Shown: positions 1-64,000 of the stretch, piece after piece
How the letters are laid out: each line of letters opens with the position of its first letter
Position numbering within the stretch: position 1 is the stretch's first letter
Origin: Macrocystis pyrifera
Lineage: Eukaryota; Sar; Phaeophyceae; Laminariales; Laminariaceae
Direction of reading: 5' to 3'
Length of the DNA stretch: 64,000 bases
Assembly (NCBI GenBank): GCA_031763025.1
Contig: JASSKH010000001.1
Span: forward strand, 7,745,024 to 7,809,023
Made by a program: the position numbers and the translations under genes
The notes under the pieces: model-generated
Told to the model about the DNA's origin: nothing
Seen by the model: the letters and a program-made list of their open reading frames with translations, nothing else
Database searches by the model: none

Positions 1-34
1 ATTGCCAAGAGTCCCGCCGCCATGCTTCATTCAT

Positions 35-1000
35 TCAGGACAAAACAGCTCGGACGCCAAGTACGCGTCGCGTCGCCGGCGGTTTTCCGCTACGCTCGCT
101 CACATGTCGTACGTACGTGCATACCCCAGATAGGGTACTTATTTTCTTCTTTCGATATTCTCTATGTCTGTACTCGTGCTCGTATGTACCAAAGATAAAG
201 CCCAGCACCACATAGCAGCACAGCGAAAACAATGAAAATGAAACAGAAACATTCTGAAAGAAAAAAAATGCCCGTACCCTTTCGTGCACTAATTTACCGC
301 CTGACTGGAACAACTTACGCCTGTGAATATAAAAGAAAGAAAAAAAAGCAGAGCTTCTCCTTCAGCTTCGTACGCCGCCCACCCCTCTGCTACCATCTCG
401 CCACCGATTCGGTCCGGGTAAAGCTTTTCTCCCTCTCCTCCACACTGAACCCCGTCGCCCGCCCCGCGTGAAACCCGGTGCTCACCGTGGCCGTCGTTCG
501 CCAGCTCGACAATGTTGGTGCTCAAACTGGGTACCCACCCCTGTGGTTTTCAGCCCGGACGCAAAAATAAGCACTGCTTGAATATTTTCTTACTAACCCG
601 AACGATCCTTAAATACTCTTACGTACTCCATAAAAAATCACGAACGGAGGCCAGACAGAGGCCAGTCACGCCTCTCTCGTGTCTCAAGGCAAACGCGACG
701 CCCAGCCACGAAAACGGCGACCGCGCTCCTTGCAACCCCCCCTCTACCCACCAGCACCCGCTGACACCCGCGATGGTGCCGGGTGTGCCCGCGGAACCGT
801 GCTCATAGTACACGCGCGCACACGAAACGAAAGAGAAGAAAAAAGGTAAGAAGGACTGAAAGTACGGAGAGAAATGGAGACAACAAAGACCCGCTGGAAA
901 GGTCCGGCAAGTAAGAAAAGGAGGCGATTTCCAAGTGCGAGCTCTGAGAGGCCAGGAATGTACCAACCAAGCACGCTCAGAGAGTGACATCCAAGTAAGT
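35..1000. repeat. Dispersed repeat R1, copy 1 (diverged, interrupted)
   Basis: Several blocks here recur in the same order at 8140-10130: an A-rich stretch near 230-270 followed by pyrimidine-rich DNA containing CACCGATTCGGT near 400, then a block from about 640 to 990 with GACGCC(C/T)AGCCACGAAAA, CAGCACCCGCTGACACCCGCGA and GCGCGCACACGAAACGAAGA motifs. Identity is patchy, so both are old copies. Open frames here are short and follow repeat composition, so I do not call genes. The class of element is not recognisable. Confidence 0.6.
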
Positions 1001-1009
1001 AGTTCTATG

Positions 1010-1745
1010 TGGAGCCTGTGCCAACCAGGCACGCGTCACTTGTGTTCGTTCTCCTCATATTTGCGGCATAGCGGTGGGTCGCGTAGTCATATATTTATTG
1101 CCCTATAGCAGTTTATACAAACATGACATAGTAGTGTCTCCGGGCCTCGAGCTGCTGAAGGATTTAAGTTGTGTTAGAGAAGACTAATACCGAGAGGACG
1201 GTTGTGGCGATAGGGCACAGGCGGGGGACTTGCTTGGCATGAAACACGTTTCGAGATCACGAGCTCAACTTGAAGCCCGTATAATTGTCGATCGGTTTGG
1301 TCGACATCAACCGAGTACCCCTCTCCAGATGCTGCATTTGAGAGAGAGGTTGACAATATAAAGTAGATCGTACGTGGATGCGGAGGTGTGCCTCTGGTGA
1401 AGTACTAGCAACGATGTGACCTGCTGACTGTGTAGTATGTATCTCTAAGACGCTTATGTATGGAGCTCGTGGCTAACGGGGAGTGTGAGATTAACCACGT
1501 ACTGCCAGTAGAGCAACATGTCCAAACCTCGGCAAATCGTAGCATACATAGGCTGTTTCGTTTCCATTGTAGCTATGTGAAGAACTTGCGGTGATTTCAT
1601 TGGTGTGTTGGAGGCTGCGGCAATAATATACATCTGAACCCTTAGTGTATGTGTGTGTGGAGCCTGTGCCCACATACCGTACGACTCACTTGTGGTTGTT
1701 CGCATCGTCACTATGGAACAGCGGTGGGTCGCGTAGTGACATGGG
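1010..1745. repeat. Local direct duplication (about 85 bp, twice)
   Basis: A segment with GTGGAGCCTGTGCC, an ACTTGTG-GTTCG core and AGCGGTGGGTCGCGTAGT is present at about 1010-1097 and again at about 1655-1742, in the same orientation. The 560 bp between the copies shows no gene. Confidence 0.6.
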
Positions 1746-2207
1746 AGACATACCACAGCAGCGGATACAAACAGACCCCTTCGGTTTCTGCCTGGCATTA
1801 TACGTATTGGGCACTGCCAGAGCTCCCCACTTGCATCCAATACCTCCCTGGACGAATGCGGACGGGGGCTAGTGCCGTCAGCAGAGAACGAAACCACTTA
1901 CCCACAGTATCATGAGGGAAAGCGGGCAACCACATCGTTCCGTTAGAACAGTATTCCGCGCCCGCACGGGCGTTTGATAGGGTGACGATAAGAACAAAAA
2001 ACAGCCAAAGAGGGGGCGTCGGGGGCAACGGATCGACCATGTATGACGTAAATGCGAAACGTTCTACACCTGCCGGTACTTTACTATTAGCTCACTGTTA
2101 ACACGGGTCGTTTGTCGCATGGAAGATCTCCACCATCCTTCACCCTCGTACCGGGGCGAGGACTATGAGGAGATTCTGCTGTTGGGTGTAAGGGACTGTG
2201 GGGGTTA
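1746..2207. other. No gene recognised
   Basis: Overlapping short open frames on both strands show no family signature. If the exostosin exons belong to one gene, this is its 3' flank. Confidence 0.4.
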
Positions 2208-2492
2208 TCAGTCATTGAGTTGAGTCCCCTTCCGACATGCATGGATCAGTCCGGTGTGCAGCACGCCAAATCGAAGAGGAACAACTGGATAATGACGTGC
2301 AGCCTTAGGACTTGAACGAAACTGTGTGAGAAAGGCATCCTGCCTTTTCTCGTAGTATTGCGATGGCTGCATCGCGGCGAAAGCTTTCCGATGTCGAATC
2401 GCCACCACAGATAAAATACTCGTGACGATGTCCGCGATACCCGACAAGAAATGAACGCGGAAACTCTCACGACAGACTTTTACCGAATTCCA
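2208..2492 (-). CDS. Possible terminal exon of the exostosin-like gene
   Basis: Reading on the minus strand from an acceptor (GTGCAG before 2492), the frame starts WNSVKV and continues with a helical stretch containing SGIADIVTSILSVV and AAMQPSQYYEKR before a stop at 2208. GT47 proteins commonly have a tryptophan-containing segment and then a helical, methionine/arginine-containing tail after the GCIPV motif, which this resembles. However, the phase does not match the donor at 2605: a direct join creates a stop. The exon is therefore mis-modelled, disrupted, or not coding. It lies 113 bp downstream of the well-supported exon at 2722-2606. Confidence 0.35.
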   Translation of the reverse strand, partial: WNSVKVCRESFRVHFLSGIADIVTSILSVVAIRHRKAFAAMQPSQYYEKRQDAFLTQFRSSPKAARHYPVVPLRFGVLHTGLIHACRKGTQLND

Positions 2493-2605
2493 CTGCACAG
2501 TTTTTTCTGTACCACCACGCCAGCAACCATTACCACAAACCAGAATCAAAACGCGTTGAAGTGGCTTGCAACAACGGACCGGCAGTATCATTGTCATTCG
2601 CCTAC

Positions 2606-2722
2606 CTCAAGAAGGGAAGGACGTGAGCTTCATCCGTGGTGAGTACCGGTATGCACCCGGCCGCGATCGCGTCGAATATTCGGCGGCTGGAAGTCGTGTC
2701 TCCTCTGGGGCAGAAACAAAAT
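2606..2722 (-). CDS. Exostosin (GT47) carboxy-terminal signature exon
   Basis: The minus-strand frame encodes FCFCPRGDTTSSRRIFDAIA followed by AGCIPVLTTDEAHVLPFL. This is the nucleotide-sugar-binding signature of exostosin-family glycosyltransferases (CPRGD, S-R-R-x-FDA, GCIPV, D-x6-LPF). Such enzymes are Golgi type II membrane proteins that build polysaccharide or glycoprotein chains. A plausible acceptor (GAGCGCAG) sits just before 2722 and a GTAGGC donor follows at 2605, so this is one internal exon of about 39 codons, with acceptor phase 2 and donor phase 2. The amino-terminal half of such an enzyme is encoded on the same strand at 31179-30385, and I infer that the two may be one gene. 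The alternative is a stranded pseudogene fragment. Confidence 0.75.
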
Positions 2723-2759
2723 CTGCGCTCGAAAAGCACACCGATTGTCACGGCAAGCG

Positions 2760-5700
2760 AAAACACGCGGTTGAGCACGACGCCCGCTTGATGTGTGTTT
2801 GAAGGCCCTCCACCGATAAACGAGCAGCATAGATTGTTGTGTCTTAAGCGTCCAGTGGTTCCAGGGGTGACGCAACAAGGGAACACTGACCAAGAGAGTG
2901 GATGAAAAAAGCCAAAAACGTGCATACCGTACGGACGATTCAATTGTAAGAGTAGGAGACAGAGCAGTGCGGGGAAATAACAGAATGGTGCGTGCCGGAC
3001 GAATGATCCAATGTCATCAATAGGAGACAGCAACATTTTAAACGCAAGAAGCAAAAAGACCTGGACTTGAAAAAGACCATTACACCCACTGCAAATAGAC
3101 GAAGAGCAAGACAAGCTGGGGAGCAATAAATGCCTATGCATGCTGATTTCAGAAACTCGGAGTCTCCGAAAGTCGGAAGATCAGTAGGAAAGGGTGGTAT
3201 TAAGCACAATCTAAAAGCATTCCGTTAGGACAGAAAACGACGAGTACTACTTGAATACAAAACTTGCATGAAACAAAGGGCACACGGTTCAGACATGCAA
3301 GTCACACCCATGCCGCGAAGCGGTAAAGGGTCTGGCTCGTCGTCAGTGCCCAGCCGGGGTTGCAGGGTGACAGGGAGTGGTATCACGAACCGATAGCAAT
3401 AGGATTAGGTTCCTAAATGACGAAAAAAAAAGCTCTATAAAGTGTATTTTTGCGAAACAACATCGCACTTGCAATAAACATTTACTGTGCTGGGCAGACG
3501 AAACGGATGTCATCAATCAACCGAGAGCAATGGTTTCATCTCACGCAAACGATACCGAATACACATATCCAGAATCAACTTGACTTACACATTGAATCAC
3601 CCCCTACCCGTCCCCCCCCGTCCTTATCCCCGGGTTGGTGCAATGCACTGCACGCTATTGGCGCCTCTCTGTCTCTGCATGCTATATCACCCAGTAACTA
3701 GATCTGCTGCGGGGAATGTACTAGACCTGCTGCGGGACATGCCGTCGGCAAAGTCTGATGCCCCCTCCGACCAGTCATAGCCGTGTGTCCCCATGGCGAT
3801 GACACTATCAGGCGAGAGAGCCTCCACAACCTTGACCCAACGCGTCGTATAGGCACAGTAACGTGCGGCAAACCAACAAACCAGGCAGCGCAGCAAGAGA
3901 AAAGCGGTGTGAGAACCAAAGAAGGAGAGGTGCGAAATGGACGGGTTCAAGAGGTTTTTCTAGACACCAACATCTAGCTGTACCGCTGAAAAAGAAATAG
4001 TGGAAGGCATCAAAAGTCGAACATATCACAGTCTGACCACAAGCAAGCAAGGGGCATCGACGTTGACAATTGGGACTACAGCAGTACGTAGTACGTGCAG
4101 AAGTGTGTTCGTTCACCATGCATGAGTGCATGTGTGCCTCGTGAATAAGAGTACTCTGGAAAATTTGCACTGCTACCACTGGAGTCATGGGTGGCAGAAA
4201 ATAAGCCTACACGGAATCTTCTTTCCAAAGAATGTTCGGTGCAGATTGCACTACAGTTATAAATCGCACATCCATTTTATAATCCTGGTATACCCGTGCG
4301 TATATACCTGGAGGAGTCAATGAAAATATAACAAAAAATATCCGTCGTAGGCTTTAACAAACGTATCACACGCTGCTTGCAAATATACGGTGTGTATGTT
4401 TCGTTCAAAATCTTCGACCTCACAGCTGCTTGAACTACCGTACTTGATGATTGACTATAGATTTCTAGTCTTTGATTAAACCCTGGTACATGACTATGAT
4501 TCGTTCATTCGACTTCGTCAAAGCAGCCGGACATCAGTGATAGCGGTGGGAGATAACCTCGGCAACAATAAACGAAGCAACCGATTTCACTCGGACGCTA
4601 CAGCGGTCCTGGAACACCCGTCCGAATCACGCACCATCTTTAAAACCATCGCTGATCGTTTGACACTTTGGAATAGACTAAACCGCAGGCATCCGTGGTG
4701 TGCTCGTATGCAGATCTATGCTAAATCACAGAGGCTGCTTAATCACGTTTCGCCGGATATATGTTAAAAACGTGCAGAGGCGGTGAATGGTTTTGATGCG
4801 ATAAGGCAGGAGTACGTTCATGAGTGGAGGGAGTACGCATCGGGTCGGGTACGGGGTGCAGCTGCGAGTAGAGATATTTTCCCGTGCACGCGCCCCCCGA
4901 GTAATATTGTGATCTGAATGCTGAAACAGCAAGAGCAGGGGAGGGCGTAATTTACGACGCATGCACTTGTTGCGCGCAGGAGTGTTAAGTACCCCGAAGG
5001 ACCCCAGGATGGCCACCGGAGGCCGCTCGTGACCCAGTGGCCGCCAAGGATAAATATTTACGATATTCGTAATAACTTACACCGTGACGTACATTGTAGT
5101 AGTAGTTGGCAGTGGTGACGTCGCATGGGATCTTCAAAACTGATTCGGTTACACTCGAATATAGCATGCTGCACAGGATACCGCGTCTCTCCCTAGAGCA
5201 ACCGGACCGTCAGCAGACGAACGGTAGCGTCCCGCCCCGCCCCTTCGACACAGCAAAGCTCGGTAACTCCACGAAATAACAAGCGCCGCCGTCCAACTCG
5301 GCGAGCGGGGAGCGTGGACATGCGCCCTCGAGGGGACGGGTCGCTCGCCCAACCGCGTAGGGGGCGGACTCGCGGTAAGGGAGATATTTCAAACATTTTC
5401 GGAGGCATTTATTTCTCGTTGCTTTTTGGGGTCCCTTGTTTGGGGTTCCATTGATTAGGGGTGCTGCATTCTCAGGAAATCTATCGTTTTTCTTCCACCC
5501 GGGGTTTTGTTTTGTATCCCCACGGTTTATATCACACGAAAATAGGTTGTCGGCAGTACGTACCCACCACACATAAGGGGCAGGCTGAACATGGCGCAAA
5601 ACCCAGTGCAGTTACGCAGCCGCCGGTGCTTTTCGTACAGCAGTGGATACCATAGGTAAAGTACGGGATGGGGATGGGGGGGGGATCCCCAAGAAGGGAG

Positions 5701-5800
5701 GGTTCTAGCTCTTGGAGGGCGTTTCCCTCCTCAGGTTGGTTTTTGGGTGTGTGCTTTGGACTTCCATTCGAATTCAAAGCGTTTTTGGCTGGGTATGGGA
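2760..5800. other. Non-coding, no feature recognised
   Basis: Only short overlapping open frames are present, with no domain motif, no long repeat and no RNA gene. If the exostosin exons at 2.6 kb and 30.4 kb belong together, this is intronic. Confidence 0.4.
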
Positions 5801-5829
5801 CATTGCCTTCCCCCCTAGCGTATCTATCC

Positions 5830-5899
5830 TTATTTTGTTCAGCGGTAAGGCGCTCTATTTGTAGGCTCAGGTTACAAGTTCGAACCCCACCTTCGAGCA
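5830..5899 (+). repeat. tRNA-like segment (A box and B box)
   Basis: AGCGGTAAGGCGC resembles a D-arm/A box, and AAGTTCGAACCCC at 5876-5888 is a near-perfect T-arm/B box. The acceptor and anticodon stems do not close, so this is a tRNA-derived fragment, such as a SINE head or decayed tRNA, rather than a functional tRNA gene. Confidence 0.45.
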
Positions 5900-6069
5900 A
5901 TTTTCAAAAACTAACGTTGAATAAATGAATTTGCAGACCGTAGCATCACAGGTTTTCCCATTTAATCGAATGGCATTTTAGTTTGGAGATACATAAACCT
6001 AACGATGTTTTTGCACAAAAACGGACACTAGCAAGTACCGGCACGTGCAATGAGTCGTCTGGGGACTAA

Positions 6070-6255
6070 CACAAACGTACGTGGGTGTGGGGGGTGAATG
6101 TGTGGAGTATATGGGTTGGTAGGAAAACGGGCTCTACTGCTATGCATTGTGGGTTGGTAGGTTGGAAGATGGGTGAGTGGGTTCGTGAGCGGGTGGGTTG
6201 GTAAGGCCGATGGGTGGGTGGGATATGGGCGGTTGTGGGTTGGTATAATTCCGGC
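6070..6255 (+). repeat. G-rich GGGTTGGT-type degenerate repeat
   Basis: About 180 bp in which GGGTTGGTA, GGGTGGG and GGTTGG recur with irregular spacing. The plus strand is strongly purine/G biased. It could be a decayed telomere-like or minisatellite tract. Confidence 0.6.
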
Positions 6256-7445
6256 CCAGCTGGCGTAGGTGCGGCTGTACCACTAGTATACAGGCGAAAA
6301 ACCCCCAAAGAAAAACGATGCAAAACTCGTAACCCCTATATAGAGTGTGCCCTCCTCATTGCTATGAGGGGATTAGCCAAAAAGAGGTAATAACGTAGGG
6401 CGTTTCAACCAAAAACATGTACACGCTTCGTTCGTGCAGCAGCTGTCTGCCTTTGTTTAGTACGTACCGGGTATGATTTCCTCCTATTTCAAGAGGAGCC
6501 CTTGTGATCTCCATGGGTTATTTGCAATATGTTTCATTTCAGATTTATCCTTTATTCGTTTTGCTCTTAGTTTTTCGTCGTGTTTGTGTTGTTGTGTTGT
6601 CGTACCGGGTACGCTGGCCTTTCACTTGACTTACTCATGAGCTTGCGAGTTCCGAAAAACTCCATTCGCATGGCCACGGTCCTGTGTATGGTTGGGGAAA
6701 AAATTGCATTGTAAGTTGCACTACAACCCGTACTACACACGGGAAAATGCCAGCTGATGAGAGTTATTGACAGAATTAGCGATCAGTGACTTGTCAGCTG
6801 CATTAGGAGGCACTCTAGGTGAGAGTGGAAGTGAACCCAATGGGCAACGTCCCCCCAACCACCACTGAACGTATGTACATCGAACAAGGTAAATATCCGA
6901 TACGGCGGGGGAAATATTCTTAGCTCTTCGACGCGTAAATCCGGACGTATCTTGAGTCCCAGAGTTTTTACCGCCTAAAATATGCACAGGTAAATCTATG
7001 TCTACGGTGTAGTGTAGGACCGATTGTATCTTGCATGTTGAACCCGACCCTTCCATCGAAGTTGATTACCTGTTATTTGCAGGGAAGATGTTTAATGCAC
7101 CGCTCGGTAGTACGTGTGTATCGCAGATATGTATTTTTTACCACAGCAGTAGTTCTTCTGTCATGAGGGCATGCGCGGAGTCGTACGAGGTCGTCCTTCC
7201 GCCGCTGCGAATTCCCTTTACACAGTGACACTACTACTGTAGCTTTCGGACTGTAGGGCCAGGTACATTTGTAATTTCCTTTAGAGTTGTAGACTACCCA
7301 TTAGAGTTGCAACTGTACCTACACAGTCCGAGTATTACCACATCTGTGTTTTTTTTATCAATTTTGCGGTTACTCAACAGGCATGGACGTGTTACGCATT
7401 TGTTGCATAAACTTCTAATACAACGTTTCTCCTCCTAAATCCAAA

Positions 7446-7722
7446 TAGGGTTAACGTGTATCTTGCCAAGTTAGTACGTTCTGCCGGACTTGAAACTTAC
7501 GTCCAATAAACACGCCGTGTTTTCGCAACCAAATACCCAAGAAACGAACTCTCCGCACGATCGATAATGTAGAAGAGAGGCGACTAGGGATAAAGTGTAT
7601 GTTGCCAGGTTAGTACGTTGTGTCGGACTTGAAACGTCCGCCGAATAAACACGTTGGGTTTTTTACGAAATACCCACGAAAATAACTCTCCGCAGGATAG
7701 ACGTACACGAGAGGCACCCGCT
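7446..7722 (+). repeat. Tandem duplication, unit about 139 bp
   Basis: Two adjacent units begin at about 7446 and 7585. Each runs AGGG-TAA-GTGTAT-TTGCCA, then TTAGTACGTT, CCGGACTTGAAAC (CGGACTTGAAAC in the second), AATAAACACG, AAATACCCA and AACTCTCCGCA. They differ by point changes and small indels. No coding potential is evident. Confidence 0.75.
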
Positions 7723-7729
7723 CGCGCGA

Positions 7730-8139
7730 TTCAAGAAGTTACCACTTTGCCAGTGCCATCACGGACTGTGGGGGCGCCGTTGCAGACGTGGCCTGCATCA
7801 AGCGTGAAGTGCCGTGACGTGTTCCGCGGATCGCTTTAATGATGAACTGCTTCCTACCTGAAACCGCTCGAGAGGCGGACTTTCTTGTAGGATATGGATG
7901 ACAGCGTCTAAAGTTTTCATTTTATTTCCGGTGTGGCCACTTCCTGGCGCAGTAATGAGGCTGGTGTGTAAGTGCGATGTAAGTGCCCAGTGGGTGCCTT
8001 GTCATAGACACTACTGACACGTGATACGATAACTGTCCTTGTGCGGAGTAAAAGTTTCCTCCCCCCGCATAGACGATGTAACTCGGCTGTCATTTGCGGA
8101 GACCAACAACAGAAATACACAAGAAATGAAACGTAATGT
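7730..8139. other. No feature recognised
   Basis: Short frames only, with no repeat or RNA structure that I can support. Confidence 0.3.
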
Positions 8140-10130
8140 ACCCACGTAGTCTCCAGCTCACATAGCGAGCGGAGCGACGTGTTTTACAGTGTCATTGCCA
8201 ACCGATGTCAACCCAACAATACACATATGCATACTAGCGCTGATTCGCGTCGCGGGCGGTTCCGCCCGGTGCGCTCGCTCACGAGGACGAAGAATGGAAC
8301 GGAGCAGACGGTCTAAACAATTAGGTCCAAACAGGCGATTTGCACATGCCAAGAGCTCCATGCTCCAATTCAGAAAAACCGCCCAAACGCCGCATACCGT
8401 GTGTACGTACATACTGCAGGTAGCGTACTTATTTTCGTATTTTCATATGCTGCATGTACCAAAGAGAAAGCACAGCACAGCACAACACAGAAGAGCCGGA
8501 AACACAATGAAAATGACGCAAAAAAAAAAAACGGAAAAAAAAAAAATGCCCGTCCCTTCTCATGCAACAATTCTCTGCGTGATTGGAACACCTTGCACCG
8601 CTTGAAAATAAAAGAAATCGAACAGCAGAGCTTCTCTCTCGGCCTCGTACGTCGCCTGCCCCCCTCGCGACCACCTCGCCACCGATTCGGTGCCGGGTAA
8701 AGCTTTCCTCCCTATCTGCAGCCCCGTCACTCTCCTCGCGTGAAGGCCGGTGCTCACCGTGGCCCTCGTTCGCAAGCTTGACAATGTTGGTGCTCAGACT
8801 GCGTAGCTCTCTCTCTGAATTTCAGCTTTATCGCAAGAATAAGCACCGGTTGAATGCCACCTTGCAATCCCGAACGCCCCAACAATCCCGAACGATTTCG
8901 AAAATTGGAAATACAAACATTAATTTCGATGAATTTTAATTTGATTCCGGAAAAAGAACGTGTTTGTGCCCCATCGGGAAACGGTGTATTAATTGTCAAA
9001 CAAAAAAAAAATCGGAACAAGCTGGAAAAATGCACCACGTCACGCAACGCCCAACCGACAAACAGCGACGATCGTAGATGAGAGCCGAGGCTTGCGTTGT
9101 CGCGTACGCGCCTCCGCCAGCATTTGTTTCTTTTTGGTGTGGGGCAGGAGAGGAAACTATCACTCTCAGGGCGTCTTGGGTGGGCGGAGGGAGTCCTTAA
9201 GCGCCACGCGCGGAACAGCAACGGAGATGAACCTGTCGAAGTCTCAAGCGTATCTACTATTTATTTCTCGTTTGCTCAGTTTTCGTGATGGTTGGCCGAT
9301 CGAGGCCCAAACATTGGGCTGGAGGCTGCCTTTTTTGTTTTTTAGGCACTACCGCCGGGGTACGATATGCTCCCAATAGTCTGTGGGCGTGGGCGCGGCT
9401 ATTGCTGCGGTCGCCTCAAGTTGAGGTTCGCGTTTTATTGCCTCGGTCGTGGTCACCGAAGGGGCCAAGAATCACCCCAGACTCCACCGGGGGTGTTGAC
9501 CCAGCATGAACATGCCACATCAAGCCGGATCAACCCCAAACTCCCAATTGAAAATATAAGAATCTACGAAAAAAGCCCCAACAGACTCTTTACACGGAAA
9601 TTGAATTTTATTAATTTACTTTGAGAATGCTTGCTTGGTGATTCACTCTTCGGCCAATCAGATACAAAATGATTGAGAAAAAGTAAATAAAAGCAAATTG
9701 AAAACAAAACCAAGTCCTCGATAAGATGAATCTCATAGACTCCTAAGTATGCTATCGAAATCCACAAATGAGGGCCAGACAGAGCCTATACATGCTTTAC
9801 TCGTTAATCAACGCACACGCGACGCCTAGCCACGAAAATGGCGACCGCAATCCGTCCACGTCCCCCCGCCAGCACCCGCTGACACCCGCGACAGCGCTGG
9901 GCTCACGCGCGGTGCCGTGTTCTGAGCACACGCGCGCACACGAAACGAAGAAAAAAGGAAAATAGAGCAAAAAAATCCTAATAAATAGAGAAAACAAAGA
10001 ACCGCTGGAAAGAGCCGGCAAGTAATAGAAGGAGGCGGTGTCCAAGTGGGAGCTCCGAGAGGCCAGGGATTTACCAACCGCGGACGCTCAAAGAGAAGAT
10101 ATCTGCAAGTACAGCAGTAGTTTGATATCA
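8140..10130. repeat. Dispersed repeat R1, copy 2, with an insertion
   Basis: The same blocks as in 35-1000 appear in the same order, but the counterpart of 520-640 is split here by about 860 bp of unrelated sequence (about 8895-9765). That insertion contains AT-rich margins and a GC-rich middle, with no recognisable gene or clear terminal repeat. Apart from the insertion the two copies have similar extent, so R1 is a unit of about 1 kb or more. Confidence 0.6.
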
Positions 10131-10435
10131 AGTTAATGGGCTATCATTAGAATGCATGGCGGTAGTCGTTTGACCCCAAAATGTTCGGGAGGAGGGACTA
10201 TTGAGCTCGCTACGAGTACTTTCTTTAGCGTTTGGCCGCTCGGCCTTGCTCCATATGAAAGTGTATCGACACAAGCCTAGTGGATGCCCACGTAGGCAGC
10301 TTCACATGACAGGCTGCTACAGTAGTGACTATCCGTACAAGACATTCACAAAAAAACAATTAATACGAGTCAAGAACGAGTGACAATGTACCAGACGTCG
10401 GACACATCATCTACGTACATCAAGTACTTGTTTGT

Positions 10436-10808
10436 ACAAAGGGTTCAAGGGTGAGACGGACAAGCCGAGCGTACAGTGACACTGAACCTGGCCTCGTGTG
10501 TCCTACAGCTACTGCTGCTGTTGCTGTTTCTACTGTTCGGCTCCCGGGGAAGCTCTGCTTTAGATGTCGTAGAGCAGAAAAAATAGTAGTGGGGCACCTG
10601 CTACGAGAAGCTCTCCTTGTTGGACACATGTCAGGCAAGTGTCATGCGCAAAATTTTCGTGTTCATTATGCCCAATTTAGGGTTGGGGAACCGGGCAACA
10701 CCCAACGAAATCGAGTATGTCTACATCAGGGGTTAGACCGACAAGACGAGAGTACAGCGACGCTGACTCTGGCCTCGTGTGCCTCACTGCTGTTTCTGCT
10801 GATGCTTC

Positions 10809-10854
<46 letters not shown>

Positions 10855-11035
10855 GACACCTCTGCTGCTGCCAAAGACGTTTCTTTTTTATGAACCCAAC
10901 GTCACGGATACATGCGACCGCGTAGTACCTAGATGTTCGTTCGTGTGGGTTCAGCATAAAAATGCGTATTCGCCCAGCATGATGCCTCGAAGATAAGACT
11001 ACTGCAGGTACTGAGGTTGCGCCTTATTATCACCA
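10436..11035 (+). repeat. CTG-rich repeat family E, partial copy
   Basis: Two internal units anchored by TGGCCTCGTGTG(T)CC lie 281 bp apart (10489 and 10770). The copy ends with the family terminus CGCCCAGCATGATGC...GACTACTGCAGGTACTGAGG near 10974-11020. It contains a (CTG) run at about 10818-10853. The 181-codon open frame across it is leucine-rich because of the CTG tract and is not a gene. Confidence 0.75.
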
Positions 11036-11069
11036 AGTATTCGAAATGGTTCATGGCAGTGCACGAGAC

Positions 11070-11130
11070 AAATGCAACTACCCCTAACCCTGACTCTGCA
11101 ACCCTAAACCAGTCAGAGCAACCCTATAAT
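11070..11130 (-). repeat. Degenerate telomere-like tract
   Basis: CCCCTAACCCTGACTCTGCAACCCTAAACC followed by AACCCTATAA gives a few decayed CCCTAA-type units. It is interstitial and short. Confidence 0.4.
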
Positions 11131-11738
11131 CCTGCTGGCCCTCAGTCAATCAGACTAAATCCCAAATAAGTTGGTACCAGGGTAAAAGCTCTACTGGCCA
11201 AACGTGTTACGAGTACGCAGTTCAAATTTGTGTGTGGTTTTTAACCTCCGGCGGATTGGTAGAAAAAAAGCTTAAGCTCACCACACTTCCACGTTCCAAT
11301 TTCGTACGTATCAGGCGTATGTATACATACCTGGTATAGATCAAAAGTTCGCGGGAAAGAGCGGCGTTGATGCATCATTAGCGGAATACCCAAAATGTGC
11401 CCTGGGACAAAGTACTCATGAAACTAGTCATACTGCTTGTACTGCTGCATGTTAGGTTTGCACGGACTATACGTACGACTTTATATATCTAAATCTATCA
11501 CAACCTCCGTGTATGCTCAATACTCAGTTCCACGTGAGACGACGAGGGAAGGACGTGCTCACCACTTCTTGCGATGGAAACGAGCGGAAAGTATCGAACG
11601 CTTAGTGGTGAAGGGGGCGCGGGGGGGGTGCTTGCTGTTTGACCCCGGATCTGAGAGTTACGTAGAGAAGGGGGTTGGAGAAAGCTCACACAAACACGAA
11701 CAAAAAGTGTCAGATAAACATTCTTTGACTTAGATATA

Positions 11739-11830
11739 CTCCTGTAGTAATTGGTGGTAATGAGGCACGACCTCCGTACCTACAGCTGTAGCAGTGGGAA
11801 GAGAAGAGACGTCCATATTCGTTATCGTCA
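11739..11830 (-). repeat. Terminal fragment of repeat family E
   Basis: CTGTAGTAATTGGTGGTAATGAGGC is the reverse complement of the terminus that ends the E copies near 30050 and 41830. Only the end of the element is present. Confidence 0.6.
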
Positions 11831-11912
11831 TGCCCGCGTCGAATTTAATTTCAAAGTGTTATATATCTCGTATCTGGCACTATCTGCGTACCGGCACGCA
11901 CGGTGTCCAATA

Positions 11913-12241
11913 TTTTTTTATTTTTTTTTTTCATCATCACTTTTACTTTCCAGCCCACTCGTAGGAGGTTTTACCCTCGACGATCTTCTGGACAAGCCGT
12001 GGTCACAGGTGTCGTCCCTTCCCCCCCCCGGTACGTGCCTTTAGTTTTTATCGCGCATAGGGTTCAGCATTCCCACTGCTCGTCGATTTTCATCGAATGT
12101 ACAGCTAACTCACGCTCTCGCGCTTTCCGCTAATCAATTTTATGCAAGAAAAAGTCCCTATGAGCATGCACTCGGTGAGACTCGAACTCACGAAATTGAT
12201 CTTGATAGGCTCGCGGACCGCCTACCAAGCCACCGGGGACG
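11913..12241 (-). repeat. SINE-like repeat, copy 1
   Basis: Read on the minus strand from 12241, a tRNA-like head (GTCCCCGGTGGCTTGGTAGG, then GAGTTCGAGTCTCACC as B box) is followed by a body of about 250 bp and an A-rich tail (T runs at 11913-11940 on plus). The whole unit recurs in opposite orientation at 32558-32895. The head supports RNA polymerase III transcription and the tail supports retrotransposition. Confidence 0.75.
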
Positions 12242-12689
12242 CCGGATTCTATAATACATATATATATTGCTCTATAAGGAACTATCTGTACCGGCACCCA
12301 ACCGTTACATGTTAGGCTAGGGGCAATCGGACACACTTTCGTATAGTTTGGGGATTGCAAAAAAGAAAAGAAAAATAATGGATGAAGTTCTAGTATCGCC
12401 TGGCCCAAGCGTTGCCTCGGGCTCGGCTGGTTCATACACAGAGGAGTACTGTTGTTTTTACTATTTACAAGGTTCCTTCTTCGGGATGTAGGAAACGTGA
12501 AATCCCGGGGGCGTCGTATGGCGAAAAGGGAGTCACAGGTAACACACGTATCATAAGTAGCAGCCGTTCTTGGCGGAAACCTGAGCCAATGCTCGAAGGA
12601 AAGACTAATAATGGTCTGCAGGGACTGAGTACCACTCTTTCTGTGGTGAATACTACACTATCAACACTACATGCAGGTGGTACCATAGG

Positions 12690-14320
12690 TTGACTACTCT
12701 ACTGCAGTAGTCATATCTGCGATGCATCATGCTCAGCGAGTACGGATTAGAGCATGCCGAGCCTATTGGCTATGACAGTAACAAAGTGGCATAGCCCATC
12801 GTCCTGAACCAACAAGAACGAACACCTACGAACGTACTCGGTCAGATGTATCCGTGACGTTTGGGTTCATTATTGTAAGAAAGTAAAAGTCGTCAGCAGC
12901 AGCAGAAGACGTGGCGGCAGCAACAACAGCAGCAGGGCACACGTGGGCAGGGTCAGCGTCGCTTTACGCTAGTCTTGTCGGTCTGACCCTTGCACCCTTT
13001 GTACACGTACGCGTACACGTACTCGAGTTTTAATTGTATTTTTATTCCCTGCTTCCCACCTCGAAAGTCGGCATAGTGATTTGGAGACGGAAAATCCACA
13101 ACGTGTCATGTCCAACAAAAGCTTCTTGTAGCAGGTGCCACCACTACTACTGCTGCACGACATCTCTAGCAGAGTACCTCCTACGTCTCTGTCCCCTCAA
13201 CAGTAGGAGGGTGGGCCTGGCAATACCACCTGCAGCATGTCTTCGGACACAGTCCGAATTTTGTGGACCCAGGCACATTTCGCCTGTTGTTGTTGTTGTT
13301 CTCTTCGCATTAAACCGTTATTTCTACCCGTCGACATCCAGCACAAGCAGTGTCCGTGCCGATTCATCAATCCTAGAGAAGTTATGTGGTCACAAAGCTA
13401 CTAGGTATGCCACAGAGATACTACGTTGCCAAGTACGCAATGCAAAGCCATGTCATCATACTGCGTACGACAGGCACGACATACAAATTCCATGACCTAG
13501 AGAAACTAAAACGAAACAAAGAGAACAAAAAACAAAAACAACAGACAATTCGAAAGAGAAAAGAAACAAGAAAAAAGAAACAAATATATACCTGGTGTAT
13601 GTATATATAGCAACAAACCACCTACGCGTACGCGAAGAGTCGTGAGTTTCGTCAGTTTTAGATAGAACTCAAATAAAAAATAAAAAATAAACGTCATAAC
13701 AGGTGCCACCACACTACTACTATTAATACTGGTGCATCTACAGCAGAGCTTGTCCTGCTTCTCCGTCCCTTCATCAGTAGTAGTAGGAGGATGGGCCTGA
13801 CACCACCACCTGCAGTGTGTCATGGGACAGGGCCCGCGCATTGCCGCGGACAGGCAGTCTGCCCATATACCAGTACTCAAAACAAAAACATGTTTGATAT
13901 TTTACGGTTCTGTTCTTTTAAAATAAAACCATGGCCCAGCCATCCGGCTATACACACGTTGCCGCACCTAGCTTAACCAACCCTGCACAACTTACAACCG
14001 CACACTCACGAGAAGGTTTCGTTATCGTGTGTGTGCACAGAGACCGCCCGGGCTGGCAGTGGTGCCGTGTGCGTTGAGCGCGGTGGTCAAACATAACTGA
14101 AAGAAATGTTGAATCACACACACACATGACACAAACACACAAAAAGAGAAAAGCAAGGTACCCTACCCTCGTATACGACTCGTTCGTAAGATGTTTTTTT
14201 CCCCTACACGACTCGTTATGAAGTGGCTTGTTTTCCCCTTGAAAAACCAAGAAAAAAAAAGCTCGCGCTTCGCTTTCTTCGCGCTCGCGCACCTCATTAT
14301 AACTCGCAACTCATCCTGTA
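12690..14320 (-). repeat. Repeat family E, full-length copy
   Basis: Read on the minus strand from 14320 it begins with GAGTTGCGAGTTATAATGAGG, passes GACCACCGCGCTCAACGCAC and a tract of CAG/CTG-rich internal units, and ends with the GCATCATGCT...CTGCAGTAG terminus at about 12700. The same order is seen in the adjacent copy at 14340-15670. No protein is encoded. Confidence 0.7.
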
Positions 14321-14339
14321 GGTTTAAAAAAAACTACCG

Positions 14340-15670
14340 TCCTACTGTAGTAATTGGTGGTAATGATCCACGACATCACCATTACCTGCAGCATTCATAT
14401 CTGCGATCATGCGATGCATCATGCTGGGCGAATACGGATCCTTCTGTATTGTACGGAACCAACACGAACGAACATCTACGTACGTGGTTCCCACCTCGAA
14501 ATGAATAAGTTAGAAGACGAAAAATATGTCTTGTTCAACCGAAAGGACTTCTCGTAGCAGATGCCACCACTGCTACTGATGTACGACATCTACACCAGAG
14601 CTTCTCCAGCAGCAAAACAGCAGCAACAGTAGCGGTAGTAAACACGAGGCCAGGGTCGGCATCGCAGCCTTGAACCCTTTGTACACCTACTCCATAAAGT
14701 CGCGTGTTCCTGGTTCCGAACTCGAAATTCGACATAATAATTGGAACTCGAAAAATCTGCACCCTGACATGTTTGGTGCAACAGAGAGAACTTCTCGCGG
14801 CAGGTGCCACCACCGCTGTTGATGATGTACGTCATCTACAGCAGAGCTTCAGCAGCAAACAGCGGAAGTAGCAGTAGGACACACGAGGCCAGGTGCAACG
14901 TCGCTGTACGCTCGGCTAGTGTCGGTTTAGCCCTTGAACCCTTTGTACGCGTAGTTGATTTTGTTGTGTCTTCCCTTATTCTGCACTCAAAATTTGAAGA
15001 CGAAAACTCTACAACTCCAAATGTTTGCAACAGAGCTTATCGTAGCAGGTGCCACCACTGCTACTGCTGTAGAACATCATCTACAGCAGGTCTTCTACTT
15101 CTCCGTTCCCTGACCAGTGGGAGGGTGGGCCTGACAACACCACCTGCAGCATGTCTTGGGGACATGGCCCGAACGTTGCTGTGGACAGGCACAGTCTGCC
15201 AACGTGTACTCGTGGAGTTGGAGTTCGTTTGGTAGAACTCAAAACACAAAAACCGTTAAGATGCGATTGTTGGTTCTGCTTTTTTTAAACCATGGCCCAC
15301 CCATTTGCCTACATACGCTGCCGCACCTAGCTCGACGAAATGTGAACGACTTACTGATACCGCACCAGCACGAGAGGGTTTCATTTGTGTGTGTGTGCAG
15401 ACACAGAGCCCGCCGGGACTGGAGTTTGTGCCGTGTGCGTTGAGCGCGGTCGACAAACGTGGCCGAAAATAAAAGTTGAATCATGATGACTGACACACAA
15501 ATACACACACAAACCAAGGAGGTCAAAACGTGGCACTCTACAGCCGTATATACTCTCGAATGCGAGCCGTTATCAAGAGGCTTTTGTATCCTTCGAAAAC
15601 CAGGACAAAAAAGGCTCGCGTTTCGAGCTCGCGCGCTTCATTACAACAGGAGTATATTCGTACATCGTAT
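14340..15670 (-). repeat. Repeat family E, second full-length copy, head-to-tail with the first
   Basis: It starts on the minus strand near 15670 (TAATGAAGCGCGCGAGC) and ends at 14341 with TAATTGGTGGTAATGA as seen on plus. It matches the preceding copy section by section, including the pair of TTTGTACACG/TTTGTACGCG internal unit boundaries and the CTGCCGCACCTAGCT block. Two complete copies sit tail to head with about 20 bp between them. Confidence 0.7.
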
Positions 15671-16039
15671 AAGGTTCCCCTCCGGGAGGTGCCGTATGAA
15701 TAGGGGAGTGGCGCAAGAGCGAAATAATATTCGTATGCAACCCTGCACGCTTGCGTAGAAGTAGTATCTGCATCCACCCATCATTTTAACCTGAAGAACA
15801 CACAACATATTTTTGAGGACAGACTATTATACTGTTCACGGAATTATAGTGTGGGATCATTTCTACAAAATAATATAAAATAGGGTAGCGGTAAGTGGAT
15901 ATATCGATCCAGCCGACTCGCGGCGATTTATTCTGAAGTATACAAAAAAATTGCGCGAGGTCGAGGTTGCGCCATTATACTTTGTGACCGGTTGAGTAAG
16001 GTACAGCACATACATACTGGTACAATAATATATATGTTC

Positions 16040-17000
16040 CCCCAAAATATATGTTTTTTGGTGCTCACGGTAACATCATTCACAGATAAATGCTCGAGAA
16101 CAAATCGTGGTCCGAGCACCGAGAGTATTGGAGTACTGGCGGCAAAAATATTGCCAGCACTGAGAGGGCCCAAATACTGAGAGTAATGAGAGTGAGCAGT
16201 ACCGAACCCCGATAATACAGGAAAGTATGTGCCCGCAGTAGTAGTATCGAAACACGAAAGACTTGGAGTAAAGGCAATATGCGCAGTACAGAACCTCGAG
16301 GTACTGAGAGTATTTCGCAGTACATGCATGATATATATTCCTCGCAAATGCATATCTCGAAATACTGCCAGACTGCTTCAAGTACTCAAATCGTCTCCAG
16401 CGAAAGTGGTTTGCTCCAACTCCCACTCGTGTGGGACTATCTGGGTGTGTTTGGTGCCAAACGCTGGGCCTGAGAATTGTCGACGCGGTGCACAGACGGT
16501 TGAAGTATACATCATACTCGAAGTATACTGGGCATATTGAGGGTATTTCATTACTGCGAGTACTGAGTCTCGCAGAAGAAACAGCAGTACGAACACTACC
16601 AACGGACGAAATACTGCTACTACTGTAGACTAGAATACTTGTGGTACCCGCGGTACAGAACCCCGAGACACTTGACGCACAACAGGGTTGAAGCATAACA
16701 GGGGGTATCCACGCCAGCAGCAGTAGCGAACCCCGTATTATTACGGGGGTCCATAGTTAACAGGACCTATGGTATACATAAAGAACTATATATTTACCTA
16801 TTTTTACTAACAAAATTTGGTCCCGTTAACTATAGACCCCCGTAATAGTGCGAGCCCGAAAGTATACGAAGTAGTATCGACAGAACCTGACAATACTGCG
16901 AGTACTCGCAGTATATATCTCGAGTACAAAACCCCCCCCGAAATACTGCGAGTGTACGAAGTACCTACGATAATAATCAGTATTTTCTCGAGCATACTTT
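16040..17000. repeat. Cryptic GAGTACTG/AGTATT repeat region
   Basis: Motifs of the type (A)TACTG(A/C)GAGTA recur dozens of times with irregular spacing between 16100 and 16960. The many overlapping open frames on both strands are by-products. The MITE at 16739-16847 is inserted within it. Confidence 0.6.
16739..16847. mobile_element. TA-flanked MITE, copy 1
   Basis: A 109-bp element with near-perfect inverted ends: TTACGGGGGTCCATAGTTAA at the left and its complement (one or two changes) at the right. It is bounded by TA on both sides, as expected for a Tc1/mariner-type TA duplication. It is too short to encode protein. Related copies are at 18937-19047 and 36646-36755. Confidence 0.85.
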
Positions 17001-17127
17001 GCTTTACTCCCGACTATTGCGATTGGGAGTAGCTGTGAAATGTTGAGGTGTGAACGCACACGCCACACGTAAGCGGCCCCAAACTCTTGACCTCGGGTAA
17101 AAACACACAACAAGTAACTTGCATATC

Positions 17128-17335
17128 ATATTATACGTTCAGAAAAGCAAGGTGGATGAATGTACTGGTACAAAAAAAGTCAGAAGTGGAAAATAAACAC
17201 ACACAATTTGTATTACAGCAGTATATCATACTATACACTCAGAAAAGCAAATGTGTGAACGAATGTATGATTGTTAATACTACTGTTGTAGTCCTGGTAC
17301 AAAAAAAGTCAAAAGTGAAATATAAAACTAGCGTG
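17128..17335 (+). repeat. Tandem duplication, unit about 95-110 bp
   Basis: The order TATAC(G/A)(T/C)TCAGAAAAGCAA, then GAATGTA, TGGTACAAAAAAAGTCA(G/A)AAGTG, AATA occurs twice, starting at about 17134 and 17234. Confidence 0.7.
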
Positions 17336-17339
17336 GATG

Positions 17340-18930
17340 TTGCGAGTCGAACACGGAAGATGGCAAGAACCGCCTAAACCCAGCCCACAACTCTGAAAAC
17401 GCGTCCTGGGCCGCAAATGAGCGGCCGATTACCCAGACCAGTCCCAACACTGAGCGAGGGGGGGTAGGCAGGACAAACCTCGGAAACGAAATTTTTTATC
17501 GCGCGCAGTATAAATGTCTACGCTAGAACAGTGCTCGTACAACTGGCACGTCGTGTTTTTACGCAATCTAAAACTTTGCACGATCTCCTACAGCAGTAGA
17601 GTGGCTCGTACAGGTGCGACTGCATATACAGCAGTACTGCTGTAGAATGCCACGCGAGGAACGTACGTGTACTGACCCCCTTGCAGGATCTATCGGTCAG
17701 CAATGTAGGACACACAGCAATGAGAACTACTGCCGCTGTAAGTATGCTTTGTACGAACGCTGCTGTTGTACGAATAATTTGTGGTACATACAGCAGTACG
17801 AACGATTTGTTTTTGTTGTATACTCGAGACGACGAATATATCGATCCGGGGATAATGGGTCACACACTGCGGAAGGTACGTGCATCGGCCAATGAAGATG
17901 GTAACAACAACGAACCACCGTAGTAGTACTGAGCTTCCAGCGCGGATCTTCCACATGCGCATAGTACCATGCCTGCTGCTGCTGTTGGCGCACTGTGCTG
18001 AGCACAGCTGGAGCAGTGGCTGTTGGATCACACCCAGCAATAAATAGTTACTGCTGTAGTTCGTGGAGTGGTCGAGTGATCGATCGAATAAACCAACTGG
18101 TGTGATAGCCGCAGTACGATCATGCCATACGCGCAAGGTGTGCCCACTGCTGTTGCTGCTGGGCAGCAGGGCAGCAGGGTTGTGGTGCTGTAGGAAGCTT
18201 GAGGTAAGCGCGCTCTGTGCACTGCTGTGTGTATTGTTCTCTAGGCGGTGGTCCGTGCTCCGTGCAACACAAAAAACATGTACAGGGATATACCTGGTAT
18301 ACGTCATCCTGGGTATATACGGATCAAAAAGTATATGGCAAACGGTGGAATGCGGACTGCAGGCTCCGACAAACACAACCAACCACAGCAACACTGCGCA
18401 TATGGGCGTGCCGCACACGAACGGCGGGTGGGCGGGGGGGCGGCAGCGTTGGGGCGTTGGGATCTGTGCATGTTGTCTGTTGTGTACCTGGTACATGTCT
18501 GAGTTGTGTGCTCACACAGCTAGCTCGTGAGGTATATAGGGGAGAAAACAGACGGCATGAATGACATGTATGTACCGATACGTACGTACAAAGTAAGGCC
18601 TCTTTACTGAAACCAGGGAAATCGTCTTATCCACTCCCGCCGGAAAAAAAAAAACTTTGAGCGCCCGCCACGCGCTTCAGAGTGCACGGATCGCGCCGAG
18701 ACCCAGACCAATGTGTCCGGCAGGGCTTCCTGTGTCCGTGCACTTAGTGTTTTGCCTAAAAGTGCTCGTGCGAAGAGAAAAGTTGGCAAAAGTACGAAAA
18801 TTTGGCAAATATACGTATACATATTATACCTGGTACCAGGTATATACTAATAGTTTGTTTCGACACTAAAAATAAGAACATTGTTGAAAAAGTAGCGAAG
18901 CGGGTGGTGAGTCGTCGGATAAGCAGTAAG
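17340..18930. other. No gene supported
   Basis: The minus strand is open for 268 codons (18496-17690), but the frame is overlapped by comparably long plus-strand frames. It has no domain motif and is built from CTGCTGTA/TACAGCAGTA and TACCTGGTATA-like motifs that recur throughout this half of the window. I treat it as chance openness in repetitive DNA. Confidence 0.4.
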
Positions 18931-18936
18931 TGTTAA

Positions 18937-19047
18937 TATTACGGGGGACTGTATAAAATACCACCTGCGGTACATACAAAAACCTATATATATATCCGCT
19001 ATTTTTTCTACAATGTTTGGTCCTATTCACTATGGCCCCCCGTAGTA
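18937..19047. mobile_element. TA-flanked MITE, copy 2 (diverged)
   Basis: A 111-bp relative of the MITE at 16739, with left end TTACGGGGGACTG and right end CACTATGGCCCCCCGTAGTA. The inverted ends are more decayed than in the other copies, so this is an older insertion. Confidence 0.75.
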
Positions 19048-19438
19048 GTACAAAACTGGTCATCAAGTAGTATAGCAGGAGTACGTAGACCCTACACTCT
19101 CCAGGTAGTGCGCGAGGAAGATAGCTGCGTCATTGGCTAAAAAAGGCCTTATTCGTGTTGGGCAAGAAGAGCCCCACAAGGGACCGGTCATGTTTGGTAG
19201 TGTGTTTAGCCCCAAATAAAGATAAACGCTCATCGCACACGAAGGTGCATTATTGGGGATCAAATATTGCTTCAAAAGGAGAACTTACCATTAATATGCT
19301 TGCTGCAGTAGTGTATACCAAACGTCTTGTGGCGATGTATTGCACAGCACTCGTCTGCCACCTGTTCCACGCCCAATGTGAGCGTTCTGCTGCGTGTATC
19401 CGGCTGCTCATGTAAAACGTCTCATCTCGGAGGCATAA

Positions 19439-20201
19439 GGGCCATTCCTAACGAACCGAATTAAAATCACGATTCGTGATTTTTAGGCATGCCAAAAGAT
19501 CACGATCCGTGACATTTCAGTTCTAACGAAAAAAAAAAAGCCGAAAAAACGTCGCGTTTCGTGATATTTTCAAATAGTTGAAGTTCTGATATTTCAAACC
19601 CAACGTTTTTTGGGGGGTGTGGGGCAAACTCTCGAGAGTGGGGCACGGCCAGGCCGGGCTGGGCCGTCCGCACCTGGCCCAGCCCGTGACATATTCGAAT
19701 CGCGGGCCGAAGCCTGACCCAGCCTGCGAGATTCCAACTTCACCGGCCGTCGGCCAAGCTCGTTTCGCGAGATTCCATCTCGCAGGCCGTCTGCTCGGCC
19801 TGGCCTGTGACATCCCCAGGTCATTTTCGCGTTTGTCTTCCAGCATTGGCTCCTCCTCCTCCTGGAAATTTCGAGGCCACAACCTCCTTGTTAGCCCGGG
19901 CCCAGCAGTGTCTTTGGGTAGCCGCCCGTTGTCCACAAGCGGCGTACGAAGCAGAGTCTGCCATACCCCCATACCGACCATCGGATACCGTTGGTGCGCG
20001 TGGGTTGCGTAGTGCCTTGATCAGGCGTATTTTGAGGCACGACAAATGTCACGAATCGTGATTTTGTTTTTTTTAGGGAAAAGCTAAAAAAATTGGTGTC
20101 ATGAATCGTAATTTTTTTTGTCGTGATTCACGACAAAAAAATCACGATTCACGACAAAAATCTCACGAATCGTGATTTTTTTTGTTCGTTAGGAGTGGCC
20201 C
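19439..20201 (+). mobile_element. Harbinger-like non-autonomous element, copy 1
   Basis: A 763-bp element with inverted ends GGGCCATTCCTAACGAAC and GTTCGTTAGGAGTGGCCC, flanked by TAA on both sides (19436-19438 and 20202-20204). TAA/TTA duplications with GGGCC ends are typical of PIF/Harbinger elements. Subterminal DNA carries many copies of the palindrome TCACGAATCGTGA. There is no transposase. An inverted copy is at 33399-34157. Confidence 0.85.
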
Positions 20202-20429
20202 TAACACCAGACACCAGACACAACAAACAAGCTACGTACAAACTACAAAGCCCGCACACCTTGCTTGGTACCTGGTATATTACAGGTTTTAGGATTGCAG
20301 TCCCGTGTTGGGGCGAAATTACTTAAATTGTAAGTAGTTTGCCCCCAAAACGGCACTGCGGTTCTAACAAGGGTTGGTCGGCCATTCACACGTGGCCATT
20401 TGGCTACCCCCCAAAATCCTGTACGCTCG

Positions 20430-22150
20430 AAAAAAGCCTGTGGAGGGCAATTTCACCCTCCAGAGGGGGATTTAGCCCTCTGGAGGATTATGTAGAGGAT
20501 TCTGTGAGTTTCTAAATCCTCCAGAGGCCATGTTTGTCCTCCGGAGGATTTTGCAGAGGATTATTTCAAACAGTAAATCCTCCAGAGTGAATGAATACCC
20601 TGTGGAGGTTACTGCACAAAATGCTCCGACGGAATCAGGGCATTGTGTTCCCTGTAGAGCGTTTTACCGAATAAAAACCCCCAGAGGATTTTGCTCGCAC
20701 CCCTGCAGAGGGTTTTGCAACCCTATTAAAGCCTGCAGAGGATAATGGGGTGTAATTTCCTGTAGAAGGTAGAAAACAATATCCTCCAGAAGATTTATCT
20801 ACGAACCTAAAGCCTGCGGAGGGAGACACTTTCGAATTACACCCTGCAGAGGAAATCATGCTACAAAATCCTCCAGAGGAAATTGGCGGACAACCTCCAG
20901 GGGTTTTGTGATACAACTAATCCCTCCAGAGGAAATGACATGGTAACTACACCCTCCAGAGGACATAATAATGTACAATCCTCGAGAGGAAAAAGAGAGT
21001 ACACCCTCCAGGGGTTTGATGGAGCAACATTTTCCTCCAGAGGGAACACCTGCGAAATAGACCCTCCAGAGGACATACCACTGCGTAATCCTGTAGAGGA
21101 AAAGGGGACCAACCCCTCCATGGGACTTCAGGTGAAAAAAACCCTCCGGGAGGAATGTTGTAGGAAATACACCTTCCAAAGGATGTACTGACGCGTAAAC
21201 CTAAATAGGGAAAAAAACGACATCCTCCAGGGGTTTGGTCCACCCATAAAAATACTCCAGAGGGAAAAGCATGCAGTACACCCTCCAGAGGACATAAGGT
21301 TGCATAATCCTGTAGAGGAAAACGGAACCAACACCCTCCAGATGTTTTCTGGCTCAACGCACTCCTCCAGAGGTACAACCCTTACAATACACCCTGCAGA
21401 AGATACAATAAACGAATAAACCTCCACAGGCAAAGAATCAACACCCTCCAGGTGATATGTGGAGCCAAAATTCCGCCAAAAAGAGATCGTACGCAGTACA
21501 TCCTCCAGAGGACATGATAGTGCAGAGTCCTTCAGAGTAAAAAGCAACCAACACCCTCCAGGGAGGGGTTGTGCGACCCGAAACATTCATCCAGAGGTAA
21601 AACAACGCCCTCACGAAGATGCAATGACGCATATAACCCTCTAGAGGAAAATAATCAACACCCTTCAGGTGTTAAATAGGGTTAACCGTTGTGGTGTGAC
21701 CCAAAACATTCATCCAGAGGTAAAACAACGCCGTCACGAAGATGCAATGACGCATATTAACCCTCTATAGAGGAAAACAGTCAACACCCTTCAGGTGTTA
21801 GATGTATATAGCAATAACATAAAACTTCCGCCACAGAGAATCGTACGCAGAGAGGACATCATACTGCAGAATACTATTAATATTAATACCGGGTATAAAG
21901 TATAAAGCAACCACAACACTCTCCAGGGGTTTTGTGACGTCACAAATTCATCCAGACGCAAAACAACACCCTCCAGAGGACACACTAAAATAGCGCATAG
22001 GAAAACAAGCAACACCCTTCAGGGGTTTCGTGAAGCAATAAACCCCTCCAGAGGGAAAGCGCACGTAGTATACCCTCCAGAGGACATAACACAGCATAAT
22101 ACTGTAATGCGTAAAAAAGAACCAACGACCTCCAGAGATTTGTTTAGATG
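20430..22150 (+). repeat. Degenerate array of CCTCCAGAGG units (left)
   Basis: Some 40 or more units spaced about 40-50 bp apart. Each has (C)CCTCCAGAGGA-type sequence alternating with TAATCCTGTAGAGGAAAA-like sequence. The core is close to self-complementary, so it can be read on either strand. Frames such as 21586-21128 on minus are repeat translations. Confidence 0.85.
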
Positions 22151-22159
22151 CGGACACAT

Positions 22160-23840
22160 CCGGCATGATGTGTGTAATAAATGCACCTATTAATACGGTA
22201 TACTACTACCGCTGTTTGTACCTGGAAATATTTTGTCACGCAGTTTGCCACCTTACTACGATTTACCCTGCTCCCCTGCTACAGCTGTGCCCCACTGTAT
22301 CGCCCTCGTGAAGCTCAAGTAGTGGCGACACCGAGTGCTAGGCAGCACTGAGCCAGACAGCAGTGCAGAAGCCTCTTGGATTAGCAACCTAAAACGTGTT
22401 TAGTCCCCGCATCAGCAATCCTTCAGAAGGATGTGGAAAACCAGAATTTATTCGGATCAACCGACTTGCAAAGTGTGCACTCCACACTTCCAGACAAGTT
22501 ATCACGAAGGCAGGCGGAAAGGCTTGTGCTGGGGCTAACAACCCCATAGGCACACGTCAAGCAACCAACAGAGGAGATGCACCTCCGAATGAGGAGGAGA
22601 AGATCATTGGAAGTGTCGGCTTCCGTTGGGCGAGCGGCGCGGCTTCTGCTGAGATCGGATCGGAGAGGCCTTCGTACCAGAGACATTGCAGAGCGTACTG
22701 TAGGTCTCCCGGAGATTTTCCCACGGGCGCCCTTCGAGTAGCGGCAAGGGCGGGGGCGGTGCATCCGCCAGTGGTGGCTCTCGCAAGGTGTGTGCTGTAC
22801 TTTATGTTGATATCGCGTATGGAGTGAAGCAGGTGGTTGGCGCTCTCGTTCTTTCGCGAGAACAGGAGGGCTGTTTTTTTGCGAACAGTTTACTTTTTTT
22901 GCCGTTGGTGCACGGTTGGCTGTTGGTGTGTGACAAAATTCAAATTATTTCGAGATCAAAAAGAGAGGCGATCTTGCGTTTCAAGCGCGTACAGCAGATG
23001 CCTAATCTTGTTGCTGCGCGCGTGTCGTACGACTGCACGTCGAACACATCTTACACCTGGTGAGCCTGTTTGACGTGCTCCTTATTTTGGTGTAGCCGAT
23101 GCAGTTGTCGTCGGATCCTTTCGCATTTTTTCGAAGCACCAGGTATCACGCTGCATACGTATATATACAGGATACCTGGTACTGTATGTGATACTTTGCC
23201 AAAGAGCTACGAGTACTACTGTAAATGTGTCCCCTAAAATAGCCCCTTGGTGCTGGTTGGGACACCCCTGTTTGTGACTAGAAGCACAGGTACCAAGTAC
23301 GATACATTTCTGCACGTACAGCCCAAAGACTGAACTTTAGATCTTTATGACAGACAGCAGGTTTGCCCTGGACTTCCCTGACTAACATCGAGTTGCGATT
23401 GATAGGGTGTAGTAGGGAACACACCGGCCCACCTGGTGGTACACCTTTGACAGCACAGTTTTGACTTGCTTGGCATGTCTCCTGACATCTTTGGTAGGGC
23501 CTGCATGGTACCGGTGACGAAGCTGGGGGTGATGTATTCCCTTGGACCTGGTATATAGTACGTGTTCAGTATTTCATGTACCTCTCAGCTGCGAGAGATC
23601 GCACGTTTCTCAAAATTGTCTTGTGCAAGCTTGCTGTGATAATTTGATTGCGCGCGGGGTGTGTTAGGTTTTACATTTAGCGGTACACCGGGTACAAAGT
23701 ATGTACTGACTGTACGTGCTCAATCTGCCGTTTGTTTTTTAACGCAGCAAACTAGTTGTGGCAAGCACTGAATATACTACAAGTACTCTGTAGCTGCTGC
23801 TGAGCGTAGTTTTACGGTGTACCTTTCCTGAAGGCGTTGC
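22160..23840. other. Interior of the putative 8 kb element, no gene assigned
   Basis: A block at 22400-22830 is open on both strands and somewhat GC-richer, including a 54-codon plus-strand frame at 22577-22741 beginning MHLRMRRRRSLEVSASVGRA. No family is recognisable. Confidence 0.3.
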
Positions 23841-23849
23841 ATTGTTTTT

Positions 23850-24130
23850 TTGGACCCCATTTAATACCCTTGCCCTACTCTCCCGCTCCCTCCCAGTAGT
23901 AGCTCAGGTCCGAGTTCACATAGCGGGCGCTTCTCCCTTCTCTCCCAATGGTACGTACCTTGATTTTTTATCGCGAGAATTAATGCAGCGTTTTAGGCCG
24001 TTTCCTATGCGGTTCGATTTTTGGTATTCAGATTTTGATCCGATCGCATTTTCAGATGTGAACTTGGCAAATCGAAACAGTCGTCCAACGCGGAAAATCA
24101 GATTTATTACGCGTGCTGATATTCGAGCAA
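23850..24130 (-). repeat. SINE-related body fragment
   Basis: CTCAGGTCCGAGTTCACA, GGTACGTACCTTGATTTTTTATCGCGAGAA and a following TTCGATTTT segment match blocks in 25040-25270 and, more distantly, 11950-12100. This suggests the body of a SINE-like family without a clear head. Confidence 0.5.
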
Positions 24131-24309
24131 ACGCCAAGACCAACTGTTGTTGCTGTGGTCTGGCGCCGCGAAGAGACGCGTTGGGTTCGCTGCCCTTCGC
24201 GTAGGACCCAAGCGTCCGAGCCAAGGCTGACTGCCTCTGGTCAGGCGGCGAAGAGACGTGGCGCGTGCGCTAGAGTCAAGCTGTCTTGGTATTTTGTGCT
24301 TTATCATGA

Positions 24310-24314
24310 GTCTG

Positions 24315-24346
<32 letters not shown>

Positions 24347-24347
24347 G
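24310..24347 (+). repeat. (CTG)n microsatellite
   Basis: About nine to ten consecutive CTG/TGC units, next to CTGCTGTACAGCAG. Confidence 0.8.
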
Positions 24348-24869
24348 CTGCTGTACAGCAGTGTAGTCTTCGAGTACGTATCCACGGAGAGGTGCGCGCC
24401 GAGTGCGCTTGTCTTGGTGCCTAGGCCCGAGCCCGCGCCCACTGACTGTAGTCTGGCCACGGTGGGACGCGCCGCCCGCCGACCGCGCGTATGGCGCGAA
24501 GCAACGTCGCTATAAAGCTGAATCACCATCCAAGTGATCGATCGTTCTGCTGCTGTTTGCTGTCGTGGATGACATCTTGAATTTAGAGAGCATGCCCTTT
24601 TTCGATTTGAAAATCTGATGAAAGTCGTCGGATTTTGGCGACCTGGGTCATCGGATTCTCATATCGAAAAATATCCCGTCGGATTTGGCATATTTGAACG
24701 GCATAAGCAGGGTCATTCATTTTTGAGATCGAAAAATATAATTCTGAGGCTCGAAATCGAACTCCATAGGAAACAGCCTTATTCCGTCTTCGACTCGCGT
24801 CGAGCTTTGAAAGCTCACGCCACAGCAGCAGTAGACGCTGTCTGCATTTTTTTTACAAGAAAAAACTCC

Positions 24870-24942
24870 GCCTTCGCCGGGGTTCGAACCCATGACCTTG
24901 GCATTAGTAACCTCGCGGTCTAACCACTAGTCAAGCGGGGGC
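24870..24942 (-). repeat. tRNA-like sequence (probably tRNA-derived, not functional)
   Basis: On the minus strand this 73-nt segment starts GCCCCCG, has TAGTGGTTAG (A box) and GGGTTCGAACCCC (B box), and ends CGAAGGC. Its length and T-arm fit a tRNA. But the acceptor stem has two mismatches (positions 4-5 with 69-70), and I cannot form a good anticodon stem. Either a decayed tRNA gene or a SINE head. Confidence 0.5.
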
Positions 24943-25039
24943 GCGGGTGAAGTTCGTCCTGTCCGAGTCTCTGCACAGATTCTGCGGGTCCAAGATGCGG
25001 TGGGTGCAGCTCGTACATCCACTACTATTCTGGACACGA

Positions 25040-25280
25040 AAAAAAAAAAATAGATGTCCAGCAGTGTTTTTTTCTTTCTTTTCTTCCCATCTATCATATG
25101 TCTTGCCCTAAAGCTCTGTCTCCCTTCCTTTTGTAACTTAGGTCCGGGGTTACAACGCAGGCTCCTCTCCCTCCTCCCCACTGTGGTACGCGCCTTGCAT
25201 TTTTATCGCGAGCAGATTTCAGCAGTTTCTTCCTTCGTCGACTTGCGTCGAATTTTGCTTGCCCACGCTATTAACCCTTT
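25040..25280 (-). repeat. SINE-related body fragment
   Basis: It shares GGTCCGGGGTTACAACGCAG, GGTACGCGCCTTGCATTTTTATCGCGAG and a TCGTCGACTTGCGTCGAATTTT segment with 23850-24130 and the SINE bodies. It lies directly beyond the tRNA-like sequence. Confidence 0.5.
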
Positions 25281-25289
25281 TAGAGGCCC

Positions 25290-26700
25290 AAAACCCATCA
25301 TTGTACTGATTACGAGTAACTATGTCCCCAACCCCGGGTTTCCAGTTGTAAAGGGGTTAAGCGCTCTCGGCAGTTGTTGGTGTCCCTCAACGAAAAACCG
25401 TGTGCTCGCACCGGCACGTCCGGACTCGCGAGTATCCGACGTATATGAAGTAGTAATCTAGGCTATCTCCTACTCCGCAGAAGCGACCTGTTTTACTATC
25501 CGACCGAAAACCTCACTTGCATACGATATATCACACTTCCCTCGTCATAATTCACTGTCTGGGATTCTTGGATAGCGCCGGTGTTTGCCGGCACTTTTGA
25601 AGAATCATTACATTTTAGAATACCGGCATTGTAGCGGGCACCGGCATTGTTCGGGTACAATGCCGTTATTCGCGATTTGAGACTCTTCTATTATAATGCC
25701 AAGCACAGTTGAAGAATCAATGTACCATACACCACCGTATGCAACAAGCGACCGAGAATACGCTGCTGTGATGCGGGGTTAGAATGAGGGACACAGGGAG
25801 GGACACCTGCTACGTATGACATGTATTCGCAGTGAGTGAGCAGCAGAGGGGTGTATGGAACACACAGTAGTGGGATGGTGCACTGTGCACCACCAGCAGT
25901 ATACTCCAGAAAGTTCTGTTTGTTCTAAACATACCACTGCTGTGCACTACTGTTGTACTGCTGTGTTCTGATATTAATATTATACCTGGAACGTACTCTG
26001 ACAATACTCGTAAAGTATAATATGGAATACCCGGTACTATTCTGCACCACAGTTAGCAGAATTGACCTGTCTTGTTCCTGTGCTGCTGTACATGTGTTGT
26101 GTACTCGTATCATACGAATGGTACTAAAGCCGAGTTTCAAAGCCCGCGTTTTTGGTGCCGTGCCGTGTTCATGTGTATTTTTGTCTGTTTGCCACGTCTG
26201 CCCAATGTGGCCCCATACATCCATACTACTGTACGTCTTGCTCACACAGAAGAGATTCCCACAAAAACACAACATGCTGTCATCTACTTCGACAAACCAG
26301 CCCAACCCGGAATCGAGCAGACACCAAAACGGTTGCACCACCTGCTGTTTCTCTGGTGTTTGTGGGTGTATGCATAGATGTGCACAGCATAAGTAGGATA
26401 AACACTGACCCGGCATTATTGACGGACACCCAAGCGGCGGAACTGGCACTATACAGGGTGCGTCCCTTACAATGCAGATTCGGCATTAGATAGGGCACTC
26501 GCATTATTGAGCCGACGTTATAGAGGGACCACTAGTACTGTACCATGATATTTGCCGTCACTTGTCCAGCCAAGTACCTGACCAGTGAGGTTGTGAACGC
26601 CTCCTGACCCGACCCGACTCGCTAGGCTCCGCATGATCTGTGAGATGTAGGTTTGGTTTTATTGGTGCGCTTTTCAGATGGCCGTTCGATTTTTTTTTGT
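25290..26700. other. No feature recognised
   Basis: Short overlapping frames, simple GTGCTGCTGTA-like motifs and an imperfect TGCCGG(C/T)ATT repeat at 25575-25690. No gene is supported. Confidence 0.3.
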
Positions 26701-26861
26701 GATTTCTGTTGATTACCACGTTCCTTGTGTCCACGTACGCTCCCCTTGCTGCGACCCTCCAGGGGATTAATGCCTACGTCAGGTATATTTGTTCTGTGTT
26801 CTCAGTGGCCACGTGTGTCCTTCGCGCTTCCCTCTGGCTCTGCTGTGCTTACGTAACAGGC

Positions 26862-27149
26862 GGTTTAACTGCTGACCAGGAAGGCGAGGGTGGCCAAGAT
26901 AAGAGCGACCATGACGAGAAGGGCGACGACGACGACAACAAAGGCCGCGGCGACAACAACGGCGACGAAGACGACGTCGAACCAATACAGATGGATCCAG
27001 CGCTTAGAACGGCAGCGGCAGCAGCGAAGGAGCAGGCCACGCCAACAAGGGCAACGTCCCCGGCAGCATGCGAGGGGGCGGGCATTCCCGACACGGACAG
27101 CGCTAGACCGGGCCCCACTCTGGAATGGAGTACGCGTATTGCCGACTGA
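26862..27149 (+). CDS. Possible exon of an acidic, low-complexity protein
   Basis: After a candidate acceptor (TACGTAACAG before 26862) the frame begins AVGLT-like sequence. It then carries an Asp/Glu/Lys/Gly/Asn-rich stretch of about 40 residues (DKSDHDEKGDDDDNKGRGDN) and an alanine-rich segment, ending at 27149. Acidic low-complexity segments are common in nuclear proteins but give no function. It lies inside the putative 8 kb element. The frame could be an accident of purine-rich DNA, and no upstream exon was identified. Confidence 0.25.
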   Translation, partial: GLTADQEGEGGQDKSDHDEKGDDDDNKGRGDNNGDEDDVEPIQMDPALRTAAAAAKEQATPTRATSPAACEGAGIPDTDSARPGPTLEWSTRIAD

Positions 27150-27829
27150 GCACGTTTTTTTTTGTCCTGAACGTCGATGGTAGATAGGCGTCTCCACGTA
27201 GGTCGCGTTGCTGCGTCTGTATATCTTACCCATGTGTTGAAGGTATCTTTCAGTCGTTGTACACGTAGTATAGTACGAGTAGTGGTTTAATAGCAGATGT
27301 ACGTGAATATTTTTACGCAGAGTATTACATCTAGAAACCTGGGGAGGCATGTCTGATACGGGGATGCAAACAAGTACAGAGAGCGAAAGAGGACTGATAT
27401 TGAAGCTTTTCATTTAAGAGAGACAGCAAGGCCAGACGGGTGTACACCTGAGCGTACAGAAATCTGGTTGGGAACCGAACGGCCGGCAACAGTCATAAAC
27501 TGCTGCTGTGATCTGTGGCAAAGTGTTTTTTTAAGTTTTGCTTCCCGCCCGCCTTAGAGCTTTGAACAAAGATAACAGCCTGTAAGCGTCGGCGAGGTAT
27601 GGAGGTAAATTGTCAACATTAAGAATATTTACGAGTATAATAGTCTAGTGAGGCCATCAAAGGAGCAGAGTGACCAAATTCTGCAGAGGGATAATAATTT
27701 TAACAATTTGGTTTACTCTGCATTGTTTCGAAGATAAGAAATCCTGAAAACGGATATTAAGGCCATGCCATATTGAGGTGTTTGTGCTATCCTACACATG
27801 ATATTCTCATTACCATGCTGGGGGATTAT

Positions 27830-28400
27830 TGCCATCGCGACACCCCCCAGAGGGCCGTCGATTATTGGAATACCCTCCACAGGATTGCTCTCAAAAACCG
27901 TCCAGGGGGTAGAGTGAAGATTTATGTCCTGTACAGGGTTTCATAGATACAAAATCCTGCACAGGATTTTTACATTACCATGCTGGGGGATTATTTTCAT
28001 CGCGACACCCCCCAGAGGCCGCCGATTTTTTTAATACCCTCCACAGGAATGTCATAAAAAAAAACGTCCAGGGGGGCGATTTCACTTTTGTTTCCTGTAC
28101 AGGGTTTCATGGGGACGAAATCCTGCACAGCATTTTTTCATTACCATTCTGGGGGATTATTTCCATCACGGCACCCCCAGAGGGCCGTTGATGAGGACAA
28201 TGCCCTCCACAGGAGTGTCAGCAGACACCCTCTAGAGGGACCAAGTCGGTTTCTGTTTCCTCTGCAGGATTTTGCGGGTACGAAATCCTCCACAGGATTG
28301 TCTCATTACCATTCTGGGGGATCGTTTTGTTTTTGGAATCCTCTAGAGGATTCGTACAACGAATCCTCTGGAGGATTTTGGGGGTACCCAAATGGCCACG
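27830..28400 (+). repeat. Degenerate array of CCTCCACAGG/CCCCCAGAGG units (right)
   Basis: Three larger units (starting at about 27818, 27974 and 28138) each run CATTACCAT(G/T)CTGGGGGATTAT, CACCCCCAGAGG, CCCTCCACAGGA, then CCTGTACAGGGTTTCAT. The short motif matches the array at 20430-22150. Confidence 0.85.
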
Positions 28401-28429
28401 TGTGTTTATAAGGCATCAGCTACGGACTA

Positions 28430-30058
28430 TTAATGCTGTAGTTGCCAGGTGCCCTAAAATAGCAGGGCATAAAGGGTGCGCGGCGGTTTGAGGCCTTTTC
28501 AAATCGTGTACCAATAAAGGCGGCCGCGCGTACTACAAAGCCCAATAATTGATAACGAGGCGCATGTTTGTGCTGGGCCATGTCGAAAAAACACAGAACC
28601 AACAACACATTGTAACGGTTTTTGCTTTTTGAGTTCTACCTAACGAAACCCAGCTCAACGAGTACTCGTAGGCAGACTGTGCCTGTCCACAGCAACGAGC
28701 GTTCGGGCCATGTCCCCGAGACATGCTGCAGGCCCACCCTCCTGTTGCTGAGGGGACGGAGAAGCAGGAGAGTATCTGCTGTATAGTTGTTGTACAGCAG
28801 CAGTAGTGAGTAGTGGTGGCACTGCTAGAAGCTCTGTTGGACACGTCAGATTGTAGATTTTTCGTCTTGAAATTATGAGGTCGGGACCAGGAAACACATG
28901 CACGAAGGGTTCACACACAAGCCGGGCGTATAGCGACGCTGACCTGGCCTCGTGTGTCCTACTGCTGCTGCTGTTTTGCTGCTGGAGAAGTTGTGCTGTA
29001 GATGTCGTACATCAGTAGTAGCGATGGCACCTGCTACCTGCTACGAGAAGTTCTCTCTTGGACAGAGCACGTCGGGTGCAGATTGTTCGTCTTGAAATTA
29101 TTATGCCGAATTTCGAGTTCAAAACCAACACAGGACAAAATCGAGTACGTGTACAAAGTGTTCAAGGGTTTACATTGACAAGCCGAGCGTACAGCGACGC
29201 TGACCCTGGCGTTTCGTGTCCTACTGCTACTGCTGACGCTGTTTTGTTGCTGGAGAAGCTCTGCTGTAGATGTCGAACATTAACTGAGTAGCGGTGGCAC
29301 CTGCTGCCTTCTACGAGAAGTTCTCTCTCCCGGACAAAGCATGTCGGGTGCAGATTTTTCGTCTGCAAATTATGCCGACTTTCGAGTTCGGAACCAACTA
29401 AGGACAAAATCGAGTACGCGTACAAAGGGTTCAAGGGTTAGATTGACAAGCCGAGGGTGCAGCGACGCTGACCCTGGCTTCGTGCGTCCTACTGCTGCTA
29501 CTGCTACTGCTGCTGCTACTGTTTTGTTGCTGGAGAAACACTGGTGCTGCTGTAGATGTCGTACATCAGTACAAGTAGCAAGTAGTGGTGACACCTGTTA
29601 ATACGAGAAAGAAGCTCTTCCTGTTGCAAAACATTTCAGATGCAGATTGTTCATCTTCACAAATTATGCTGAATTTTGACCAGAAAACACACTCTGTTGG
29701 ACAACAACATGTGAGGTGTGTTTGTTTGTTCTTATGATTATGCCGGATTTCGAGGTGGAAACCAGGATATACACAACAAAATCAACTGCTGTTGTTACTA
29801 CAGAACAGGTGTGTGCGTACTGCTGCTGTATTTTTCATATATCAAGAGCAGAAGAGGCCAAGAACATTCACGATATTATTGAGATTGACCAACGAGGGCG
29901 TATAGGTGGTAGGTAGTACAGCAGCACAAGCAGTAGATGTTCCTTTGTATTGGTTCAGCACAAACAGAATAATCTGTTTTCGCCCAGCATGATGCATCGA
30001 AGATATGACTACTGCAGGTACTACTGAGGTCGCGCCTCATTACCACCAATTTACTAGT
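28430..30058 (+). repeat. Repeat family E, copy with three internal units
   Basis: CTCGTGTGTCCTACTGCTGC-type anchors at 28947, about 29211 and about 29479 define internal units of about 266 bp. Each has a CTG-rich run, GAGAAGCTCTGCTGTAGATG, CTACGAGAAG and TTCAAGGGTT. The copy ends with CGCCCAGCATGATGCATCGA and CCACCAATTTACTAG near 30058, as at 41840. Non-coding. Confidence 0.8.
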
Positions 30059-30384
30059 ATGTTTGTACTGGTATGCAATAAATATATTGAACAACGCAGT
30101 TTCGCGGGCAGGTCCCACAGGAGAGGGACCTCCGGGTAACACAAGACAATGTCATGCGTCCTTGCGTACATATGCACCTTGCAATCAGTACGAGTGTGTT
30201 CCTTTCGATACTGCTGTCGCACAAGGCACGCATCCGCAGAGACATAGAAATACTTACTGCCAAGGCTGCTATACAAAAATGAAAAAAAAAACTACTGACT
30301 ACATATTAGCACGAGTTCTGCTTGCTGTGGCTGTGGCATATCTTTACTGTTTGTCTGAGATTTTTGTTTCGCCCTGGTTCGCAC

Positions 30385-31179
30385 CTTCAAGTTTTCCCGT
30401 TCTGGCCTTCCGCGGGTCGTGCCGACGAAGGTAAAAGGGATGTCTCTCTGCTCCGCACGTCGTCCGCCGATCGCTTGGGTCGTCGTCAAGACGCTACTCG
30501 CGGTGTAAGGGACGGTCACCATCTTCTCCCGGCAGCCCCACATCGCCCAGTTGTTTATTTCCTGGTTGATGCCCACCACAGTGCGCCGCAATAGCATGCG
30601 GTGTTGAGGACTAAGAGCTCGCTTGCAGTTCCACCACGCGCACACCACGACGTGATCTGCCCCACCGAACCTGTTGAAGTGAGTGCTCTTTTTGACGAGG
30701 TGCATGATGGACCTGGTCAACCTCTGCTGGTGGGTGAGCCCATCGCAAGTACCTTGGTCCCCGAGGAGCTTGAAACCAAGAACGGGGAAAAGTGGGACGA
30801 AGAAAACGTCCGCACTTTCCGGGTCCGAGACGCGCCATGGATGCGTAAGGAAGGACTGGTGTAGCCAGATCTCTCCCATGTCTTGGGCCATGTCTGCGCG
30901 CTCGTCCTGCCACGGAGCCACGCCTTTATACTGGTTGCGGTAGCACTGTATCAGCGCCGTGTTGTCAAACACAAGGTCTTCATAGACGTACACGTTCACC
31001 CGGTCAGCGCCCTCATCTACCTGCTGCCGCTGCTGTAGCTGTGGGCTTGAGGTCGCGAAACAGGACTCTTCACTTGACGCCATCAGCAATGCTCCGGTCA
31101 AAGCTAGCAAGAAGGCTCGCACGATCAGTGCTTTTTCTCTGCGGCAGAATCTACTGCGCATAGCAAGCACGCGCATCAT
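30385..31179 (-). CDS. Exostosin-like (GT47) glycosyltransferase, amino-terminal exon
   Basis: A 265-codon minus-strand exon from ATG 31179 (in-frame stop directly upstream) to a candidate GTGCGA donor at 30384. Residues about 19-36 form a hydrophobic signal anchor (RAFLLALTGALL). Then come the exostosin markers VNVYVYEDLVF (about 61), SFLTHPWRVSDPESADVFFV (about 112-131, the dpe-AD-FfvP block), GGADHVVVCAWW and DIPFTFVGTTRGR. The predicted role is a Golgi glycosyltransferase of polysaccharide or glycoprotein synthesis. The frame runs on only 31 codons past the donor without homology, and the carboxy-terminal CPRGD/GCIPV half is absent here. That half occurs on the same strand at 2722-2606. 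Phase 0 here and phase 2 there require at least one linking exon, which I did not find. Confidence 0.85.
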
Positions 31180-31547
31180 TTAGGGTCGTATACTTCGTCC
31201 TAAACCTTACCTATCGCGCCTTGCCTGTGCCACTCGTTGTCGACTGCTGCTGTTGTTGCTGCTGCTGCTGCGTGCGTGCCGTGCGTTATGCGGCACGACG
31301 AGGAGTAATAGCCTCCAAACAGTAGAGTCCCTATGTACTTTGTATCGATATTTATGTGCTTCCTACCTGGTCCTTCTTCTGTCATTATTTACTCTTTTCG
31401 GCTGTAAACAAAGAAAATTTCAATTTTGAATTTCTCGACTCTTCATATATTTCATAAAACCTCCTTTTTTTGGTTTTATGTATATAATCCTCCTCTCGCG
31501 GCTCTATTCTTGGGCCACGTTCCCTTGATTGACCTGAGGTCGGTTTG

Positions 31548-31815
31548 ACAACACCCTGCTAGTGCTCTTGGTCAATTGAAGCTCAGGTTGTCTGATACTG
31601 GTACATGGTTACAGATAGCGCACATCCCATTCGGCGAGTCCGTGTCAACGCGAGGCCCCCGCGATAACCGGCGAAATCATGACATCACCCTGGTAGTGCT
31701 CTTGGTCAATTGAAGCTCAGGTTGTCTGATACTGGTACATGGTTACAGATAGCGCACATCCCATTTGGCGAGTCCGTGTCAACGCGAGGCCCCCGCGATA
31801 ACCGGCGAAATCATG
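31548..31815 (-). promoter_or_regulatory. 134-bp tandem duplication upstream of the exostosin start
   Basis: Two nearly identical 134-bp units (31548-31681 and 31682-31815) contain AGTGCTCTTGGTCAATTGAA, CAGATAGCGCACATCCCATT and AGGCCCCCGCGATAACCGGC. They lie 370-640 bp upstream of the exostosin-like ATG, so they may duplicate promoter or 5' untranslated sequence. That regulatory reading is inference. Confidence 0.5.
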
Positions 31816-32557
31816 CGGCCATATGCAGCGGAGGGCTGGCAGGGTGCAGCTTCAATATCGTCGACGGCATCGTCTGCGTTGTGGACTGACAGCTGCTGTT
31901 TGTTGCTCTCTGCTGTGCTGTTTGTTTTTCTTGTGCTGCAGCAACAAAGTAGCGAGCGGTATACTCTGGACTCTGGGGCGTGTGACCGCACCACACGTAC
32001 ACGCACAGCACGCCTACGCACGCACTGCACAGCGGGTCCCGGTCGCATCGATTGGCACTCTTCGCATGACTGCCTATGAGCATAGAGCACAGAGCACACA
32101 CACACGCAGCGAGCCACGCAGCAGCAGCAGCAGCAGCTGTATTGCAACATCTCGCACCAAGCCGTTCGTCCGAGCCGTTGGGATTCGTTTTTTCGTACTT
32201 TCATTTCGTTATTCTGTATTTGTTATTTATTGCTGTATTCCGACTTCCTAGAACTTCATTTCCAGTTCAAAACGGCGATGATCGTTTGGGCTTCTCGCAA
32301 GCAGTTCAAGCCCGATTCTGTTTATATGGCTGTATGGTGCCTGTTTGTGGTTCTCGACTCTCGACACAACCTGCAACCATAATCATCGGTTCCTTCCGCC
32401 TATTATTATACCCTTTGTGACCCAATCTTCTTCCTGATATTCATCTCGCCACCCAAAGTGTGGTCTGCTGCTGTGCAACACCAGTGCGCACGAGTACGTA
32501 CGGTAATAATCTGCAGCAACCGTACATCTTTCAAATAATAGACGTATGTCCTCGTAT

Positions 32558-32895
32558 ACGTCCCCGGTGGCTTGGTAGGTGGTCCGCGTGCCTGTCAAGA
32601 TCAATTTCGTGGGTTCAAGCCCCACCGAGTGCATGCTCATTGGGACTTTTTCTTGCATAAAAAATTGATAAGCGGAAAGCGCGAAAGCGTGAGTTGGCTA
32701 CATTCGATGAAAATCGACGAGCAGTGGGAATGCTGAACCCATTTGCGCGACAAAAAATAAAGGCACGTACCGGGGGGGAGAAGGGACGACACCTGTGACC
32801 ACGGCTTGCCCGAAGATCGTCGAGGGTAAAACCTCCTACGAGTGGGCTGGGAAGTGTGAAAGTGATAGATAAAAAAAAAAAAAAAAAAAAAAAAA
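32558..32895 (+). repeat. SINE-like repeat, copy 2
   Basis: The tRNA-like head runs GTCCCCGGTGGCTTGGTAGG, with GTGGGTTCAAGCCCCAC as T-arm/B box at about 32609-32625. The body matches the minus strand of 11913-12241 nearly end to end, and the copy ends in 25 A residues at 32871-32895. The intact poly(A) suggests fairly recent insertion. Confidence 0.8.
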
Positions 32896-33034
32896 TACAT
32901 AATAGAACCCGGGCATGTTCCAATATATGTATTTGCGGAACAAAAAAAAAAAGCGGCAAAAATATATTATTAATAGTGGCGTACTGCTGTATTCACCACA
33001 TCATGTACTTTTGTCACTATATCTCGGGTTTCAG

Positions 33035-33085
33035 GGTGTAGGGTCGGGTTAGGGTTAGGTTTAGGGTTGGGTTGGGTCTTCGCCC
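33035..33085 (+). repeat. Degenerate telomere-like tract
   Basis: GGGTCGGGTTAGGGTTAGG followed by TTTAGGGTTGGGTTGGGT. Interstitial, about 50 bp. Confidence 0.55.
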
Positions 33086-33398
33086 ATACCTTCATCCCAA
33101 CAGCAAGCAAAATACCTGAACAACCTACCAACCTAAAGATCCGAGCTCACAGATTGTAATGGGATGGAGCTGCGGCATGGGACCTCATGTCGGGGTTGAT
33201 CCTGAAAACCTGGTGGACCAACATTGGAAATTGGTGTCCATACCTGAGGTGAGCTTTATATTTGACCACACCCTGGACAATAGACAATAGTCCAATAGTC
33301 TATTAATAGCTTCCTATTGCAATTGAATGTCTATTGTGGTCCCTAATTCCAGTTAATTTAAAGGCGTCGAGCTCTATTATCCAGACAATTTCTATTAA

Positions 33399-34157
33399 GG
33401 GCCACTCCTAACGAACAAAAAAAGTCACGATTCGTGAGATTTTTGTCGTGAATCGTGATTTTTTTGTCGTGATCACGACAAAAAATCACGATTCATGACG
33501 CCATTTTTTTTAGCTTTTCCCTAAAAAAAACAAAATCACGATTTGTGACATTTGTCGTGTCTCAAAATACGCCTGTTGATCAAGGCACTACGCAACCCAC
33601 GTGCTCCAACGGTATCCGACGGTCGGCAATGGGGGCATGGTAGACTCTGCTTCGTACGCCGCTTGTAAACAACGGGCGGCTACCCAAAGACGTCGCTGGG
33701 CGCGGCCTAACGAGGAGGTTGTGGCCCTCGAAATTTCCAGAAGGAGGAGCCACTGCTGGAAGACAAACGCGAAAAAATGACCTGGGGATGTCACAGGCCA
33801 GGCCGAGCAGACGGCCTGCGAGATGAAATCTCGCGAAACGAGCTTGGCCGACGGCCGGTTAAGTTGGAATCTCGCAGGCTGGGTCAGGCTTCGGCCCGCG
33901 ATCCGAATATGTCACGGGCTGGGCCAGGTGCGGACGGCCCAGCCCGGCCTGGCCGTGCCCCACTCTCGAGAGTTTGCTCCACACCCCCAAAAAACGTTGT
34001 GTTTGAAATATCAGAACTTTAACTATATTTGAAAATATCACGAAACGCGACGTTTTTCGGCTTTTTTCGTTAGAACTGAAATGTCACGGATCGTGATCTT
34101 TTGGCATGCCAAAAAGACATCAATCGTGATTTTTTTTCTGATCGTTAGGAGCGGCCC
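33399..34157 (-). mobile_element. Harbinger-like non-autonomous element, copy 2
   Basis: A 759-bp inverted copy of 19439-20201, with ends GGGCCACTCCTAACGAAC and its complement, flanked by TAA on both sides (33396-33398 and 34158-34160). Internal GC-rich blocks (GGGCTGGGCCAGGTGCGGAC) and TCACGATTCGTGA palindromes are shared with copy 1. Confidence 0.85.
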
Positions 34158-34189
34158 TAAGTGACCCCTGACCCTATTGTCCAGACAAT

Positions 34190-36110
34190 TTCACTTTATA
34201 AGAGGTTGTCTCCGTACTCAATGGTCCGGACAATTCCAATTATATAATGGACCTACTTGTAAATAAATTGTCCGGCCATTTCCAATTGACAGACTGTCTC
34301 CTGAATCAATTGTTTCGACAATTCCAATTGATAGTCGGCCCCCCGAAATAGTTGTCCGGACAATTTCAATTAGTAGACTGACGCCAAAAGTACTTATTCC
34401 GACAACTCCAATTAGTAGACAGTCTCCCAGATCAATTGGCCCGACAATTCCAATTTATACAAAGTCTCCACAATCAATTGTCCGGACAATTGCAATTAGC
34501 AGACGGCTCTCTAAATAAATTGTCCGGGCAATTCCAATTGATAGACAGTATACAAAAACAACTATCCTGACAAATAATACGAAAGCTCCAACAAAAACTA
34601 CTTCAGACAATGCCATCATTGGTGGGCAGTCTCCTAAATTAACTGCCCGTACATTTCAAAACAACAGTGCATACGGGTTACTTTCTTTCGTGAAAACTTT
34701 TTTTAATGATAAACATCTGAGCACATGATGAGCTAAGAGGTATCAAAACTTCCTACCTGCGGAGATAAAATACAAAACGACGTAGAGGTGTCCCGCCCTT
34801 TTTCTGCTTATTATGCCTTGGACAATAGACCTATCAATAGACTATCATTGCCCCAACAGCACAGTCACGAAGTTGTATTAATTGGAGTTATCCGGGCAAG
34901 TGATGTCATAGACTGTCTAGCAATTGAAATTGTGTTTAGACAATTGATCTTGGATACTGTCTAACAATTGGATTTATTCGGACAATTTATATCGGGCACT
35001 GTTTAACAATTGGAATTGTCCAGACAAACAATTTTGGAGACTCTCTCTCAATTGAAGTTGCCCTGACAATTGATTTCGGAGACTGTCCATTAATTGGAAT
35101 TGTCTGAACAATTGATGTTTGGTGCTTTTCAATAATTGGAATTGTCCAGACAAATGAGCTCGGAGACTGCCTATCAATTGAAATTGTGCAGGCAAATGAT
35201 TTCACAGGCTGTCTATTAATTGGAATTACTTGAACGATTGATATCGGGTGATTTAAATGAATTGGACTTGTCGGGGCAACTGCTTTAAGATACCGTCTAT
35301 TAATTGTAATTGTGTCCGGACCATGGGATTCGGAAGCGATCTACTAATTGGAATTGTCATGACTATCGAGTTTAAGAGGGCTCTGTTATTTGAAAGGTGG
35401 CAGCTACTTGTAGAACTACATTGGATTTCGGCAGTACACAACAGTACCACCATGCTAGTATTATTGCCTCTACAACAGGATCGGGAACTTCCCTCAATAC
35501 GCAATCATTTGCAAGGTCCTTTGTTGTGGCATTTTACGATTAGTATCAATTCAATGGGGAGTGCCTATCATAATACAATAACTACTAACTGTAGGTATAC
35601 ACGGCCATGACATTTATCGAGCAATTGATTTCTTGCGCGGCATTTGAAATGAATTGTGCGGACAGATAGATCCGTTTGGACAATTCCATTTAATTGACAG
35701 CACCCGAAATCAATTGTGCGGACAATTTCAAAGTTAATAAGCAGCAGCCGAAATCAATTGTTCAGACAAATCCAATTAATAGACAGCTCCCGAAATCAAT
35801 TGTTTGAACAATTTCAGTTAGTGGACAACACCCGCAATCAATTGTCTGGACAATTCCAATTATTGGATAGCACCCGAAATCAGATTGCTGAATAATTCCA
35901 ATTAATTGGCGGTCTCCACAACCAATTGTTTGGACAATTCCACTTCATAGACAACACTCGAAACCTATTGCTCACACAATTCCAACTAGTAGATGGTATT
36001 CGAAATCAATTGCCTGGACAATTCCAATTCATAGGCAATCGCCTAAAACAATTGTCAAGAAAAATCCAATTAACACACATCCTCTAGATTCAATTGTAGA
36101 CACAATGATA
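34190..36110. repeat. Palindromic satellite array with orientation switches
   Basis: Units of about 42-46 bp consist of CAATTGTCCGGACAATTCCAATT plus a spacer such as GATAGACAGTCTCC. The spacer reads one way at 34190-34670, is reversed at 34880-35360, and reads the first way again at 35620-36110. Frames such as 35195-34974 on minus are 14-residue repeat translations and not genes. Confidence 0.85.
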
Positions 36111-36645
36111 GACTATTGGAATAGTAATTGTCCAGGGTGTTATAATAATTATTTACTGCGCGTAATCCGCCGGAGGTTGAAAATAAAATAAAATAAAATG
36201 AAATAAAATAAATACGAGGGGTATACGCGCACGTTCTTTGGCGCCATGTTTCTGATATCAAAATGAAACAGCCACAATGCAAAGTGGTACCATAACGTGC
36301 GGTTGGGCTGGGTTAGGTGCAGATTAGGCTGTGGGTCGCGAAATCGAAAATCGAAATTATTTTCGATTCGATGAAAATTGAGGAGTACAAACATTATTTT
36401 CCTAGTTTTTTTCATAAAAAAAAACGTAATCGAAAAGTGAAAATAATAGAAATCCAGGCGAAAAAGCAACGGAGAGCACAGCCTACTACTAATAGAGGTG
36501 TACCCCGGACGATCGAAACCCGGGTACAGGGCGGGTATACAACCCGGAAGGGAGCAGGGTAAAACCCGTGACGGGTTCGGGATCGACTTGTAACGGGCGG
36601 GGGTTTTCGAGGTGACCAACAAAACTCTCGGGTACTGGGCGTATC

Positions 36646-36755
36646 TATTACGGGGGTCCCATAGTTAATAGGACCTATTGTATACATAAAAACCAATATA
36701 TTCACGTATTTTTACTAACGGAATTTGGTCCCATTAACTATGGACCCCCGTAATA
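36646..36755. mobile_element. TA-flanked MITE, copy 3
   Basis: A 110-bp element with TTACGGGGGTCCCATAGTTAA and TTAACTATGGACCCCCGTAA ends and flanking TA dinucleotides. It is close to the copy at 16739-16847 across its whole length. Confidence 0.85.
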
Positions 36756-36759
36756 GTAC

Positions 36760-37947
36760 CCGGATACCTGTATGTTTTGCATGTCCCGTTGAGTGTGTAC
36801 TCGTACGTCTCACAACACTGTTGTTATGTGACTTAATTCGTACTGGTATATACAGTAGGTTGGGATGAATGAGGCCTCCTGCTGCGACCAGCCGGAGACT
36901 CTCACCCAGGGTTACTATTCCTGCCTGAACTGTCTGGCAATCAACGCGGTACCTCGTCCCAGAGAGTAGGTGTACCCCGGCGGTAACACAAGCACTAACA
37001 AAACTGATGTCGTTGTCGACGGTACACCTCGCTACCAACGATGCACAGGTGGCCACTTGGGTACGTTGCGGGACGTTGTGGCGAAACCACAACCTTAGAA
37101 CGTTGCGGCGACAGGAAAAACGTGTACCGCAACGCTTGCGTAACGTAACAAATGCACCTCGATTGTGAGACGTCCTGTCGTGAACTTTTAGTTACCTACA
37201 TGTGACGGCGTCGTTAGCTTTGTGGATGTTCTTGCATCGATTGTTTGATTTTTTTTTTCTCCAACACCCATGACACATTTTTTTATTGATTGTACGATAC
37301 TGCTTGTTGTTTGAATGTATGATACTATGTTGTTGTTATATATATGTATGATATGTTGACGAAATATTACATGGAATATTGAACGAAGGAAATTTGGGGC
37401 TTGCGGAGGGGTACCGAATCGTTGGCATGATTGAGAAGAAGGAAGGGATGTGGAAGAGGGGCATGAAGTTGACAATGGGTGCAGTTAAACTGCGACTTGC
37501 CGTCTACCAGGTATAGACCACTTGCAATAGCACTGAAAAAAAAAAAAAAAACGGTGTGGGGGGGAGGCTGATTTTCATAGTATTTCAGTGCTGAAAAGGG
37601 CAATGGTTCGATACATGCCGGATTCGTGTATTTATTTTTTTTTCCACGGCCGATTGTGTCCTCTCTCACGGTTCGCGATCGTGTAACCTATTCGACAAGA
37701 GTGTTACACGCAGACGTGGACATCAGAGATTCACTACGTGATGCCTGCCTGTCTGACCCCGCCACGCAGACCCTACAGTGCTATCCATCTTGCGTAATGC
37801 ACCTGGAGTCTGACACGCGCTGTCTGCTCTTGCTTCTGCCACTGCTGTATCGACAATACACAGCAGTAGTAACCTATAACTTGAGCTCGCTCGAGAGTAG
37901 CAGCAGCTTGAACCTGCTTCGGTTCCACACGAGGCCAGCACCTGTAG
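36760..37947. other. Intergenic; may include the outer left end of the large element
   Basis: No gene. It contains an A run (37534-37550), and GTGTAAC/GTTACAC inverted arms at 37681-37709. The true outer boundary of the left terminal repeat must lie at or left of 37948, but its partner is outside the window, so I cannot place it. Confidence 0.4.
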
Positions 37948-38340
37948 TAGAGAAGCTACTGGTGCCGTCGCGGCATCGCCCGCTCAGTGACCGGCAACAC
38001 GAGGACGAGGACAGCAGTACAGCATGTCATAGCGCATCGCCCATGACGCTCAGCCTGGACTACTTGCAGTTGGTGCGAGACCTCTCGTGGGAAACAGTAT
38101 ACGAACACTTCGTGATACACACCTGTCGGTACGATGGAGCTCGTAGTCGTGACTGCTATTAAAACGACACTCAATGTGGCGGACGCAGCGAACTTTCTTC
38201 TGCGGCAAGTGTTTCTCCAGGGCTCCAGCTGCTCGAACAAAACCCAACGTGCGTGCGACTGCTGCTGTGTTCATTTCTCCCATCTGGTCAACTTATCACC
38301 CCCTTCAGCACACATCCCGACGAGGATAATGGAAAACTCA
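37948..38340 (+). repeat. Left terminal inverted repeat (inner part)
   Basis: 393 bp identical, apart from two bases, to the reverse complement of 63608-64000. Homology stops sharply at 38340, where TGGAAAACTCA is followed by unrelated sequence. The differences fall near 38033 (CATAGCGCATC versus CATAGCCCATC) and 38312 (CAGCACACATC versus CAGCATACATC). Open frames occur on both strands, but I see no domain. Confidence 0.9.
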
Positions 38341-38465
38341 ACTGTTTTAATTTTTAATTTTTAATTTTGAACCGCACACCTTCGCCATCAAACATTCGAC
38401 CCCACTGGCCACTCAATCCTTGCGACATAGAGCACTTGCTGTCACAGTCAACACTCAGCACAAAA

Positions 38466-41400
38466 ATGCCCTCATGTTCCATACAAGGCGGATGTAAAAA
38501 CCAGAACCTCGAGTCCAGCCACCACTGCAAGGTGTGCGGAGAACCTGTACACAACTTGTGCCTCCAGTCCTTGACTGGGGTCCAGGATAGTCCTGCTAGT
38601 GGATGGGTCTGCGGGGCGGGGGGTCGTTGCCGCAAGGAGGCAGTTCCCCCCGCTCCTTCCCACCAAGGGCCGAGCAACGTAACCGCCAATGTTGTTCACT
38701 GCGCCGCTGGTTCGCGTTGTGACCGCAAGGCCACGGAACGCTTAACCGTGCGGCGCGACTGCTGCGGACGCCACAGCCACTTGTTTTGTGTCGCAAAACC
38801 CTGTGAAGCGTGCGAAAGCATGCAAGACGACGAGGAAGAAGAGGACATCGAAACGGGCTGCGCCAAAGGTGAGCCCGATTGACGACAACCTGTTTGTGCT
38901 GCATTTCGTGCTGCGTCGCTTGTTAACCGGGGAGGCCCTCGTTGATGACTTTTGTGTAAGCTGCTTGGTAGAACTGGGATTGCCAATCGCTGTCTGGTCG
39001 TCTATTTCGTGTGCCCGAGACGGGAAAAAAAAATAATACACTCCATTATCAGTACGAACTAAGTAAAATTCAAATTTTAGTAGCCGTTGCTTTTTTCAAA
39101 TATGAAAATGAAAGCTGCGAGATTTGTTTTTGTTTTGTAGCCTTCGTGGATGGGAGGCCTGGTACCTGTACCAATGTTGAAAGTCTTTCGAAGTTAAGAC
39201 ACGCATGCCCGCACACGTATATGCGTTCAGATCCGAGGTTTTCCTTCCTAGTTCCATCGAGGTCGACGCATTCTCCATTTGTTATTCTTCACTACCGAGT
39301 AAGTATTTAGTAGCCGCTGTGTTCATCAAATTTCAAAACGACAGCTTTGAAACCAGTCGAGATGTTCGATTCGTGATGAAAGGGGAGACCTCGTACCGAA
39401 CAATGGATCCCGCGCAAAGACACATGTTTTAACTTTGCAGTAGCCTCAAGCACATCGCAGGTCATGATACGAATAACATCAGACGTACACAACAAGAGCA
39501 ACCGGACGGATTTCCCGCGCGCAAGCGGTGATGTCGTCGAGCACCCGTATCGCTTGCTCTGTCCCATGAACCAAGGAATCATGTGCTTCGCGGCCGAAAT
39601 GTTGTCCTTATCCATTTTAAACATAGGGTTCTACCCGATACATATATCGCTATGTATGCATATTTTAGGTACAGGAAACAGACAGCCGTGGCTGATTCAC
39701 CCGCAAGCAGCGCTTGTGATCGCGATCATTCCGGATCGATGGCCAATTACCTTTCCAGTGACACGAAGAATTGAAGTTTTTTTTGTCGGCCCTTTGGTAA
39801 ATACAATGCATGCTCGCACGCGGATGCGTTACGTGTCCGTGTCTATTGCGTGAAGCACAAGAGCTCTTTGCATTTTGAAGTCGTTAGTTTAGCGCATGCA
39901 ATTCCATGAAGCACCCCTGTCGTACCACTTTTTTTGTATTCAATTGGTGGTTGAGCGTGTAAAGGGTGCGACAGCCTGTCGCGAATCGATGCATCCTGTA
40001 CATCTTAGCTTGTCCTCAATTGTATTGGTGCAATTGTTCCATGCCCTCCGGCGTATCGCTATCGGTTCTTAGCAGGTGAGGCTATTGATGTGGACTCGCA
40101 AAACTCCGGCGCGGGTGTCGATGGCGGGGGCTCTTCTGGTTTGAATGCGCAGGGTGAGTGTAGTGGCTACTTCCGCATGTACTTGATGTTGTTGCACGCC
40201 CCCCAACGCGTAAGGGCTCGAAATGTAGGGTGGGGTGTCTATTATTAGTTTGTAGATTTATCTTTTCGAGGGTGTCTCTGTGTTGATTACACGTTTATTT
40301 TCGGCCAAGTGTGTATTTTGCGCTCAACACCCAAACAAAACCTTATCGTTCCGGGGCGGTGGTAGGTTGTTCACAGTTCCTCCAGGTAGGTGTGGCAACG
40401 CCTGTAGGCACATGGCGGGGCGATGGTATAAAAAAAATGCAGAACCAAGTACCGTAAAATATCACTATACAACGTTTTTTTTTTTATTTTAATTCTCTCG
40501 GACGTGACCCAAATCTACGAGTACTCGAATGCAGACCGTGCCTGTCTGTCCACAGCAACGTTTGGGCCATGTCCCCAAGACATGCCGTGGGTGTGATTGT
40601 CACCCCCCCCCCCCCCCCCCCCCCCCAACTCATTATGAGGGAACGGAGAAGCAGAAGATGGGGTGTAGATGTTGTACGGCAGTAGTAGTGGTGACACCCG
40701 CCATGCTCATGTCCGTTTGACACATGTCAGGTTGTACATTTTACGTGTTCAAATTATGAGTGCGGCACCAGGAAGCACACAAAATCTAGAACGCGTGCGA
40801 AGGATTCGACGGTAAAACCGACCCACCCCGATCGTGCAGCGACACTGACCCTGGCCTCGTGTGTCCTATTGCTGCTGCTGCTGTTTTGGTGCTGGAGCTC
40901 TGATGTAGATATCGAAAATCACTAGTAGTGGAGCCACCTGCTTGGAGAAGCACTCTCTGTTGGGCGTAACATGTCAGGTTTAGATTTGTAGTCTTTGAAT
41001 AATACAAAAGTTAGAGTTCGTAACCAGTAATAACACGGCCAAATCGACGAAGTGTACAAAGTGTTCGACGGATAGGCCGACAAGGCGAGCGTGCAGCGAC
41101 GCTGTGTTTAGCCTCATGTGTTCTACTGATACAGCTGCCGCTGCTGTATCGCTCCTGGAGAAGCTCTGCCGTAGATGTCGTACAATCAGCAGCATAGTGT
41201 TGCCACGCGCTGCTACGATAAGCTTTTTCTGTTGTACTACACATGTCTACCCGTCACAAAACGAACTTCTTAACTCGCTCTGGATGGCATCTTGTAGAAA
41301 TTTGATCAAACTGTACCCATCTGCTCTGGATCGAACACCGGGAAACAAGGGCCCGATCTACGGGGCGGCGGGGGGGGGGGCTGTGCGGCTGTGTAGCCAT

Positions 41401-44400
41401 GCTACCTGTGGGTTGGCTCCTTTGTACGGCGGCCCTTCTGTGATATTTAGACGCGGCTGCACTGACTCGCAGGAGGCGTGCAGAAAAGTCGCTGTTTGTG
41501 TATTCGATTCGCGTTTCGAATTCCAGTCTTGTACTGTTGTAGATTTTGTGGGTTGAGAATCGTTCATTGTACAGGAACCTCTATCAGGTACGGGAACGTA
41601 TTTTGACCATCGACCAATCAGCGCCAACTTTGTTTTAATCTTTTCGATTTCCGAACTTTTTTAGGCCCAAACGTCACGGATACGGGAATACACACGACCT
41701 CGTACGTACGTAGATGTTCGTTCGTGTTGGCTCAGCGCGAGTCTGAACAATCTTTATTCGCCCAGCACGACGCATAACAGATACGACGTCTGTATGTAGC
41801 ATTGAGGTCGCGCCTCATGACCACGAATTACTAGTAAATATCTGGTCATACCAGGTATGTATATCCTCCTGGCCATTCTGGGACCGTTTTATGTGGCAAG
41901 ACACGTACCTATACGATATGTCGTAGCTTTCATGTTAGTGACTATCCCGAACCCTGTGTATTTTTTCCCATATTTATATTTGCTGTCTACAGGTTCTAGA
42001 GGGGCAGCCGGAGGTGTCGTACAAAAGGAGATCCCTGCCCCCTCCACGTCCAAAAAGACCGTAAACAGCAACAAGGGCGCTGTCGCGACTCCGACGCGCG
42101 AATCCGAGAGGATTCGAAACGCCCAAGCCCAAGCGGAGGTGGACGCATCGGCTAAGGCGGTTGTAATCGACTCGGAATCGGCAGGCACCGTCCTCTTTGC
42201 GGCAGTACACGGTATACTGACCGATGTACTCCAGCCCCAGCTCCAAGAAGCCACGAAGGTATGCAAGTAAACATACAACCCATTAATTATCTGTTTTGCA
42301 AAATGTATAATATTGGTTATTTCAGTGTGTAGACCCGCCCCTCATTGTGTACGAATTGCGTCCCGTTCAAGACGAATCGGTGTAGCATTCTTGTTCGATA
42401 CCTGTACAATAGGTATTTTGACATTGACAAAATTGTATCTGGCCTGTCATGAGGTCAAATCGTTACGAATTTTTGCAGCCTAATGAACCTTGAATGCGTG
42501 TTAATCATTCGAGGATTTTTTTTATTTTGCCTCCTTTCGTCCCATTTCGTGGCAATCTCTTTGCCGCTTGTATGATGTCAACATGCGACAGCCACAGAAC
42601 ACCCTAAAATTTGTTCACTTGTTTGCTGCTGTTGTAATGTCCATATCCGACACACATAGAACTTTCCAAGAGGAGGTCCTCGGCAAACGGATATTCCATC
42701 AATTCGCACTAAAATTAGTATGTTCCACGGGCTACTGCGGGTGGCCACAGCACATAGGACAAGATAGTTACAAAGGGGATGTATATGATCCTGTGTGCCC
42801 GGTAACCCTTTGGACATGTTCGACCCCCATAAAAGCGAAACTTCTAAGACTCACGGTTTCGTCAACCAATACGTATGCATTACTTTCCGCACAGGGCGTT
42901 TTGTCTGCCGCGTCGGCCGCAGAGGCATCGATGAAGACCGCGGGTGTCGCGATGAACCGAGCGACTGCTGAGCTGAAGGCGGCTACAGGCGCCGATACGC
43001 GTACTTGCAAGCCCGCGGAGACCAGGAAAGGGGGGTCGCAAAGCGAAGACAAAGAAGGATGAGGTAACATGGCAGCGTCGTACTATTTATTTAGCCCGGA
43101 CAGACTCCGATAAGTGGTGCCTTTTTACCTCGCCCCACTACACGCAAATACGCAGGTGTAGTTTTTGCTGGTTTGTAGTGCCGGCGAGGGGGTGGTGTGT
43201 CTATGCTGCGTAATTGGACGTCTCCGTCTTATCATTGTCCCATGTATCTGTCCTCATGGAAACTTGTGCCTGCTACGGGCGAATACAATGCGGTCGGATG
43301 CCAGGGCGTAAAAGCTGCGTCAACCACCACCATAGCATGACCTATGATGTCACCAAAGTGTGCCTAACGTCAACATTTCGTCTTCGTAACACTTTGTCTT
43401 AAATTTTGGCATGCTGAACTTGGGCGGAAGGGGACATCATCGAGGACCGGGCAAGACGAGGTTGCGGTCGACCTGATGGAAAGCCTTCCCGCCAAGCTCT
43501 CGGCGGAAGTGAAACCATCCTTTCACGCACTGACGGAGTGTTTGAACTCGTCCCAACTTTCGACCGTCACCGTTGTGAGAGATGGAGCCTCCCGTGAGCA
43601 CGCCGTGATGATGGAATCCCTATCTAAAGGCTTGCTCGATCTGAAAGTTTCCGTCCTGCAGGCGACGACTTCACTCCACGAAACCGTCGCTGAAGTACTA
43701 GAAACGTCCAACCGGCACATCAAGGAAATGCGCCACCTGGCGAACACTACGTGAGTCCGCTTCCCTCTGTATGGCTATTCTTGCGTCGGCAGAGAGAGTA
43801 TAAACAGAAACACCATGACGTACTTGAATAGAATAGAGTTCAAGGTGGACGCTGCAGTAACACGCGATACGTGGCCAACGCATACTCATCACCACTCTTC
43901 TTCACCCGCCGTCACCGTTTTCTGTTTGCGTCGTTGCAGCGCTGGCACAACTTCTTCCTCGACTACGTCACACAAGCAGCACAGGAAAAAAGCCCCCAAA
44001 ATCCCCCTTCTCCGGCTACATCGTCCGGGTACGAGTCCTCCTTAACTCCCGAGGATCCACCGCGGCCTCCGGTAGGGTCCAAGAGGCCCAAGAGGAAGAT
44101 CGGCAAAAACGCGCCACGGAAAACGTGAGTGTGTTCCGAATAAATCGTCTGTAGACAACATGACTGTAGAATGTTTGTTTCGTAATTTTCTGTGTTGAAC
44201 GGGGGTGTCGTGCGGAACAAGGGTGATTTGATGGAGGAGACGCCTGATGTCATGTGGATTGCATCGGGGCTCGGTAAGGCTTGCGGTTTTAAGAAGTCGA
44301 ACCTAATATTTACCTTTTACCTACACTTCTTTCATCTCCCAGACAAATGCTTTTAATATTTACATACCCTCCACGTTTCTAATCGGCAACATGATGCGGA

Positions 44401-45288
44401 TCGGCGCCCGTTTGATTTTAATTGCGGGCTTGCGCGGCATTCGTCTGAATTTTAATATGCCTTGAAAACGTTCGCGAACCACAACCACGTACGCGGGGAT
44501 GCACAAACCTCTTTTATGTTGCGCAGTGCACAGGACTTCACGTGTCAAAAGACTGGCCGAGACAATGATGGCGAACGCGGACGAGTTTTTAAGCTAGTCG
44601 TGAAGAAAACGTCCTTCGGTTGGCATTGGGAATGCGAGTACTTCGGTTTTGTTGACGTCCATGCTTGACACGCCGTGGTAAAACACGTCCGAATTCAACA
44701 TTCGTACTGACAAATGCAATCCGTATATGTAAGAGACTGGGCGTTCTACAAAGCGGATATCTTCTTACCCTACGTTGGTAGGTTAGAGTGTCGTCGACAA
44801 ACAATATTAAGAAATGACCATGAAACAACAATCAGGCAACCGACAGACCAATTCCGATGCTGGTGTTTGTCTTTTTTCTATCTACCGCACTGCTGGAAAC
44901 CAGGACGCCTGAACCACTCGCGGCTGTCGACGTGAACACCCCCAACGAAACGAACCTGCTACTCCAACAAACACTGAAGCAGTTCGAGGACACGACGCAG
45001 ATACGAAAGGAACTGCAGCAAACCAAGGCACAACAAGAGCTCCAGAACACCCAGCAGTTCCAACAGTTCCAGCAGCTCCAGCAGCTCCAGCAGCTCCAAC
45101 ATCTACAACAGCTCAAGCAGACACGAGAGCAAATCAGCCAGGCTGGTGTCGGCGTTCCGTCAATGGGCAGTTGGAGCAACATCAGCATGCCGGTTGTTCA
45201 GTCCAACGCGCCTGTGGTGAGGCCCCCACCGCCGCCTATAGCGAGCCCCCCTCCCCCGCCGTTCGCGTACAATCCTTTCCAATCGTAG
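38466..45288 (+). CDS. Cys/His-rich zinc-finger and Q-rich coiled-coil protein, six exons (model)
   Basis: Proposed exons: 38466-38868, 41993-42258, 42895-43063, 43431-43750, 43858-44124, 44904-45288. Exon 1 begins MPSCSIQGGC and shows C4, C10, H20, C21, C24, H29 and C32 spaced like a small zinc-binding module, then a second Cys-rich patch and an acidic end (DDEEEEDIETG). Later exons give alanine-rich and amphipathic helices, basic nuclear-localisation-like clusters (GSKRPKRKIGKNAPRK), a glutamine-rich coiled coil (QQFQQFQQLQQLQQLQ) and a proline-rich tail. Donor and acceptor phases agree at all joins (1/1, 0/0, 2/2, 2/2), except that a six-G run at 43030-43035 shifts exon 3 by one base; five Gs would keep it open. 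The product is probably a nuclear DNA-binding or adaptor protein of the transposon, about 600 residues. The family is not recognised. An alternative exon at 39141-39298 also has good splice sites. Confidence 0.6.
39141..39298 (+). CDS. Alternative or cryptic exon of the zinc-finger gene
   Basis: After TTGTTTTGTAG, the frame AFVDGRPGTCTNVESLSKLR continues exon 1 in phase 1 and runs open for 52 codons to a perfect GTAAGT donor. Its phase 0 end does not fit the exon at 41993, so using it would give a different, shorter product or need further exons near 39463-39770, where short coding-like frames also occur. No domain is visible. Confidence 0.35.
40230..41845 (+). repeat. Repeat family E copy nested in intron 1 of the zinc-finger gene
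   Basis: It carries the family blocks GCCAAGTGTGTATTTTGCGC, CCCCAAGACATGCCGTGGG, CTGGCCTCGTGTGTCCTA (40851) and a second unit near 41110. It ends with CGCCCAGCACGACGC and CGCGCCTCATGACCACGAAT at 41760-41836. A run of 24 C residues at 40603-40626 lies inside. It sits wholly within the proposed intron 38869-41992. Confidence 0.75.
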
Positions 45289-45299
45289 CCGCAGCAAGG

Positions 45300-46129
45300 G
45301 ACGTACTGGAATGCCATTTATTTCCTAGGTTTGTCTGCCTTTCCCGCGACATTTATGAAACGTGATTGAACCGTGCGCTGTCAGGACGTCGCGGTCAATT
45401 AAGGGTGTGTTGCGCGAGGCACTCACGGTATAAATTTCGCGTTTGGTCGCGTCCTTGCTCACAGGTTGTTGTAATGGACGGTTTCTTGTTTGGGTGTGGA
45501 ATGCGTCTGCGGGGGCGGCCTTCAAAGAAAACGTCTGAAAACTGCGAGGAAGGAGAGTAGGCGGCGTTCATAGATAACATTAGAAACCTGCGAGGATGCA
45601 GAGTAACCTGTGCCGGAAGAACTGCGCTTTTTGGGTGGTATGTCCTGGAGCACAGAAGGGGGGTGATCCCGAGAAATGTATTTTGCTGCCGGAGACTCCG
45701 ACGTACGTACCCTGTCCGATATAGCAAGTTTTTTGTCCCAAGTGTTTGTTTCCACGCCATGATACCCTGGTGTGGTTTGTCGTGAAATAGTACCCCCGGG
45801 TGCGTTCCCGGGCGTAGAAAATTGTGCAGAATGGCTCGTGTAAACATACAGATGACGAGGTGACCCTGTTCACGACGACCCTGGAATAGCGACGTTTGGT
45901 TACCGTCAGCTTGTTTTCCGCCGTCTTTCAATTATCGTCGCCGGTCGGGCAGTGAGGCACGTATGTTATTTAGAAGTTCCGCGTGTACCAAAGTTGTTGG
46001 ATGTGATCCGTTGTTAGTTGCAGAGGCTACCCGGTTCTATTTTTTGCGGAGGAAATCCGTGAAGTATGTTAAGTACAAGATACCCCGCGTATTTAAGCGG
46101 GGGAAGAAACCTGGTAGAGTAAATAAAGG
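45300..46129. other. No gene supported
   Basis: The minus strand is open for 178 codons (45931-45395), but no motif, start context or splice pattern supports it, and frames on the other strand overlap it. Confidence 0.3.
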
Positions 46130-46530
46130 GTGTGGTGGGGGGGGGGGGTTGTTGACGTGATACATGTTGTCGTCGAAAGGCGTGTGGGGTGATATAGCTG
46201 GCCTAGAAGGGGTGTAATGTGGTGTACCATTGTGACTGGTCGAGTAAAGGGGTGTCAAGCGAGGTACGTGGCGCATAATGTGCGTTAATATGATACACGT
46301 GCCGGTGTAAAGCGGCAAAATGTTCGGTATCTCATCCGGCAAAACGGGGTGATGTCATTTATTGGTGTGGAGTAAGGGGGGCATCGTGATATTAATGATG
46401 CATTGGAACAGTGTAAAGGGGTAATGTGATATACATGGCACAGCGATACTAATGGTACACTGCGATAGTGAAATGCGGTAATGTGATATAACTCGTACCC
46501 TGGTAGAGTAATGGTGGGTGTCGACATTAT
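46130..46530 (+). repeat. Degenerate minisatellite (GGGGTAATGTGATATA type)
   Basis: Short units containing AGT(A)AAGGGGTGT or GGGGTAATGTGATATA with ACATGG/TGGTACACTG spacers recur about ten times with strong drift. It lies between the zinc-finger gene and the hypothetical frame near 47 kb. Confidence 0.6.
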
Positions 46531-47000
46531 TGCCTTAGACTAGCGGTGTGTTCCCATAATGAAACTTGTACGCGGTGACGTCTATGCCGATCCGACAATT
46601 TGTGGACCAGAAGTATGCTGTACGACCACCAGTATGAAGGGGGGGTCACAGCATTTGTTTGTATAGTTTTGATATTTGGAAGGAAGTTTGGGTCGTTCCG
46701 TGTGTGTCGATACTACTTGTTGGAAGACATGACCCCGTTTCTAAATTTTAAAGGGTATGTAGGCATGTGCCTTGTACTATACACATTGGCAAGTGGTACA
46801 ATGTATCCTTGTAGAGTTAACCGTTTATTAGTAAATTATGTTGTGTGTTTCGTACACCACGAGTGGGTCGTGACATATGTATTGGATTTTCGGCGAAATT
46901 GTAAGATATTATCCCTCAAAACTCAGGTCGAGGTTCAGCCCGATGAAGGCTGATTTTCCTGGACGTACACCCCGACGTGTAATTGCGTACACAGTACAGG

Positions 47001-47444
47001 ATGTCACTCACATTAATGGCCTGCAAACATATTTCCCGGGACACGTTGAAGTTCCGCATCGTAGTTAACATATGGCAGGCGCATTGTGAGCTGTGTGTTC
47101 CGTGTCCTTCTTACGACCCGGCTAGCAGGTCCTCTCTGGGCATTGTAAACGAGAATGGGTGCGTTCCACACACCACGCGGTATGAGGTAGCCCTAAAAAT
47201 TGATGAATCCAAACCACGCTCGACCTCCTTCCACTTGACACGGGCGACGTCCTGGACAATCTGTGATACACCCCCTTGTCCTGGTGCTTATGTGTCGACA
47301 TATTTATCGCGCATGCACCAAGCATGCACTGCTGTTCGTTTCACGAACGGACATGGACGGCACTATGTCGCCGTCGAACTTGGTACGGGTACCTGTACTG
47401 AAGCTGTTATTGTTGGTCGATGCGAGGTTGAAGGATGTACTTGA
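47001..47444 (+). CDS. Hypothetical frame, 147 residues, unrecognised
   Basis: The first ATG of this frame is at 47001 (MSLTLMACKHISRDTLKF). It continues with several Cys residues (AHCELCVPCPSYD) and ends GRCEVEGCT at 47444. Composition is not obviously repeat-derived and no homologous family comes to mind. It could be an exon of a further cargo gene or chance. A neighbouring frame at 46600-46953 is hydrophobic and less convincing. Confidence 0.25.
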   Translation: MSLTLMACKHISRDTLKFRIVVNIWQAHCELCVPCPSYDPASRSSLGIVNENGCVPHTTRYEVALKIDESKPRSTSFHLTRATSWTICDTPPCPGAYVSTYLSRMHQACTAVRFTNGHGRHYVAVELGTGTCTEAVIVGRCEVEGCT

Positions 47445-47499
47445 GGACTTTCATCGTTTGCTTGCTAACCAGGTAGGTGCTGCAGCAGAGCAGTAGCAA

Positions 47500-48180
47500 T
47501 ATTAATTATAAATTGTCGACTTGCTCCCGATGTTTTGTCTTTCGCTTCTTTCCGTACACACTTATTTTATAAATTTTGAAATACGTCAGCTGTGAGTTCG
47601 ACTGATTAAATAGTTGATACTCAACTTTGCAAGCTGCGTAATACGCCTCGTCTATATTCCATTTTTACCTTATTTTACAAGTATTGTGATAAACCGAGCG
47701 CGCGTATTCTACATGTGATTCCTTGTCAAAGATATAGGCCAGCGGCCCCCCTGGATGCTGCCCGGGTCAACAGGACAATTTTAACTAATATTTCTGCGCA
47801 CTGATACTGTATAACCCGAACAAGGGATATTGGTATGATGTGCAACATGTTGAAACCTTTGCGTTTCACAAATATTTATAGATTGATTGGATGTTGTTGA
47901 TTTGGTTCTAAGTGTGAATAAATATTTCGGAGATGAGCTGCTGCTGTTTTTGCTACTGCTGTTTTTGTTACTTTTGTTTTTTAAGTAGTATGGTTCTAAG
48001 TGTGAATAATGTTGCTGTTCTCGCTGCTGCTGTTTTTGCTACTTCTGTTGTTTTAATGTCTAGATATTATTTATTTATACTATGTTAGCAGTGTAAGTTG
48101 ACAGGTATAGATTGCCAGAGGCGCTCGACTACCGAGACCCTGTCTTGTCTCTGGAATGAATGGTATACACCCTCAGCTCA
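47500..48180. other. AT-rich spacer with short CTGCTGTTTTTGCTACT repeats
   Basis: GGTTCTAAGTGTGAATAA and (G)CTGCTGTTTTTG(C/T)TACT motifs repeat at 47905-48055. No coding signal. Confidence 0.4.
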
Positions 48181-48184
48181 CACG

Positions 48185-51100
48185 TAGTAGCACTCTGGTT
48201 GCATTTGTTTCGGAACAAACAGCGTTAAAGCCAGGTAATGGACACGGAGCGGGAGGCCGCCCTACCCAGCGTGCCGAAATGCATGATTGTTGTTAATAGG
48301 AATGAATAGCCTGAGTCGAAAAATGCACGACTAATAGCGACCTCTAATAGGCTGGTGCCTTGATGATGAGTGAAAGGGTATTATATACTCTCGTCAGATT
48401 ATATTTCTCCTTATCCCGACATGAAAAGGGGATTCGAGAATCGGCAGGCCAACACAACCACCGAGCCTATCCGCGGTGTATCGCAAACAGAGAGGGTGAA
48501 CAAAAGTCTTGTCCATGCCAGATACGATGCGCCCGTCTCATGCTGTAAGGCAGTACTTGGGTAGCTGACGACTACTGCTGTTTATGTAGAAGGCCCTCAT
48601 CGTCGGCTCACGCTTGCCCACAGAGTTGAGTTACGTACTCGTGTATTTTTTAGTATTCCTCGTACTTTATTTGTTTGGTCATCGTTTCCGGTTGTAACCT
48701 GATGGTGCACTTTTGGATTGGACTGCCAGGTAACGTTGACAAGTAATAAAGATGTGAAAAGGCGGCAATGATATTTCGCACTGTAGGGCCGTTCAGACGG
48801 TGCACAACCACAGGGCACACGTAGCGGCGATCTCATAGCGTTTGCTTCGGAACAAAGGCCGAATAAACAATAAAACGGACGAAGTAGCGGGAGGCCGCCA
48901 CGCTCCGCGAGCCGAAATGTATGCAAGGCATGGCTGTTATTGATCGGAACGAATAGTCTGATACCATAAATGCCTTCTCCCGGTATGAGAAGGGGATTCG
49001 AGACCCGGCAGGCCAAGACAACCACCAAGCCTATCTCAAATTGAGAGGGTGTACAAAAGTGTAGTTCAAGCGAAAAACGATGAACCCGCCTCATTCTTTA
49101 AGGCAGTACTTGGGTACACGACGACTGCTGCTGCTGTTGTCGGCGACCGTCATCGTGGGCTCACGCTTGCCCGCAGTTGGTTTACGTACTCGTGTATACC
49201 GTCCTATCCCTAGTACTGCCGTATTAGTTCGCTCATCGTTTCAGCTTGTAACTTTCTGATGCACTTTTGGATTGGACTGCCAGGCGATGTCGACAACTAA
49301 CGGATGACCAAAGGCGGCAATGACACGTCGCCCTGTCTGGCCGTTCCGACGTTGCACTATCACAGTGCACACGTGGTGGAAACCTCACGACATTCGCTTC
49401 GGAACAAAGCGCGAAAAACACAGAAAATGGACACGGAGCGGGAGGCCGCCCTGCTACGCGTGCTGGAATGTCAACAAAGCGTGGTTGTTGTTAAGAGGAA
49501 TGAATAGCCTGAGTCCAAAATTGCACCACCAATAGCGATCTCTAATTGGCTGGTGCCATGATGATGAGTGCAAGGATATTATACACGCGTCAGATGATAT
49601 TTCTCCTTCCCGACATGAAAAGGGGATTCGAGACTCGGCAGGCCGACACAAACACCGAGCCTACCCGCGGTGTATCGCAAACAGATAGGGTGAACAAAAG
49701 TCTAGTCCGTGCCAGACACGACGCGCCCGTCTCATGCTGTAAGGCAGTACTTGGGTAGCTGACGACTACAGCTGTTTGTGTCAAAGGCCCCCATGGCGGG
49801 CTCACGCTCGCCCACAGTTGAGTTACGTACTCGTGTATTTTGTAGTACCCTCGTACTTTACTTGTTTGGTCAACGTTTCCGGTTGTAACCTGATGATGCA
49901 CTTTTGGATTGGACTGCCAGGCAATGTAGACAAGTAATAAAGACGAGAAAAGGCGACAATGACATTTCGCCCTGTATGGCCGTTCAGACGGTGCACACCC
50001 ACAGGGCACACGTCGCGGCGATCTCATAACGTTTGCTTCGGAACAGAACGCGAATAAACAACAAAACGGACGAAGCAGCGGGAGGCCGCCCCGCTCCACG
50101 AGCCGAAATGTATACAAGGCATGGCTATTGTCGATAGGAACGAATAGCCTGAGACCAGAAATGCACAAACAATAATAGCGTCTTTACGATGAATGAAAGG
50201 GTGTCATCTCGCGAGATGATATTACTCCTTCTCCCGGTTTGAGAAGGGGATTCGAGACCCGGCAGGCCAAGACAACCACCGAGCCTAGCCGCGGTGTGTC
50301 TCGAATAGACAGGGTGTGCAAAAGTATAGTCCAAGCAAGATACGATGCACCCGCCTCATTCTGTAAGGCAGTACTTGGGTACACGACGACTGCTACTGCT
50401 GTTGTCGGCGACCGTCATCGTGGGCTCACGCTTGCCCGCAGTTGATTTACGTACTCGTGTATACTGTCCTATTATTGGTACTGCTGTATTAGTTTGCTCA
50501 TGGTTTCCGCTTGTAAATGTCTGATGCACTTTGGATTGGACTGCCAGGCGATGTCGACAACTAAAGGATGAGAGAAGACGGCAAAGACATTTCGCCCTGA
50601 ATGCACGTTCCGACCGTGCACACCCACAGGGCCCATGTTGTGGCAATCTCATAACCAAGCGCGAGTAAGGGAGAGAATGGACAATGTTGCCGGAGGCCGC
50701 CCTGCTCCGCGTTGTGCAATGTACACAAGCTCAAAGGCATGTCTGTTATTGATCGGAATGAGTAGCCTGAGCCTAAAAATGCACTACCAATAGCGACCTA
50801 TAATTGGCTGGCGCCTTGATGATCTGGGAAGGGGTATTCACTCGTCAGATGACATGCCTTCTTCTCCCGGCATGAAAAAGGGATTCGTGACTCGGCAGGC
50901 CAACACAACCACCGAGCCTACCCACGGTGTGTAACAAACAGGGAGGGTGGACAAAAGTCTACTCCATGTCTGGTACGATGCACCCGTCTTACGCTGTCAG
51001 GTAGTACTTGGGTTGCTGTAGACTGCTGCTGCTGTTGTCCCCGACCGTCGTCGTTGGCTCACGGTTGCCTGCGAGTGTGTGACGTACTCGTGTGTTTTTG

Positions 51101-51450
51101 GTCCTTCCTCGTACTTTATTTATTTCTTCATCGTTTCCGCTTGTAACATTCTGGTGATGCACTTTTGGATTGGACTGCCAGGCGACTTCGGCAACTAGAG
51201 GATGTCAAAACACGGCGATGGCATGTCACCCTGTCTGGTCCTTCCGGCGGTGCACACACACTGCGCACACTTTGCAGATTGATCGTGTGGTCATCTCTGG
51301 AGCAAACAGCAGTCACAAAGATAAATAAAGCAGGGCTACAACGGAAATTGCCCTTCAGTGCTGTGCAGAGACGTGCTTGGCCGAGTGAACGAATAGCCCG
51401 TACACAATTTTTTTGGACGATATCGCTTGACCTCTGATTGGCTGCCGTAA
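48185..51450 (+). repeat. Higher-order tandem array, units 0.55-0.65 kb in alternating A/B types
   Basis: The anchor TTTTGGATTGGACTGCCAGG recurs at about 48711, 49265, 49912, 50530 (shortened) and 51163. A second anchor (GGGATTCGAGACCCGGCAGG) recurs near 48430, 48995, 49625, 50250 and 50880. Units 1, 3 and 5 share CATGAAAA(A/G)GGATTCG and ACAAAAGTCTA. Units 2 and 4 share TGAGAAGGGGATTCGAGACC and the GTACACGACGACTGCT block. So the array is a dimer repeat of about 1.2-1.26 kb. It stops about 100 bp before the nuclease start codon. Non-coding. Confidence 0.85.
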
Positions 51451-51551
51451 AACAGATGTTGATCCTTCGGTGTTGGGGAAGGTGAGATCCCCTCTTGAAC
51501 ATGGGAAGCACCATTCGCGACACGCAGGCCACTTCACTTGGAAAAGGTTCG

Positions 51552-54500
51552 ATGGGAGTGAGTGGTCTTTTAGGACGGCTCAAGCCGATCGCGTCTGACC
51601 GTGTTGACCTGACCGATGGTGCGGGCACTATTATATACGACGGGCACTTTAGCATGCATCGATCGGCATCAAACGGCGCTATAGCGGTGGAGTTTGCGCT
51701 CAACGACAATGTTAGAGCGTTGGTGTCGGGAATGCAGCCTGAAATGAAAGCGTTGACGGAAGCTGGGTGGAACGTTGTGGTTGTCTTCGACGGCGACACA
51801 CCCCCGAGCAAGGCGCGTACTTCCAACTCTCGGTCTGGGGACCGAGCGAAAGCTCTCGACGCATGCGGGGCTCTGCAGACAGAATCACCGATCGATCGGC
51901 GGGAGTTGGAAAGGCACGCCAAGCGGGCGGTCAAGTTCACTTCTGTTACAGTAGCGAAAGTATCAAAGCTGCTCAAGCATTCGCTTGGAGCGGAATGCAT
52001 TACGGCACCCTTCGAAGCCGACCCCCAACTCAAAGTCATGGAAGACCTCTACTCTACACAGGGGCAGCGGTGTTTTGTGCGAGCGAACGCCTCTGACCTG
52101 GTTGTGCTGGGTGTACGATCCTTACTCTGGGATGTCAAGCAGGAGGCAGGCGGTCTATTCGGGCAATGCATCCTGCAGACGCACATCTTACACCCGCAGG
52201 CGGATGTCTTTGCTTATTCCTGCACTGCACATGACTTCTTGCGCCAGTTGCATGGTGTGCAGAACCGCGACGACGTTGGGCGGACGTGGTCGAGTGACGA
52301 GGAAGCCGTGATGACCAGGCTGCGGAATTACGCTTGTGTTGCCGGGAACGACTACACCAAGTTCAAAGACGTCGGGCCCATGCGCGCCATGGACATCGCG
52401 ATGCCTGAAGGGCCAGTACTCAACACCGTCGGAATTGCCCAGGCGCTGGTGGAGTCGACATCATCACTGGAAATCGGGGTTGTATTGCCGCAGTTGAAGA
52501 CCTCGGTAGACATGTTCTGCCATCCTATCGTATGGGATCCGCTGACTGGAGCACAACGGCACCTGTCTGGGGTGGTCTCGTCTACTGGCATCACAACGAA
52601 CACAGGTGCACGACGTGTTGGTACAGAGTGTTGATTTATGTACTAGTCCTTGTGGGTTCAGTAATTTGCTGTGATCTCCGGCACCTGGTATCCGGTTATA
52701 ACACCCGAATAAGCATATTCGCCTCGCCTATGACCCACTTACAACACATACGTCTTTGGTGGCCTACCTCATACTGCACTACTGTTGCGACTGGATGCCG
52801 TCGGATGAGGCCTGGTCAACCGCCCCCTCAGAGTCGACATGGAAGACTTTACGTCGATTGTGTAGGGTTCACTGGTGGACTGCTGTAGACCCCACTAAAT
52901 TGAACAAATGATGACCGTCGTTGGCGGGCATGTGTGTCGCGCTTGGTGTACACTAGGACCTGCTATTTGATACGCAAGGTATATTGTTACGTATTAAATG
53001 TACGGAGTAAGCGGCTTGAAAGTCACATAAATGAAAGTCATGGTGGATCAACCCCAGCAACATACTCTTGCCACAATGACTTGTGTGATAGACTCACGAT
53101 GTTGGCGCGGTCCCCCTGTGAACCCCTTGTCTTACTCATGCAGGTACCCTCGCGTCGCCCATGGAGGCGAGACTGATAGCAGATCAACTAATTTGTCCTA
53201 ACACGCGCAAGCCATGGAGTAATTCGGTCGGCGTGGGCACGGAGGGCTTGCCGGGTGGGCTCTTGTCGTCTGACCCCAGACGAAACGCGAGACAGGGGAG
53301 GAAACGGGCGCCCCCCCTCGGGGGCGCAACCGGAAACAACTATAAGCGGACCGGCGGGTTTGGGAGCCTCCCTGACCCCGACATGGACTACTCAACGTGG
53401 ACGGTTGATGCACTGCGCGAATTTTTATCGGTCAGTGACAACGCTGTGAAGGTATTACTTACAGTATGCGTAAAACAAATACGGAGGACGAAATGCATGC
53501 AGGCCGTGTGCGTGAGGTATTTATGGCATGTGCTCGTATAGCCTACTTGAACGGAAACTATTAGTAGATATACGGTTCATGTCGCTGGGGTTAGTACTCT
53601 ACATGGACCGAAGGCAATCATAATGCTAGGTTAGGGCCGGTTCTAACGGGGGCGAGGAAGCAACTTGAAAACTAAATAAAACGAACGGACCCTACCTTTG
53701 TCTCGAATGGGTGGCGTTTAGGTGCTTGGAGATGTCGGGCGTGAGCAAGTTCCTAAAGGCTCAACTGGTGACCCTGGCAAAGACTTGCGTGGAAGTGGTG
53801 CGTGAGGCTGGTCTCGAAAACAGCCCTATAGCCTTTCGCCACCCAGTGCTTCCTACTCCGTCGACCCAGCAACCAGTAACCTTTCCGGGACCGGAAACGG
53901 CGTGGCTTGAGTGGGAAACTCTTCGGGGGAAGCTGCCGGAGTTTGGCGACAACATCATCATCAGATGGCTCACAGAAGAAGGTTCGCTCAAAGGATCGAC
54001 AGGTCGTGTGCTCTACCGGGGGTTGCAACGAGTGCTGGATTTTGGGGCTCTTGGCGGGCTCAACGGTGTTCCGTGCGGCGCCAATGGCGGTCTGCTGTGG
54101 TTGCGATTCATGTGAGTTGCCCGAACACGCTGAGAATAGCGATAGGCAAAGCTGAAGTTTCTAGACCATTGCAGGTATTTTCGATTCGTACATTGCACGC
54201 CTCCTTTGTACCCCAGCCTCCACACCGTTTTTTTTATCTGGCCCCGACTATTATTATGGTTTATTGGTCAGGGCAATATGGACAATTTAGGTATGTCTGT
54301 ATACGTGCGGATGGATCCCTGGAAGGGGGCCTCTGCAAGGGAATGGCAGCTTCGCCGGGCTTCTCACACATTTTTAGGCAAACAATAACCCGTTGGTGTT
54401 TCCAGGTTTCCGGCATCGGTTATTGTGTCTATGAACAACATCGATGGCATACTTGGTGATCGAGCGCTTCGGAACCAAAAAGAAGAGGAAATATTTTCGC

Positions 54501-57500
54501 ATGGTGGGGTGCTTAGGGTGTGTGCTCGTGGTTGGTGCTTCCAGGACTAGGTAAAAAACACAACCTAAATTGCCCAGGGGGGAAGAGGAATTCAAACGAC
54601 GTGGACCTGCGTTCAAGCTTTCCCACTTGTCACAGCAAGATTCGAGCATCGGGCAGTCGACCGCCGCGTGTTCCACCTCCTTTCGCTCCGACCCGCCTCC
54701 CGCTCCTCCATCATTATGACACTATCTCCACCGTCGCTGTCCTCCGAGCCGCGGCCCAGCTCGAGGTTGCGTGTCTGCGTTTTCGTGTGCAACGTGAAGT
54801 GCTTCTATTTATCGAGCTGCTAGTGCCCACTTCGCCTCTCCTGCTGCAATTACAGCAGTAGTACTTGTAGCCCCATCACAACCAACCGCCGACTCGAGGA
54901 GGAGGAGGTGCGCCCGGTTGCCCCAACGCGTAGGCGAGTGGTCGTCCGCCCCGCGTACCTTGTACGCCATCACCGCCCTCCTCACCGTCACGCAGCGTGA
55001 GGATGCTAGGTCGATTGTCTTCATTTTTTTCAACAGATATATGATGCATGCTCCGCCTACCCGCCTGCTGAAATTGCCGAAGCTACTCTGTACTTGCTCG
55101 CCGCCAAAATCACGAATCAAACGACGATTGGTTCGAGGAGATAGCACGCCTTGCCGCCCTAAGCTATGGCGGCGAGTCAGTGTCGTTCCCCGGCTGCTTG
55201 TGTGAGGGTACAGACATCCTTTACTACCTGTGCTCTGTGCCATTACCATTACCCAGGGCAGCTTCGTCGCGCAGGGTAAAACCTTGTTTTGCGGCCCGTA
55301 ACCCTGAGCATACAAGCTGGATTGGCCCAGAGGCTGATACATTGGCCCGGAGGCTGAAAACGAGGTTACGCGGGAAAATCCACGCGGTTTATCCGGATTT
55401 TCACATGAAATTGTGACACGTTTGAATCAGTAGTATTGCAATAGTAATGGCACGTACACCTCTTATGTTTTTCTTTTTTTGTGTTCACGAGTTAGGACGA
55501 TATTTGTAAATGTAGAAATGTATGTTTGGCGACAACGGGATGTAAAAAGGATACTAATAAAGAGGCGCAGTTGCAATTACATATGCCTTACTACTTTGAA
55601 TGGCGTGTCCAAATTTCTGACCAAAATTCGCAACAACCGCGTGGATACACCCGTATTTCTTTGGTGATCGGGATTGCAGGTGACGTTGATTAATATATAC
55701 CACCCCCACATTGTAGGATACCACCTCCTACGCTGTTTAAGTCTTGACGTCTCCCAACCAAGAGCAAAGACAGCACCGACAAGGGTGGCACTGGGGAGAT
55801 GTTGTTCGTGCTGAACCCTCCCATATCGTGTCCATTGGCGATACAGCATAAGTAGTAGAAGCACCATATTCTGTATTGAGAAGCGGCATATTCTGTCACT
55901 TATGGCATGGGTGAAGTTGGGCGTCACCGACGGTATTTATTGACGAGCGAAATAATGTCTTCTGCGTTATACACAGCTACTTCACACGTTATACTCTCAA
56001 GTGATACAAACACCACGTACTCAATAACGTACTCTCTGCATGCACCACATACTAGAAAATTAGGGCACACCGAAACGTTACCTATGCGCCCACCCAGCTG
56101 ACCGTCAGGCCCAGAATATTGCTTGTTAAGGAAACCAAGTTCCATGTCCGGAATGTTGCGGTGAACCGGGGATTGACGTCTTCTGCCACTAGTGTCTGGC
56201 TGTGGGAGGGCGGCTGGCAGCCGTGCTGTCGCACTCGTGCATTCCGATGCGAGCTGGGATCACGTGTGTCTCTGTTGTTCTGCTGCTGATGTGTTGCTGC
56301 TATTGCTGTGTTTTCGCCAATATTATCTGTGATTCCGCCTCAAATAAAAACGGATTGTATTTGAGTTTGTCATAAGCCTCTACATGAAGCGCGGTGGGTT
56401 GAGTTGATTTTATATGCGTCTGCTATGAGTTGAAGAAATTATCGAAGGCGACGTCAGAGAGCACGTGCAAACACGCTGTGACTGGCTGATTTCACCGATA
56501 TGCTGTCTTCCTCCCGACTACTCGGCAATGCATAGTTATGACTTGAAGAATGAATGTGAGTCCCTGGGCCAATCTAAATCGTATGGCAAAAACAAATCCA
56601 ATCAGCAAAAAAAAAAAACAGCCGTCAACGTCTTTCACGCGGCGAGATTTCGACAAACCCTGACCCTGAGCGTTTTTTTTTTTTTTTTTTTTTTTTTGCC
56701 GAAACGCTCAATTATCACTTGGAATGCATATTACACGTCCATGTTTGTTTATGGCCTTCTGTACATATACGTTGTCGCGCGTAAACAATCACAGGGCAAG
56801 TGGGTCCATGAGATCCGTGCAGTACGAAGTCACCGCTGCGTTGCACGTGGAGAGGGTCAGGGAAATAGACAACATAGATGGTGAAGAGGAAGGTCAAGAG
56901 GTCGCGACGTGTCGCTACGTGGCCACGAGGGTTGTACGTGCTTCTTGCCAATGCCAGTCGGGGTCGGGGGGCGGGTGCCATCACGTGTGTCAGTTATTGC
57001 AACTGACGCGCTTACTACAGCTGACGGAGGTGGAGCTAAGTAATTGGAACCCGCTGTCGCCGACGAGCGTCGCGTGCCAGTGGGTTCTTAACCACTGTGG
57101 GGCAGGGCGTGGCAAGGGGAACGACATCATGCACGACAAGCCGATGGAGAAAATCGTTAAGAGCATGAGGACGTTGAGGGACCCGAAAACCCACCGGTTA
57201 TCAGGGGGTCCAGACGAGGCCGTCCTTACGAGGGGGGTAGTGGCGATGGATCGTGCTGATTTGTACAACTCGCATCCCGCATTGGGCATGTGGTCCGCCG
57301 CCAAAAGTGTATTTGACGAGGGGGCAACTATCGACCGTTCGCAATTGGAAACCTTGCATGCTTTCGTGGACGGGGAGAGGAAGGAATACGAACGCACGAC
57401 GAAGGAAGGAGATAAGTTGGACAGTGCTTTTTCTGATGTATGCATTGATGTATTCCCGCCAATAGTACGTTGATGTCCGACTCGTCTTAGGGTACGTGAG

Positions 57501-59471
57501 GATGGCGTATACTCTACATCGACAAGTTTATTTTTGAGGGTGCATTCCAATAGGTTGGCATTTTTCTTGGAATTGCTTACTCGTACAGCAGAAATTTCAC
57601 CGAGAATACAAACATTGCATTTCTTTGGGCAAACAACGCTTGCAATCTAATAATTTCCTTATTTTCGGAGGCGACGTACTGGTAATCTAGTACCCTTTCC
57701 TCGTCAATATTTTAGGGCCTTTGCTTCTGGTTTTTCGAGACGCCCGTAGGCCAGGGCCAGTTATGGTATATATATTATATATATACATTTGTGTATGCTC
57801 CTCGTCTGAACGCCCAACCTTCGGTCTGATCTGTTGCGGATAGTTTTGTTGATGGTCCATTCAACAAAACGGTAGTGTCGGCAAAACGCAACCTGGTGCA
57901 CTCACGACACGCCCTGCGCGCTGAGAGCGTCCTTGTGTTTTTGATGAAGCTGTAATGTGTTTGCGTTCATATTGTTTTGAGTCGCGACTCCTTAGGCGGG
58001 GGCCCTTGAGAAGTATACCGTGGTTGTGTCCCTGGAGCAGGTCCGTGTGGTTTAAAGAGGTATGGTTTGCCAGGGCAAGTTGCTGCCGCTCCCTTGCTGT
58101 AGTGCACGCGATTTACTGAAATATTCACGTTCTATACATGTTGACGCTTTTCTTCAATGTTATTGGTGACCGATGGATAAACAAAGGGGAACAAAAAGCT
58201 AACAACATTATCCCATCAATGCGCACACAACCTGCGAGATTTGCAAGTTGTCCGCGGGAACCCTTTTCGCACCGTCGTTGATAATGACACCCTTCGCCTT
58301 CAGGGTTTGGCGTAGGTGAAATTATCGATACAGGAGTTGAGACCAGGCAGGTGCCTCGTATTGCATGGTGTGCCTAGGTTCGTGGTCCAACTGTGTGTCA
58401 TTGTAAATGGTGGGGGGGGTGGCATAGCACGGTGGCCTTAGTACCCTTCCGCAGGGTACTGCTGTGGTACGGTGCATGCGAAGTATTCACACGTTTTTTT
58501 CTCATCGTTTAGCTTGTTTGATGAGAGAGGGCTAGACCTATATCTCACGTAGAATGTTCCACATGACACGGCGTCGTCGATCGAAAAAGTCGCGTCGCAA
58601 TAGACAATGTATGAATGGACTGTTAGACAGGGAGCACGTCATTTTTTTACACCGGGCACTTTACGGATGGATCTGGGTGGGATTGTCGGAACATGAGGTG
58701 CGGCTAACCGGGAAGGTCGTATACAAATTTGACCAGCGTGTACACCATGGCGAAGGAAAGGTTTCTTGCTGGTTTGGCGCACATATAATAACACGATGAG
58801 CTGGTTCTACTGTATGTGGAATACCCCGAAATAATGGACCATCCTGAAAGCAGCTTGAAATGTCCACTACGTCGGCACAGATTTAATTTCTCGCTGACCG
58901 CCACTAGGAAACATGGGGTGACAAGGACAGTTTTTTCTTTTGTTTAGACCACAGCGGCGAAAGCGTGTCCCGACAAACAACGGGCCACGGCGGCGAAAGC
59001 GTTCCCCGAGAACCAACGGTCCATGTCTCCGGTCGGTACCACGCCCCCGCGTTTGCGAGGGAAGCAGGTATTTTCGTTGTTTTGTTTAAGGTCAATCGCA
59101 AATATTCAAAGATGGGTAGGCGCAGGGCCAATATTGTGCGGTAGGTGAAGTACAAACCTCCACAAACACTGGGAATCACACTGCCCCAAAACAAACTACC
59201 TGTCTTGGCTGCGCAAAAATTCACAATGGTCACGCAATCTTTGACAGAATGGTTCGTATCCAAATGTGGCACTGTACACGACTTTCGTGAGCCCCTGCCG
59301 CCAAGTCAGCGAACGAGGTGTAGTGTTCCTGCGTTTCTTTTCTCGGCGGGTTCTTCTAAATTACAGGCACAAGCACCGGTCGAAACCCAACGAAATGACA
59401 ACTTTTCGGGCTGCCTCATACAAAACAGAAGAACACGGCGTCGTCCACGTGTTCGAAAGCGCTCGCAATAG
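51552..59471 (+). CDS. XPG/Exo1-type nuclease fused to SAP and SWIM domains, six exons (model)
   Basis: Proposed exons 51552-52605, 53144-53451, 53732-54111, 56795-57464, 58948-59067 and 59367-59471. Together they make 879 codons with matching phases (1, 0, 2, 0, 0) and no internal stop. The ATG at 51552 gives MGVSGLLGRLKPI, the standard XPG-family start; an upstream in-frame ATG at 51501 is less likely. Nuclease residues visible: D30 (IIYDGHF), D80 (VVVVFDGDTPPSKA), E155/D157 (APFEADPQL), D182 (NASDLV) and D267 (AGNDY); the Asp usually two before D182 is Ala180. Residues about 436-475 (TWTVDALREFL, then MSGVSKFLKAQLVTLAK) fit a SAP DNA-binding domain. C632-x-C634-x7-C642-x-H644 (ASCQCQSG, GGCHHVCQLL) fits a SWIM zinc finger. 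The tail is Arg-rich (RRTRRRPRVRKRSQ). Probably a nuclear DNA-processing nuclease for transposition. Confidence 0.75.
54112..56794. other. Long intron 3 of the nuclease gene, with uncertain open frames
   Basis: The intron is 2.7 kb in the simplest model. Coding-like segments occur at 54840-55050 (CARLPQRVGEWSSAPRTLYA) and 55038-55145, where ATTTTTTTCAACAG precedes IYDACSAYPPAEIAEATLYL. They might be skipped exons or an inserted fragment. A run of 25 T residues at 56673-56697 lies upstream of the next exon. Confidence 0.35.
57465..58947. other. Intron 4 of the nuclease gene
   Basis: Mostly AT-rich. A plus-strand frame at 58554-58799 starts MFHMTRRRRSKKSRRNRQ and could be an alternative exon or chance. 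I looked for a YqaJ nuclease domain here on both strands and saw none. Confidence 0.35.
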
Positions 59472-60755
59472 ACGTTTGCAACATTGGCCTAATTCTAACA
59501 AGAAACAGCGCGGGCTTGCAAGATTTCGTCGAAAATAGAACTCAAGTTATCTGGCCAACTCATTAATAACAACATAAACCACGCCGTCGTTGAAGGGTTG
59601 ACAGGCGCTCACAGTAGACGTGTGCCACATTTCAAGCACTATAAGATTTACAGGGGGGGGGGGGGCTTGCAAGCGTTCGTTCAAATTGACCAGTGGATTG
59701 AACGAAAGGAGAGGGTGTGGGGGGAGGGGGCGGCCCGGGGCGCTATCATCCGTGACTATTGATACGATAGTCGACAGGAAGTACAGTCCCCCTTCGCAAG
59801 TAAAACAAATACGCCCCCCCCCTCCCCTACCCCCCCCCCCCTCCCCCTTCACGCCCGGGAAGGGAACTAGAGTGCAATCCGGAGCGAACGCCGGGGATGC
59901 TTCACACATGTCATTCGTACACGTTTGGGTACTGTGTAATCGTACACTGTGGTGCACGAAAGGAATACATTGTAGGCAGAGGAGATGCGTTCAATCTATT
60001 TATATAAACAACGTAGAATTTAATGATGGAACGAATACGTGCTGTACAATATTGGTGTGTGTCGACCAGCACGTATTTGCATGGTGACGACCACATCAGA
60101 CACAGCCCAGGATTAGAACGTCACTATGAAGTGGTACGCTGCAACAACAGTTACAGCCTAATGGCAAGTGGTACACATGTCGTACCAAACAAAATTATGT
60201 TAATATTTATACGGCAAGATTTCCACCCTATCGCCCGAACTCCGCCTTGCTACGTTGACACACGACGAGCCACCAACATCATTTCATTAAAAGTGGGGGT
60301 GCGGGGGTCGACACACGCTGCTGAACACCAGAGTCTAACGCTCTGCGCGTGAACACTACAGGAATCGTGATAATTACGCGTCACAATGGCGACAAATAGA
60401 CACGCTCTCCGCTCGCCAAGTTTGGCTTCGTTGCCCATTCTTTCGACGGGGAATCCGAGTACATGGCCGCGGGGTTGGGGGGGGGGGGTCGGCCGAGGGG
60501 GAGGGGAGGGGGCCAGTGTGGGATTAGAGGGGGGAACGGCGGCGGCAGGAACCTAGAGGGGGCGTCCGCGGGCGATCGGATGGCGCCCGGAAGCAGCCCG
60601 TTTCAATATCATATACTCAAATACACCAGGCCCAAATGTGAAGGTACAAGTGGACATCCCAATAACAACCACGTAGCGGCACTACGTAATACAAGCGTTC
60701 TTGATTCATGCACACCTAAACAGTCAGAGGACCGAACCCCATGTGCACTGGTTTA
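59472..60755. other. Spacer between convergent nuclease and transposase genes
   Basis: It contains a run of 13 G (59653-59665), C-rich runs at 59813-59850 and a G-rich tract at 60470-60545. A 109-codon frame at 60023-60352 has no recognisable motif. No terminator-like structure is certain. Confidence 0.4.
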
Positions 60756-61643
60756 CTACTTGGTCGCGAATGGTTGATGCGTCATGTTCACGAGGCTTCC
60801 GCAAATATCGTAGCATGAACTAATGACGTCAAACTGCTGCGAGTCAAACTTCCTGTCCAGGATGGTCCACTGCTTCATGGCCCCGATCGCTCGTTCTACG
60901 TGAATGCGTAGGTTTGCAACATCTCGAGTAACAGTGGCGTCTTCTCTCCTGAACTGCTCCTCGTCTTTGCGCTTACTGGGGGGTGCGACGTAGTGGATGT
61001 TGTTCTTCAATAACAACAGTGCTATGGCGTTGAATCCTCTGTCTGAAATTACATGAATGCCCTTGCAAGGTAGCCCCATTTCAACTAACCTGTCAATTAT
61101 TCCAGACTCTTTCACCAAGTTCTCATCACTCACGCGCCCGGCGAACGCTTTGGATATAAAACAGATAGACCCCCCTGGCGTAATGCCAATCAATACTTTA
61201 CATGTTGACTTCCCCTTGTAGTTTGACCATGTGGCCCAAGCGGCGTCCGTCTGCCACACTTTGTCTACGGGGGTCTCTGTGGCGTCAAGGACTATGGCTA
61301 CCCTGGAAAGGCCCTTCTCAACAAAGTTTGGCGGTGCCGTCACCTCTATTTCGTCCAGAAGCGGTAGACGCACCATAGGTCGAAGGGCCCCACGCAAAAA
61401 ATTAATCCAGGTAGTGAATGCCCTCCCCCCAGTCGACTCGCTTACGCCGAATCGTGTCGACGTAACCCGTAACGACGACGCCGTCCGCAGCACGAACGGG
61501 GCCATAAAGAGGCCATTCAACCCTCCTAGTTTCTTCTTGCGTTGTTGCGGCCTAGTTCCATCGACCTTCACGCCCCCCAGCATTGTGTCAAACCCGCGGT
61601 AGGGTACCAGATTGTCCGCGGCCCCCCCATGGTTGACGAACGC
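60756..61643 (-). CDS. DDE_Tnp_4 transposase, catalytic exon
   Basis: After an acceptor (GCGGTTATAG before 61643) the frame is open for 295 codons to TAG at 60758-60756. An amino-terminal helix-turn-helix-like part contains VTSTRFGVSESTGGRAFTTW. The catalytic core follows with D120 (AIVLDATETPV), D201 (HVISDRGFNAI) and E250 (LRIHVERAIGAMK), plus the family landmarks WSNYKGKSTCKVLIGITPGG and GRVSDENLVKESG. This is the RNase H-like DDE domain of PIF/Harbinger and ISL2EU relatives, which excises and inserts the element at its terminal repeats. The triad is complete, so catalytic competence is possible. It is preceded on the same strand by the THAP-like exon at 63472-62940, and it converges with the nuclease gene. 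Confidence 0.92.
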   Translation of the reverse strand, partial: AFVNHGGAADNLVPYRGFDTMLGGVKVDGTRPQQRKKKLGGLNGLFMAPFVLRTASSLRVTSTRFGVSESTGGRAFTTWINFLRGALRPMVRLPLLDEIEVTAPPNFVEKGLSRVAIVLDATETPVDKVWQTDAAWATWSNYKGKSTCKVLIGITPGGSICFISKAFAGRVSDENLVKESGIIDRLVEMGLPCKGIHVISDRGFNAIALLLLKNNIHYVAPPSKRKDEEQFRREDATVTRDVANLRIHVERAIGAMKQWTILDRKFDSQQFDVISSCYDICGSLVNMTHQPFATK

Positions 61644-62939
61644 CTATAACCGCTACGGTGACACAAACAATGAAGAAGGGCAGATTCATGAAGGGACACA
61701 AGGGGAAGTGTACCAATCAGTCAAACGACGCACAAACAACACAAAAAAAACGGATGCATGCAATAGGAAGACAAGGGGACGTGCAACAAACAGAAAAGGG
61801 CGACATTTTATGACAGATATATGCCCTAACCCTACCCAATTGTACATCGCAGGCATTACAAAACGTATTAACATGTGACAGCTATACCGCATTGGTCGAT
61901 ACCCTAAAGCGTGGTCGAGTAGGGCACGTTGTACGAGCAGTACGTACATACGTTGTGGTATCTAGATACTTCATGTACATACATAATGTTACTGGTACAT
62001 ATGCTGTATACTACTCTACTTGATGCTACGTACTATATACTACACTGTTTCACAGCGCAAACGTTTGTCAATGAGATGCGCGGTTGGGCGCGGTTTCAAC
62101 GATCCGCACTGTCGTCATCACCAGTGTCGTTCCCCTCACATAAAGATATTATCGCCGCACCGCGAGTACGATAAGCACTTGCCATGAACCGCACCGTGAA
62201 GCACCTCGCCGTTCGAACGCTGACGATCCACAACGGACGGCACCGTTGGACTAAGTTCTACCAGAGTAAGTAACTGACTACGGCGCGGATACGTTGCGGT
62301 GAAGATGATAGCAGCCCTTGATTAACGACATCGAACCACATGAAACAGCACTAAACACTAAACACGGCGAACACCGTTTCGCGCGCATCGCACAGCGCCC
62401 ACCTGCGTCGAACCGCAATGCATCTACTGGGACGGCATTGTACTGAACCATAAGGTTCCTAAAAAAACAGCAAACCAGCAGCCGCGCCGGGATATCATAA
62501 TTTTAATTTGAAGTCGGTGTTACACACTAAAACTCTAAAGCGCTTTCGATATTTTGTTGTCGGCGCAAGTGAATCGTACGTGCGTAATCGTGCCCCATAC
62601 TAACAGGACAATATAATATCGCACGCTATTTGTGGGGGTCCCTGGTACACCTGCGATTTACTTCGTTACTGGCGTGTGTAGTTGTGTCTGTCGTATCCAG
62701 CGTGTACGACGAAGGCCTAGCTAGCATCTCCGAGTTCGATTAATAGTGCATTTGTTTGCGGTACATACATCAATCGACAACAGTGCATACTTGTACATAC
62801 TTGTACTGAAATTTGAGTGGCGCCATGTGTCGGCGGTCGATTGGTACAAATAAACAAAAGAATAAACGACCATCTGTGGGTATAATACTGATGTGGATGA
62901 CATCCAAACAAAAAGCCAAGTCGCGCCGTGTACACTCAC
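61644..62939. other. Intronic region of the transposase gene
   Basis: The linking exon should lie here. A plus-strand frame from ATG 62184 (MNRTVKHLAVRTLTIHNGRH) ends at a GTAAGT and may be chance. The opposite strand of the same stretch is also open. The rest has no signal. Confidence 0.35.
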
Positions 62940-63472
62940 CTCTTTGCTGTAACGTCGGACAATCCGTCAAGGATGTTGAAGTCAACTACATTCCTTGTAC
63001 GAGACTGCACCCCCTCCTCCTTCACGGCCTTGGCGCGTGCACTCTCTTCCAACTCCTCAACTCTGCCCTGAAGCTGCTGGCATTTGATGTCAACGTCCCG
63101 CCTCATGTTGATTGCCTCCAACAATTTTGCGCGAAGACATTTGTTCTCGGCCTGGGCTCTCAGCAACAGCACAAGCGCTCCTTTGGCTTGCTCCTCTATC
63201 TGTGAGTTACTCTGCGAGGGGCTTGCATCAGGTGCGGGTCGCACGACAACAGTAGCGCATATCCCAGTCCCTTCAATGCTTCCCACAAGGTTGTCGGCGG
63301 TGAAGTGTGCCAAAGATATCCTCGCGTCCTTCGTGAGGCATGGCTCGCCATCTCGTCCAAGCACAGTAAGCCATTCCTCTTGTTTGCTTGCGGGCACTCT
63401 GACAGTAGCTTCTCCACCGCTGGCGTGGCAGAATGGCAACCTACAGATGCAACGATGCTTACTGCGATGCAT
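62940..63472 (-). CDS. THAP-like zinc finger and coiled coil, first exon of the transposase gene
   Basis: From ATG 63472 to a perfect GTGAGT donor at 62939 there are 177 codons, ending in phase 2. MHRSKHRCICRLPFC, then EEWLTVLGR and RISLAHFTADNLV, follow the order of a THAP DNA-binding domain (C-x-C, conserved W, HF). The Cys usually just before the HF pair appears as Ser, so one zinc ligand may be missing. Residues about 100-165 form a heptad-like coiled coil (RVEELEESARAKAVKEE). It ends NILDGLSDVTAKR. A short exon of phase 2 to 0 must link it to the DDE exon at 61643. I did not find it in 61644-62938. Confidence 0.7.
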
Positions 63473-63607
63473 GGTACAAGAGCAACTCGTTGTGGTTTGG
63501 TACACCAGGCCTAACCAAAAGGATAATTGTCGCTAACCAGGTACACAATTTGATTATGTAAGATATCACGGCCACAAAATATATTTCCGGCCAAAGGGAT
63601 AATTTTG

Positions 63608-64000
63608 TGAGTTTTCCATTATCCTCGTCGGGATGTATGCTGAAGGGGGTGATAAGTTGACCAGATGGGAGAAATGAACACAGCAGCAGTCGCACGCACG
63701 TTGGGTTTTGTTCGAGCAGCTGGAGCCCTGGAGAAACACTTGCCGCAGAAGAAAGTTCGCTGCGTCCGCCACATTGAGTGTCGTTTTAATAGCAGTCACG
63801 ACTACGAGCTCCATCGTACCGACAGGTGTGTATCACGAAGTGTTCGTATACTGTTTCCCACGAGAGGTCTCGCACCAACTGCAAGTAGTCCAGGCTGAGC
63901 GTCATGGGCGATGGGCTATGACATGCTGTACTGCTGTCCTCGTCCTCGTGTTGCCGGTCACTGAGCGGGCGATGCCGCGACGGCACCAGTAGCTTCTCTA
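63608..64000 (-). repeat. Right terminal inverted repeat (inner part, continues outside the window)
   Basis: Reverse complement of 37948-38340 with two mismatches and no gaps. Homology begins sharply at 63608 and is still intact at the last base of the window, so the full repeat is longer than 393 bp. Confidence 0.9.

Follow-up and report, generated by a model that had tools for sequence, protein, structure and literature searches.

Transposons of the ISL2EU group, as described by Han et al. (2015, PMC4482050), have an average size of under 5 kb (about 4.8 kb), terminal inverted repeats (TIRs) of 6-259 bp and a second gene encoding an exonuclease, YqaJ; they duplicate AT within A|AT|T and are catalogued there only in animals. 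The giant elements reported from brown algae are KDZ, EnSpm and Sola-1 transposons, and the terms ISL2EU and XPG are absent from the main text of that report (PMC12477816). Here we present a transposon of 26,923 bp from the giant kelp Macrocystis pyrifera which, judged from its sequence, is most probably a giant ISL2EU-like member of the PHIS (PIF/Harbinger-ISL2EU-Spy) superfamily, recently active in this host. As a recently amplified relative of 27 kb it would enlarge the range of sizes, TIR lengths and hosts covered by the ISL2EU group.

The kelp element shares with ISL2EU (PMC4482050) a DDE_Tnp_4/HTH transposase, a set of two genes of which one encodes an exonuclease, and AT at the insertion site. 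It is five to six times as long (26.9 kb versus about 4.8 kb), its TIR of 826 bp lies outside the range of 6-259 bp and starts with AG where ISL2EU usually has GG, and its host is a brown alga, whereas the ISL2EU families in that survey are all from animals; in addition, an Exo1/XPG-type nuclease replaces YqaJ and THAP is not recognizable. The transposase is of the DDE_Tnp_4 type characteristic of PHIS. Because the defining YqaJ exonuclease does not occur among the scanned ORFs and exons of the element, which have the Exo1/XPG-type nuclease instead, the element is classed as an ISL2EU-like giant within PHIS and not as ISL2EU proper. The initial annotation had assigned it to a PIF/Harbinger-ISL2EU group, which is here corrected to ISL2EU-like, as opposed to PIF/Harbinger proper: the TWA 3-bp duplication of the latter is shared by none of the six copies with both flanks, and its Myb/SANT second ORF has no match in the in-element ORFs scanned. 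The AAA|TTT target of Spy, which is not duplicated, is not seen in any of 18 flanks (none ends in AAA), and the ANT duplication of Pangu has no counterpart, all six copies having no 3-bp duplication. Harbinger elements of Ectocarpus (PMC12477816) have the brown-algal host and the tail-to-tail two-gene layout in common with the kelp element, but carry ANT or TNA 3-bp duplications. The giant KDZ, EnSpm and Sola-1 elements of algae treated in the same report resemble it in size (15-30 kb), accessory genes and decaying transposases, but belong to other transposase superfamilies. No precedent for an XPG-type nuclease with ISL2EU was found among the papers searched. Academ transposons carry an XPG-type nuclease, which is a likeness, but their transposase superfamily is unrelated.

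The window, i.e. the whole stretch of 64,000 nucleotides that was analyzed, corresponds to positions 7745024-7809023 of contig C189. Two inverted arms of 393 nt, at 37948-38340 and 63608-64000, differ at two positions (99.49% identity) and lie 25,267 nt apart, as initially annotated, and the transposon of at least 26 kb that they had suggested was also borne out: it extends from 37515 through the window edge at 64000 to 437 bp past it. The 393-nt right arm is truncated by the window edge. The reading of 393 bp as the whole terminal repeat was rejected, since similarity and termini give a TIR of 826 bp (37515-38340, plus strand), starting AGACCACTTGCAATA, with the termini AGACC...GGTCT. In BLAST comparisons with five other copies, similarity to the window ends at 37511-37513 in eight of nine ends and at 37503 in one, and the length of 826 bp follows from the sequence, which places the terminus at AT|AGACC. 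This terminus is common to copies with unrelated flanks. Of the right TIR (minus strand, recognized by its inverted match to the left arm), the inner 393 bp are at 63608-64000 and a further 437 bp lie past the window.

When the M. pyrifera genome (537,376,219 bases in 223 contigs) was searched with the arm, matches were obtained at 31 places. Nine inward-facing pairs share 93-100% identity (C189, which is the window, C202, C201, C220, C216, C222, C126, C195 and C192); in the C192 pair the two matches cover 351 and 285 genome bases compared with 393 of the arm. These pairs measure 25.8 to 36 kb across, with those of C222, C126 and C192 being the longest (34.6-36 kb). One old pair (C203) has 72-76% identity, and the remaining 11 of the 31 matches are singles or fragments. 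The copies compared in their interiors were the window and those of C202, C201, C220, C216 and C222; four of the five others were read end to end, while C222 was covered over 22.8 kb from one end, with the opposite end taken from a short locus. All five track the interior of the window copy over 22.8-26.5 kb aligned each, with identities of about 97-99% and small gaps. Further copies, sharp transposon-like outer ends and a common interior, on which the initial annotation had made its reading depend, were all found, with C222 contributing in part. Divergence at compared sites, gaps left out, is 0.35-0.81% among the five other copies and 1.62-1.91% between them and the window copy. For the six copies in which both TIRs are comparable, the two of one copy differ by 1-10 substitutions over about 820 sites (14 of 17 TIR rows used). 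The window copy is degenerate, with a stop in the transposase, an aspartate of the nuclease lost and a splice acceptor lost.

The two bases before AGACC are AT in 17 of 18 separate ends and AC in one, as counted with an end match that tolerates six errors and lets more divergent ends escape. The preceding base is A in 10 of the 18 ends (p 0.007 versus window composition) and A or T in 16 (p 0.0009), these 18 being what was kept of 21 ends after one duplicated flank and two internal matches were dropped, with search patterns that contain AT or AC. A 3-bp target duplication had been anticipated; no duplication of 3 bp or more is present in the six copies with both flanks, two of which (C202 and C222) have 2-bp matches across the element, and the feature at the junction is the dinucleotide AT (37513-37514 at the left end of the window copy). 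The left flank of this copy is a dispersed repeat (3288 candidates, 40 scored), and three element-free paralogues of its target read [C/G]AGG[T/C] AT GTATGTGCAA. AT follows the left junction in all three paralogous empty targets, with a chance expectation of about 1 in 16 per site, in agreement with the prediction of an AT duplication. No empty site of a clean copy spanning the junction was present in the loci examined, and both an AT duplication and an AT-ended element without duplication fit. From the sequences, the AT at the junction is a probable 2-bp target duplication.

The enclosed DDE_Tnp_4 transposase of the initial annotation was confirmed, with E values of 1.7e-31 for the window ORF and 1.2e-32 for the joined protein. 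The gene is on the minus strand and comprises three predicted exons encoding 486 aa, the exon models throughout this work being derived from the sequence with splice sites placed partly by eye. Exon 1 (62940-63472) encodes a Cys/His-rich N-terminus and a coiled region with 36% identity to Pylaiella protein P0025, and its frame is kept in all six copies; exon 2 (62428-62458) is predicted; exon 3 (60756-61652) contains the HTH_Tnp_4 and DDE_Tnp_4 domain matches. The joined protein has no Pfam match to THAP; the Cys/His pattern of the N-terminus was recognized by eye, and its AlphaFold model is poor (pLDDT 47.5). A search yielded 312 relatives, the best 120 of which served as the pool for a midpoint-rooted tree; it comprises the window sequence and 68 selected ones, 69 rows in all, without a PIF/Harbinger reference. 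The side that includes the kelp sequence holds 47 of the 69 rows, and its named organisms are all brown algae (two rows from Undaria, one from Pylaiella and one from Ectocarpus); of the 22 rows on the other side, 14 carry THAP, as in THAP-DDE proteins of the ISL2EU type. In this tree the transposase groups with brown-algal sequences, and its relatives beyond them include THAP-DDE (ISL2EU-type) proteins. The kelp genome also holds transposase families at about 50% identity, among them those at C199:12110849, C166:32589 and C195:4890218.

Convergent with the transposase gene is a multi-exon nuclease gene on the plus strand. Exon 1 (51552-52605) has an XPG_N match (E 9.9e-05) and a weak XPG_I match, and human Exo1 is matched by the homologue P0002 (1.8e-12). 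An AlphaFold model of the window exon, made with 17 homologues, reached a pLDDT of 90.6 and a pTM of 0.89; its PDB matches at ranks 1-15 are all Exo1 over the whole length, with TM scores of 0.71-0.77 in the first ten. The predicted structure of exon 1 is that of the Exo1 fold. Beyond exon 1, the gene model P0007 from Undaria extends into exon 2 (53144-53430, 46% identity, splice sites by eye) and exon 3 (53714-53965, 65% identity), the latter with a SAP-like motif by eye and perhaps extending further; the acceptor AG of exon 3 is kept in the five other copies and lost in the window copy. A SWIM-like exon (CxCx7CxH) at 56862-57473, also on the plus strand, may be one of the later exons of this gene; its sole relative in the search was P0138 (62% identity). 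Pfam gave no match for exon 3 or the SWIM-like exon. SAP- and SWIM-like modules are carried by the YqaJ proteins of animal ISL2EU elements as well. The stretch upstream of the gene, at 48174-51285 (plus strand), holds some five direct repeats, diverged and each about 620 bp long, with repeat families D1, D2, D4-D7 and D12. The initial annotation had counted two more multi-exon genes besides the transposase; one is this nuclease, which it left unnamed, while the other candidate, a Cys-rich PHD-like ORF of 138 aa just inside the left TIR (38466-38882, plus strand; PHD E 0.032, below the cut-off), looks single-exon. It is open in four of the five copies covering it and has a frameshift in C216.

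The nuclease motif ANDSD reads ANASD in the window copy, whereas its aspartate is present in the five other copies and in all 16 homologue rows covering the motif. Across the six copies, exon 1, to which the figures refer, has 8 synonymous versus 5 replacement changes (normalized ratio 0.23, one-sided p 0.009), and the protein encoded by this exon appears from these counts to be conserved. We tentatively propose that in a brown-algal ISL2EU-like lineage YqaJ was replaced by an Exo1/XPG-fold nuclease with SAP-like and SWIM-like modules, and that a 5'-to-3' exonuclease may belong, as a conserved component, to the machinery of transposition or break repair. The transposase would cut at AGACC and insert the element at AT, doubling the AT; the nuclease, 5'-to-3' resecting by its fold, would process element ends or excision breaks, the role presumed for YqaJ in ISL2EU, and the long TIRs would favor strand-exchange repair. 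If so, such an exonuclease would make it easier for a transposon of 27 kb with long TIRs to move and, through gap repair, to duplicate itself. If the exchange of exonucleases is general, end resection would be a genuine step in this pathway of transposition, a prediction open to direct testing.

That the nuclease is instead unrelated cargo, captured once and without a role in transposition, is the strongest competing explanation, although an unlikely one. Accessory genes are frequent in giant elements (PMC12477816), but the 17 nuclease homologues, one of them from the named organism Undaria, span 33-73% identity, the two genes are laid out convergently, and the second gene of ISL2EU also encodes an exonuclease (PMC4482050). 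Moreover, for the XPG nuclease P0009 and the transposase P0034, which share one source, the longest contig measures 8,471 bp in each case, and P0034 falls into a different subclade from the kelp row in the transposase tree. Going by this equal length of 8,471 bp, the two genes probably sit on one contig in another lineage, which suggests an old association of nuclease and transposase.

A somewhat less likely explanation holds that the element is a non-autonomous giant mobilized in trans, with transposase and nuclease as decaying passengers and the enzymes supplied from elsewhere. In its favor, the 486-aa transposase frame is broken in four of six copies (frameshifts in C202, C220 and C222, and, in the window copy, TAG as the third codon of exon 3), the exon-3 ORF has no purifying signal among the copies (3 synonymous versus 13 replacement changes, ratio 1.52), and comparable decay is described for Ectocarpus giants (PMC12477816). 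Against it, the 486-aa frame is uninterrupted in the other two copies (C201 and C216), five further close copies (two in C192, and one each in C126, C200 and C195) have no stop within the exon-3 match, and nuclease exon 1 is conserved.

That the element is an integrated virus, or a Polinton-like element, bearing long terminal repeats is highly improbable. Its size and long TIRs would fit, as would an integration that duplicates few or no target bases, but a real DDE transposase is present, and no capsid, viral polymerase or packaging-type domain was detected in 20 ORF/exon queries and 8 in-element ORFs of the window copy, in which introns could hide domains; a scan of viral contigs with the nuclease homologue P0001 confirmed no relative.

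Practically negligible, and refuted by the common ends, is a segmental duplication or palindrome with arms that lie 25 kb apart by chance: the inverted repeat of the window does run about 785 bp past the element, but the five other copies stop at the same place in flanks unrelated between copies, and the element is therefore neither. The large palindrome considered in the initial annotation is excluded in the same way, the overshoot of the window copy having another cause. It covers the left flank at 36730-37512, an inverted copy of which sits right of the element, from about 440 to about 1225 bp past the window end, with zero substitutions and just two insertions, one of 1 bp and one of 2 bp, both within simple repeats. 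Beside both ends of the six copies checked, no similar inverted flank copy is present. By sequence comparison, the overshoot is duplicated flanking repeat DNA and not transposon. The inverted copy is probably a repair scar, from which we infer that, after a break at the right end of the window copy, repair synthesis would have copied the left TIR and, outward from it, about 785 bp of left flank, before rejoining to the original right flank no more than 3 bp from the point of cleavage. The window copy would in this way preserve an apparent precise repair scar beside one end. Beyond the inverted flank, and separated from it by at most 3 unassigned bases, the target repeat goes on with its original right-hand sequence, ATGTATGTGCAATAATG.

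Old copies of the terminal inverted repeat (TIR) of the giant ISL2EU-like transposon occur elsewhere in the genome, among them L024, L020 and L022. In locus L024 (78%), another ATAGACC terminus directly adjoins the inner end of the TIR, an arrangement that looks as if two ends had been joined. The copies at L020 and L022 lie on separate contigs; in both, the TIR is truncated in the same way, from position 356, and the two have diverged to a nearly equal degree, so that they perhaps represent a single locus that was duplicated.

Within the element, about five diverged direct repeats of approximately 620 bp each occupy positions 48174-51285, upstream of the Exo1/XPG-type nuclease gene. To the left of the element, the duplicated flank has a small MITE-like inverted-repeat element (36640-36757) at its far end, and the far junction of the probable repair scar falls within this small element.

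Outside the element, the window contains a second set of inverted arms (19438-20202 and 33398-34158), in which segments of 75-221 nt are 89-99% alike at a spacing of 13-14.5 kb. These arms possibly delimit a further long-TIR element, about 14.7 kb in length. Fragments encoding Exostosin GT47-type protein are found on the minus strand at 2605-3180 and 30295-31179, and a 134-bp tandem duplication with 98% identity is present at 31546-31813.
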